Part shown: one piece after another, positions 1 to 64,000 of the stretch
Layout of the letters: every line of letters begins with the position of its first letter
How positions within the stretch are numbered: the first letter of the stretch is position 1
Assembly (NCBI GenBank): GCA_021464245.1
Contig: JADCRB010000035.1
Span: 714,762-778,761 of the forward strand
Direction of reading: 5' to 3'
DNA: 64,000 nucleotides
DNA from: Carallia brachiata
Taxonomy: Eukaryota > Streptophyta > Magnoliopsida > Malpighiales > Rhizophoraceae
Notes under the pieces: generated by a model
What the model was told of the DNA's origin: nothing
The model's input: the letters and a program-made list of their open reading frames with translations, nothing else
The model's database searches: none
Made by a program: the position numbers and the translations under genes

Positions 1-682
1 TTGAAATGCCAACAAATCGTGGACATGAACATTTGATTGTTGAAAACTCTTCCCTGATGCAAAGTGGAAATTAATTTCCTGCCAACCTTATTTTGTTGCA
101 TCATTCACCTTCTTCTTCTTTGATTCCTTCTAGAAAACCTTCTCTTTTACACTGAACAATTCACCAAAGATACACCCAAAACGTGGCATAAGACACACAG
201 ATGTTGTAGTTTGCAAAGTAGACTGCTTTATTATCGTGTGATTAGTTTGCATTGCAATACTACGAGGAAGAAACCCAGCTCATGTTTTTTTGACAACCTA
301 GAAATGTACCCAGCAAAGCACCAATACTAAATATCACATATAGAGCTCTCCACAAACATGTGTTCATCAAGAACCCTAGTTTTTTGCACAATCGGCAAAA
401 ATTTTTTTTCCCCAAACATTTTGTCTCTTTTTATTTTCCCTATATTAATTTCTTATTATTTTTTTCTCCAGTTTTTATTTTGTTAAAAGAAAAAATAACG
501 GTCTCTACCTCTTCTACCTTGGCAATTGCGAGCTCCCTACATATCTCCTCTTGCACGTTCTCCATTTCTTTATTTCTTTTTCCTGCACGGGTAATTACAG
601 CAATTAGTTTGCTTCTTATAATTTTAAGGCGTAACCATGTAACAACGCATTAAAGATACATGTATAGTTCATCCAACAACTC

Positions 683-705
683 ATATATATATATATATAT
701 ATATA
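683..705. repeat. (AT)n microsatellite
   Basis: An uninterrupted AT dinucleotide run of about 11 units, seen directly. Confidence 0.9.
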
Positions 706-1188
706 GATTATTCTGCATCATTATGCCTCACAGCAATACTCTACGCTGCATTACCACCAAATTTCTTTCTTTTATGATCATTTGACAATGGCATTGGCAT
801 CAGAGCTAATTTACAGTCACATGCACAGTTCAACTTAAATATGTATAGATGAATACACCCAAAACCGGAAAAAAAAAATATGGATAGAGGAATAAAGATA
901 TTCTTTTGAGTGAATGCCACAATTATACTGTCCAATAAATATTAGTAAATATAAAGAGATAAATATTGAAAATATATTTAATAAAAGAGATAAATTTAAT
1001 AATCCATATTATTTTTTTACTTCACCTATTTAATAATTTCCCGTAATTGCAGCTTAAGACCTTTCGTTTTCAACGAGGGGTTTTAACTCCTAGTATTTTG
1101 TATTAAGAAATTGCCCCATATTGTATACCCTCAGAAAAAAAGTACTTTTATCGATGATTATGTCATGGTCGGACCTATAAGCAAAGCT

Positions 1189-1259
1189 GGGAAATAAAGA
1201 GGACTGTAGACATGTACCAAAAAAAAAAAAAAAAGGAAATAATAAAGAGAACTGTAGAT
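1189..1259 (+). mobile_element. Tail-only poly(A) micro-insertion with direct repeats
   Basis: A short stub catgtacc followed by about 16-17 A lies between two imperfect copies of a sequence reading ggaaataaagaggactgtaga. The right copy carries an extra ata and one substitution. The arrangement is what target-primed reverse transcription leaves when only the tail of a SINE or LINE is copied. The source element cannot be named from so little sequence. Confidence 0.55.
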
Positions 1260-1384
1260 ATAAAATCATTTTTTCTGTTTGTTATTGTTAGACTTCAGTA
1301 TTTGTAAATTATGTTGGACCCCTATTAATCTAATTTAAGCCGAAAAAGACCTACTAAAAAAGTAAAATTCTTCTAATACCTACT

Positions 1385-2295
1385 GTCTTTATAAATAGGC
1401 ATAAAGGTCAATTTTGTCCAAAACTTACGGCTGTTTGTTGATTTTATCCATAACGTTTTTTTTTTATGAAAATCGATAAAAAAAGTTTTCTCCGTCGCAT
1501 AATTATACCTACCGTTAATTTTTTCGTTAATTATACTGACGTGACAGTTGACAGAGTGCCATATCAGTAAAGTTGATGATGTGACAGCTGCCACGTTAGC
1601 GAAATTAATGGTGTGGTCCATGCCACGTCAGCACACGTCATCACTGTTGATGACGTGGCCTGTGCCACGTTATCTCAATTGATAATATGATATTTTTTTA
1701 TTTTTTAAAAATCTAAAGAGAGATTTTTAAAATATATTAATATTTAATTAAAAATGAACTCAATTTAATCTTTCAAAAAAAAATTTTAGTTTATTAAAAA
1801 GTTAAAAAAGAAAATCAATCTAAAATCAATTTTATCTAATAAGATCAAAATCCTTTAAATCGAAATTCTTCTAAAATTAATTTTATTTAATAAAATTAAA
1901 ATCTTTCAAATCCAAAACCCTTCAGACGGCAACTATTTTTATTTTAAATTTTTTATTAAATTAAGTAATTTTTTTGCTAGAAAATTAAATTGAGTTAATT
2001 TTTTTATTAAATATCAACATATTTTTATTTTTATTTTTTAATTTTTGAAAACTAAAAAATGTCACGTAATCAACTTGTGATGACGTGGCACCTGATTGTG
2101 CACAACTTTACTGATATGACATTCCGTCAGCTGCCACGCCAGCAATGTTGATGAAAAAATTAACGGTTGGATATAATTGTGTGACGGAAAAAAATTTTTG
2201 TGCCGATTTTCACAAAAAAAAAATATTATTAATAAAAATCAACAAACAAGTATAGGTTTTGAAAAAAATTAAACTTTATGCCTTATAAATAAGAC
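1385..2295. mobile_element. 0.9-kb element with long terminal inverted repeats
   Basis: The left end (gtctttataaataggcataa) and the reverse complement of the right end (gtcttataaataaggcataa) match. The match continues inward for roughly 150 bp through gtttgttgatttt, gtgaaaatcg, ccgtc and accgttaattttttc. The subterminal regions hold repeated gccacgt/acgtggc motifs, including a perfect 10-bp inverted repeat around 1634-1657. The centre (about 1690-2050) is AT-rich and non-coding. Long inverted repeats without coding capacity fit a non-autonomous Mutator-like element. I could not see a convincing target-site duplication, so the superfamily is inferred. Confidence 0.6.
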
Positions 2296-2529
2296 TTGAA
2301 CTTTTTCTTCTTTATTTTCTTTAATAAAATAAAATAACTTCTTCTGTGGGAACAAAGACCCAAGAAACCTCGTTTTGGACTTAGACGAAGAAATTTGCAA
2401 ATCAAGGGCCTTTGAAAGGGTTCAAATGTTTGGGCCTAGTCATTTTCACTATGCAAAACTACCGATGCGAAAAGGATTTACATGATTGAGTAAAGTTAAA
2501 TTCAGACTAATCATTAATATATTAAGAAA

Positions 2530-3645
2530 GGCTGTTTGGTATGGTTTAAATTTTTTATTTTTTATTTATTTTTTACAAAAAAACAGAAACTATATTTGGT
2601 TTCGTTTTTGTTTTTTGTTTTTTTTTTGTTGAAAAGTTAGAAAGTATTTTTCAAAGAAAAAAATAAATTAGAAAAATAATAAAAGATGTTTTCCCAATTT
2701 GTTTCACTTTCTTTTCTATAATTTCTCTTATAACGTTTTCTCTCTCTATACATGTGTTCACCATATCTCTCTCTACTCATTCTCTCTCAATCCCTCTATT
2801 TTTTCTCTCTCTTCTCTTTCTCTCTCTATCCTCTCTCTCTCTCTTCTCTCTCTACTCATTCTCTCTCTACTCTCACTCTACCATTCCCTCTACTCATTCT
2901 CTCTCTATCCTCTCTCTACCCTCTCTCTCTCTCTCTCTCTCTCATTTTTCTCTCTTTACCATTCTTTTTACTCATTCTTGTTCTATCCACTCGTTTTCTC
3001 CTTTTTCTCCCTCAACTATTCTCTCACCTCATTTTTTCTCTACCCCTCTCTCTTTTTCTCTCTCTAACATTCTCTCTCTACTCACATTCGCTCCTTTTTC
3101 TCACTCTACGATTCTCTCTATTGATTCTCTCTCCACTCTCTCTCTCTTTTTTCTCTCTCTACCATTTTCTCTACTCATTCTCTCTCTACCTACACTCTCT
3201 TTCCTTTTTCTCGCTCTACCATTCTCTCTACTCATTCTTTCTCTACTCTCTCTCTTATTTTTCTCTCTCTACCCATACTTTCTCTCTCCTTTTCTTGCTA
3301 TACTGGTCTCTCTATTCATTCTCTCTCTATCCTCTCTCTCACATTTTTCTCTCTCTACCATTCTCTCTACTCACTTTTTCTTTACCCTCTCTCTCTCTTT
3401 CCTCTCTCTACCATGCTCTTTACTCATTCTCTGTCTATCCTCTTTCTCTCTCCTTTTTCTCTCTCTCTATTCATACTCTTTTTACCATTTCCTTCACTAT
3501 CCTTTCTTTATCTACTTTTTTATTCTTATAGAAAAAAAAATAAAAATTAACAGTAATGAACACAAAAAATTCAACAAATAACAAAAATAGAAAAATAAAA
3601 AATAAGAAACAGTAACAAAAAATTAATAGCGTCTCCAAACGAATC
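2530..3645. mobile_element. hAT-like non-autonomous element with internal minisatellite
   Basis: The left end (ctgtttggtatggttt) and the reverse complement of the right end (attcgtttggagacgct) share a TGTTTGG/CGTTTGG start. Both ends are followed by A- or T-rich sequence containing aaacagaaac or gtttctt. This layout resembles common plant hAT-type miniature elements. The whole interior is a pyrimidine-rich minisatellite. An 8-bp target duplication was not obvious, so the assignment is an inference. Confidence 0.4.
2735..3510 (+). repeat. CT-rich polypyrimidine minisatellite
   Basis: About 780 bp of degenerate repeats built on units such as ctctctctactcattctctc and ctctaccattctctctactc. The top strand is almost purely pyrimidine with scattered A and very rare G. 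All three forward frames stay open for long stretches because the unit lacks stop codons in some phases. The resulting Ser/Leu/Phe proteins are artefacts of composition. Mirror-symmetric polypyrimidine DNA can form triplexes, but that is inference. Confidence 0.85.
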
Positions 3646-4255
3646 ATAAATAAATATGTACCCCATATGGTGTAAGCCATATGGATTTATATTAACTAAG
3701 TGCAAATGTTATGCCATATATGGTGTAAGCCTTCACCTATTGGCTCCTCTTGGAAGCAGATTCACTCATAGTTTATGAATCACTTGTCAAAAAAAATTTT
3801 GGTTGTTACTGATTTTAAACTCCAAAAATTCATTGCCAAATAGAGAATTGACAGACTAAGAGAACAGATAAATATGTGGTCATTGAGCTACAGAGGAGGT
3901 AGGGGTTCCTCCGAACTTCCCCCTTCCTTTTATTAAATGGTAACACCCTTCCTGTAGACTAAAAAAAAAGAAATACATAATGAATCAAATTTTTATTGCT
4001 TGATACAAGAGTCAAATCTAAACAAATTTAAACTCATTTTTTTATATCCTAAAAGATGATCCTTAGTACTGCTAAACCAAAAGTCGCTCAATCCTACTCT
4101 ACCAAAGGACAACTGGTAAATTATTATAGTTAAATAAATAGCGCTCTTTTACGAGCCAAATTCCGCCGTTCTTTCTCCGGACCTGAACAAAAGCAACTCG
4201 ATTTATTACGTCCACTGAGCCAGAACCAATCATACCTTAAGACCAAGAATGCCTC

Positions 4256-4302
4256 AAATTTGGGCCTTTTTTGTTTTTTTGGTCAAAAATTTGGGCCCTT
4301 TT
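4256..4302 (-). mobile_element. Tail-only poly(A) micro-insertion (minus orientation)
   Basis: The direct repeat aaatttgggcctttt / aaatttgggccctttt flanks a tiny insert that on the minus strand reads tgacc followed by an A-rich tail. The GACC-A(n) junction recurs at other micro-insertions in the window. Confidence 0.5.
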
Positions 4303-4402
4303 CATTCAATCTAAAGCCACAGGTTTCGACCCGAGCTCACAGGCTGACAATCAGGCCGCATGGCCCGACAATTCCCCGTGCTCAGTATAATATAACAACT
4401 TT

Positions 4403-4439
4403 GTTAGGCTTTGACCCAAAAAAAAAAAATCGTTAGGCT
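4403..4439 (+). mobile_element. Tail-only poly(A) micro-insertion
   Basis: An 8-bp direct repeat gttaggct flanks ttgaccc followed by about 12 A and tc. The stub is nearly identical to the one at 33834. Confidence 0.5.
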
Positions 4440-4770
4440 ATACTGCTCAAAGCCCACAATTACACCTATATACCGCCTATGAATCATGAAATGAAAGAGT
4501 ATTGGTTTACAGTAGGAATGTTTTTTTTTTAATAATTTTTTACGAATTTATTTTTTTATTGATATAATAAGAAGTTTTTATAATTTTATTTTTTTAAAAT
4601 TAAATCTTTAGTAAATTTAACGTTATTTTAAAATTTAAAATTTTTTTCAAAATTTGTGAAATTTTTTTTGCGAAATTTGTGAAAAAATTTTCGTGATATA
4701 AAGTAAAGAAATGAAGGGCTGTAAGTAGGGGCACGAAGTATAGTTGATTCAAACGAAGCTTCTCTAGAAA

Positions 4771-4792
4771 TGTGTGTGTGTGTGTGTGTGTG
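4771..4792 (+). repeat. (TG)n microsatellite
   Basis: Eleven TG units followed by a T run, seen directly. Confidence 0.9.
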
Positions 4793-5534
4793 TTTTTTTT
4801 TTTATTTTAATATTAACAGTGGAGGACTTGATCGTTATACGAATGTTAAACATGACCAAGAAATATAAAGGGGGAAAAGGATAAAGGAGCGAAATCAAAA
4901 GGAATACGGACCTTTAATTCCCCACTTGTCATAAGGGAAAAAAATTGGTATACTTGCTGTACCAACTGGGCATCATATCATGAAAAAATTTTAGTGACTC
5001 CACTGACATAGCTGAAAAATTGTAATAAAATGATGAAGATTGTTGGATTATTGAATTTATGAATAAATAAAAAATAAATAAATTATTAGATACTGTTAGA
5101 TGAGATTGTGTAGTTAATTGTTGTTACTTATTTGAAGTTATATAATATTACTTTTATATTATTTAAAATTTAAAAAATTTAATGGTATAAAATTTAAGGT
5201 TTAGGTTTTAAGATCTAAAATAATGCCTATTTAAATTAAGATTTCAATTTTGAAAGCACGACTCAATATTTCGCGCTCGGTTAACATAGTCGTGCCGCCC
5301 TTCTTAAAATCCACAAGGAATTTGGGTTTTGTCCATTATGCAAAGTTTGGTTTGTTGCCAACTTTACTAACGAAAGATGATTCCACAAAGACCATTGAAC
5401 CTTTTTTCCGCTGGTGTAAAGTTCTCCAAGGACGGAGATTCCTTCTTGCTTTAGCTGCAATTGAACACGCGAAATTCTTGTCTCGGCCAAAGGTTTGAAA
5501 TTTGTACACCACATTACAACCTTCTTTGCCACAC

Positions 5535-5826
5535 TTTATTTTTTTTTTTTTGTGCACTAAAAAATAGATAGATAAGGGTGGCGCCCAAGCTGACCTGTAA
5601 TAGAGGATTGCGCGAAACTCCACACTAAGGTAAGCTGGGCCAGTAAGCGTTGAATTAGGGAAGGGAGCAAACCTTGCATATCCCAGCTTAGATACCAGAC
5701 CGTTTATTGGACTCAAAGGTGTTCAGTATATATTTAGTTTCACCATACGCCTTGATAACACTTGAACCTAAAATTTTAAGTCAACACATTCGATACTTTA
5801 TTACTAAATCACAACGTATGGAAGTC
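5535..5826 (-). mobile_element. SINE-like element, about 290 bp
   Basis: On the minus strand the element ends in a 14-base A-rich tail (5540-5553 on plus, as T). It is flanked by an 11-bp direct repeat, ctttgccacac at 5524 and ctttaccacac at 5827, differing at one base. Near its 5' end it carries a pol III B-box-like aggttcaagtg and an A-box-like stretch upstream. These are the marks of a tRNA-derived SINE. The overlapping open frames on both strands have no family resemblance and are treated as chance. Confidence 0.6.
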
Positions 5827-5837
5827 CTTTACCACAC

Positions 5838-7225
5838 ATATTGTCCATAGAAGCTGCACAAAAAAAATCCAGTCAAAATCATATGGGATGTCCGCAATCA
5901 AATCAAAAAAAAAAAAAAAAACAGGCTTTCGGTTTGCTTAGTGGAATTTGTTTGCCGTCATTACAGGTGTCAACTACGGTTACATGGGGGCATATATTTG
6001 CGAGTGTTCAATTGAAAGATGATTGTCAAAGTTGGCCCCCCTCACAACTTTTCTGTTCCTGGTGTGCATCATTTTGACTTTGAATTTATGCAAGGAAGCC
6101 CTAAACTCTTGCACTTGATTGTTTCTCAATTAGTAAAAGACAGAAAGGAATTGTTGAAGAAAATCTCTTTCTTGCTTGGCAAAAACGGAAGGAAAATTGA
6201 AAAATGTTACACGCTAGCCCATCAAATTCGGCTGCCAGACGACCAGTGATCCAAGCCCTTGGATTAATTTAAGATCCAAGGGAGTATTGATATTGTTTAA
6301 GCGGCATGATACGCCAAAGGAATGCTTAAACTAATGTCAACCGATAGATCAAATGTTTGTTAATGTAGAGCAAATCAAATCCTTATAGCATAAATCTTTT
6401 GTTGTTCTATATATGATGGATCAAATGTTTAAAAAAGGAAAATACCAAAGGAATGCTTAGTGGGTATTAATCCAGGGGTCTATATACTCTATACATGTTA
6501 CTTCCCCTTCATAACTGAAATTAATTTTTGAGTATAGCACACAAAGAGTATGTATAATTTTTTTTTAGAAGACTACATAGATATGCATTATGCGACATAC
6601 AAAAGATACACATTTAATTAAACAATTTATTTGTTTTCTTTTACATTTTTTACTATTCAATAGTGTAGATGTCATGTATCTACTTTATACTTATTTTTGT
6701 CTACATAACTTTTCCCCTTTTTTTTTTTATGGGTCTTTTGGAACTATTAGACTCTTTTTTTTTTTTTGAGACATCAATGAAATTGAACAAAAAGGTACCA
6801 CACGCTTGTGCAAATATATACTAGGAAAACAGTCGAACATTACCAAAATGCTACAAAATGCGTATCCCACCGACTCGTAAAGATCAGAAAAACACAAATT
6901 CCGTAGCATAATTATCCAAATCTATCGGCGTAACCGAGGTCCATCATGATGATAACAATGCTTGCCTTCCGCAGACGAGGAATGTTTGAAATTCTACAGC
7001 GTTGTATATGTGAATTACTACATATGTGGAAAACAACTAACAATTAGCAAGTTAAACATCTTGATGTTAATCTAGATATTCGGTGTATGAAACATATGAG
7101 GACACTGGAGATTTTTTTTTTTTTTTCAAAAAAAGAGTCGAATCCAATTTGGTGTCTAAATTGCCGAAACAATTATGATTCTGCTGATGAGTAAGGGGCG
7201 CGCGATTATACGTTTCTTTATGTTT
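5838..7225. other. Intergenic DNA, no gene seen
   Basis: AT-rich sequence with a 17-base A run at about 5907-5923 and a duplicated ccaaaggaatgctta at about 6313 and 6446. No exon, splice pattern or RNA gene could be supported. Confidence 0.5.
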
Positions 7226-7636
7226 TCGAGGGATGATAAAGGCAAACCTTTATTTGTGGTTGCTCGTCCTCTCACTTGAAGCCGTTCTGCGGTACTGGCA
7301 GAGCTGCTAGCAATTCGGGTGGCGCTACAGGAGGAAATTGCAAAGGAATATCCACAAGTGGAAGTGGAATCAGAAAGTAGTCTAGCTCTGCAAGCAATAC
7401 AGAAGGGAGGATATGACCTGACCTCCGAGGGACAGATTGCTGAAGATATCAGAATGCTTTCACAAAGTTTCCAGAAATGCTCTTTCGGACATGTGCCTCG
7501 TCAATTAAACGGTGTAGCTCATTCACTAGCTCAAGTTGCTCTGGCTAGGGATCCTGAGATGCTCTCTCCAGAATTTTGTCTAATTCATGTTTTTAATCTC
7601 CTAAAAGAAGATGTAAGAACGTTGGATTATGAATAA
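7226..7636 (+). pseudogene. Retroelement RNase H domain fragment
   Basis: The frame reads RDDKGKPLFVVARPLT, then an in-frame TGA at 7277, then AVLAELLAIRVALQEE, continuing to FGHVPRQLNGVAHSLAQVAL near the end. This is the plant reverse-transcriptase-associated RNase H pattern (AEllAir.al start, hvpR..N..AH.LA end) found in LINE-type retrotransposons. The strand-3 position, usually an acidic VESDS-type motif, reads VESES. No ATG precedes the domain, no reverse transcriptase is visible upstream, and one stop interrupts it. It is best read as a dead fragment. Confidence 0.6.
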
Positions 7637-10530
7637 AAGCTACGGCATCTTCTTCGCTTAAAAAAAAAAAAAAAGTTCGCGCCTCGACACTACAGACGAA
7701 CGGAACAATCAATGTGTCGGCAATAAGTGGAATCAATGATTTTACTTCGCCCAACTTCATTGGTGTATAGAAATGAACGAGTTATGTCTGTCAGCAACCT
7801 CAGTATTAGGTAAATTCAGTTTTGTTTTGCTTTGTTTTCTTATTAAGAGGAGTTGTTAATTGAATTTTCATCTCACTTAATTTGTGGTTCTTAAAATCTA
7901 ATTAGGTGTAAGTCATTTTGGTCATCTGTCTCTCCTATTTTGTATAAGTTTCTCAGCGCCTTCTAGTTAGCTATATGTACGAAATCATTTTATTTTAATA
8001 TAATAATTTCTTTTCATTAAAAAAAAAAGAAGAAATGATTATGTTATGAAACATTCTTTTTTTTCTGATAAGTGTAACTAGATTGATATTTTTCCCAATT
8101 AAATCTAAGTAACTATTAGGCTGAAATTATAAATCAGAATAGATCTGCTGCACATGTACAAATTTAAAATTAGATAAAAAATTAAAATTAGATTAAAAAA
8201 TTAAAAATTAACTGTGGATACAATTTGGTTCAAACATAAAATCGTTTAATTATAAAACTTTCATATGATGTCAACAAATTATTGTACCTAAATCTTTTGG
8301 GTGATTTGTATTGTCTATAGTTATTTTTATGTTTGTAATTTAGTATTTTTGAAAATCATTACTTAGTATATCCGATCGATTTCTATCACAGGTTCGTCAA
8401 AGTATTTGGCAGTGGGTGTTGTTATCGGCAAATTTGTCCAATTGAACTAGATCTAATTAACACTTTGAGATTTGGTAAGTCGGTTGGTATTCTCGTTAGA
8501 AGATTAAGTTTAAATGGGTTTGGTGTCCAATTTGTGAACAGTCATTTTGACCACTTGAGATGTAAGTCATTTGAATCGTATTGTTTTCCTACTTTATACA
8601 AATATTCTTGACGCTTTTGTGTCAGTCCTGTATACAGTTTCGAGGAATATTAATGCAAAGGTTTATATATATAAAGAAAAAAAAAACCTTTTGAGTGAGG
8701 TGCAGAATTTGAATGATGTATTAAACTTTAGCAAAATGTGTAAATAGAGTGTCGGGCTTTTAGTACAGTTGTTTATGACCTTATATTAAAATTTTTTAAT
8801 TTTGTATTCAAGTCGTCTTCTATTACCACTTAAAAAAAAAAAAAAAAAGGACCTAGAGCTTGAAAAAACTTCTAGATCCATATAATTGGAGAAAAGGAAA
8901 CTTGAAATTATGCAAGTGCAATGTCTCAAAAGAAACTTTTATGAATTCCGTGTCTTGCTGTCAAAAGATCTGGAAAAGAAACAAGAAGATGGAATCCAGA
9001 TTACGGGAAGATTGGACGCGGTGGTGGGTGGGGGCTGAGAAGCGAAGCCGGGACGATGCCGAGTTCGGTGGGCTGGTGGTGGGCACTGAGTGGGGAGCAC
9101 TAAATGGGCATGATCTGTGGACCCTTTGATGAATCATTGCTGAGGCAACAAGACAGGTCATGTTACAAAAAGAGTCCAACTAGTGGGACTCATAATGGCG
9201 ATGCGAGACCCGTTTCATTACAATAATAAAATATTTTTGATTTGACAAAAAAAATATATTTTTGAAAAAATTTTATTTTTTAATAAAAAATCACTTGATT
9301 TACTTAAGAAGTAACAAAATGTGTGAATAAACCCAATAAAATTTACAAAAAAAAATCTGGAAAAAAGTGCAACAAAGATACTATTTCATAATATTGCACT
9401 TTTCACTAATTTTCAAGCAATTTCGTTCAGACCACATACACATTTTATCAATTTTTATTGACATTATGTAATTTTATCAAAATATATATATTCTTTTAAA
9501 AATTATTTTATTATGAGTGGAGGCTCCACCGTGGAGCCTCCTAGGCTCCACGTCGCTATCCGTGGCGCCGGGTAGCAATTGCCCGTTAGGAAAAAGCTGA
9601 AAAGGATGATTGGGCCCCACTCTGTGCAGCGTCTGGTTTTTCCGTCCTCGTGGGGTCGAAGCAAATGCACTTTGTTAAGCTCTGTTGCAGCGGCAGTTTT
9701 TTCGGTTGGCCGTTTATACCACTGTTTTACATCTCGCGTTAGCAGTATTTGATTTTTACGTACACGATTTAGTGGCTCATTACGAACTTTTTTTGGGGTC
9801 TAAATATCATATCGCATCCATTTACTTAATACAAAAGCATAATTTTTTTTAACTCTTAAAAAAAATCTATCGCACATATGTCGGTCATTTAATTTGTAGA
9901 TTGAGCTGAATTTTTACCTGTTTTGTACTCAATCAACTCCATCTATATAAGGAACTTATCTCTCGAGTATTGTTGGAATTAAGTATGATTCTTTCAAATT
10001 AATCACAGCGATTGTCTAATCTGAAATTAACAGCGCGCAAGTTCACAGCTAAGCCTGATAGTTTCCAGAGTCAAAGTTTTACAGGTGCTGTCGTTGGGAT
10101 TCAAATCGGGCCACAAGTGGAGGAAGTACGCTAATTAATCAATCAAACTATTACATCGAATGGTATAAAAGCATATCTTAATTTACAACTTAATATACCA
10201 TCTGAAGTGAAAGCCTACTATGTTATTCAGCCCGTATTTCACACGACTGATCTATGTCCGAATACCAACCTCATCACTTCCATACAAGTCGAAATGAATA
10301 TAAATGTCCTCGTTTAAAATGTGCTTGAATAATTGGTTCAAATATCTAGATTCAATGATTACACGTTATTATGTGATAATTAATACTTCCACAATTCACA
10401 TTTTTTCTTTACCAAAAAAATTCAATAGTGTAACGTGGCCACTATTTCTTGTTGGGTCTCCTATTCGGATTATGGACAAGATACTCAAGTACTTAACTAA
10501 AGTTGTCAGAACTGAACTGATTATTAAACT
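7637..10530. other. Intergenic DNA, no gene seen
   Basis: Contains A runs at about 7660-7674 and 8833-8848. Two distantly similar stretches, about 7905-7970 and 8555-8615, share gtaagtcatttt. A GC-richer patch lies at 9510-9720 and carries the hairpin listed separately. No coding exon is supported. Confidence 0.5.
9519..9541. repeat. Perfect 11-bp hairpin
   Basis: ggaggctccac and its exact reverse complement gtggagcctcc are separated by a single C. A third partial copy, taggctccacg, follows immediately. It sits at the edge of a GC-richer patch in otherwise AT-rich DNA. Confidence 0.8.
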
Positions 10531-11330
10531 AGAATGTTAAGAAGTTTAAGTTTCAACCGGTTCAACTAGTTTAACCGCAGTTAAATTGATAAAATCAGTA
10601 TTTAATATTAAATATATAAAAATTAAAATATATGTGTATATAATATACGTAAAGAATAATATGAGATATAAATATTATATATATGTATATAGTAGAATAA
10701 CATATACTTCTAACTTTAAGATATATTATTTACAATTTATTGCAAAGTAAAATTAAAAACTAATAAATTAATATATATAAATATATTAAAAACATAATTA
10801 TATATATATAACATAAATAAATTTCGATTACACATGAATTAAAGATTGTATTTAAATTTTATAGTTGTTATTTTCAAATAATATGATAAAAAAATTTAAT
10901 AAAAGATAATAAATAGTTAAAGCAAATTATATTTTAGAAATTATATTTATATAAAATATTAATTTTTATTTATGTTAAAAATATTATAGTTTAATATAAG
11001 AAATTTGAAAAAATATATGATTAAAGGAGTTTGTTAAATTTTACAATATAATTCTTAAATTTTCAGTTTGAAGAACAAAATAAGTTAAAAAAATTATTTT
11101 ATAAATTTTATATTTATATTTTAAATTAAAAAAATAAGAAAATCCTAACCGGTTCAACCAGAAGAACTGGGACCTGTTCACTGATTTTCGATTGAACCGA
11201 TCAGTTTTCTGGTTTTGAGACCGATTTGCATGTAGACCGATTTTTTATGTGAACCAAACTTAATTAAAAACCGATTCCTGAGTTTTTACTTGAATCGGCC
11301 GATTTGGTCCGATTCTTTCGTCCATATACT
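10531..11330. repeat. AT-rich degenerate repeat with CCGGTTCAAC edges
   Basis: An interior of about 550 bp with almost no G or C (roughly 10600-11140) is bordered on both sides by aaccggttcaac. The right border is followed by several gaaccgat/accgattt variants up to about 11320. This resembles old transposon ends seen in many plant genomes, but I cannot define termini or target duplications. Confidence 0.35.
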
Positions 11331-14300
11331 CAGCATACAACAAGGGTACAATGCATTTGCTCCATGGCTTTGTACTCTTGGTGAGAGCCATTCAATTATA
11401 TAATTATTATCCTGATAGATACTGTTTTGATTTAAGGGCTAAGACAGTATTATTTCCCTGAAGATTTTGACAACGTAATATTTTTCTTGCAGGGAAAAAA
11501 ATAGATGTCAGCACAATATATGAGCATGTTTAGGTATGCAGTAAATTAAATTATTAGATTATAAAAATATATTAAAATTTAAAAATAAAATAAATAAATT
11601 ATAAAATATTATTAAATTAATTACATATCTTTCACATATTTTATTAAATACATATATATAATCTTATCCCTCTAACATACCAATGCCATACAACAATCTC
11701 AAAGGTAGTTAATTATGTATATGAATCCAAGCTAAGCTATTGTGCTGGTTTTCTCGGTCAAGTCTGATAAATTAAAGTTCCATCATATTGATGGATGACA
11801 ATTACTTTTCGTAATTTGTCATGTCCAATCCTAGTACTCTTGCCCTTTGTTTACTATTACCACTGATATTGTGGCCGTGTAATGGTGCTCTGCCTGTGAT
11901 ATTGTGAATTTGTGTTCTTAATTATCATTAATTATTATAAGAATGAATTTAGTAATTAAAAATTTAATTTTTAATATATTTTATTTTACGTTTAAATTTT
12001 GTTGTAGATAAATAATAAGTAAATTCATCTATAAATTTCTAATAATTTATTTGTATTCTCTAACTTTAGGATGGGAATACTTCCCGCACATCTAAACATT
12101 TTTGTGTACCTAAAACAAATTACTAATTGTGCAGTTTCCTATGATGCTTCGTTCATATATAGCTTGTTGCGTGGACTAATTGGGCGTTGAATTAGTAACG
12201 TACGGTTCGCCTAGAATGACAAGAGATTAATGGGTGTATAAAAGAGAGAATTTTAGTTTCTGAGCAGATATCTTAATAGTTAAAATTTAAAATTTTTATC
12301 TTAAAAGTTTTAGTATTAATTTTAGAAATGGAGTGTGGGGAATTTATATAAATAATAAGAACTTTCTTGATTATATAATTTACAACTCAACGAACCTTTT
12401 AACGAACATTAAAAAAAAAAAAGAGGATTTCATGATAATAGAGAGTTGTATGACTCAGCTGGTGGAAATAAATGGTTTAGCTACATGAATTGAAATCTCA
12501 TGGATTTAATTCTATACAAGAAAGAAAATTTGGTAATATCACCAAAGGTTGAGTCAAATTTAGATTATTTTTTTTCTTTGTCACAAAAAAGTGCGTCAAT
12601 TTTGATATAGTAGATATTGAGGTAGAATATTACAAATTAGGATTTTATACTATAGGACTAATAATTCACACCACATAAAAAAGAACTAATGTTATGGGAA
12701 AATATTAAATGTTTCTATAATTTTGACAGTGTTTTGTTGTCAATCATATCTTAACTAACGAAACGAAAATTGAGTTGATTTTTATAATTTTTCATTTTTG
12801 AATGCAAAGGAGTTCTTGAAGATTGTGTTGGAGAAGGATTTCGCTTCATTATACAGTTATTTTAGAGTAATTATGTATTTTATTTAATGATATCTAACAA
12901 ATTTCTTTTTCTTTTTTCAGATTTTAATTATCGAATAACTCATATCACTTTATTACTTTTTCATTCTATTTTTTTTTTTAAATGATTTAGGGTTACTGGA
13001 CAGCCCATTGCTTGATACGTGTAAGATATAGGAACGAGTAGTTCAAGACTCCGTCCATCATAGTGGGTTGGCGTTGTCATTCCAACACTAATATTAATAA
13101 AGAACAATTGATAAGACAAAGTTGGGGGGGGGGGGGGGGGGGGAGAGGAGGAGATTTGCTAAGATGGTTGGCTATGTATTCTGTTCTCCAATCTGTGTCT
13201 CTTAATCGGTGAATATTTATGAAAATCTTTTGATGTAGTCTATTTCGCACGCATAAAATATGAGAATTATTTAGTGTTGTATTGCCACGTTCATAAATAG
13301 TAATCTAACTATTTAAAGTAATAATATAATGATAAGTCGGCGTGTTTTGATACTATGAGACTCAGAATTGAGTCTCGACGCTTCCATCCCTCCTAAGCAC
13401 GAAATGTTAGGTTTCACAAAAAGTGGACAGTGGATTTGATACGACATCGGTTTCAGATTAAACAATCGCTATAGTCTTTAGTAATGGAACCTCACTAAGC
13501 CCTAATAATGTTTGCGTGGTTGATCTATTCTTTTAAAGATAGTTGAACAAGACAGGTAAAAATAGAAGTTACTTCAAAACTCGATTCATAGATTCGACAA
13601 TTAATGTATTCACAATATATCTTTTCTTTTTATTAAAAAAAACTGTAGTAGTCTAAGTTTACAGTTGATTGTTCGGGATCTTGGACTTACGTATACAGTC
13701 GTGCGAATGATGCACTCAATCAAAGAACCTAATGTGCTTAAATGTTGTTTTTGACTTATTAATGATAATGCTGCTTTAAAAAAAAAAACTCAACCAAATT
13801 TTTTTATGGTACATCCAATTTTATAGATACTGATAATATGGTGGAACTAGAATGGAATGAAATCCGATTGTCCTATCAGAAAATTTGTAGCACCGCCAAA
13901 AGAATCCGGCATCCGCCAGTGCAAATATCCGATTCCAATAATTCGAGATTCTGACGACGTTATTGACATTCATTCATCATGTCTTGGGAATTAGATATCG
14001 TATAATCTCCGTGTTTAAAAGCTGGGAAGTGTACGGATTGAGAGGCAGAATTTTGTTTGTTTGGTTTTTTTTTTTTGAAAATATGAATAAGACTGTATTA
14101 CATCTTATTCTTTTTTTTTTTAATGCTCATAATGTGAAAGTCTTTTGTAATTTTTTTAATAAAAAAAGGTACCCAAGCTGAGGGTGGACTAGTACCTTCT
14201 TTTCAAAAAAATAAAGCGTGAAGAGATTTATAAGAAAGTTTCACAATCTTAGGCTTGATCCATCCTCCGTTTAGGTTCTTAGAATCTTTTTTTTTTTACA

Positions 14301-17300
14301 AAGAAAGTCACAAGATAAAAGAAATAAAAATAAAATCAATAAAATTCGAATACAGAACTAAAATCTCAACAGAGAATATGTGCACATTCAAACTTTTTTT
14401 TTTTTCTTTGGGGCAACACGTGCAGTGTATAAGATTGAGGTTATTCAAAGGTAGGCGGAAAATGACAACAACCGAAAGCGAATCTCTACCGAAAGTCCGA
14501 GATTTTACCTTTTATGCAACCCCTGATATTTCTTCATTAATTTATTTATTTTCTGTTGAAGGGAAGAGGGTGGGTGCGAATTCAATTATCGCAAAATTTT
14601 CAAACCTCAAATTCTGGGGAAAAAGGGAATAACAAAAAACAAAAAGCTGGAAATGGCAGTTCTTCTTGAAAATTAACACGTGACAAGTGCGTCAATATTC
14701 AAATTAAAAGGTCCACGTAAGGACCTTTTATGTTGAGTCCGGAGCAAGCAAATGCAAGAAACAATGAATTAACCATAAGAAATTTGGCGTACCATCGTTT
14801 AATTTGGATTAAAATGTTATGGAAATATAAAAAACGAAGACGATTGTGTCTCATAAATATCATAAATATAGAATTATAATTATTATCCATAATTTTGCAT
14901 TTTTTTAAATAATAATAATAATAAATAATTATAGTTAAAAAATAAATTTAAGTTCTCTTAGGAGAAAAAATAAATTTATGTAATATTCTTTCCAAATTTA
15001 GAAGGAAGTTCCTAATTGGCCCCTCGCACCCAATTTCCCCACTCGTAGTGGAAAAAAAGAAGAATCAGCCGACTGAGAGCTGGTGGTGGTTGAGACCGCA
15101 CGAACGCGCACAGACGGGACCCATCAATCTCCAGGCACTTTTTCGGGCCCCACCACTCGTGGACACAGTGTCCTGACAAATAGGATGTGCCCACTCGACT
15201 ATTTTCAAACTGTATTTTTTACGCCTTGAGTACAGTTTTGTAAACATATTTTTGTATATAAATGATATGTATATAAAATATATTTTTATGATAAATTTGA
15301 TTATTTTAATAATAATATTTATTATTTTTGTAATAAAAAATTATATATTAAATTTTTATATTATATTTTATCAATTTTGTTACAGAAAAAATAAATCCGT
15401 CACAATATGTATATCAAGTATAGCTACCAAAGCGTGGATGTCAAATTTTTTTCTTTAAGAAAATGAATCTTAGCGCATTGAATATATAGATTAAATAAAA
15501 TATTATTTTTTATAAAATATGTATTTTTTATTTTTTATATTATTTAAAAAAATTTTCTCTACAAAAATTTTTTATAGCAAATTTCATATAAGATTTATAT
15601 TTTATATTTTAAAATAAAACACACTTAAATTTAAATTTAAATTTTATATAAAAACAAAAAAGGGTTTTTTTTTTTTTTATAATTTTCGGAACAAGCAGCT
15701 CGGTACCTGTAGTTGTAGTTGGGTCCTACCTTATAAGGGACAATTACAAATATATTTTTCCAATGGCTATGATTTTGATTTGGTCACAAGAAAAATATTT
15801 GCAACCTAAGGATGATTATGTAAACACATTTCATAAAATATAAAGAAAATATATAATTAATTTAACTATATGTAACGATTTATTTATTTATTTTTTAAAA
15901 TTTAATATATCTTTTCAAATTAATGCATGTCTACCGAACTTTTATGAGCAAGTGCAGAGAATATTTTTCTGTCGTAACTTTTTAGTTTTCTTGTTTCCAT
16001 TTCAATGTTGGGTAAGGTTTTTTAATGAATGGATGCTGCGTTGAGAATTAAAATTCAATCGTTCTATTCTTCATTTCTTCTCCTTCTTCTTCTTTTTCTT
16101 CTTCTTTTGTTGTTTTTATCAAAATGTGGAAACTGCATGACTCCTCGAGCTACACTTTAGGTTTTTAAGCATATGCTTATGTACAATTATTACTCTGCAC
16201 TATTTTCGTTCACACTTTTTCATGTCGTATGAAAAGCACTCCAATAACGTAATTGTGCACCAATGACCAATGTCACCAATGTCTCTTATATATCACTGTC
16301 CGTCTGTCTCACGAATTTTTAAACTGTGAAATGGTCACGCTCAAATCATGTCAAATCTTTGAACAACATAAATAACAGGGGAGATTGCCTTACAATTATT
16401 GTTTCTTAGAGAGTAGGGAACCCATAGCTGTGGAATTTAGGCCAACAACTCACCGTGCCTAAATGAGAAAAAGAAGAAGGAAGCATAAAGTTATTCCGTT
16501 TTATTCAAAATTTAATTTTGTCATGAAATCCGTCAATTTAATAGTTGAAATTATTGGTTCAATTCCAAAATTTGATTATTTTTATATGTAGAAATTTACA
16601 ATTAAATATCGAAAAAAAAAGAAAAACATGATTTAAACTGAAAAACATACTATATTATAACATCGGTTAACCTAAAATATTAGACTGTACCAAACGAGAT
16701 TAAGATAATATGTATCACATATTAAATTTTAACATATTTCGTTGGACCCCACGCCCGCCTGTTTGTGATTAGTAAGTAGCTTGCCTAACTCTCCCTTTTT
16801 TGACAATCTTGCGCGAACTGAACATTGAAACTGAACGCCTCTATGTCTGGCGGTGTAGGTCGTCGATTAACAAAAGTTAAAAGCATCTCCCCATGGCCTC
16901 CGGTTTTCACTATTTATGTCACAAAGTTCGACTTCTTGTAGAAATTAAATGAACGAATGAGAGTCCTCTTTATTATATATGCCACGAGTGAACTAAATTC
17001 AAGATGCTAGTTCAAGCATAGAAACTTAATTGTAAACGTGCATTTAATGACCGCCGATGAATCTTCATTATGCTTATTCTCCTTTTCCGAGGTCATAAAC
17101 GCTTCTCTGACTGTTAGCATTTCTCATTGAATCGTCCATTACACTCGAAATTTTGCCATTTAGAATCCAACTTTCGTAAAAGTTTTCATTTATGAAGTGA
17201 TCTGAATATATTCGACCTCATATTCGTATATGCAAAGTGGGTTGCTTGTTTGTTTTCTTAATTTGTTCCTTATTATTAATCGCTTTCACCATATTCTCAA

Positions 17301-18200
17301 TCAAATATTTTTGAATAAGATCGAAAACCTCGAATGAAATTGACAGCTTAAAGTGACAGCTCAAATATTTATTTCCAATTTATAAATTGTGGGTTCTCTC
17401 GCCCCAACGATATCAAAATTCATTTCTTAAAGCATATGCGGAGTCCTAGTTTAACTATATTAAACCAATCCTAAATAAATGACAATGAAGTGGAGAGGCA
17501 AATAAATACTTATTATAAGCCAATGGCCCCCTCGGGTCATATTTCATTGTTCCTTAAACATCGCCCCCACAACGAAACCATACAAACGGAAAGCTAGAAT
17601 AATGCACTAAATACAAAAGTCACGATTAATATGAAGTTTTCAAACAGAACATGCAGTGTCTTTTTAACCTTACTTTATATATTAAGTGCATTGCAAACGT
17701 AAATTCAACGTAGATCCAGCGGGCACCCAGATTAAGACTATTGGCTATATTTAAGTAGCAATAAGTAATCTCATTTAAACATTTGATAATATTATTTTTT
17801 TTTAAGAATTCAATAATTTAACAGTTCATACTATTTTGTTCATACTTAAAAATCACTTTTGTGAAAGTAAAAAGTTTTTCTTATAACTTTTCTCTATATA
17901 GTTGCAGTGCTTTCCTCGATAATTATACAGACGTGCATGCCCCATCGAATTTCTATTAATCAACTAGTAAATAAGTCATAATCATGGCACGGATTTGTTG
18001 CCTGCTGACCCATGAGGAAATGGAAAAGCCAAGCCATGCAGAATCGGCCGAGTTTGTATACGTAATACAGAGACGGTGGGTTTCGCACAATGTCAACATT
18101 ACGGGAAATGCCAAATTACCAAAATAATTCTAATGGTATCGATGCAAACTATGCTGGGGTCGGGTTAGGCTGCTAGTTTTGTTCTACTTTGCAAGGGGCG
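11331..18200. other. Long gene-poor intergenic stretch
   Basis: Nearly 7 kb without a supportable gene. It holds a G20 run (listed), a possible SINE relic at about 12445-12600 (tgactcagctggtgg, then ttgaaatctcatgg, then a short A tail), T-rich stretches near 14060-14160, and a GC-richer patch at 15015-15190. A cluster of tcttcttcttc lies at about 16077-16105. The open frames are short and lack recognisable domains. Confidence 0.5.
13124..13143 (+). repeat. Poly(G) run of 20
   Basis: Twenty consecutive G, followed by agaggagga. Homopolymers of G this long are rare in plant DNA. Its exact length is the least reliable part of the sequence. Confidence 0.85.
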
Positions 18201-18809
18201 TTCTCAATATTCCTCCTAATTTTCCACGCCATTTTTGTAACTATCAGAATCGAAGGCCAACAGTATCAAATTATGTCCTACCAAAAAACTTAGATGCTAC
18301 CTGCTCAGATTTTAGTACAACTCATTAAGATAGTCTATTAAAATTGTTTAGTTTTATATTCAAATTTTAATGATTATTTTTATTTTTTGGTGTTTTGAGG
18401 TTTATTATAACAAAAGAAAAAAGAAAAAGGAAAAAATTATGAGACATGCATGGAAAATGTGTATAGTTTTCTGCGTGCAGTTCAAATTAGAAGCTTTACT
18501 AATTATTCTCAATATTCCTCCTAATTTTCCACGCCATTTTTGTAACTATCAGAATCGAAGGCCAACAGTATCAAATTATGTCCTACCAAAAAACTTAGAT
18601 GCTACCTGCTCAGATTTTAGTACAACTCATTAAGATAGTCTATTAAAATTGTTTAGTTTTATATTCAAATTTTAATGATTATTTTTATTTTTTTGGTGTT
18701 TTGAGGTTTATTATAACAAAAGAAAAAAGAAAAAGGAAAAAATTATGAGACATGCATGGAAAATGTGTATAGTTTTCTGCGTGCGGTTCAAATTAGAAGC
18801 TTTACTAAT
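18201..18809. repeat. 305-bp tandem duplication
   Basis: Copy 1 (18201-18505) and copy 2 (18506-18809) start with ttctcaatattcctcctaat and end with agaagctttactaat. They differ by an extra T in a T run and an A/G change in gcgtgcAgttc versus gcgtgcGgttc, among the bases I compared. Such near identity marks a recent event. The unit carries no recognised gene. Its right edge abuts the SINE that follows. Confidence 0.9.
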
Positions 18810-18997
18810 GACCGTTGGTTCAAATGATAAGAGACTTAATATTCTTTAAGTAAAATTTCAAATTCGAGTCTCGTAAATGAAAGAAAACGGTGTTGGGAGA
18901 GCCACCCCTAATATGGGTCCGACAGTGCTCAAATCAAATTAGTTAGGGATCCAATGAAACCTTCCAAATATTAGGAGCAGGCAAAAAAAAAAAAAAA
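18802..18997 (+). mobile_element. SINE, about 195 bp (family copy 1)
   Basis: The element opens with ttactaatgaccgttggttc, carries a B-box-like caaattcgagtctcg and the block ggtgttgggagagccacccc, and ends in about 15 A. The same order of blocks and almost the same length occur at 52106-52300. A weak direct repeat (gttcaaattagaagct / gttcgaacgggaagct, 12 of 16) flanks it. Pol III promoter-like boxes plus an A tail make a tRNA-derived SINE the likely class. Confidence 0.65.
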
Positions 18998-19013
18998 GTT
19001 CGAACGGGAAGCT

Positions 19014-22000
19014 GGTTGCCAATTTGTCAACATGCGTTACAATTTATTGGTCAAACAAATAAAATCTGACATAACATAGATTTGTTTTTTTGGTGAAAAA
19101 AAATAGAAAACCACTGCTGTGTGTAGAGATGTCAAAAAAATTGGATTAAATTGGATTCGAATTAGATTGTTTTTTATTCGGGTCATTTTCGATTAAGTTA
19201 TTTTTGGGTTACACTACATTCGGTTGAGATTTGAGTTGGATTATTTCTGATTCAGGTTAGATTCAAATCAAATTTGAACTGAACTGTTATTTTTTTGAGT
19301 TATTTTTTACTAAAATAAAATACTTCAATTAAATTCAAAACTTATTCGTATATTAAATCAAATATCTAAATTTAGTTTTTTTCTCATATATATACTATAC
19401 TTTATAAAAAAGGTATTAATTAATATTTGAGAAAAATAAGTTAAAAGTAACAAGTCAAAAAAATCTTCCTTTTTGTTGTTGTTTTTTTAATTTAATGGGT
19501 GACTCAAATCCAATCTGATCAAACTCACATTTTTTAAATTATTTTTAAATTTAAATCACTTTTAAATTTGAATTAAAAAATCTAATTTCTAACCTAACTT
19601 TTTCAAGTGAGATTACTCAAGTTGTCAAATCAGTATCACTTTTTAAGTGTGGTAAACCACCGCCCTCCCAAGTTTACAACCTTTTAAAGGAATACATACA
19701 GTTGTCGTTAGACCACAAAGTTCTGTGGTTATAAAGAATTAGATGCTTAAGCCGAAGCCAGTATATGAAAAGGAAAAAAAATTATAGTAGTTGGGCACAC
19801 AACGACTTTGAAAAGGTTTCATGGGTTTATTGACAGTTACTTTTTACATGTGTTTGTTTGTTTTTTTTTTTTTTCGCGAATGCTTCTTCTGCATATGCAT
19901 TAATGTGGGTTGTGCTGCGTATAACTAATAACCCGTTACCGGGAGAAGTAGAGGAGAAAATAGATGCCTGATCAGGGAATTATTTCCTAATAAATTTACA
20001 AGTCATTTATAAGGACTATATCAAATCTTTTGATATTGGGTAACGATAATATACCCATCTATCCAAAAAAAAAAAAATGATAATATACCCAAATTTAGAT
20101 TCCACCTTTATAAATTGCGTGTAATTAAAACGGTGGAACTCTTTTAGAATATTGGGAAATGAAAACCATATTGAATTAAAAGGATTTTCTAATTTATATC
20201 ACCTTTTCATTGGTCAAGTTAAATCAATGTCAAATGTAAGGAAAAACAAACAATTTAGGTGAGCCTCAATTAAAAATGAAAAATGATAAAATAAATTTAT
20301 ATGCAGTCTAAAAATAATCTGTGTGCTCTATTTACAAAAATAAAAAGTACGTATAGCACTTACCTATAAAAAAAAAACAAATGAGAGTGGAACGGGATAA
20401 TACAGAGTAAATGATAATAACTACAAATGCGTGTAAAAAATTTCTAATTTGACTTACTTAAAATATAAGTCAAGTTAGCTCAATTTTGAATATGAGTGAA
20501 AAAAAAAATTTAAGTGGAGTTCGGTTGAAATTAAGAAATGATTAATAAAATTTATATTGTATAAGATCATATTTACTCAATATTTACAAACAAATGTAAG
20601 TAAAATTAGCAAGCATTCAAAGGTCATATACCCACATAAAATGTCTTTGGAATCTACTAATGTTAGCTCTTTTGATCTATTTCTGCCTAGTCTTGGGAGA
20701 GCTGGTGTACGGTATCATCTCGTTGCAAACTAGAAATCCCATCAAATTTGATCGATATTTCTTTAGATCTCTTGACGGGTTTAACGCCAGAGAACGGGTT
20801 TCACTTCCATATTTCCAGTTCAGTTGTCCTAGTAATGGTGTACCGTTCTCTTGGCGGATTCATTTTCCTTGTAGTTGAACATTAATTTCATTTTCTTTTT
20901 TCTTTTCCATAAGAAGATCCACAGTTTGTCAGTGAATTACTTAAGCTTGCGGTGAGTATTAAAGTGGCTGTTCAGGCAACCATTTTATGTTTATTAAGAA
21001 GGATATTAGTCAATCATGGTCATTTTCCAATTCACTGGATTTGACCAATACATGCTTTCTTTATATCTTCATTCAATCAGATGCATCCAAAAGCAAAATA
21101 TAAATAAATAAATAAATAACGAAATTATATACTCCTCCCTCCCCCCCAAAAAAAAGTTTTAAGTAGATGCAAGAATTGAAGCACATGTTGCAACTTTTGT
21201 CGTCGTGGTTCGATGATTCATCTTTGCAAATGTAGAAGTTATAACATTTGTCATTTTTTGTTTATTTAGTATAAGATACAAAATAACGAGAAAAAATTTA
21301 TGCGACCAACTCAATTACATTTGCAAGTAACGCCGTAATGTTATTTGTTTTTTTTTTTTTTTTTATGTTTGTTTAGTGCCGGTTCAAATTTTTTTTATTG
21401 GCTAGATTACAAGGTTAGAACTACAGTTCAATATCCTGTACGGGACCTAAAAGTTTGCAACTCACAAATAATAGTGCAAGAGAGGAAAGAACGAAGAAAA
21501 GAAGGATCATTTTGGGTGAAAGAGACGAACAAAATCTAAGGTCCATATGAAAGTTCTCTTCTAGATGGAAAAGAAATTCAACTCAGAATATTATTCCAAG
21601 ACTTTTGGTTCAGCGTGGGCAGGTTTGATTTTCAGTTTGTGCGAAATATTCTTGTGCAGTGGGATCGGCCAAGTGGTCCCCAGCCCACACTGCCATTCCA
21701 AAAAAAAAAAAAAAAGGAAAAAGGTTTGTCAATTCATTCGAGCATGGGGGGCCGGGATGAGTTTATGTATGTGAACCGGGCTTTTTTTTATAAGTAAAAA
21801 AAATAGGAAAGCAGTACTATTGCTTCAGATTTTAGAAAATATTCTGACTCTTTATTTGGTAAAATGTAGAGTAACTAAATAATTATAATATTATTTACAT
21901 TAAATTGTATAAAATTAATCTCATTATTTAACTCTAATAAAATTTAAATACGTGATCTTTTTATACCGACCTGAATCCTTTTAAACAACTAAACTACAAA

Positions 22001-22040
22001 AGTTAGGTGTTGGGGCTGTTTTCCTTTGTGAGTTGGTTGT
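19014..22040. other. Intergenic DNA upstream of the TPP gene
   Basis: AT-rich, with a (AAAT)n run near 21101-21117, several long T or A runs, and one poly(A) micro-insertion (listed). No gene is supported. The last few hundred bases are presumably TPP promoter. Confidence 0.5.
20044..20091 (+). mobile_element. Tail-only poly(A) micro-insertion
   Basis: The direct repeat gataatataccca occurs on both sides of tctatcc plus about 13 A and t. Only the tail and a stub are present. Confidence 0.55.
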
Positions 22041-22079
22041 ATATAAATAGAGTGCACATAACACCCCCACCCTAAACCC
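22041..22079 (+). promoter_or_regulatory. TPP core promoter: TATA box and telo-box at the likely start
   Basis: atataaatag at 22041-22050 is a good TATA box. About 30 bp downstream, where transcription should begin, lies ccctaaaccc (22070-22079), a telo-box-like element often found near plant gene starts. The exact start site is inferred. Confidence 0.55.
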
Positions 22080-22440
22080 AGTTGCCCCTCTCCCTGTGCT
22101 TTGTGTGATTACCTTTTCTTTGAGCCTTTAATTTTGCGCTCTTCTCTCCATCCGTCTCTCTCTTTTTCTCTCTTTCTCTTGAATCCAATACCAAAACAAC
22201 ATTAACAGTCCTGTCCCTCCCCTGTTTTTTTTTCTGCTCTGTTCTCATTCTTCTTCTGCCCCTTTTCCACAGTTTTCTCAATCCAGCAGGTATGCACACT
22301 AAATAATTTTTGAGTTGTGAATGTATAGGTGACTCCTTGACAAAAAGCTCCGTTCTGAGATTCATCTCAGTATGTTAATTGTGGCTGTTAAGTGTGTGTG
22401 TGTGTTTGCAGAATTTCCAGCTCCAAATCAATAGTCGAAA
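22080..22440 (+). other. TPP 5' leader with an intron
   Basis: The leader is pyrimidine-rich (22135-22182). It contains a plausible leader intron with donor cagcag|gtatgc (intron from 22290) and acceptor tttgcag (intron to 22411) preceded by a (GT)n run. The remaining leader exon 22412-22440 leads directly to the ATG. The splice call rests on consensus only. Confidence 0.5.
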
Positions 22441-24885
22441 ATGACGAACCAGAATGTGGTTTTATCTAATGATAAGGCCCGCATTGATCATTTCACTATA
22501 ACAGTGTCGTTGCCCAGGTCAAGGGGATACATCACCATAACACAGAAGAAATGTGCAAATGAGATGGAGAATGGCAGTGGAGGAGGAGGAGGAGGAGGCA
22601 GAGATGACAACATCAATTCATGGGTGGAATCAATGAGAGATTCCTCTCCCATCCGCGTCAGGCCAACAGCTCCTCTTCCGTCGGAAACCGACGACAAAAA
22701 TTCTTGGATGGTTAGTATCATCTTGTATAGTTACGCAGGCTGAATTGGCTTTCGTGCTTTTTTATTTCTGGTCTTTAAAATGTTACTGATTATGGTCTTG
22801 TCTGGTTTGCAACTGTTGATGGAAATAACATTGGCCAGCTCAATCACCCTTCCGCTTTAAGCATGTTTGAGCAAATTGTGAGTGCTTCCAAGGGAAAGCA
22901 GATTGTGATGTTCCTCGACTATGATGGTACACTTTCACCTATCGTGGAAGATCCTGACCGAGCTTTTATGACCACTGATGTAATCAATTTGCCTTTGCCT
23001 TTTTGCTCATGCTTCCTCCATTTTCGCTGAATTAAGTCCCATCATTCTTGTCAATATTGTCTCATTGACCACTCATCTCTGCTTTCATTAGATGAGAGAA
23101 GCTGTCAGGGACGTTGCTCGATATTTTCCTACAGCTATTGTCACCGGAAGGTGCAGAGACAAGGTACCATCAATTCTCCTTTTGATCTTTTCTTTCTGGC
23201 CTCTTTTAAATGTAATAATTTACCCTTTTATTTTGTGCATTGTGCTTGCACTAATGCTGTTTTCTCCGCATCTTGCAGGTCTACAGCTTCGTAAGATTGG
23301 CTGAGCTTTACTATGCCGGCAGCCATGGAATGGACATCAAGGGGCCATCTAAGAACCACGAGTACAGTAAAGTAAGCACTCCCTTTCACTGTTCCTCTGA
23401 CCAGTGTTTTTTTATTAAAAATTATTCTTTAGAGCTAGTTGACCAGTAATCGAAGAAAAAAAAAATTAGAGGGTAGAGTAGAGTTTCGACCACTCCAGCA
23501 AAACTAGTCGTCGGACCAGCCTCTTTTTCACGCCTACTTTCGGTTGCTGATACACGTACGTTTGGAATTGTATCGTATTGATCATCAGGGTCAACAAGCA
23601 GTTCTTTTTCAACCTGCCAGCGAGTTTCTGCCAATGATTGACAAGGTTTGCTTTCCTATCCCTCCGGTCAATGCCACAGCTGCGTGCACGAAATCAAAAT
23701 TGTTAATTTTCAGAAATTTTCCAAAATTTCAGGTGTACGAGATTTTGCTGGAGCGGACGAAATCTATTCCAGGAGCTAGAGTTGAAAATAATAAATTTTG
23801 CTTGTCCGTACACTTCCGTTGTGTAGAGGAAAAGGTAATATAGAACAAACAAATTAAACCTCTACTTTTTTTTCCCATTTATCTTCCTCTTGGCTCTTGT
23901 ATTATAAAATTTACCTCAAAGAGACTGATGTCTCATAATAACTAACCGTTCGTTAATCATTATACCTTTGATTTGGCAGATGTGGGATGCATTGGCTGAG
24001 CAAGTTGGATTAGTACTCAATGATTATCCAAAGCTTAAATTAACTCAAGGGAGAAAGGTATTCCACATCTTTCACGGGTATTCCACATTTTTTCTGTTCA
24101 AAAAAAAAAAAAAAACAGAGAGAGAGAGAGAGAGGTATTCCACATCTTTCACGGGTGATCGTTGATTAAGCTTTCAATATCCAAAGGTTAAGAAAAATTT
24201 ATGGCAAAAGCAATTGACTAATATTCTCTCTTTTTTTATTGTTCTTTTTTTTCCCCGGGCCAGGTTTTGGAGATTCGACCAACCATTAAATGGGACAAGG
24301 GCAAAGCACTTGAGTTCTTGTTAGAATCGCTAGGTGAATATTTTCCCAAAATTTTTTCGTGTCTTTTCTTAATCTCTCTTAATAATGAACAATTTTCTAC
24401 GTTATATAATTATGTTTGCTAATGTCTTTATCTTCAGGATATGCCAATGCTAGTGATGTTATGCCTGTCTACATTGGCGACGATAGAACAGATGAGGATG
24501 CGTTCAAGGTCTCCATCTCATGCTCTTCGAATTAATTTTCTCCTTTTTTTTGGTTAATTCAAAACTTCTAGTCAATGTGCCATCCGTCATAAACAGGTTT
24601 TGCGCAAAAGAGGGCAGGGTCTTGGGATTCTTGTTTCTAAGGTTCCAAAAGAAACGAATGCGTCTTATTCTCTCAAAGAACCAGCGGAGGCAAGTTCTAT
24701 ATTTAAAAGAGAGAATTTTATTTTTTTTTCCTTGTTGAGATGTAAACATAATACTTGTAACATTGCCAATTTTTCAATATTTGCATGTTGACGTACTTAT
24801 AATTACATCAATGCAGGTTAAAGATTTTTTACGGTGTTTGGTGCAATGGAAGCAATTGTCGCTACGAGGACCATGTAGGGAGTAA
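22441..24885 (+). CDS. TPP: Trehalose-6-phosphate phosphatase
   Basis: Removes phosphate from trehalose-6-phosphate to give trehalose, controlling the sugar signal T6P. Eleven coding exons join in frame to 371 residues, the usual plant length: 22441-22710, 22839-22979, 23092-23163, 23279-23371, 23589-23645, 23733-23834, 23980-24057, 24264-24333, 24438-24508, 24597-24689, 24817-24885. Residues 1-90 are the variable N-terminus ([10 protein letters not shown]; a Gly run; SMRDSSPIR). HAD-phosphatase motifs follow: LDYDGTLSP at about 116-124 (nucleophile D117, acid D119), PTAIVTGR at about 150-157, lysine in IKWDKG near 283, and [10 protein letters not shown] at about 308-317. The start is the first ATG after the leader intron and gives a family-like N-terminus. 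The last intron begins with GC, and intron 7 carries a poly(A)/GA insertion that duplicates its donor. No frameshift or stop is present. Which of the several plant TPP paralogues it matches cannot be fixed from the sequence alone. Confidence 0.95.
24056..24156 (+). mobile_element. Tail-type micro-insertion in TPP intron 7, duplicating the splice donor
   Basis: A 24-bp perfect direct repeat (24056-24079 and 24133-24156, starting aggtattccacatc) flanks a short stub, 16 A and a (GA)n run. The first copy begins exactly at the exon 7 boundary AAAG|gtattc. The second therefore recreates a donor, GAGAG|gtattc, 77 bp downstream. Reading on past the normal donor stays open to a stop near 24163. Confidence 0.6.
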
Positions 24886-25047
24886 AAGCACAATTATTTA
24901 GAAGTAATTGACGCCACCCTCCTGAAAGTTGGTGGGTGGGCTGTTCAATATGTTATGTTTTTTTTTTTTTTTTGGTCCAATGTAATTTTTCTTGTTTGAA
25001 TTTTTTTTTTTTAAGAGAAGATACAATATGGGACAAAGGCATTCCAT

Positions 25048-25048
25048 T

Positions 25049-25127
<79 letters not shown>

Positions 25128-25139
25128 TGTTTGTGAGTT

Positions 25140-25180
<41 letters not shown>

Positions 25181-25197
25181 ATATATATATATATATG
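25048..25197 (+). repeat. Duplicated compound (CT)n(TA)n microsatellite
   Basis: Two successive blocks of (CT)n followed by (TA)n, each followed by a related spacer (tatgtattgtttgtgagttg / tatgtatttttttgttagttg). It begins about 160 bp after the TPP stop codon and may lie in the 3' UTR. Open frames across it are dipeptide repeats and not genes. Confidence 0.85.
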
Positions 25198-28100
25198 TAT
25201 TTTTTTGTTAGTTGTTCTACGTGCCATTGATCCAGAATGGAAAGTCGACTCACTTTTGAAGGGGGAAAAATAAAAAATAAAAAGAATGGAAGCCAAATAA
25301 TAATAAACAAATATTTTTGTGGTCATTCGTTCATATCGTAAACCTTTTTTGTTTAATGCCGTAACAGTGGTGACACATTTTTTAGGCAGCCGTAGAAGTA
25401 TGGAATACAAAAATAGATAATCTAGAGGATTCACATTCAACAAAAAATTAACAAACGTTTACCCCCTGTTTAGAGTATTCTAGTGTAGAAATAATAGACA
25501 AACGCTAGATGAGATTAACTTAGAGATAAATTGTATACTCTTTTATGTATATTATTGATAAGTTTATTATATATTAACTTTAGTTATATTATACATTATA
25601 AGTTTTTTAAAAAAATAAAAATGCAGACCTATTAAAAAGTTATGATGTGTAAAAAAAACGTTTGTGTTATTCTCTGCATCAGCTCTCTTCTGCCCATTCT
25701 GGTGTTATAATTAAGAAACTAAGAAACATTAAATTACGTAACGCTTTGTTATTTTATTTTCTGGTATTTTCGGTTACCTAAAACTTTCAGTAAAGTGGAA
25801 TGTTGCGCAGCGTTTTGCACCAATTTTAAGCGTAAGCATCAGTCGCGTCGATTTAGTATACTTATAGAGCAGCGAGTCCTCGTTAGACGTTATAAGCAAC
25901 CCAATAACTAGCGTGCTCATCTTATTAATTATTAATTAGTCAACTAATGGGCAACTTCTTTTCTTGCAAAGAGTTATGCGTTACAGTTAGTTTTAGTTCA
26001 TTTCGAAACCTTTTCACACATGTTGACCCTCGAAGAACTAGTTTGTGCATTCTTCAAGGCCATAGTATTTTAAGAATGAGCATTTTATTAATCACATGGA
26101 TAATCTCAATCCTGCATACGGAAAGCAAGAGTGACAGTTACAGTCCCCTCAAGAAAGATTTGCGCTAGTCACACCGTATGTTGGACTTCTACATCCAATT
26201 ACTCACACACAAATAAAGGCATATTTTATTCAAATTATTATATCCTATGATTATAGTGAAAATATATATTAGTTGTCGAAGGAACATTTTCCTTTAAAAA
26301 ATACAGCGCTTGAAAACAGAAATAATTCTTCTTCAGATGATGTCACTGCATACATGGCATTGCTTGTAGCTCTAGTACTCTATTATTCTTATTCTACCTT
26401 GTAACGACTAGGTCCTTCTACATGCTGCATAGATTATGGAAAGCAATGTAGCAATTACTGTTTGAGATATATATGAGATGCAGGCCGCAGGTGTTTTGCT
26501 TTGTTTATTTCTTCGAGATTTGGATAAAGGCTAATGCACGAATTGTGAGCAGTCAAAACTCAGATTGTAAGTTTCTTGAACTTAGAGTTTTATAATTAGT
26601 CTCACGACGCTGGTGACCACACCAGCATCCTTTAATATATAATGAGTAGGGCTAAAAATTTAGTATAAATGGAGGAACTCTTTGTAACAGTTGTAAAGAT
26701 ACCGGGCAAGTGAGAACCAAGACACTAAATATGAGACATTACGACTGATTCAGGGATAGATATACTCAATAATACGAAAATAAACATTATTTAAGTATTA
26801 ATTTAATTTTGTTTACTATTTTCTAGTCCTATACTCATAATTAAGTGTGCAAAATTTATTCAATTGGGACAACAAATTGTTATATGCTTACTTTTTGGAT
26901 TTTTCCAAGCTGAATTTTTATTCACGTACGACCATCTTTAATGAGATTCCATCACATTCATACTATAAACCATCATAAATCCGAGCATATAAATTGCAAT
27001 TAGGTTAACTGTCTTTGCTTTGACTAGGCAACAAATAAAAGGCATTTTCTTTCAAAAGCGAATATGAGTACAAAAATGAGGACCTGCCAAATAGGTGGGA
27101 TAGTTGTTAGGCGAGATTTTCAACTGAGAGTTTTGAAATTCGATTCTCAGTTTTTCGCTCATCGGCTTCATTTCTTATAATGGTAGACTATTTCCATGGA
27201 TTGTAAGAGTTTTAAAAATTAAAAAAAATATTAATAACAAGAGGCCTCTTGAAAATATGATGGCTCCTACAGAAGTAGTTAATCTACACTGACAGAACAT
27301 CGATGAAAATGACTGATGAGCAAGTTCTCTTCGTAATGCTGAGGCTAAGTAATTAAGCATATGCCACAGAAATAGTAAGCATCTTATCCGCATGCTCATT
27401 TGCACCTAGTTAATGATGCATAAAGCCATAAAGTCGGTGACAATATATACATTGTAGCTACTTGATACCAAATACGTACTCATTCTGAAGTGATAACTCT
27501 TAAGCCGATCTTATCTTACCCTGATAGTCATGCATACAATATCTCTTCACCCATGGCCAAGATAACAATAGCTAGCAGTAATTAAGGACAGATTTTAAAT
27601 GTGATCGTAAGCTTTTCGAAAAAGAGGAGCAACTAGCTGGGACCTCATTTAAAAGAAAATCTTTTGTTATAGTTAGATGGTCGATGGGTAGTACATATAT
27701 TTCTATAGTAACCAGTAATTAAGCAATAATCCCACAACAAAGACAAGAGAACGAGCAAAAGTAAGATATTAGATACTAAGGGAATGGAAACGAAAGTCAT
27801 TGCATAGGAACAGAAACATAGAGGAAAGCTAATTGGGCACGCAGATTTGGGAGAGCCCACCTTAGTAGATCGAAGGAATCTCAAAGTGGTTTTCTAATGG
27901 ATCAAAATTTATAGTTTAGTTGTTATTTTCAAGGGTTAGGTGGCGAAAGGGAAACCCACTAATTAGATGAAAGGGATCCCTGGTTGAGGAGGAGTTGGAA
28001 TCCACTTAAAGTGCTCGATGTGAACCAGACATAAACATTGTATGGCGACACCCAGCATGCTTCCAAACGACGGAAAAATGCACTCCTTGCTTTCTATATC

Positions 28101-28393
28101 AGACGTGTAAAGAAAAGGTTCCACAACTTCCACTAGATTCAGCCCATAATTGGTGCCCTCTTAAAAAACTAAAATGATTAAACTAAGTTAGAGATGCTCC
28201 AATTATTGGTGGGAAAGAAGCACTTCCATGAGTAGCTATTAATAATTAGGAAATAATTATTAAAAGACAATATTAAGTAGTTTCACTTAAATAACTTTAA
28301 AGTAATTATACAGACTCATTACCGATATCTGATAAAATTTTTTTTATTTTTTTAAGAATTCAATGATTCAACGACTCGAATTATTTGAAACTA

Positions 28394-28559
28394 TCTAAAT
28401 TAAACACCAAATTTATTTCCTTTTTATCTTCACTTTCTGATTCACTTGTAGCAGATCTCACTCAAAACTTTCACAAGTCGTGGTCCTGTGAAAATACACC
28501 GGTTTGATTTCCTATAAAGTAGATGTGTAGTGCTTTCTGCAGTCCAAAAAAAAAAAAAA
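28394..28559 (+). mobile_element. Possible short SINE
   Basis: About 165 bp ending in 14 A, with a B-box-like ccggtttgatttcc, flanked by the 8-bp direct repeat tgaaacta (28386 and 28560). The short flanking repeat and lack of a second copy make this tentative. Confidence 0.4.
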
Positions 28560-30452
28560 TGAAACTACTAATTGATTATTGTTGTTTAATTAGCATTGTT
28601 AAGCCATTCTCTGCATCCCAAAGTTATAGCTAATCCCGTAATGCACACCAATTAACGACCTGTGGCCATTATATATAATTATCATAGACACTTGCCTGTG
28701 GTTTAACTTTAATGCAAGCTACAAGCATGTTCTGGCATGCATTAAATTAGTTTTGCTGCTTCTGGTAAAATCTCTACACTTTGGGAATGATCCGATTGGG
28801 TGTCTAAATTTTAGCACTAGGATACTCAATAATGGGCCATTAGAGACGTGTCGTTCTACCCAAATTGGTCCCCGCCTAGCTAGGAGGTTGGTTTATTGAT
28901 TTTATCATAAGAAAATTGAAGGAATTGGTACGGCATTTGAGATAATTCATTACCTATATCTGACCACCCATATGGGCCTTGTCATGGGGAGCAAATGATC
29001 ACTGTGTGTTTGTATACCACCTGCCACCCTGATGGGATCTTCCCGTAATACGTAGAGGAATCTTGTGCACAATTTTTCTTTTTTCTTTTTCGTTTGTTTT
29101 TTTTGTTTCCTTCATTCTCAATGCACCAAGTTCACACACTTCCTGGGTCTGGAAAAATGTAAGTTTTACCTCTATTTTTATTATTATTATTATTATTTTT
29201 TTATAAAAAGACTATTTTTACACCCAAACTCTTAACTTCTAGTTCAATTCCAGGTCACTTCCGGTTCACAACGGAACAAACTTTTCAAGGCTCGTCCTTT
29301 CTTCTTTTTCACTGAAGGCCCAACTAATGACACCGACACAAAGGAAAACAAACTTACCCATGCCGGTATATGATAACTATATATAATTCAGTGGGTATGC
29401 AGGAAGGAGGAAAGCTTCAATTCATGATAGAAGAAGTAGTGTGAGTTGGTTGAATAATGACGTTAACGAGGAATCCATCTCAATTTAAAGGCGCGATCAT
29501 TCCCATATTACCTGTCTTTTGTTGGAAAAAAAAAAAAAAAAGCAAGAAAGAGGTAGGTTTTGAAATTGTGTATCTTTGGAAAAAGTGGTGTTGATCTTTT
29601 CTTTGGCAAGTACAACAGTCCTAATCACCTTGCCAACTTTTAGTTCGCAAAACACTTTGCCTTGTCTCGTGCGATGTTCTCCGCCGAAATTGTCTCTCGA
29701 TGCACTGTGACGGAGCCATTTTGCAATGCTCAATGCTAAAGTATTGCCGCAATATATCTCAGTTTAAATGGAAAATTTTAATTATTTTATTAAAATGCCA
29801 TACAAAATTATTCACTGTGACAATCAACATTAATGGTTTTTGTTAAAACCTACAGTACCAGAAAGCTTTAATCTATTAGATTATTAGTAGATTGATTAAT
29901 AAAACTCTTATTATATGTTTCCATATTTCTATTTCGTCTGTGTGACTTACTTTTGGTTTTCTCGATAAATTAAGAAGGTTATTTGGCATTTTGAGGAAAC
30001 AAGGAACGGAAACCACCCAGCTATCAATTTAGCTCTCTTCTTTATATTTGATTCCATGATTTTATCTCTATCTAGCTTAGACCTGCACTTGGAATATTTT
30101 AGCCTCGCTTTGGCCATTTTCCTGAATTTGCCATTTGTAGAATCAGGGATAACTGATTTCAACAGTAATCCTAATTGCAAAATTGGCCAAATAGGCATTC
30201 GAGGACAATGCTAACTAAGATATTTTTATTTTTATTTTTTTGTTGTTATTAGAAGTTTGGGGATAATAAGAGTTTCCTCGTCTCAGGGTTAAGGAGTACT
30301 TACAGATCATCAAAGGCACCTACAAATTACTAAGAATTGCATTAATAACTTATGTATCATACATCTACAAAAAAAAAAAACTCTAAAAACAGTTAGCCAA
30401 ATTCAAATTCATCAGAGGTCAGCAATGCTCAAATTCATGACGTAGCCATTAA

Positions 30453-30547
30453 AAATTAGAATCCTTAATCGTCGACTAAGACTTTTTCTTTTTGTTTTTT
30501 TTTTTGGTCTGCAAAATTAGAATCCTTAATCATCGAGTAAGACTTTT
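30453..30547 (-). mobile_element. Tail-only poly(A) micro-insertion with long direct repeats (minus)
   Basis: A repeat of about 34 bp beginning aaattagaatccttaatc, with two mismatches, flanks an insert that on the minus strand reads gcagacc followed by A-rich tail. The direct repeats are longer than usual for target-primed insertion, so an unequal duplication is an alternative. Confidence 0.5.
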
Positions 30548-31254
30548 CTTTTCTTTTTTTTCTTTTTTTTTTTTTTTTGGTACTGTCTTTTTTTTTTTTT
30601 TTTTTGGCACTGAAATCCGTCGACAGGCGACAGAGGGTGACATTCGTCGGCCCAACCCATAGAATTTAGCAAGAACGGCAACTAATGAATAGACACGGAA
30701 AACCGTGGGCCTTGAGCCATAAGTTTGGACTTTCCTCCTAATAATACAACAAGTCCAAAAGAGCAACATGTGGTGAGATGGCGCCACGGACAAGATTGAG
30801 GCTGCTGAGGAGAAGAATTTGATGTGCAAAATTCTGGACCTCCTGCGTGTGGGCGTCACTCTATTTTTTCATTTGAAGGACAGAGAAAATAAAAAATACT
30901 GAACCCTTTGTTTTTTCAATAATTTGCTGGACTAAATGTTGGAATTTCGTAGAAATGTGAGAAATGGAAAATCCTTCAACACCCGATTCAGAAAGGAGGA
31001 TTAGCGAGAAAATTAAATACAGAAAAAGCCAATGCCAGGTTTGATCGCTCCAAAAAAATGCTACACCGTTCAACATTTATCGCATCAAAAGATATTAGAC
31101 ATATTAAACCCAAAAAAAAAAAAAATCAACCAATTGGATTACTTACAATGGAATTCTATCAATCAAAGATTCAAGATATTACAAATCTATCACCACACCA
31201 CCAATGTCACCATTGCAGCTGGCTGTATCATTTCCGATGAAATTTTGGCTAACG

Positions 31255-32014
31255 CTAGCGATTGGTTTGACATTCCTGAGAACGAATATGCGTACCTGCT
31301 GCCAATGTATCTACCTCGAAGTCACAAATTACGACGAGATTCGCATTCCCAGTTTTGAAACTATCAACTTTCATTCTCACTGGGACATTTATCTCCAGAG
31401 ACAATGGGACATGCACTTTCGACAGGCCATTTCTTATGCTATTTTCTATATCTTTAGGCAACGCTATGCCTGAGCCATTGAGGGCTATCCCAATTTGGGT
31501 CGAATTTTTGGTTTCTTGATGGAACGCTGGAAATTTCCCTGTTGCGATCTTCTGTTGCTTGAACAAAAGAGAAGTTACGCCGTCTTGCTTGTACAAAATG
31601 TCAGATCTTCCATTTGGGTTATCGACTCGTAACGTAATGCCGTACTCTGGTTGCGAATGGTTTCCATGAGAAAGCTGGTTCCTGACAATAAGATTCCGGA
31701 CTTGAAATTGCGGATTCCGGGGCTTCAGGAAAGCAAAAGACAGGCCTATTGAGAGGGCAATGGCGACCGCAGCAATGGCAACCGTGATAAGGCAGCACCA
31801 GAAGCAAGAACAACAGGCCTATGCTTCTTTGCTTCCGGGTTCAGGTGCCGTCGAGCAATCAAGGCATTTTCTGGGGGCGGAACGCGATAAATTTGATCTT
31901 TAGGGACTTGAACAACGTACGTGCCGGACTCAAATGTGGGTTCGGTTTGAGCAGCAAAGGGTCGTGGATTTCAGGTTTTGCGTCAGAATATGGGACTGAG
32001 ACCCGCTCCGCCAT
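31255..32014 (-). CDS. NDR1/HIN1-like protein, NHL13 type (two single-base gaps)
   Basis: NHL proteins are plasma-membrane proteins linked to defence. The start MAERVSVPYSD at 32014 and the end HIRSQECQTNR at 31255 give about 253 residues after two one-base corrections, close to the 260 of Arabidopsis NHL13. In order: a cytosolic N-terminus with the family signature TYVVQVPKDQIYRVPPPENA (residues about 32-51); a Cys-rich stretch and one transmembrane segment (about 69-96, CCLITVAIAAVAIALSIGLSF); then a LEA_2-type domain with the hallmark DNPN, LPAF-like FPAFHQ and VPVRMKVDS strands. The frame breaks at about 31938-31940 (a C is missing on the coding strand near aaccc) and about 31816-31817 (a base is missing in ggcctgttg). 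There is no intron, as usual for the family. No stop lies in the corrected frame, so sequence error is more likely than decay. Confidence 0.85.
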
Positions 32015-32139
32015 GGAAAAATGGCGAGGGGTGGCAGAGACAGGGTTGTTGGTGTATGTAAAATCGGAAATTGGAGGTAGCTTCGCATGGGAAATGGTGG
32101 AAGTGGCATGTGTCAGGTTGGATTGGTTAGGTTTGTAAA

Positions 32140-32202
32140 GTCAATTTTTGGTTTGGAAACAAATAATAACACACTATTAATAGATGTTGTTTACTGGGTC
32201 AA
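32140..32202 (-). promoter_or_regulatory. Two W-box-like sites upstream of the NHL gene
   Basis: On the gene strand TTGAC occurs at 32140-32144 and TTGACC at 32197-32202, roughly 126-190 bp before the ATG. W-boxes bind WRKY factors and would suit a defence-responsive NHL gene, but short motifs like these occur often by chance. Confidence 0.3.
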
Positions 32203-33818
32203 TTTAGTAATGTAATGGTCATCGTGGAACCAATAGGTGTGGGTAAGGCCCAAATAAAGGGGACTTAAAATTTGTCTAAAATAGGCGATGAATTGAAGTA
32301 ACGTACCTATTATCAGATTATTATTTAACATTTTATTTTTTTCTTCACTTTATACATTTGAGTTGCAAGCATACGTCGGATTGATCAAATAAAAAAACAT
32401 ACAATCAAATGCAAACACTAAAAACAGTATGATTTGAATAAAAATCTTTTACTACTATAATATTATATAAGTGAACTGATTAACTCAAAAATTTTAATTA
32501 TTAAATGAAATTAAGATGATCGCATGTTTGAATGTACTAACAAATATTAGTTGAAAAATACATGACAATAAGGGGTCAATCAAGTGTACGAGACAGGAGC
32601 ACAGTTTTTCGACAGCCATTAATGCTTCAAACAGTCTCATCCTTTGTGAAGAAGGTGTAGGCACTAATTAAAGTGTCAGATAGCTTAGATTAGATGAACC
32701 AAGCTGGCAAAAAATAGGTGCCGAACTGGCTTTCACGCAGTCTTTGTGTTTTTTTTTTTTTTTCTTTTGTGGATAGAAATTTAGATGCGGAGAAATTATC
32801 TCAATTTAAGATTGAGAAAAACTTCACATTTCAAGAGTATCACAAAAAAAAAAAAAAATCACTAATAAGACTTAAAAACCTTGTCTTTTCTCTAGTTATC
32901 GAATTGGCGGCAGGATCCAACTGAGGCCCATCCATTCAATGGCCTCAACCTTTCGGTTGAAAAATAGTTTCCGATGGGCCTTGATCTTGGATAGTCAACC
33001 TGAAACCGATCTGACAGAGTTGAAAATTGGAAGTGAAACCACCGGCCAGTCGGCCACCGGCATAGAGCGGGGCCACATCAATGGCCAACCCAGTAATTGC
33101 ATTTTCCATTTTTTTCTCAAATTACTGTCAGAACAATCCACAACCGGCTTGCTAGTGGATGACCGAGGGAGCAGGGACCAGGCTGTTGATGTCTATCTAT
33201 AATCAAAAGATTCAAAATACCAAAAAAGCAACATCACAATCGTAGCTAGGAAGAAGCGTTGGCGTCAAAGGATAACATATATCTAAAGTCTGAATACAAT
33301 AGTATGGAACTGGCCGCATAGGCATAATTAATTTGACAACATCTCTCTCTCTCTCTTTGTAGTTATCCGAAAAATAAACCCCAGAATGAATAAATTAGTT
33401 TTCAGTTGCTTCAATCTTCCAACAATAATTTTAATAAAAGAGGATTAGGGTCAACTGCTGTTTTTTTTTTGGCACAAGTTCAGTAAGATATGGAATCCTG
33501 ATAAAGTCCATCCACCGATGCATGCCATCATCTCGATGATGAATTGATGATAGTCGTTAGCCAACAGCCTATCAAGACAAAACTAATCCAATATATTAGA
33601 GTACATAGAGCCACTCAGCAGCTAGGCTTCCAATGGCCCGGCCTGTCAAAATAGGTGCTAAAACTGCGAACATAGATTTCATTGAACACCAATTCACGTG
33701 ATCATTAGTTTTAATTAGTTTTATTAAGAGTGTTATCGAAATTTTAGCTTTTACTATATTTTTTTCTCTTATTTTTTTATATAAATTTAATTCTCTTCCA
33801 ATATCAAAAAAAGGAAAA

Positions 33819-33872
33819 GATTTCATCAATTGATTTGACCCAAAAAAAAAAAAAAAGGATTTCATCAATTGA
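33819..33872 (+). mobile_element. Tail-only poly(A) micro-insertion
   Basis: A perfect 15-bp direct repeat gatttcatcaattga (33819-33833 and 33858-33872) encloses only tttgaccc, about 15 A and a g. This is the cleanest example in the window, with no room for any element body. Confidence 0.7.
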
Positions 33873-34065
33873 ATATTATTAACAAAAAAAAGATTAACAT
33901 GAGCACAAACGCGCTTATTTATTCTAATTTTCCCAAAATGGGCCCTATAAATTTTAATAATATGGGTTTTTCCCGTTGTAAATTTAAAACTAAATAGACA
34001 ACAAACAGAATCAGGAAAGAAATCAAGCAAGGAAGGAAAGTATGACTTGGAATCTCAACTTTCAA

Positions 34066-34377
34066 CTAGCTGAGGTAATAACATAGTTGGTCAACTGACA
34101 TACTTTTTTCATTTATGACCTTAGTTTGAATCTCGTTAGTTGAGGCGTTGCTCTCTTAGAAGAAGCCTAGCAATATTTAGTATGCACGCGTTTTGATTTA
34201 TGATTCGCAACATTTAGTCAGTTTAAGAGAATCACGCACGATCCCAACAATACTTATGAGATCAGTCCTTTTTTATAAATGAGGTTGAATGAGTATCAAA
34301 CAAATAACCCCTAATTCAACCCGCAAATCTAATAACTGATATATCTGTTACAAATTTTTATTTTACCAAAAAAAAAA
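34066..34377 (+). mobile_element. SINE-like element, about 310 bp
   Basis: Flanked by a 15-bp direct repeat aatctcaactttcaa / aatctcaaccttcaa (34051 and 34378, one mismatch). It opens with tRNA-like boxes (catagttggtcaactg, then ttagtttgaatctcg) and ends with about 12 A. The body has no open frame. Confidence 0.65.
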
Positions 34378-34976
34378 AATCTCAACCTTCAAAATGTTGC
34401 TCCCAACCAGATGAACGTTGATAAACAGCTGTCCTTGCGGGTACGTACACCCAAGCAACCATAATTTGGTTAAAAATCCGACGCATAAGGATTATTATTA
34501 TATTATAATAATAAGTTGGAGTAGGTCCCACGATTCCCTCGAGTTCAACGGTCCAGATATAGAACGCAACCGTGGACTCTCTCTCTCTCAAAAAACACGC
34601 CCATTTGCTTGGCTGTTCTGGCTCCCTTCAAGTCTCAACCCCCTGTGCCCAATTTGCCCACCCACAAAAAATATCTCGTTGTTACTATTAACTATTTAAT
34701 TAATTAATTAATTAAATGAAAAAATCTTTATGAGCTGCACCAAAACCAAACGGGTGCGTAACCCCCTTTATATTACTTGAATAACATTTTATATCATATA
34801 TAATATATAATAAAATTGTATAAAAAATTATACAAATTTCCCGTACTTTGTATAAAAAAATTTCATGTAATATAAAATATTTTATACATTATAACGTGTA
34901 AGAATGTGAACACGTGTAGTCTTAATTAAATTGAGAATTTTATTATATAAATACATTAATTATTAGAGAAAAAGTG

Positions 34977-35091
34977 TCAATTATTTTATTTAACTAAATA
35001 ATTATTATTTTTAATAAAAAAATTAATAAAAAATATATTTATTTTTTATTATAAATATTAATTATTTAATTTTATAAATTAATTAATTAAT
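34977..35091. mobile_element. Small AT-rich palindromic MITE, copy A
   Basis: A self-complementary AT-only stretch with the core ttttattataaatattaat shared with copies at 58755-58880 and 59926-60050. It is non-coding. AT-only sequence aligns easily by chance, so family membership rests on the shared order of blocks. Confidence 0.45.
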
Positions 35092-35430
35092 CGTACTATA
35101 ATTATTTTTGGTCTGTAAGTTTTCGATATGCATATGTTTTAAACAAAAAAACAAAAAATTCCGACACAGCCTGTTTAAAACCCGAAGGTCCTGAACCTTC
35201 AATAAATTAAATTGAACACGTCTCACACTCTTGAGTGAGAGTATCTGATGAAAAACAAACCCAAACCACAGCCAAAGCCAACCCCTTCTTCTTACGCGTA
35301 CACAGTGTCTTAGATTATTTATTTAAAGATTCAATTTTTGCTGTTGTCCGATCAATTACAAAAGCTCCCTTGTTGCGTTGATTTGTATTATTATTATGAT
35401 TATTATTATTATATGACAATACAAATGGAA

Positions 35431-36405
35431 ATGGATGGCTTTGGTCGGCTGCCGGACTCCCTGATCCTCCTGATCTTCAACGCCGTCTCCGACATCAAGA
35501 CCCTCATCCGCTGTCGATCCGTTTCGAAGCGGTTCAACTCGCTCGTCCCGCAAACCGAATCGCTTGTTTTGAAGGTGGACTGCGTCATCTCCTCCGAGTC
35601 AGACTCCGATTCCCACCTCTTCGCCTTCCTCAGATCTCTCCTCAAATCCCTCCACGACTTCTTCGTCTCCGACGACGACGGCCCGAAGCCCGAGCGGAGC
35701 CCGCCGCCCCCTGTTCCGACGTCCCCTGCTCAGATTCTATCCCAGTTCGAACGGATCCGGTTCCTCCAAATCGAGCTTCCCGCCGGCGATTTGAAGTTGG
35801 ACAAGGGCGTGGTCGTCAGGTGGAGGGCGGAATTCGGGAAGACGCTGAGGAATTGCGTGATTCTCGGGTTCGTCTCCGCGGCGGCCGCGGCGGCGGGGGG
35901 CGATCGCTCCGACGTGGACGTCGATTTCGCGGGAGGTCTGAAGACGAGAGTGCTGTGGACGATAAGCGCGCTGATTGCGGCATCGGCGAGGCACTATCTG
36001 TTGAAGGAGGTGGTGAAAGGGCACGAGGAGATGCGGAGACTGGTGTTGAAGGACAGGGACGGTGAGGGGACGGTGGTGATGGAGAGGGAGGGTCTGACGG
36101 AGTGTAGGTTGGAGACGGCGGCGCGTGGCGGAGAAGGGTGGGAGTGGGGGGAGAGCAGAACGGTGGTGCCGAGCGTGAGCATGAGGATGAGGCACGAGCC
36201 CAGGGTGCGGCTCAAGAATGGGGCGTGCGTGGAGGGCGCCACCCTGGTGGTGGTCAGGCCGTGTCTTGGTGGCGGTGCTGACGGTTCGGCTGACGTGGAG
36301 GACGCTGAGTTGGCAATGGGCGCGTTTGCGGATGGGGTCTACGGGGAGACCGTACAGGCGCTGCTCAAGAACAAGAGCTATCTAGTGGAAATGAACTCCT
36401 TCTAA
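35431..36405 (+). CDS. F-box protein, AUF1-type
   Basis: 324 residues, one exon, intact. Residues about 1-45 form the F-box (MDGFGRLPDSLILLIFNAVS, then DIKTLIRCRSVSKRFNSL), which would bind SKP1 in an SCF ubiquitin ligase. Family landmarks follow in order: PAQILSQFERIRFLQIELP, then WRAEFGKTLRNCVI, then LKTRVLWTISALIAASARHY, then RTVVPSVSMRMRHEP, then ATLVVVRP, ending VEMNSF. These match Arabidopsis AUF1 (At1g78100), an auxin-induced F-box protein that affects auxin transport, and its relatives. In-frame ATGs also occur at 35338, 35413 and 35425. I prefer 35431 because it has G at -3 and +4 and gives the family's MD start. The coding region is GC-rich with an Ala run (residues about 154-159), unlike its AT-rich surroundings. 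Confidence 0.92.
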   Translation: MDGFGRLPDSLILLIFNAVSDIKTLIRCRSVSKRFNSLVPQTESLVLKVDCVISSESDSDSHLFAFLRSLLKSLHDFFVSDDDGPKPERSPPPPVPTSPAQILSQFERIRFLQIELPAGDLKLDKGVVVRWRAEFGKTLRNCVILGFVSAAAAAAGGDRSDVDVDFAGGLKTRVLWTISALIAASARHYLLKEVVKGHEEMRRLVLKDRDGEGTVVMEREGLTECRLETAARGGEGWEWGESRTVVPSVSMRMRHEPRVRLKNGACVEGATLVVVRPCLGGGADGSADVEDAELAMGAFADGVYGETVQALLKNKSYLVEMNSF

Positions 36406-38761
36406 TTAAAAAGTCGAACCGCTGTCCGCTGGAGGTTGGCGGCTGCGCTACCTTTACCTTCTTGTTTTTTCTTACTCTCCGTTTCCTACTTTGCGTTTTG
36501 AAGTAGCTCTTTGTTGTACATAACATAAGCTTTCCTTTTTTGTCCGTCTTTTCTGAAGGAAAAGGCAATAAGGCAATACTTGATTTAGTAATGCAATAAC
36601 AAAAATATCTGTACGTCTAAAGTTAATTGCACAACTAACTTGCAGGAGACGAAATTGTGGAAACAACACTTGAATCATGCCTGTGCCGGCAGTGTTTGCA
36701 GGCCGCTGGCATGGGAGTGTGCAATTAAAGACCAAAGTCAGAAAATTAAACCTTAGGACCCTATTTTTTCCTCGGGTAGTTGAATTTTTTTTTAACGAAA
36801 TGAAATTATTACATTAATATCAAGCGATTTTATACATAAGATTGATGCGAAGACATCGGGTAAATCTATACGAGGACGTTAGGTGGTTGGATGTAACTAG
36901 TAGTTTTCGTTGGAAATTGACTGCCCATGTGAATATTGCAGCATTCATGGTTCCTCCAAGTTGCAAGTATATGATATAGGGGTTTGTTTTTGCGGTTGAG
37001 AGGCGCTTTTACAATTCAGATTGGAACAGTAGAGTTTAAAAATGTTTGGTAAAAAAACTTTCTCTTACTGTTGAGGTTGCTTTTTGGTTTCAATAGTAAT
37101 TGATATAAAAAAATAATATTGAATTACTTTATAAGAAAAAAAACGTAGCTAATGAACCTATGATGACCAAATTACCCTCCAAAAGCAGGTAGAAGAATTA
37201 ATTGCAGTACTACGCAAGGGCTCCACATCAAGCGCTGTGGTATTTTTCTTTTTTGTTTTAGCACTCTGCAACCATACTTCTTGTACTCTATAGCAAATGT
37301 ATAAAACTAAAACAAAAATTAGAAATAATATTTTTAAAATAATAATATTTATTATAAATTATACTTTATCTTTAAGTTACTTATTTAATAAATTTTTATT
37401 TATAAATGAGATGATACATTTTAGTTTTACTTGTTTAAATTAACTAGAGATAAATAAAATTATATATTATAATAAATTTGAAATAAAATGTTTAAAATAA
37501 TTAATTTATTATTTAATTAGTAATAGTTATTATTAATTTAACTAAACTTTATAGTTCATTTTATTCATTAGCAATAGTGACAAGTAATAACAATTAATAA
37601 TAAATATTAATAATTAATAATTAATAACAATATTAACAACAGTAAAACCAAGCACTCCCATAGTATGGCATAGCCATAGTTGACAATAACTGTATTTCAA
37701 CAGCAAGTAGTGGAATGAGCATGGTCTTCCAAAGAAAATTCGGAATTTTCCCTTATTTGAGAAGCATGAGAAAGAGGTTGGAAAGAAAAAAAAAAAAGTT
37801 TGAGTTGTCAAACCAATCAAAAAAATTAAAATAAAAAATAAAAGATTAATGACTATAATAACTCTCACATATTCTATAGTAGTAGGGATATTTTTGTAAT
37901 TTTAACTTAATTCTTCAATTATTTATAAGAATATTTTTGTAATTTTATTCATACACTTTCTTTTTTACAATTTTTTCATGCAATTCAAATACAAAATTTT
38001 ACTTTCTCATTATTTTCTCGTAATCTTCTTTTTTCATAATTTTCTTTCTTACTAAAATCTCACAATCCAAACACACTAAAAGTGTATATATACTAAGTGA
38101 TCCGAAGTCTGAACAAATTAAGTTAAATGAACCTTAGATTCATTCTCCTCATCGTGTTTACAGACACCATTGCATTGACAATGACATCAGGCATGATAGT
38201 CCCTATCTATGTCAGTAAATCATTCATTGAATTGTTCTTCGGTTGAGTTCTCAATTGTATGATTGGTATGCAACTTGCACAAAGAAATTGAACCATCTTT
38301 CTTTGGCGCAAGGTCTGCTATTATCAAATCAAGAGCCAACCATCATATCCATGGCGAAACAAAAAAGAAGCCCGGGCCCCTTGAGAGAAAGCATTAGAAA
38401 TTAGAATATGGGTTGCAGCCTAAAGAAACTAACAGCCAACACAGATCCATGGCCTATGGGCCAATAACACAATAGGTGTTGGGGGGTTCTCATGATCAAT
38501 TGCCGCTGATTTGCCAGAGCTTGCTGTCAGGTCAAGTTAAAAAACATCAATGTCTCGTCGCATCATCACCCTCTTATTCCTTTAAACCAACGTCGTCGGC
38601 CAAGCCCAACTCAGCTTCACTCGATTAAATCTTGACCTTGAAGTAATTGGGGTCATGTACATAGATAATTGTCCCCCACTTCCTCTCTTTTTGGGCCAAA
38701 CTATCTATAATATGAGGTAGCTCATCTTCCCCTCTATCCCGAGACATTTTAGGCTGGCAAA
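36406..38761. other. Intergenic DNA after the F-box gene
   Basis: The first few hundred bases are the probable 3' UTR. The part from about 37010 to 37640 is AT-rich and resembles decayed DNA-transposon sequence. No gene is supported. Confidence 0.5.
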
Positions 38762-39270
38762 ATTTTTTAAACAGCTTCATTCTGTGTCCATCTATATAAC
38801 AAGGAGAATATATTTGTATTCTTTATTTTTTTTAACAGAGAATATATTTGTATTCTTATTTTATCCTTCATTGTACTTTTCCGTATTTATCTTAACGTTG
38901 CCATTTTCCTTTTTTTTTTTTTGTTTTTGTTTAGAAGATTGCCATGTCAATTACAGGGATATATAATTTTTTAATTAAATTTTTATATTCTTTTACATTT
39001 AAATCTTAAATTTTTTTCAAATTTTTTAAACAGCTTCATTCTGTGTCCATCTATATAACAAGGAGAATATATTTGTATTCTTTTTTTTTTAACAGAGAAT
39101 ATATTTGTATTCTTATTTTATCCTTCATTGTACTTTTCCGTATTTATCTTAACGTTGCCATTTTCCTTTTTTTTTTTTTTTTTAGAAGATGTGGTGTCAA
39201 TTACAGGGATATATAATTTTTTAGTCATAAATCTTTATATTCTTTTACATTTAAATTTAAATTTTTTTAA
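38762..39270. repeat. 259-bp tandem duplication including a MITE end
   Basis: Copy 1 (38762-39020) and copy 2 (39021 to about 39270) both start attttttaaacagcttcatt. Both include tccttcattgtacttttccg and the first roughly 70 bp of the MITE starting gggatatataattttttagt. Each copy also has an internal repeat of gagaatatatttgtattctt. The duplication must postdate the MITE insertion because copy 1 contains its left end only. Confidence 0.85.
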
Positions 39271-39692
39271 AATTTTATTTTAGTTCTAAACTTTTTAATT
39301 TTGCTCCAATTCAATCTTCCCATTAGTCAATCCATTAAAAATTAAGTTTGACTAATGAAAATTATTTTAAAAAAGTAAAATACACTATTTAAATTCACTA
39401 ATTAACAAAATATGTTGTGTAATCTTAAAAAAATAAAATAAAAAATAAAAAACTCAAAATCCTAACTCATCGCTACTGATTGAGCGTATTTCTTAAGAAA
39501 AAATATTTAAATAATATATTTTACTTTTTTAAATAATTTCGTTAGTCAAACTTAATTTTTAACAGATTGACTAACGAAAAAACTAATTTAGAGTAAAATT
39601 AAAAGGTTTAGAACTGAAATGAAATTTCAAAAAAATTTAAAATTTAAATATAAAAAAGTGTAAAAATTTAGAACTAAATAATTGCATATCTC
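39206..39692. mobile_element. Mutator-type MITE, 487 bp, copy 1
   Basis: Flanked by gtcaattaca (39196-39205) and gtcaattata (39693-39702), a 10-bp target duplication with one mismatch. The left end gggatatataattttttag pairs with the reverse complement of the right end, gagatatgcaattatttag. Complementarity continues inward for about 180 bp (attagtcaat and aaattaagtttgacta on both arms). Long inverted repeats with a 9-10 bp target duplication fit Mutator-derived MITEs. It has no coding capacity. Confidence 0.75.
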
Positions 39693-39953
39693 GTCAATTA
39701 TAATGAAAGATATGTTTAATTGCCAGCCTGCCCAAATCACAATTCACGGAAATCATTCGGAAGATGGTATAGAGAAAGAAGTGCACAAGCTGCTCCTTGA
39801 GGCCCTACGGGCTTACGGAATAGAAAGAATTACCCCCTGTCCAGCTATGTTCAAGCCCCAATGTCATTCGGATGTTGGTCGTAAAGTTTGGAATTTCTGG
39901 GTGTACAATTGTCAATTGAGGAAGGACACGAGCACGAAAGAGTACACAACAAT

Positions 39954-39973
39954 GAGAATTGCTGTTGTTAATC

Positions 39974-40012
<39 letters not shown>

Positions 40013-40023
40013 ATTGCTGTTGT
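39954..40023 (+). mobile_element. Micro-insertion with A-rich and (GA)n tail
   Basis: A 15-bp direct repeat gagaattgctgttgt flanks taatcaaaaacaaaaac followed by (AG)n of about 14 units. It resembles the TPP intron insertion, where an A run also leads into (GA)n. Confidence 0.5.
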
Positions 40024-41296
40024 CATGTGATGAAATTTGAGAGATAATCTTGACGTGTGGGAGAGACGTTAGGAAGGGATCCTTAATTATATCCATGCTT
40101 GTCTAACAGGGTCTATTAATTAATTAATTAATTTTTAATGATATGTTTAGCAAAATAAAAAAGTGATGTAATTAATTTTCTTTTGATGGTTCTTTTGAGT
40201 AATGAGTCAAACGAGGAGGTGGAGGAGAGTTTGCACCAAAAAAAAATGATGAAACAGTGAGATGCCCATGCGAATTAACAGTCAGTCTACCACTTTTTAT
40301 TAATAATTGTTAGAATGTAGAATTTACATTTGAAATGACAAGGATCGTGGGACTGATGATTTCTAAGTTCTAACAATTCAATTTTATGCAATTGCATCAT
40401 TTGCTTGGACCAAATAAAAAGGACATCATCCAAAAAAAAAAACCTTCGAAGTTAATTTTAAAAAGAGAACTACTTAGTGAGATTATTTACATGGAATTAA
40501 CAAATGATCAATTTGATATAAATTATTGAATAACTGAATTTAAAAAAAATAACTTATTTAATATTGTCAAATGAATTATTTTATTACTTTAATATTCTCT
40601 ATAGTACTATCATATAATAAAGTTCTTTCAGAAAATTCCACTTACCTATGCCCCATTCCGGCCACAGGCTAAGAGCATTCGAGTACATAAAGATAAATGT
40701 CCTAAAGCAAATTCTTTATGACCTAATATTCCCTACATAAACCTGACCATCCAATATCAACTAAAAGAAAAGGTACGAGCTAAAGGGGATAGAGTGGGGA
40801 TGCTGCTACCAATCATTACCGGAAAGGTTAGGAAATTTGTTTAGCAACTCACCTTCTCTCCATCCCTACCATCTGCTACAATCCCCACCATGTCTCATTG
40901 ATGAATAGTCATACAGTTTATTTATATAGTGCTACATGTTCTGATGTCCATGCTTGACATTAGGCTTAGCTTGCTCGGCCCGCATGCTTTTTGAGCCCTT
41001 TCCCACAAAGTTCCACAGAAAAAGCAAAGGGCTACTAGTTGTTATATCCTATCCTCTACAGGGGCCAGCTGATCTAGACCTTTTCATTAATACAGCCTGT
41101 CAATTTTCTTCCATCACTTGCCTACTAGCACTCATTATCTACTAACTCTTAGTGGGCATTGAACAAACAAATTCTGTGGCTTCTTAAGCAGCATTAATGT
41201 GATTATAACAGTTTCTTACAGAGGAAATCTTGGTGAAAACAATTGAAGATTGAATTTTATACAGAATTTAATCATTCAATTATAATAATTTTCTTC

Positions 41297-41418
41297 ATTT
41301 TTTTTTATTTATTCATTGGAGAGCTTATACCTAAAAGAAAGAATAAAAGATGTGAGATTCGAACCTCACATTCTCCCTGACTGAAAAAATTAGTAGCCAC
41401 CTAAACAAACCTAAGTGG
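41297..41418 (-). mobile_element. Short tRNA-type SINE
   Basis: On the minus strand a textbook B box, gaggttcgaatctcaca, follows an A-box-like ttaggtttgtttaggtgg. The element ends in an A-rich tail. Flanking direct repeats ttataatagatttcttc and ttataataattttcttc (41419 and 41280) agree at 15 of 17 positions. At 122 bp it is little more than a tRNA-like head with a tail. Confidence 0.6.
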
Positions 41419-42632
41419 TTATAATAGATTTCTTCTCATGGTTCTGTTTGTAAGTTTAGTTACATAAAGTGATGAATCTAGTAGAAGATGACTTTTAGTA
41501 GATTGGTTCCAGCTAAGGCCCAGTGAGGTCCCGTGCAACTTAGTGTTCATGTAAGGAGCAAACTGAACAGAAATTTGATTATAATCTAGGTATAATGCTT
41601 GCAGAACATGGATAAAAGTGGAAAGAAAAGACGAAGCAGAATTGCAGTCATTCTCTAATCAATGACACAATCATTCTTCAAATGCTCGGTGGAAATCAAA
41701 CTAGACAAAATTGTCAAAAGAAGTTTCCCAGATATGTAATAACACAACATCATCAAGCTAAGTAGTACAATTGATGAGCATCTTCACTTACATATTAGTC
41801 CTCATTAATAGGAAAGATTTAAAAAAAAAAAAAAGCTAATCTAGACGCAAAGTATGGTGGCTGGCGGGGGCCATGCCCCGTGAACTCTCAAGTGCATGCA
41901 TTATACCCTTCATTATTGCATATTCACTTTACTTATTACAATTTGTTTCCCGTTGAAGCTTTCGGTGTGCCTTTAATATTCTTAAGAAACTTAAAATTCT
42001 TTTGACTCTAAAATAACCCTCCTATTTTTTTTGTTTTGCCTTTAATTTGGTTCCACAGGATGCAAATTCAGTTTCTTGATACAATGGCAGCCCTATATTA
42101 GCAAGCATAAAGCTGCTTCCTAATGATGATAAAAGGGGAAAGTTTTGGTTGGTTGTTGAGAACTGAGATAGGGAATTGAGTAATATAACTTAGGAGAAAG
42201 GGATTGCTATGCCCCAAGTTGAGGGTATCATTGGATCAGGAGACAATGCTCGTGGGTTTCAACCTTTCTGCTCATCTTCCTTTATTTAATGTCTATTATG
42301 TTTGGGCAAAGCATTAAAAAAGAAAAGTAAAGGCTATTGAAAGAAGCTCACTTCACTTGTGAGTTGTGACCCCCATTTCTAAGGGAAGGGTTGGCAGCAG
42401 GATAAAGGAGTGTTAGAAAATTGAGCAAGACAGATGGTAAAGAGGAATGTCAATTCAAAAAAGACCAATAAAGCAATGGAAAGCTGTCAATCTCTTTGCT
42501 CTTTTCTTTTAAACCATCCATCCATCCAAACAAATCTTAAAACCCCAAAACCATAGAATTCATCCAATTCAGGATCTCAACAAAGAAGGCTGAGCTGAGA
42601 GAAAAGAGACTGAAAAACAAAAATATATCAAC

Positions 42633-43740
42633 ATGAAACGAAGAGAAGGCAGAAGAGCACAGTCAGCAGATTTGTTAGTTTGTTTCCCCTCTAGAGCCCA
42701 CTTAGCCTTAATGCCAAAGCCTATATGCAGTCCTGCAAGACCGTCAGAGCCCAGCAAGCGCCACCGCAGCCGCCATCCCCACCACCGCCACCAGCAGCAG
42801 CAGCAGCAGCATCTTATAAGGAAATCGAGCAGTAGACTTGGCGCAGGGCAAGCCAGCCCCCTCTTATGGTCAAAAAGCAAGCAAGTGGGCTCGGATATCT
42901 CAGAACCAACCTCACCAAAGGTTACCTGTGCTGGGCAGATCAAAGTGAGGCACAAGAATAGTACTTGCAAGAGTTGGCAATCAGTCATGGAAGAAATTGA
43001 GAGAATTCATAATGAGAGGAAACAAAAGAAAAGATCAAAGTGGATGGAATCACTTGGATTTAAGAAAGAGGTGATGCAATTCTTGACTTGTTTAAGGAAC
43101 ATAAGGTTCGATTTTCGGTGCTTTGGATCATTTCCTCAACCAGACATTACCACTGATGATGATGATGAAAATGATGAAGAAGAAGAAAATGAAGTACAAT
43201 TCCAAGAAAGCCATGTTGGAGGTGAGGGAAATGGTGGCAATGAGGCGGGTTCGAGAACTGTATTCTCTAGGTGGTTCATGGTGTTACAAGAGAATCAAAA
43301 CGGTGGCTTTTGCAGGGAGGAGAAAAAAGAGAAGCAGAGGGCTTATGGTGATGATTCCATTGCTGCCGCCCCTTCTGTTCCTCCCCCAAATGCTCTATTG
43401 CTTATGCGGTGTAGGTCTGCCCCAGCAAAGAGCTGGCTAGAAGAGAAAGAAGAAGAAGAAGAAGATGATGAGGAGGACGATGATGACGAAAAAGAAGAAG
43501 AAAATAAAGATGATGATGAAGGAGAAGAAGAAAAAGAAAATGGGAAAAAAGAAGAGAAGAAAGGGAAAATTTGAAGACTTTAATAGAGGAAGAAAAACGA
43601 AATGATAAAAAAGAGAGCTTTCTGGTTATGAGAAATGACTCTGATTTCTACAAAATTCATCTGATATCGCCAAAGAAACATGGGTTGTTGGTGGAATCAA
43701 ATCAAATCCCTTATCAAGGAGTCGGAGCTGGAAGAGATGA
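42633..43740 (+). CDS. Uncharacterised plant protein with acidic tract (two single-base gaps)
   Basis: I do not recognise a named domain. The protein starts MKRREGRRAQSADLLVCFPS, a basic N-terminus, followed by a His/Gln run from (CAG)n. Next come a conserved-looking central block (SWQSVMEEIERIHNERKQKK; WMESLGFKKEVMQFL) and the short motif LLMRCRSAPAKSW. A run of about 40 mostly Glu and Asp residues follows. The tail reads ESFLVMRNDSDFYKI, then SSDIAKETWVV, ending SRSRSWKR at 43740. The tail is reached only if one base is restored near 43565-43570 (ggaaaattt) and one near 43651-43655 (aaaattc). The corrected length is about 369 residues. The tail's phase and the absence of other stops argue that the breaks are sequence errors. 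The uncorrected frame would end at 43574. A nuclear or regulatory role is possible from composition but is not shown. Confidence 0.75.
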
Positions 43741-43768
43741 TGATGTTGATGATGATGATGATGATGAT
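43736..43768 (+). repeat. (GAT)n microsatellite at the stop codon
   Basis: About ten GAT units with one GTT variant begin at the proposed stop codon (TGA at 43738-43740) and run into the 3' UTR. Under the other phase they would encode an Asp run, which is why the true frame matters here. Confidence 0.85.
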
Positions 43769-46700
43769 ACAACTGGCTCTGGTGCCATTTCGGCTTGCCA
43801 CTTTGGCTGTCAGTCAAATAAATTTGAATTTCCTGTTCCAATAATTTTGATTCACTGGCCTTGGAAGTGAACTTTTTCTATCAGATTTTACGGCGAGGGA
43901 TGGTGAAATCCAATCCCGATTAATTTATAGCTCACCCCCTTTTTTTCCCTATTTTTTCCAGTTAAGAAGATTTGAACTTGTATTTAAATTTGTACAGCTT
44001 TTTCTTTCCTTTCCCCGTCTGTAATGTATATGTACTGCTGTATTTGCGCCTCAGTTGAGAATCTGATATTTCTGTTGTTTGACGTTTGAGTGCTTTCTTC
44101 ACTCTTGTTTCAGAGATGATGTTGATAGTTGAATTATTAACTTCATCAAAAACACTTATTTTTCTTCCATCATCTTTCACGTGTGCGTGTGTAGAGACAA
44201 CTGTGAGAGCCACAATCTCAGTCACATGCAATTTGATCCCGTTTCTTTAATTCTTGGATTTGCTTGTTGAATAAAATACGTACATGTTTAATGACATATG
44301 GGAGGACACAATTAATACAATAACATTCTATAGTTTTCTTTTTTTTTTTTAAAATAAATATAATTTTTACAGTTTCAAATTATAATATTTACTGTGTGAC
44401 CTCCAACTATATTGCTAACAAAATTTTCTGTTGCTCGTCAGTAAGTGCCTATTTGGAGTTAGTTGTACCTCCTATTATTCCTTTTTATTTTTGTCCAAAA
44501 AAGATGGAAAGCCATCTCACACTCCCGCTAGATAGAATCCAAATAAAGATTGCGCAGAGGAGGTACTCAGTTACAGAAAACAAACTTACCCTCTAATGTT
44601 ACGCTCACGACATGTTTAATCGTTTTACTTGACTTAGCAATTAGCACGACTTCAAATTCATGATCTCTTATACAAAAATAAAACTGTTAATCACATCAAC
44701 TACTCAGTTGGTGGTCCTCATTATTCTGCATTCCAATAAATTTCCACCGTAGTCCCAAATGCAGGACAACAGATTGTAGATCCGGTGTGCTTTCAAAGCA
44801 AAATGAATTTTCAAGACATTTTGTGAAATTAAATACATTAAATTCCCTATAATAAATACGTACTTAAATTAATTATTATTTATTAGTTGCATAGAATATT
44901 TATTATATAAATAAAGTTATTAAATCACTTTTTTTTTTATAAATAAATAATTTATTTTTATTTTAATGAGCTAAATTGTTACTCGTTTCTTTTTTACCAT
45001 CTTTGGAAATTGACATGCCCAGAATGTCCAAATGGATTACGCAAAACAAAGCGCATGAGCTGGTAAGCATGTAGAAATTGATGCCCGTACATCGATTTCT
45101 GCGGCCTCAAAGCCCCAGGGCACATCATTGGCGTAGTTTTCAGATTTCAAAGGATGGATATTTACCCAATTGGGAATTTGACTTTTCAGTTCAACGATCT
45201 GCAAATCAAGGAGTTAAAAACGGCTCAAAAACTCTGAGAATTGTTATCCCTAGATCACATGGAGACAACATCGTGCGTCTAACATTTATAAAATACAAGT
45301 TACAAAGTTCTAACTATTATGTTGTTTCTTGAGATATTAAGCTTTCTTTTTTTTTTTTTGGTAAAAAAAATAATAAAGTAAGATAGTAACTATTATAAAA
45401 AATTACGCTGTTTTACTTTATATAGTGGGTTGAACTCTACATCAAACTTATAAAAAAACAAGTTGAAACCTAATAAGGTCACAAACTCTGCAAGAGCACA
45501 CGTCATTTAATTCTATTAAATATCTTAACAAAAATTTGAACTTATGACTTTATAATAAAAAACTAATCAACTTAATATTAGACATGGTTGGTCAGATCTC
45601 CCAATCTAGTCAATCGGTTATACTTCAAAAATAAAAATAGAAAGCTGGCGCCATCCTTTTTTAGTCTAGCGAGGAGCCCAAGCCCATCGTACAGTACGGG
45701 GGGCGGAAACGGAAAAGTGCTGGGTTGTGAGCCAGCTTTGTCCCCGAGCAAGCGAGGTGGCTAAGCCCATAATGTGCGTGGAATCGTACACTACGGGGGA
45801 CGAAAATATGAAAGTGCTGGGATGTGAGCCTGCTTTATCTCCGTGCGCAGCCCATAAGAAGAACTTGATGTTTTGGCAGTCACCTGTTTATGATTCTATT
45901 CCTAATTTTTATGGAAAAAAAAAGTTAATATTTATCAAACGTTGATATAAATAATAGAGGTCTATTATCGTTTAATCAAAAATTTTGAGTTAAATTCTTG
46001 AAATAATCTATATTAAATACCTGTTACAAGATTTTTGCTGTCCACGTGATCCTATCTAAGTTGGTCTGATTAGTTAACTTTCAGATTGAATACCAAACGG
46101 TCTTCAACAAAAAAAAAAATATATATTTTGCGGCATCGGTTGGCAAAGAGCTGGAAGACATGCCACGGTTTTTTTTTTTTTTTCTACTCTGGCACGGAGC
46201 TAGGAAAACATTTCTACGCTATAAAAAATTTGCAGAATTATTTCGAATAAATTTCATTCACTACTACTTAATCAACTAATCCGAAGTCTTTTTTTGGAAA
46301 TAGAATATTTAAAAGAAACGCTCTCAACTCTTTTAAGTAAAAGAAATTAACATATAACATGAAGTAGTTAGCTGTTAGACTAGTATTTAATGTATGACTT
46401 CTTCGTCTTATAATTTTCCGGTGTTTAATCTGGCACCTTATGTTTTATCTGATTTAATTTATGTTATATTATAGAAAACAATAGGAAAAAAATGCATTGT
46501 ATTGTAGATCTAATTTAATTAATGGTGCATGTTAATTTTACTTTTTTTTTTATGAGTATGATTACTCATTATTTTATTTTTTTATCTTAAATAATCATCA
46601 CTTATTATATATGTAAAATTATAAGTAAATTATATTAAAAAAATTGAGTCAAATTAATAATTTTCCTAATTTTTTTTAGTACTTGTTGGCGTTGGATTAG

Positions 46701-47303
46701 GACAATAAGCGGTTCTGAGTCTAACCTCATCCAATTGAGAGGCAATTATTCAGAGATGATACAATTGTTTTCACCTAGTTGCATTATATTCTTTTTTTTT
46801 TCCTATGTTAATTGACATTGGCTTCAAATTCGAGACATTCAATATTAAAAATAATTTTAACATCAACTAAATTATAATTATTTGTAATTGACAATTGTTT
46901 AAATCGCGTTCTGTTATGATTTATGTTTTGTATTTTGTTTTCTTCTTCTGTAGACAATGATGGGCTTGGGCTCTTGATCTTATGTTTGTTGACAAAAACT
47001 AGCAAGAAAATCTAATTCGGATATTATTTCAGCCTCTAACGATTGATGAGGCGAACAAATGTTATTAGGCCTATACAATAAAAAAAAAAAATCCTCTGAT
47101 ACATGGGAAAAGAAATGTACAAGAAAAGAAAAGGCTGTGACAGCGTTGGTACTAGTCTGACTTTGTCATTAGCCTTCTTTAATTGGCTCCATGCGCGATG
47201 CTCGCTGCAGATTCTTTAGCCGTTGCCATTTCTTTGTCATGATGTTGACTCTCGTTCTCATACCGTGCAAGTAAGTTAAACGTGAAAAATGTTAAAGCTT
47301 TTT
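43769..47303. other. 3' flank and intergenic DNA
   Basis: The first 250 bp is probable 3' UTR of the acidic-protein gene. The rest is AT-rich with T runs at about 44338-44350, 45346-45360 and 46170-46184, and a tandem duplication listed separately. The bases just below 47304 are the TTL 3' UTR. No other gene is supported. Confidence 0.5.
45671..45860. repeat. Divergent 97-bp tandem duplication
   Basis: Two copies share tcgtac(a)(g/c)tacggggg, aaagtgctggg, tgtgagcc and gctttgtccccg or gctttatctccg, offset by about 97 bp (45687 and 45784). It is GC-richer than its surroundings. An open frame crosses copy 2 but matches no family I know. Confidence 0.7.
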
Positions 47304-49875
47304 TCAACTGCTGTGCAGTCTGACTAATTTTTCCAACAATTCTCCGTCGCTGCCTGGAATTTCTGTGACCCTTGACCCATTCTTGTATATTTTGAATGAT
47401 GGTAGAGACGTCACGCCCTCTGATTTTGCCAAGTAGGGTTGCTCTTCAATTCCCACCTGAGAGCACCAAGACAATTTATTAGACATGTCCTAATTGGTTG
47501 CTGAAGCTTGCGAAAAAAACCAACCTTGAGAAAGTTGACAGATGGGAATTTAGTGCAAATTTGCTCCATCTGCTGCATGGCTTGCTTATTATCGTCTCTC
47601 TTGCAAAAAAGCACCACAGACATTCCTGTCAATTAGTCAAGCAGAAAAGAACGAACAGAAAAAATAAGTATTTTGTAGTTTATGTACACACCCGTGACAA
47701 AATAAAGCTACTTCAATGGTTCGCAAACAAGTTATTTACCAGGCGAAGTTACGAAGTGTCTGAACCGTTCGTTGCTTGATACGAACACCAAATTAGAACC
47801 AAATTGCACTTCCTTGGCGGCTACACCTCGTTGCTTCTTCAACTGGCCCTGGGCCTCGAGCAAGGCCCGGCCCACGTCCTCGTCTGCTGGACTCGCTCTT
47901 GTCAATTCCTCATAATCTTGAATGGCAGCTTCCCATCTTTCAAGCTGATCACGCAGTAACAAATTTGAATTGGGCAGACAAAAAAAAAAAAAAAAGATCT
48001 CAACTGTGCGCAATTAAACTACCTTGGCATTGCAATCAGCCCGTCTTAGCCTGGCCTTAACATAATTGGGTCGGACAACAAGAGCTGCCGTACAATCTTC
48101 GACAGCTTTTTCAAATTGGCCAAGCTTGGATAGACAAGCCGCTCGGTTGCACAGCAAAACTGAGTTGTGGGGGTCACGTACTAGTCCTTGGCTGTATGCA
48201 CACAGGCCTCGGAGAATTTTGACTTCTCGAATAGGAAGTTGCCGTTCAATCTTGCAGACGCTACAGCTCTAACATTCTTGACCACGGTGCTAACTTCCTG
48301 GTTGCTTGGATTAAGTCCAGCTGCTTGCTGAGCCACCACAATAGCATCTTCAAACCTATTAATCAAAAATGTTAGTCCTCGTTTTTTTTCTCTCTCTCTC
48401 TCTCTCTCTCTTCTCGGAGCTTTTTGCTTGATTCAAATCGGAAACGACTTATTACCAACCTGCCAGCAGCGATGTAAACCTCTGCTCCAGTGGTTAAGAA
48501 CTGAGACGAGGCGGCCAGGCCGAAGAGCTTGGTTAAAGAATCTATGGTAAAATTAGACCCCTTTTGGTACGCAGTGTAGGCATCTTGATGCCTTTTAAGC
48601 CGCAGTAATGCCTCAGCTTGCATTGTGTATATCTACATGTGAAAAAAAAAAGAACTAAAAATAAACTTTGCCATCTATCGTAAATGGACAAGAAACTATG
48701 TTGAGAGTGCTAACCTGTGGAGCTGAATCAGCACCCGAGGATATTGCACTCCCTGTCTCCTCCAGTAAAGTAATCCATTCTTTTAATTTTCGAGCTTCTA
48801 TACAACCTTTCAGGTGCTTTCTGAAGAGCCTGAGCCTGAACAATGTCTTCAGGTTTAGCAATTGATCCGGAGAGTTTGTAATGATACAATGCCTTCTCTG
48901 CTTCTCCCAGTCTGAAATATAGTGTTGCCAAGCGTGATGAGCTCTTTCATAAGAAGGATCGATCCTAATAGCCTCTTTGCACTCGAAGACAGCATCTGCG
49001 AGACGGCCTAATCCAATCAAAGCAGCACTTCTATTGCTTCGATATGTTGCCTTGTTAGGATCAAGAGCAATTGCTCGATCGTAAAAAGCCAAAGCCTCTT
49101 CAAATTTTCCCTGTTTGTACTTCTCGTTTCCAAGGTTCTTCAGGACTTCAGGATCCGTCGTATTATTCATCAGACCTTGAGATTGTCGAGACTTTTTAAC
49201 ACTTGGCTGCCTCAAAATGTTGCCCATGACACCATGCCCACCAAATAACCGGCGCTCTTTACTGGCCTTGGGTGTTGATTTTACGTCCTGAGGATTCCTG
49301 AGAACATTACGACATTCCCATTTTCCTGCTGCATCAGGTTGCCCAAATGGCCTAATAGCATAACCTTGCTTGAAGTTGCTCGAAACAGAGATTTGCTGTC
49401 ACCGGATTTTTGTTCATTGGTTGTTCCGATTGGTATAAGCTCTCTGGAGTCCTTGTTGGGGTCTCTTCTTGCTTGGCCTCATCGGACTGTGATAAATTTG
49501 TTTGGCCCGAACTCAACGAAGATGATGCTGAGCTCTTGCAGCATCTGAGGTTCTTCTGTCCTCATTCTTCTGACCAGAAATTGGATGACTTGGGGGGACC
49601 AAACTGTGCTTCCTGGAGAGTTTTCGATCTACTTTTGGTGAAATTTTGGCCAAATTAGACTCAACGGAGGCAGTACCATGTTTTCTTTGCTGCTTCTCTG
49701 AACTGTGGACAGGAGGATTATTCAAGTTATTATCAATAATATTGTTGCTGCTGCTTTTCGTAAGATGTGAATGTAGAAATGTTTTTCGCATATGGAAGCT
49801 ACGCCGACCGAATATCGCTCCCATCAGGCCACAACCCAATTGGCCGTCACTTGAATACTTGGACACTTCTGCCAT
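47304..49875 (-). CDS. TTL: TPR repeat-containing thioredoxin-like (TTL) protein
   Basis: TTL proteins are plant scaffolds acting in osmotic-stress tolerance and brassinosteroid signalling. Six exons on the minus strand: 49875-48715, 48632-48460, 48355-48023, 47944-47740, 47625-47525, 47456-47304. All introns are GT-AG. After six one-base corrections the product is 709 residues, near the 699 of Arabidopsis TTL1. A Ser/Asn-rich disordered N-terminus (MAEVSKYSSD to about 240) precedes TPRs (DPEVLKNLGNEKYKQGKFEE; ATYRSNRSAALIGLGRL; VLLCNRAACLSKLGQFEKAV; RRADCNAKLERWEAAIQDYE). The end is a thioredoxin-like fold (MSVVLFCKRDD, then LPSFKIYKNGS) without a CxxC active site, as is typical of the family. 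Missing bases lie near 49533, 49419, 49297, 48933 and 48199, and an extra A near 48818. The corrections restore exon 1 to exactly 388 codons. No in-frame stop remains, which favours error over pseudogene. Confidence 0.88.
48381..48411. repeat. Microsatellite in TTL intron 2
   Basis: T run followed by (CT)n on the plus strand, inside the intron between exons 2 and 3. On the gene strand it is (GA)n then A, placed close to the acceptor. Confidence 0.85.
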
Positions 49876-49995
49876 GATTCACTACAATCTCTGCTGTTTC
49901 TGCGGCTGAACGAATTCGAGAAGAATTCGTGGAACAGAGAGAATTGGATTGAATGATGGGCTTGAGTGTGAAGCATTCAATGAAATAGGAGAGAG

Positions 49996-50010
49996 ATATA
50001 TATATATATA
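49996..50010 (-). promoter_or_regulatory. Possible TATA element of the TTL gene
   Basis: An AT dinucleotide run lies about 120-135 bp upstream of the ATG. It could serve as a TATA region, or be only a microsatellite. The intervening leader is pyrimidine-rich on the gene strand. Confidence 0.35.
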
Positions 50011-52105
50011 AACTCAAAAGTCTATATAAAGTGAAAAGTCTATAAAGTGACTTCCAAGAAACTAAATTTACATATCTTTAAGATGTGGAGAGTTGGGATC
50101 TCGACTAAAAAGAAATCAAAACTTGTGTGCAGGTTGATGCCAAGACACTTTTTTTTTTTTTTTTCTATAGATTTATAATAACACACACACAGGAAAAACA
50201 AAAAAAAAAAGAAGAAGCACCTCGCTTGCCCCACCCTCCACTCCACCAAAATAATAAGATTAATAATGATAATGAAAAAAAGCAGAAACAACCAAAAAGG
50301 GAAGACGGCAGATATAAGAAGAGGATCAAACAAAGGAGCCCTTCTGCTCAAAGTTGCACATTTAGCATATTTCTTTTCTTTTCTTTTTTTTTAATATAAT
50401 TTACCATTATTAAAAAAAAAAACTATTAAAGAAAAGAACATGAGGTTCAAGTTCAGATTTCTCAATTAAAAATTTTTGAATTGTCCACCACATGTTGTGG
50501 ATCCTCACATTCTCTACCCAACCCAGTGAGAGATTGTGCACATAATAGAAATACTAGTTATCTAGTTGCCAACACTTATTGGGGGCACATAAATCAATCA
50601 TAATCATACCTTTCTTACTACCATAAATGAGTGAAATTAAAAAAGGAAAATTTATTTTGTTATTTTACTCTACTTACCTACCTACCATGAGTCCTAATAA
50701 GTTATTTATTTATTTTATTATTAGAAGGAAAGCCTAGAGGTCAAAAAATAAAAAATTATTAAAACTTAAATATAAGATTAAAAAGTGTTAACAATGTGTC
50801 ACAATAAACTGCACTACTTCCATTAGCAGAACTATTTAGCGGTATTCTATACATAATTTATAGTCTTGCATTGCTTGTGATTAGCTTGCGATGGCTGTCC
50901 GTTTCTTTTTATAAACAGCCATCCAAAATTCAGGCCTTCTTTCTAAAAATAGTGATTCTCTAAAATTGAATTAATGTAGAGCGTCACAATCGATTGGATT
51001 ATAAAAATGCGAAAATTGCCTTTCTTGGAACCAGACGAACAAAAGTGCAAAAACGAATGCATTGTGTACATTTGGTGTTTATTGATTGACATTGTCTGCC
51101 TTGCTTAATTTTTCATTTTCCCAAAGATTGGTAAAGTAGTCGTCGTACTGTGCGACTGTATTACGGGTTAAGGGGTAGCAACTATATAAATCCAAAAGTC
51201 TCATTGTCGAAAGAAAAAATTAAAATGATATGGAAAAAAAATTAATAAAATTATATACAGTCTGTCAACCTTTTTCCCTCTTTTCATTAACTCATTTTTT
51301 TTATTCTTATCAAAACATGTAGAATATTAATTGTGTTCAGCTAGTTAAACTTTTGTGACTTGCAAGGTTTTCCATGGGTTAAATATACTCAAAGACATTC
51401 CTGAAAAAAAAAATAAAAAAGGAGGACTGCTCTGTTGGATGGGCTGCAGACCAATTAGTTTTGAGTCTCTCTATTTTTTGCTCTTTAAAAAATATACATG
51501 TATAAAATGTGCACCAAATTTTGTAAAATGTATAATAACAAAGTGCAAATATGAAACAATATTGTATAATATGCAACAACCTCTTGTTGTATAAAAATTG
51601 TTGCACATCATATTTCCTTTTCCCAAAAAAAAAAAAATTGCACGTAGGGCAACCATCACCCGTTTGCAGCCCGTCCAACTATCCCATCCACGTATTCAAA
51701 TTTATTCAAATTCTTCCTAAAAATATATTTGAAAGTAAGTTTCCATACGCCCACATACAACGATATCCAATATGTCTTCACCAGCCGTCGGTGCCGGCTT
51801 TTATTTGTGATCCTTCCACCGCAGGCTTATAGAAACATCCCATCTCTGGACGGCGATCTACGATTTGACCATCACAACAACCAGAGTTACCTATTTGCAC
51901 TTCTTTCTCTGTGTATGATGCTGACTGATGGGATTTAAAACCTACTTATAATTGTAAAGCTTGTGACCTCTAGTGCATTAAAAAATGATTAATAATATAT
52001 TTATCAAATTCAACAGCCATGTCAAAGGATTGATTATGTCAGATTGGGGGCATTTGCATATGGGATATAACATAAACGTGGGGCAAATAAACAAATATAA
52101 CTTGT

Positions 52106-52300
52106 TATAACAATGACTGTTAATCTGAAAATAAGAAAATTAATTTTTTTAAGTAAAATTTTATATTTAAGTATTGTGTATAACAAAAAAGGTATTGGGA
52201 GAATCACCCTCACAAAGGATCTGAAAACGCTCGAATCGGATTAATAGAGATATAATATTAATTTTAAATATCAAAATTTGGCATCAAAAAAAAAAAAAAG
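52106..52300 (+). mobile_element. SINE, 195 bp (family copy 2)
   Basis: Flanked by a perfect 11-bp direct repeat atataacttgt (52095-52105 and 52301-52311). Its blocks match copy 1 at 18802-18997 in order: acaatgactgtt, agtaaaatttta, ggtattgggagaatcaccct, gctcgaatcggattaatag, then about 14 A and a g. The B-box region is decayed (tatttaagtattgtg). Equal length and exact target duplication define the ends of the family well. Confidence 0.75.
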
Positions 52301-53176
52301 ATATAACTTGTCATTCTCTCTATTTTTTTTTTTTCTTACGAGGTTTGGAAAGAAGAAAGTCCAATAATACTACAAGGTAGTTATTGTTTGCTCGCCAAAG
52401 TTTGAGAAAGGGACTATGTAAAAATTAAAGGAAATTATGTTATGTGGATGCTTACCAAATCTAGTCTATTATTAATTCTAAGGTATGATCAATTGGGTTT
52501 GAGAAATAAGATTCTTCTTGTGGAGCAACTTAGCTAGGTGATAGAATGAAATTATGCGTGCATGATTACGAAAGATTACACAAATACATGAACGAAGTCC
52601 TTACATAAAATATAGGAAAGCAATAATCAAGAAAAGCAAGGATAATGACTCAATGATATCAAAAACAATTGCAGAATCATTAATATGATTGTATCATTTC
52701 TGAGACGATCACTCATATCAATTTATGGGGATCTCTCTCTTCGTTTTTCTTTGCCGACAAGATCCTCCGGTCCGATCCCCATCATTCTGTTTTTGTAACT
52801 AGTTATCAGTTAACAAAAAACACCGTGCACATGAAAGCGGGAGGGAAGAAGTACAAAATACCAAGAGGGAGTAAATTTCAGATACGTTCAAAGGTTTTAC
52901 AAACATTATAAAAAAAATTTACATAATAAGAAATAATAAAGTAATAATAAAATTATATGATTTATTAAATAATTAAAATTAAAAAAATAATAAATAAATT
53001 ATTAAATTTTATTAAATAAATTATTTAATTAGTCTATTAATTAAATTGTAAAATAAAATTTTGACAAAAATCAGTCAAAGTTTGCAACTAATTATTAGGG
53101 AAAAGAACAGTCAGATCCACACTGTGATTTCTTTACCCTCTTTTGTCGGCATATGGAACCAACAGGAGACAATGTT

Positions 53177-53231
53177 CCTCCCGCCACCCCACCCCCCCCC
53201 GCCCCCACCCCACCCAAAAACCCCAAAACCC
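53177..53231. repeat. C-rich tract with quadruplex potential on the minus strand
   Basis: About 55 bp of C runs (cccgccacccc, cccccccccc, gcccccaccccaccc, ccccaaaaccc). The complementary strand has six or more runs of at least three G at short spacing. The surroundings are AT-rich. Confidence 0.8.
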
Positions 53232-53831
53232 AACAAAATAGTTTTGCCAATTGGAATTTGTAAATCCCCTTTAATTTTGACTTTTTTTTCGCAATTTTTG
53301 ATATTTGCGAATCCGCCAACTATTTTGGCTTGTCAGCCTGGCAATTCCAATCGGGAAAAGCCATCCCTCGCGGAGCTAACTATTGGCACGCGAGTCTACA
53401 GAAGAATTGCAATAATATTATACTAGATTAAATTGAGCACTTTGCTAACAATATAATAGTAGTAGAGATAGATTAATACTTGGTAAGCGTAGATTAGGTA
53501 TAATAAAAAATGAGATTCAAAAAAATAAAAAATAAATAAATTATTATATGAAATCAAATAAATTACGTGATTACTTATATCATTTTAAATTATATCTATA
53601 TAATTATATTTATAATATATATCAATAAATAATGAGATATCTAGAAATAATTTCAATATGTCAATCGGGTAGAATGTATGTCTCTGTCCCGTGCCAGAAT
53701 TGTGATGGTTAATGATGATGCCAAATCGCCTACATTAGTTGCTTGCACGCGTCATCTTCTTTCTTCAAAAATCAAGTGATTATTATTTGCCTTACGGCTG
53801 ACATGTAAATTCTTATCAAATATGGAATCAA

Positions 53832-53877
53832 AGTCAAACTCTATTATGTCAAAAAAAAAAAAAAAGTCAAACTCTAT
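53832..53877 (+). mobile_element. Tail-only poly(A) micro-insertion
   Basis: A 13-bp perfect direct repeat agtcaaactctat flanks tatgtc plus about 15 A. No element body is present. Confidence 0.65.
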
Positions 53878-54079
53878 AAAACATTTAAAGAATTAAAATG
53901 TGCTAAAATTGGCCCCTCTCCATGTTCAGTTTACATCTAAAGAAGCTGGCCGGGGAATAAGATGACGATCCAATTAATTTATAGGAAATGCTATGCTGCA
54001 GTAGTATTTAGATAATAATAAATTAATATAAATTAATAAATAATTAATGTTAAAAAAAATAAATGTTGTTCAATATCTT

Positions 54080-54360
54080 TAGATGAATTATTTTATTTGT
54101 ACCTTAAACTATGCAGTGAAACTCTTAATTTATAGATGTCTAGCTCCTACACTCCCTAAGATTAGAAAGGGTTCTACCACTAATAATAACCTTACGTAGC
54201 ACCAAACTATTAATTATTTGATATTATTAGATGAATTATTTTATTTTCACCTAAGCTATGTAGTGAAGCTATTAATTGATAGATGTCTAGCTCCTACACT
54301 CCCTAAGATTAGAAAGGGTTCTACTACTAATCATAACTTTAGGTAAGATCAACATACTCA
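54080..54360. repeat. 148-bp tandem duplication
   Basis: Both copies contain tagatgaattattttatt, tagatgtctagctcctacac and taagattagaaagggttcta in the same order, offset by 148 bp. Scattered substitutions make it older than the 305-bp duplication at 18201. Confidence 0.8.
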
Positions 54361-57300
54361 TACAGTTTATTAACGATATCTAATAACTTATCTATTAAAT
54401 TTATTTTTTAATTTCAACTATCTAATAATTTGTATCCTTTTGATACTTTTTTAGTGCAACCTAAGGAGTGTTGTATAGTATTTCCCAATTAAAAAATCTT
54501 ATTTCGAATCTTCATTGCTTTTATCTAAAGGAACCAAATCAATGTAAAGAAGTGTGTGTCAACTAGATTAATTAGTAAATTATTTAGCCCGTGATGACAC
54601 TTGATAGTGTGGGAATGGCCACACCACTCCATATTGAAAACGAAATGTTCCAAAAAGATAATATAAGCAAACCAACAAAAAAATCGAATCCAACTCTTTG
54701 TTGGGTTGCCCTCATACTTTTGGTGGCATCGCCTTTTGATTCACTATTGTGCCGTATATAAGCGTATCTATAAATGCCTGCTGTCTTTGGCATCCCCAAT
54801 CGGCATAAGAACATAACGACAAGAAAAAAAAAAAAATACAAACAACAAAGACTAAAAATGATCTTTTTAAGAGCAGGCTTCACAATCTGAGAGACGAGAT
54901 GATTTATTCCTCCATCTCTCTATATATTTCGAGGAATAATTTATTTCTAAATTTTAAGATTTGGAATTTAAATTTCAATCAATTTTTTAATGTATCCATT
55001 AAATTATTATTACTTACTATTGCAATAAATTTTCACATTAAGAGGCCGAAATTCTTTATCCAACTACCTGCCTGCCGGTTTATTGGTATGAACTAACGCT
55101 TTCAAAACTGACCAACACACCAAAAACTAACCAATCCGTCTCTCACAAATCCATATCCCCAAAATTGTAAGGTTTGGATTAGTTATGATTTTAAAATTTT
55201 AAAATCTGTAAAGAACAGATTGGATGTAGATTGAAGATTTTAAAATTTACCTCTATCCAACCCAATCCGCCTTTATTTTATGTATATATACACACACACT
55301 GATGTATATATAGACATAGTTAATATATATACACACTAGAATAACTGTTTTTTATAAATATAGACATACTAACAACTAACACAGTTTTTTTAAAGTAAAC
55401 TACACTCGATACTTATGATTATTCCATCAATTGTTGTTTTGTTCTACATTCTCTCCCTTTCTTAGTCTTTTGTCTCTGACTCTTCAATACACAATATTAG
55501 GCTACTGTACATGTGTATGATAATTTCTATTTCCCTTTCTTTATCCCCATGCATCCATCGGGGACATTGGGGCCAAAATTCTGTTTTGTGGGTTTACATT
55601 TTGAATATTTTTGGCGAAGATTGTTTATTTCCCTTTCAATCTTCCTGTTAGAGTCTGTTCTTCTCTTGGTTTTCAATTTTTATCAATACAGGCAGTGTGT
55701 TTGAATTGATTCTTACTTTATCATCCGTTTCATTTCCAAGTCATTGTCCCTCTTCCTTGACCAAGATCCAATAGTACTTCCTCTTGGTTTCATCAATAAA
55801 GAAATTCTAGAAAAAAAAAATACAATTGATCAATCTACTAGTTAATTTGTATTTTTAATTGAATTGAACATTGGCAACTTGTATTTCCACTAATTAATTT
55901 GCATTTGTATTTGAATTGAGCACTCTGCTGTTTGCATTCCACACTAGTATATTTGTCTAAAGTTCAATGAACCACCTATGCACACCATTTTTAGAATTGT
56001 GCATTAACAATTAGTTTGTGTGCATAGTTAAATTATTGGCTAAAAAAAATTTTGTTTTGTTGTATGTAATCCACCGAAATAGATTTAATTCAATCTGTCT
56101 GGATTAAAAGGATTGGGTAGGACGATGAATTGAGTGCGGATAAGAGATTATTTAATCTATCATCAACAAATTAAATGTAAATATATTTCAAAACCGACCG
56201 ATCTAACCTGCAAACACTCCAAGTAAGGACTATAGACAATATGGGGCAGCACTTGCGGTAGCCCTGTGACGAAAGGTTCGAGAAGGGGGAGGGAAAAGGT
56301 TTGAGGCAGATAAATTCTTTCGCGGGGAGTCAAAGTGAATTAGTAAGTGATATCAAAAATTATTTTAAAAATTATTTTTAAGAAATAGCACTCTTTTCAA
56401 TAAAATGTTTAAAATTTTTTAATATTATTTATTAATAGGTGAGACTTACACGTCAACTCATTTTTTATTTATTTTTAAGTTATTTCTAAAAGAATAAATG
56501 AGAATGAGTAAAAATTTGAACTCTTGACCACTTTAAAAAGTAAAAAAAAAACGTTCCTTCGCCATTCAGTTTGTACCGAATCCTCTGCCGACTAATTTTC
56601 CCTCTCCGTAGAATCACGTCCAAAGTGACGCAGAAAAGGTCGTGGTAAGCTTAGCCCAAGAGGCGATGGCGGTGGGCATTGTCATACAAATAAAAAGGCC
56701 TAAAAAAGAAAAAAAGATAAAGGCGTCGAGATAGTGGCAAGGACCCACAGGTATTTTACGCAAAGGAAAACACGTGGTCAGGTCACGTGATCTAGAGTCC
56801 TTGAATCCTCAAAGCTGGAAATGATTGGCATTGGGATCAATCTCAGCGAGACATTCTGTACCATATCGAAATCACACAAATTTTAATCAATTCAAACCAC
56901 AAATAATATGGTTTAATAGTTTAATCAATTAGTAATTTTAAATAAATCCGCGGTACAATTTGCTACCAAATTGGCATGGCCCAGTTGTTGCCATTCCTCA
57001 AAGAAACTCTACCAGTGTTAAGCAACAGCAGGCCCTTTCATCAGAGCAGAGGCGCATCTTGGTAATGATAAACTTTGTCCAGGAAAGGAGCAAGCAGTTA
57101 GTCTTCTAGCCCCACTATTCATTTTCTGGGAGGAGAAAAATGGAGAATTAGTTGTAGTTGCAGTTGATTGAATTCTCGACTTGAACTACAATTTAGCTCA
57201 ATAGTTTCATGATTCCCAGTAAAAAGGTACTGTTGAGTCTAATTTCTAGCCATAGTAACACCATGGTAGGTCGCAAAATTTAATTAGTACTAACATAAAA

Positions 57301-58754
57301 TATAATTTTTTCTAGGAGGAGGAACAGGACCAATTACAGTAATGCCTTGAAATCCATAACCCATTTACAGAAGAGACCCGTATCAAGGCAAACTATCCCC
57401 GAGTTGAGTGGCTCGGGTGGTTTGCAGAAAAACTGGGCCACTGGGCCTTTTGGAAGCTTTGTGGTCCGCACCGTATATAGCCCCGACTGCCCAGAGAAGT
57501 GACAACCAATCTATTACTTTATGAGCCTAGTATGAATGAAGTAGCCAGCTCGTCGTTTAATGGCCCAATGACATGAACTACTATGCAAAAAGTGTATGTG
57601 TGTGTTATGGGCTTTGACTCTACTTGTAATATCAATTTTAACTCTGTTAAAATAAAACGACAGAGCCCAAGCAATAATCCGAGTGATTGGAGCATGTTGC
57701 TCTAACTAGTCAGATGGGGCTTCAAACTCACGTCTAGTCTAGTGTAGGAATTTCCTTAGCTATTAGGTTAGTTGGCAAAAAAATTATAATAATAAAAAGA
57801 CTAAAAGAGAGTGTGTGTAACTTTTTTTTTTGTAATCTTTAATCTCATAACAAAATTATGCACCTTTCATTTTTAAAATATACATATATATATTTGCAGA
57901 TTTGAACATAAAATTGAGCTTGTAATAAATCATAAACTTAAACATTCAGATTAAAAGGTGTATCTCCACATAAACATCGAGAAATCCAAAAGCCCAATAG
58001 TTTAGATTCATGAACCAAACTCTTTAATAATTTTGATTGGAAAATAATATAGATAGCGCGGAAAATAGAATAGCAGAAAAATTTGTTGGTCACGTAATCA
58101 TAAGAATGCAATAGATACAAATTAATTTTAATTATTAAATTATGAAAGATATATTAAATTTTTTAAAAAATAAATACATTATTAAATTAATTATATATCT
58201 TATGTATAATCATTAAATATCTATCTTGCTTATACAATAATTGGCGATTGTGGATGTCAATGTATAACTTGAGGCTAGTAAAAGACTCCGTATGTTGCGT
58301 AATTATAACTTGGATTTTGGTTCCGAGCTCTAACTTGGTCAAAGGCTGCTGTTAGGTTAAGTTGCTGATATATCACGACCATTATTTTCCTCGTGTATAA
58401 AGAATTATGATATATTAAAAACAATAAAAATCGACTTTGAATGTATAATTGATTGATCGTTGAAACTAAGGAGAGCGCTATAAGCTAAATTTTTTGTTCC
58501 CGAGAAGAAATCAACAAAAGATATGTGTCTACATGAATAAGAGCAAATTTTCGGAGACACAAGTTTGGAGATTTTGCTTATGTTACCCCACGCGATAAAT
58601 AAAATTTATTTAAAATAATAAATAAAAAATAAATTTGTATGATATAATATTATAAGTGTGTATTATACTAAAAAAAAAGTTTAAAAAAAAAAACCCTTAC
58701 TCCAAAAGAGTCCTATTACGTAAATGTAAAAAAATTAAACGCAGAACAGATGTA

Positions 58755-58880
58755 TAATAATTAATTAATTAATTTATAAACTAATCGATTAATATTTGTA
58801 ATAAAAATTTAATAATAAATATATTTATTTTTATTATAAATATTAATTAATTAATTATATAAAATAATCAACCAATTAAT
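58755..58880. mobile_element. Small AT-rich palindromic MITE, copy B
   Basis: A self-complementary AT-only stretch. The left arm taattaattaatttataaac and the right arm ttaattaattatataaaat pair. The core tatttttattataaatatta is shared with copies A and C. Confidence 0.5.
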
Positions 58881-59037
58881 ATATACCTATCCTGTACTTA
58901 CATTTTTCTGCGTCCATGGAAAATTCTTTCACTCCAAAATTACGAAGTTCGTCTTTCTCCAAACTGGAAGCATTGAATGTATTACACGGTGACCATGACA
59001 AGACAGATAAAATGGACCACCCAAATATATTAAAATT

Positions 59038-59529
59038 GGGATATACATTTTTTTATTTTAAATCTTTATATTTTTTTTTATGTATACACCTTTAATTTTT
59101 GTGAAATTTCATTTAAGTTTTAAAATTTTTAACTCTCATTAAATCAATCTATTTATTAACAAAAAATAATCAATTTATTAAAAAATAATTTTAACTTTAC
59201 AAAAATTATTTTAAAAAAAATTAAAATATAAATTAAATATTTTTTCAATCAAAAAATGCATATTATATATTAAATTCTTGTATTTATTGATTAAAAAATA
59301 TTTAATGTGTATATTTATTGATAAAAAAATATTTAATTTATATATTTAATATTTTTTAATTATTTCAGTAAATTAAATTTATTTATTAATCAACTGATCA
59401 CTTTTTATAAACAAAAGACTGATTTAATAAATAATCAAAAATTAAAAATTAAAAAAAATATAAAAAAAATTTAAGATTTATATATACAAATATATATAAA
59501 TTTAGAACAAAAAAAACATTGCACATCTC
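59038..59529. mobile_element. Mutator-type MITE, 492 bp, copy 2
   Basis: Flanked by tattaaaatt (59028-59037) and tattaaaacc (59530-59539), an 8-bp perfect target duplication. The left end gggatatacatttttttatt pairs with the reverse complement of the right end, gagatgtgcaatgttttttt. Ends and length match copy 1 at 39206-39692, while the interiors have diverged in AT-rich sequence. It is non-coding. Confidence 0.65.
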
Positions 59530-59925
59530 TATTAAAACCGCAGCAAATCCTTCTCCAGCAGACACGGCCTTCATTAACGCGGCACCGACCTATAAATCTT
59601 TTTGTTCCGGTCGGAAGACAAAGGACCGTACGAGGAATAAAATTTTGTACAGAGGAACCACTTAAATATCATAATTGAACTTTGCATAATCTTAATTAAC
59701 TTTGCAATTGCGGCAGTAACCAAAGCATGTGAAGCAATCAAAACAATAGTTGAAATCAGATCAGTAAAAAGAAACTACGTAAAGCGTATCAGCATTGCAA
59801 GACTTAATTACTCATCGTATACGTAGTACTATATAATATAGTATGATCTCTTGTAAATATTCTTATTAGTTATTGAATGCGAAAAATGTAAATATATGCA
59901 AGGAAAAAGATTGATACAAAATAAA

Positions 59926-60050
59926 TGTATAACAATTGATCAATTATTTTGTATAACTAGATAATTAATATTTAGAATAAAAATGAGCATATTTTTTATT
60001 ACAAATATTAATTATATAGTTATGCAAAAATAATTAATTATCTAGTTATG
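59926..60050. mobile_element. Small AT-rich palindromic MITE, copy C
   Basis: The arms ttgtataactagataattaa and aattaattatctagttatga are near-perfect reverse complements around a central attttttattacaaatatta. This is the clearest palindrome of the three copies. Confidence 0.55.
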
Positions 60051-60376
60051 ATATGATGGAGTCAATAAAAAAACCAAACATTTAAAAGAAATAATTAAGT
60101 GCATATATCATCATAATGTGTGATGCCAATTATATCAAAAAGAAAGGCATATCTCTATATAAATTAAACACTATAGCGTCCCAACATGTGATGCTAAAAA
60201 GTTGTTGCAATTATTTCTTGCAAAGAGAGAATATAGAAGGAGATATGATGCCACAATCTAACGATGCAGTGTTGGAAAATCTGATGCTAAAATGATTCTG
60301 ATCATCATCATCAAGATCATCAAGAACAACACCTTCTTGGGGCTTTTATCATTCTCTCTCTGGAACTGTTTTAACC

Positions 60377-61769
60377 TTATTCTGCTGAAGGGCAAATCCA
60401 TAGATCAACGGCACCTTCACCTCTTGCAGAAGCATTCTCCAAACCCTTGTCATGGTGAAAATCTGACAAAGAAGCTGATGATGATGAGTAATTGTTAGCC
60501 CTCTGTGGGTTCAAATCGAACGGCCTCAATTGATGATCTTGTTCACTCCCATGATCCCGCCACATGTTGACATGATGACTAGGTAATCCATTAAGGTTCG
60601 TATTCACATGTCCATGGCTCATACCCAGTTCTTCAAAAGAAGGCGGCAAAGGCAAATTACTTGCAGCAGTCGACTTTGCACCCAAATTACCAGCAGCAGC
60701 TGGCACATTAAAAGAAGACTGAAATGATTGGGTTTGTATGAGCGATTGAAATGGAAACATCTGATGATTTTGCATGTTTATGATCATATTTTGAGGTTGT
60801 TTGTTGGGTAGGCTGCTTCCTACTAGATCAGAGGCCAGTTGGTAGTTAATAGAACTGGGGTTGGAAGAACTAGTAGTTGTGATTACTCCTGTACCTGTAC
60901 TTCTAATTGTATTGTTATTGTTAGCAGTTGTAATAGCAATACCAGCGGCATCGACCATATTGTTTTTATTCAAAAACGAATGAGGAGGAGACAGAATCGG
61001 GGATTGTTGATGATGATGAAGTTTTTGAGCCAAGGGACGTAGAGGGTAGATAGATCCCAATGGTTCCAAATGGCCAGACCTGAGACCCGAGCCAGCTGGC
61101 CCAAAAGGGTCGAGCCTACGGGAATATGGTGAGCCGGAAAACGGCGGCGCTGGGATTCCCGTGAACTCTTGCACCATTGCCCTGAAATTGGAGGTGTCCG
61201 TGGTGAGAACGGTAGTGGTGCCCTCCTTGATGCCCGTGTTCGCTTCTTGGGGTTTCTAGGTGCTACCCCTTGATGATGATGAGTTTGATCAGACGGTTGA
61301 GAACCGCGTGCTCCATTATCATCATCATGTACCGACTGCAGTTGGGCGGCTGATGAAAGTGGACCTTTACTTGATCCTTGATGGGCAGCCAAGATTAACT
61401 GACTCGACGATGATGATGCTGATGGCAAGGAGGTGGACGAGCCAGCGGGGAAGTTGTTACCGAGGTCCGAGCAATCGGGGCGGGATCTTGAGCCTCCTGA
61501 CCGGAAGGCGTCAAGATTTAAAAAGATGAACTTGGAATTGGGATTGACGGAGACTGAGAAAAAGCAGCACCACCGAAAATTGGCGAAGGATCATACAGAT
61601 GAGATGGCAATTGAGGGCGTTGGTGAGGTTGTTGTCGGTTTGACACAGAACCAAAGTGGGCCGCTGAAGGATTCAAGAAAGCTGCGACATTTGGCTGTCC
61701 CCTGATCGAGTCATATTCCTCGTCACCGCCACTTGACGATTGCATACTGCCACTGTTGCCAGAATCCAT
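60377..61769 (-). CDS. VQ-motif protein (two single-base gaps)
   Basis: VQ proteins are plant-specific partners of WRKY factors and MAP kinases in stress and development. The start MDSGNSGSMQSSSGG at 61769 and end VDLWICPSAE at 60377 give 464 residues after two one-base corrections. The VQ motif FRAMVQEFTG (residues about 196-205) matches FxxxVQxxTG. It is preceded by a basic patch KKRTRASRRAP and TDTSN, and followed by IPAPPF. The remainder is low-complexity: Ser-, His-, Gln- and Asn-rich, with a DLNP-like FDLNP near the end. The single exon is typical of the family. Frame breaks lie at the A-run 61520-61524 (one base short) and near 61213-61218 (an A missing in coding ccact). An upstream in-frame ATG at 61817 would add 16 residues. 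The VQ motif and C-terminal part are intact without correction. Confidence 0.85.
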
Positions 61770-62204
61770 AGCACAAGGCTTGAAAGAGAGAGAGATATAT
61801 GTACTGGGGGTCTCCAAGTTGCACTAAAGAAACAAGGATGATCAATGATCTGGCTCTTTTGGTGGCTACCGCATGCAGTGCTTATGGGGTTACTCTCAAA
61901 GAGCCCAATTGAATTAAACAAAGGCAGATCATGAAGAGATAGCATATAAATCTTCTAAATCAGCCTTTTGACAACCTATGGAGCCTGATCTGAAATGGAG
62001 GCAACTAATAATACCAAAGGTATCAGCGCTGAACAGTAAAAAGAACAGAAAATGTACACAGATCTTAATTATGGTAAGGTGGCTGTCAAGAGAGAAAAGC
62101 AGAAAAGAAACACAAAAAAGGGTTAAAGAGAGATATGTATGTAAAGATCTTTATCTCTTTCTGTTTCTTCTCCTGCTGCTTGTACTGTTGTTGTAGGCTT
62201 GTGA

Positions 62205-62427
62205 TTAGGGTTTGTCGTGGGGAAGGAAATGAAAAAAGAGAAACGACAGAAGAGAGAAGATGTCATTTAAGCCTTTTGTTAAAGAGGCTTCGACAATTTT
62301 ACTTCTTCTACGCAAAAATAAAATAAAAAAGATCCTGCACAGAGTGCAGGGTGTGGGGTGGGGTCTCCATCGGCGTAGAGAAAGAGTTTCCGGTGGCTGG
62401 CAACGGGTCAAACTCAAAGTGAATGTA

Positions 62428-62474
<47 letters not shown>

Positions 62475-62475
62475 A
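62205..62475 (-). promoter_or_regulatory. VQ gene upstream region with telo-box, W-box and microsatellite
   Basis: On the gene strand the stretch holds a telo-box-like aaaccctaa (62205-62213), a TTGACC W-box core within tttgacccg (about 62404-62411), and an adjoining (CT)n-(AC)n microsatellite (62427-62475). A leader or proximal promoter role is inferred from position, 440-700 bp before the ATG. Confidence 0.35.
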
Positions 62476-64000
62476 TCAGTTGAGTATGTGAATTGAAGAA
62501 AAGGATATGAATGAAGCTTGAGAATAGAGACCTGAGATAAAAGAAGAAGAAAGAGGAATACGAAACCAAAACAATTAAAGAAAAAAACGAAAGAAAAAAA
62601 ATAAAGCAGGAGGATTATTAAAAATGGTAATTTAATAATAATTTAATTTTTTTTATTTGAGTTTAAATTTTCTCATTAATATTTTTTATCAATTAAAAAG
62701 ATAATGTAAGTGTGAGTATAATATTAAGATTTAGACTCGTTAATATTATATTTAAATTTACATGAAACTTATTTAAATTTAACAGCATTTTAATAATAAG
62801 TTCATTCCATAAAAAAAAGTTAAATAAAAGAATTAATAAATAACCTTAACTTGTCTCACATGTATAATAATAAATATATTTTTTTAGTTAAAAAAGAAAA
62901 AATAAAGCAGGAGGAATATAAAAGGGGACGCGTAGGTTCTTCAGCCACATGTTAACAGTGAGCAAGTTCATTATTACCATAGCCATAGTCACTGTTATAT
63001 AAAAAAAACTTTTTAAAAAAATCACTGTTGCAAAATTCTCTATGTTTGAGTTCACACTTCACGCTTCGCATTAGCACGTGTGTTGGCACCGTCGATTGTT
63101 TTTGAGCTAATGGTTAAGAGATTGGTTAATATCATTAGGTCATCGATTTAAATTGCTGTCAAAACATTCAGATTTTGCATATTTGTGGGTTTGACTGATT
63201 ACTCTTTTTTTTTAATAAAAAAATTATTATAAGTATTTCGATTATCAGATCTGTAAGTCGAGGTCAAAATATTTTTTGTATGTATAGCTCATTCAACCTG
63301 ACTCATATGAAGGAACTCTCTAACTGAATACTGTTGAAACCAAGCAGACTTTCCCTAAATCGACTATAGTGATTATCGAATTTAAAATCAACTCGCGTGC
63401 GCACAATCAAACTAGCAGCTAAAGAAGGACATTATCTTTAAACGCAGATATTAGGACTCGAACTTATATTATAAGTGAGAGACAAGTCAAGTAACTATCA
63501 GACTACTACTCCATACTTCAATTGTTAACTAATTACTCTTATTAAATTTAAAAAAATATGTTCTTTCACAAATTTAATACAGGAACCTATCACTTTACTT
63601 TATATTCTGAACAATTCTTTTTAGTAAGTCTATTGACTTACTCCCTCTAAAAAAAAAAAAAAAAGTCTATTGACTTACTCTAAATTAGAAATAATTCCAT
63701 TTTTGTTCCCAGGCCAAGCATATGTATTAGCAATAAATAATTCTTTAATCCCGGAGGTATGATCACACAAGCTTTTCGACGGTTTGACTTGGAAAAAAAG
63801 TTTTTTTTTCTTAATTTAATGCCATAGATCTAAATTACCCATTTTTGCCATTTTTGCTTTAAAAATAATTCGAAATTTCTCATATCTTTTGCCATTTTTT
63901 TTAGAGCCCTTTTCGATCAGAAATAACAACTAACAAGTAAGAAGGCATGCGATATATAGATTATACGTGTCTTCTCTTTGAGGACTTTTTGTTTTTCAGA
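62476..64000. other. Intergenic DNA at the right edge
   Basis: AT-rich. It has a possible SINE relic at about 63095-63230 (gagctaatggttaagag, then catcgatttaaattg, then an A/T-rich end) and one poly(A) micro-insertion, listed separately. No gene is supported up to the window end. Confidence 0.5.
63627..63680 (+). mobile_element. Tail-only poly(A) micro-insertion
   Basis: A perfect 17-bp direct repeat agtctattgacttactc (63627-63643 and 63664-63680) encloses only cctct plus about 15 A. Together with 33819-33872 it is one of the two cleanest cases. Confidence 0.7.

Follow-up and report, generated by a model that had tools for sequence, protein, structure and literature searches.

Insertion loci in the window

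The window, a stretch of 64,000 nucleotides of the Carallia brachiata genome, possesses eleven loci in which two direct repeats enclose only a short stub and an A tail. Ten of them had been listed in a preliminary description as sharing the order direct repeat, stub, A tail, direct repeat, and this architecture was found at all ten when they were re-read in the sequence. One further locus (38804, again at 39063) had been overlooked. At 4256 and 30453 the architecture reads on the minus strand. The clean loci are 1189, 20044, 33819, 53832 (repeat start 53830), 63627 (repeat start 63626) and 4256.

1189..1258, plus strand: tail-only insertion; repeats 1189-1210 and 1235-1258, differing by a 3-nt insertion and one mismatch (repeat score 14-15); stub CATGTACC 1211-1218; A16 1219-1234
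4256..4297, minus strand: tail-only insertion; 11-bp repeats (score 11); stub TTGACC; tail A7CA6
4403..4439, plus strand: tail-only insertion; 8-bp repeats; stub TTGACCC 4411-4417; A12 4418-4429
20044..20091, plus strand: tail-only insertion; 13-bp repeats; stub TCTATCC 20058-20064; A13 20065-20077
24057..24156, plus strand: probable tail-only insertion; perfect 23-bp repeats; tail A16, then CAGAGAG(GA)n
30452..30543, minus strand: probable tail-only insertion; mismatched 31-bp repeats; stub GCAGACC; A-rich tail of 23
33819..33872, plus strand: tail-only insertion; perfect 15-bp repeats; stub TTTGACCC 33834-33841; A15 33842-33856
38804..38857, minus strand: tail-only insertion, the overlooked one; perfect 20-bp repeats; stub TGTT; short A-rich tail
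39063..39114, minus strand: duplicate of the 38804 insertion that arose in a local tandem duplication, not an independent event
39954..40023, plus strand: probable tail-only insertion; perfect 15-bp repeats; stub TAATC 39969-39973; tail A5CA5C, then (AG)n
53830..53877, plus strand: tail-only insertion; 12-15 bp repeats; stub TATGTC 53845-53850; A15 53851-53865
63626..63680, plus strand: tail-only insertion; 16-18 bp repeats; stub CCTCT 63644-63648; A16 63649-63664
837..894, plus strand: weak candidate, outside the eleven; 19-bp repeats with two mismatches; stub CACCCAAAACCGG; A10

The locus at 4403 is weak when taken alone because its repeat score is only 8. At 4256 the first T of TTGACC, or the A, may be part of the repeat. 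The border between repeat and stub is also ambiguous at 24056, where the stub measures 20 nt, or 11 nt if the second partial copy GGTATTCCACAT is taken as the left repeat. The tails at 24056 and 39954 are complex and run into (GA)n. The repeat at 30453 exceeds the other cases in length. The tandem duplication around 38804 comprises 38760-39025 and 39019-39276, which are 93% identical. Direct repeats enclosing no A tract were also observed in the window (e.g. 3665, 37888 and 55837).

Frequency in the window and elsewhere

A control scan of A-runs, of the kind proposed for the whole genome in the preliminary description, was carried out on all 78 runs of at least 10 in the window. A repeat score of at least 10 was found at 9 of them, a count which takes in both copies of the 38804/39063 duplication, against 0.15 with re-paired flanks and 1.24 at random positions. 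With a score of at least 9, 11 were seen in the window and 1.4 expected. In six 10-kb stretches elsewhere in the genome (60 kb), this threshold gave 3 seen against 3.6 expected, which is no excess. Under the strict criterion there are 5 insertions in the 64-kb window, and elsewhere 1 per 60 kb and 6 per 177 kb, together 7 per 237 kb, so that the window rate by this count is about 2.6 times the rate elsewhere in the 337-Mb genome. The density of about one per 6 kb given earlier thus describes this window and not the rest of the genome, where the strict count is lower and one 60-kb sample has no excess over re-paired flanks.

Sites were also sampled by motif, in listing order from contigs C1-C6 and not by random draw. 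Among C-A14 sites picked regardless of stub, 5/40 showed the structure where 0.05 were expected; one site of the C-A14 sample (L191) is the same as L069 of the TGTC sample. Fisher tests of the stub samples against the first C-A14 sites (1/20) gave p=0.02 and 0.04, a contrast which is smaller with all 40 (5/40) and was given no weight. Chance is ruled out by the controls for the window and the sampled sites, yet the 60 kb elsewhere gave 3 against 3.6.

Stubs, body lengths and target sites

Many pieces of LINE ORF2 were identified in the genome, as sequences with reverse transcriptase regions. The PF13966 profile search gave 150 scored matches of 1339 candidates, with some open frames of more than 1000 aa. 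L1-clade elements are the dominant LINE kind in flowering plants, and on the basis of the literature on these plants and of the zf-RVT matches the source LINEs are probably L1-clade. In 30 of 32 LINE 3' ends of the same genome, drawn from 50 loci with close relatives among them, a C directly precedes the tail. By their sequence, the stubs look like these LINE ends. TATGTC, the stub at 53830, equals the ends of the LINEs L043 and L050. The copy L128 ends in GACCC, and in it a stretch that matches ORF2 (52% over 52 aa, E 3e-14) is connected with TTATTTGACCC-A14. Genome counts gave 1215 for TGTC-A14 against 318 for the reversed pattern (about 4-fold), and 877 for GACCC-A12 against 114 (about 8-fold). 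CCTCT, TAATC, TCTATCC and CATGTACC only resemble LINE ends, TGTT has no terminal C, and stubs of 4-8 nt are too short to identify the donor. The single source once proposed for the GACC and GACCC stubs does not extend to the stubs as a whole; GACC(C) fits one type of LINE end, while TATGTC and others fit different ones, and a single common source was rejected since the stubs match several ends.

The stubs have a median length of 7 nt (range 4-14, n=33). Bodies of 4-14 nt with a repeat score of at least 10 were found at 13/40 TGTC sites (about 0 expected) and 12/48 GACCC sites (0.1 expected). Across the 88 sampled sites there were 25 bodies of 4-14 nt, none of 15-40 and three of 41-245, a count that keeps the near-identical pairs L110/L111, L130/L131, L136/L137 and L139/L140; L003 and L029 were left out, being almost identical to L002 and L027, and the length statistics were made without L140, L023, 24056 and 39954. 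Because the bodies cluster in this way, random 5' truncation fails as an explanation and was rejected within 15-245 nt (p<1e-24 for a uniform and two exponential models). Endings within roughly the last 14 bases are far commoner than random truncation would allow. A possible mid-length body of 237 nt at L086 lies beyond the span covered by the 88-site count. Stub and tail lengths were not correlated (rho -0.14, p=0.43, with tail lengths clipped by the search patterns), and a fixed total cDNA length was rejected on this basis.

No such repeats were present at 27/40 TGTC and 36/48 GACCC sites. At these, tblastn identified LINE bodies at L025, L030 (antisense), L083 and L128, and blastn showed L109 to be 24 nt of a LINE end with its tail, while the matches of L086 and L133 were mostly A tract. 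LINE bodies account for a minority of the repeat-less sites.

The target repeats vary in length, with a median of 14 bp (n=33), and enclose both stub and tail. Before the left repeat, A was found at position -1 in 12/18, at -2 in 16/18 (p=1.7e-6) and at -3 in 11/18 cases, L140 being left out of this test. The nick-site consensus is given as TT/AAAA in PMC2912911; for the A side of this site, the A two bases before the left repeat is as target-primed reverse transcription predicts. An empty site with a single repeat copy was sought in this genome and none was found: a homologous stretch on C129 was too diverged, 38760-39300 retrieved other copies of its right end only, and at L139 two copies (L139/L140) were seen, both filled.

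Folding of the 32 LINE ends gave a clear stem-loop in six (L087, L092, L095, L096, L098 and L103), 11-12 nt before the tail, and in stem-loop families the stubs stay inside the 11-14 nt spacer. With clear folds in only 6/32, the idea that a stem-loop forms the barrier in all LINEs was rejected.

Origin of the insertions

The loci are best explained, with a probability of roughly 0.65, as LINE insertions made by target-primed reverse transcription which did not extend more than about 14 nt beyond the poly(A). The LINE endonuclease would nick a T-rich site, at which the poly(A) of the LINE RNA would anneal; the enzyme would copy the tail and 4-14 more bases and then stop, and the end would be joined to the other side, with only the tail and the last LINE bases fixed between target duplications. 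The preliminary description had proposed aborted target-primed reverse transcription. The median 14-bp repeats, the A-rich nick side, the A tails and the LINE-like stubs bear out target priming that ended just past the tail, while abortion, as distinct from a short template, goes a step further. The early ending is compatible with a premature enzyme stop as well as with short templates; we infer that it was the enzyme which ended early, and that a 3' stem-loop may act as barrier in the families that have one.

Should the templates be short instead, LINE RNA cut or degraded to a protein-held piece of poly(A) and about 10 nt would have been copied to its 5' end and inserted. This would produce the narrow range of stub lengths without any stop signal, and it agrees with the independence of stub and tail length and with the lack of a clear stem-loop in most LINE ends. 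Nothing observed counters it directly; the 11-14 nt spacer limit in stem-loop families is simpler under an enzyme stop, and short templates are considered unlikely. It is more doubtful still that the same mechanism acted on other donors, that is SINE RNAs or ordinary mRNAs mobilised by LINE proteins. Plant SINEs can have 3' ends in common with LINEs, as described in PMC3747384, and a stub of 4-8 nt cannot tell such donors apart; against this, the stubs have the look of this genome's own LINE ends, and TGTC and GACCC exceed their reversed patterns 4-fold and 8-fold, where random mRNA ends should be diverse. Nor was a SINE found in the window, where a tRNA scan and an Rfam scan gave no match, and stubs of 4-14 nt are too short to contain the tRNA- or 5S-like head with Pol III promoter of a SINE copy. 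Staggered double-strand break repair with filler DNA, or slippage, could have made the repeats, with A tracts arising separately, and direct repeats around non-A spacers do occur in the window. This is very improbable in view of the A-rich nick side, the stubs which end in C and match LINE ends, their narrow length and the excess of repeats over re-paired flanks. Slippage had been dismissed earlier as unable to produce the features jointly, and the combination of repeats, A-rich nick side, tails and LINE-like stubs supports that judgement.

More tentatively, and at somewhat less than even odds, an early checkpoint may exist in plant LINE retrotransposition. Copying would commonly end no further than about 14 nt from the poly(A), at or before any 3' stem-loop, and the product would be sealed with normal target duplications; such scars would be frequent, perhaps the commonest LINE product, with thousands per genome, seeding A-rich microsatellites. 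If the reading is right, plant LINE activity is undercounted, because library-based annotation misses the short scars of insertions which end in the first bases. Such scars could then be counted to show at which points target-primed reverse transcription fails; they would also give rise to A-rich microsatellites and serve as clean markers of single events (two repeat copies versus one). Through the gap in body length, the passage from initiation to elongation in LINE reverse transcription could be tested in vivo by counts.

PMC3747384 describes plant L1 lineages whose 3' stem-loop is conserved. The 6/32 LINE ends are like them in showing a clear stem-loop, and L128 ends in that way too, with GACCC. 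Human L1 orphan transductions, as presented in PMC13009371, likewise possess no L1 body and show the hallmarks of target priming; they bring along unique sequence that lies downstream of the source, whereas here only what look like the LINE's own last bases are found. The insertions resemble 5'-truncated L1-clade LINE insertions in their A tail, in target duplications that measure 8-20 bp, in an A-rich nick side and in a LINE-like 3' end adjoining the tail, but only 4-14 nt of the element are left, bodies of 15-40 nt being absent and those of 41-245 rare in the samples. Some A-rich microsatellites arise from retroelement tails. The A tracts at 24056 and 39954 are similarly able to grow into repeats, but here no body lies beside the tract and its origin is visible only through the direct repeats.

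Tail-only insertions in the window

The architecture claimed in the preliminary description, direct repeat, stub, A tail and second direct repeat, was seen at all 10 loci on reading the window sequence. The loci 4256 and 30453 are in minus-strand orientation, as is an extra locus, 38804, with its duplicate 39063. The Carallia brachiata assembly has 337.5 Mb in 164 contigs; the window covers 714762-778761 of one contig, and VQ-motif, LEA_2, F-box-like and TPR proteins are encoded in it. For the VQ protein, the best matches with a species name, at 51-56% identity, come from Dovyalis, Populus, Ricinus, Salix, Turnera and Hevea, which are Malpighiales. Non-A spacers flanked by direct repeats are also present in the window. 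The other features are as follows.

2667-3581: long simple-sequence tract rich in pyrimidines, whose composition leaves several frames open
24116-24133 and 39986-40008: A tail leading into CAGAGAG(GA)n, as also at a GACCC-A15 site elsewhere in the genome (L024)
38760-39025 and 39019-39276: two tandem copies, 93% identical, whose duplication carried one tail-only insertion along
39206-39300: terminus of a dispersed repeat, whose family has at least 49 further genome matches (40 of 1011 candidates scored), several being MITE-like inverted pairs about 400 bp apart
45714-45836: GC-richer spacer of 71 nt between imperfect 26-bp direct repeats, without A tail
54109-54337: direct repeat of 82 bp in two copies separated by 65 nt, without A tail

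Exact A-runs of at least 10 on both strands (n=78) were scored for flanking direct repeats with match +1 and mismatch -3. A score of at least 10 was reached at 9 of the 78 runs, against 0.15 expected when the upstream flank of one run was re-paired with the downstream flank of another, and 1.24 expected from random positions outside A- and T-runs, a control which the tract at 2667-3581 appears to raise. A second scan of 173 A-rich tails, with stubs free from 0 to 30 nt and the same minimum score of 10, gave eight stubs of 3-8 nt (both 38804/39063 copies included), two of 9-14 nt and one of 15-29 nt, each with 0.00 expected; stubs of 0-2 nt were absent (0.10 expected). When 143 A-runs of at least 8 were searched up to 4 kb upstream at a score of at least 13, bodies of 4, 4, 5, 6, 7, 8, 8, 13 and 23 nt were found, along with three matches of 217-261 nt representing the local tandem duplication and one further match of 601 nt. 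The tail-only observation is real. At both window loci with (GA)n the target itself starts with GAGA, so slippage where the tail meets the target duplication may have extended the (GA)n.

Body-length classes and rate across the genome

TGTC-A14 occurs 1215 times in the genome against 318 for the reversed pattern, and GACCC-A12 877 times against 114. Similarly, A-runs of at least 14 preceded by C number 41,491 and those followed by C 26,247, a strand asymmetry which fits LINE tails. At a repeat score of at least 10 (mismatch -2), bodies of 4-14 nt were found at 13 of 40 TGTC sites (12 of 4-8 nt, one of 9-14 nt; expected 0.00) and at 12 of 48 GACCC sites (nine and three; expected 0.10 and 0.00). 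None of these sites had bodies of 0-3 or 15-40 nt, while three had bodies of 41-245 nt (TGTC one, GACCC two; expected 0.45 and 0.30). Only the 3' end entered into the choice of sites, so that body length was not selected for. The split into 25 bodies of 4-14 nt and three of 15-245 nt rejects truncation under a uniform model or an exponential one with mean 200 or 1000 (p below 1e-24), and the bodies form two length classes, with no continuum. A further possible mid-length body of 237 nt, at site L086 beyond the span of the 88-site test, leaves this picture unchanged. Longer LINE copies are represented by L083, L128 (ORF2 homology) and L109 (3' end). No short-body repeat scoring at least 10 was found at 27 of the 40 TGTC and 36 of the 48 GACCC sites; most of these may be old, longer, from LINE families outside the set used here, or not insertions.

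In 40 C-A14 sites taken in order from one contig, the stub being ignored in the choice, a body of up to 14 nt was found at five and one of 15-110 nt at none (0.05 expected for each). Scaled to the 41,491 C-A14 sites, this would correspond to about 5,000 insertions, with a wide margin. Among A-runs of at least 11 outside the window and outside the sought sites, a score of at least 10 was reached by 6 of 52 preceded by C, 2 of 38 by G and 2 of 64 by T. A high frequency throughout the genome was not borne out. Six 10-kb stretches elsewhere showed no excess: three tails scored at least 9, where re-paired flanks predict 3.6. The corresponding figures for the window were 11 observed and 1.4 expected. 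Under a strict criterion (A-run at least 11, score at least 10, stub up to 14) the counts were 5 per 64 kb in the window, 1 per 60 kb in the six stretches and 6 per 177 kb in fetched flanks and LINE loci. The window rate is therefore about 2.6 times that elsewhere, and is biased upward because the window was picked by the reader's flag.

LINE ends and the probable source of the stubs

The PF13966 (zf-RVT) profile gave 150 scored matches among 1339 candidates, some in open frames of more than 1000 aa. A 3' end with an A-run of at least 8 within 980-1160 nt downstream was found at 32 of 50 PF13966 loci. The base before the tail is C in 30 of these 32 ends, several of which are closely related to one another. 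The ends include TTATGTC, TTTATGTC, TTTGTGTC, TTTGTC, CCTCTC, TTACTC, GAATC, GAATCC, CAACC and AAACC. Among the window stubs, TATGTC matches a LINE end exactly and CCTCT equals one without its last C, while TAATC, TCTATCC and CATGTACC only resemble LINE ends. GACCC is absent among the 32. The LINE ending in GACCC envisaged in the preliminary description exists at least once, as locus L128, where a region of ORF2 homology (52% over 52 aa, E 3e-14) is followed, after about 50 nt, by GGGCGTTGTGCC-TCCTTATTTGACCC-A14. This end is of the stem-loop type, and that of L127 is similar by eye.

Probable target priming and the short bodies

In total 37 insertions were collected, 25 from the TGTC and GACCC samples, 11 from the window, and L170. 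Medians over 33 insertions were 7 for stub, 15 for tail and 14 for repeat. The bases before the left repeat provide an independent test of target-primed reverse transcription, because the left copy lies away from the tail. In 18 insertions with the right copy directly after the tail and a score of at least 10 without tail bases, one member being kept per near-identical pair, A was found at -1 in 12, at -2 in 16 (p=1.7e-6) and at -3 in 11. This preference corresponds to the A side of the consensus L1 nick site given in PMC2912911 and PMC12016303. It is very probable that these insertions arose by target priming through LINE proteins. According to PMC3747384, flowering-plant LINEs are almost only of the L1 clade, and a 3' stem-loop is conserved in one plant L1 lineage.

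In the proposed course, a LINE enzyme would nick a T-rich site, priming would occur on poly(A) at the nick, and the enzyme would copy the tail together with a few further bases before stopping; sealing of the gap would leave tail and stub between the duplications. As a possible cause of the stop, a stem-loop preceding the tail by 11-14 nt agrees with the GACCC class but is clear in only 6 of 32 LINE-end folds. A template already cut down to its 3' end, instead of a stop of the enzyme, fits as well. Stub and tail lengths are uncorrelated (rho -0.14).

Searches within this genome found no empty site: positions 63450-63850 had a single further match, of 56 bp at 82%, which does not align across the insertion, positions 38760-39300 matched other copies of their right end only, and the insertion at site L139 has two local copies, both filled. 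No tail-only class appeared among the titles and abstract beginnings listed, from literature mostly outside subscription journals, which is a weak sign of novelty. A survey of human and chimpanzee (PMC2912911) retained insertions between 50 bp and 10,000 bp in length, limits which would miss this class. What is new is the sharp class of short bodies. Near-identical pairs of sites (L002/L003, L027/L029, L130/L131, L136/L137 and L139/L140), with both members filled, lie 13-270 kb apart on one contig or are inverted copies, and represent either local duplications or assembly duplicates.
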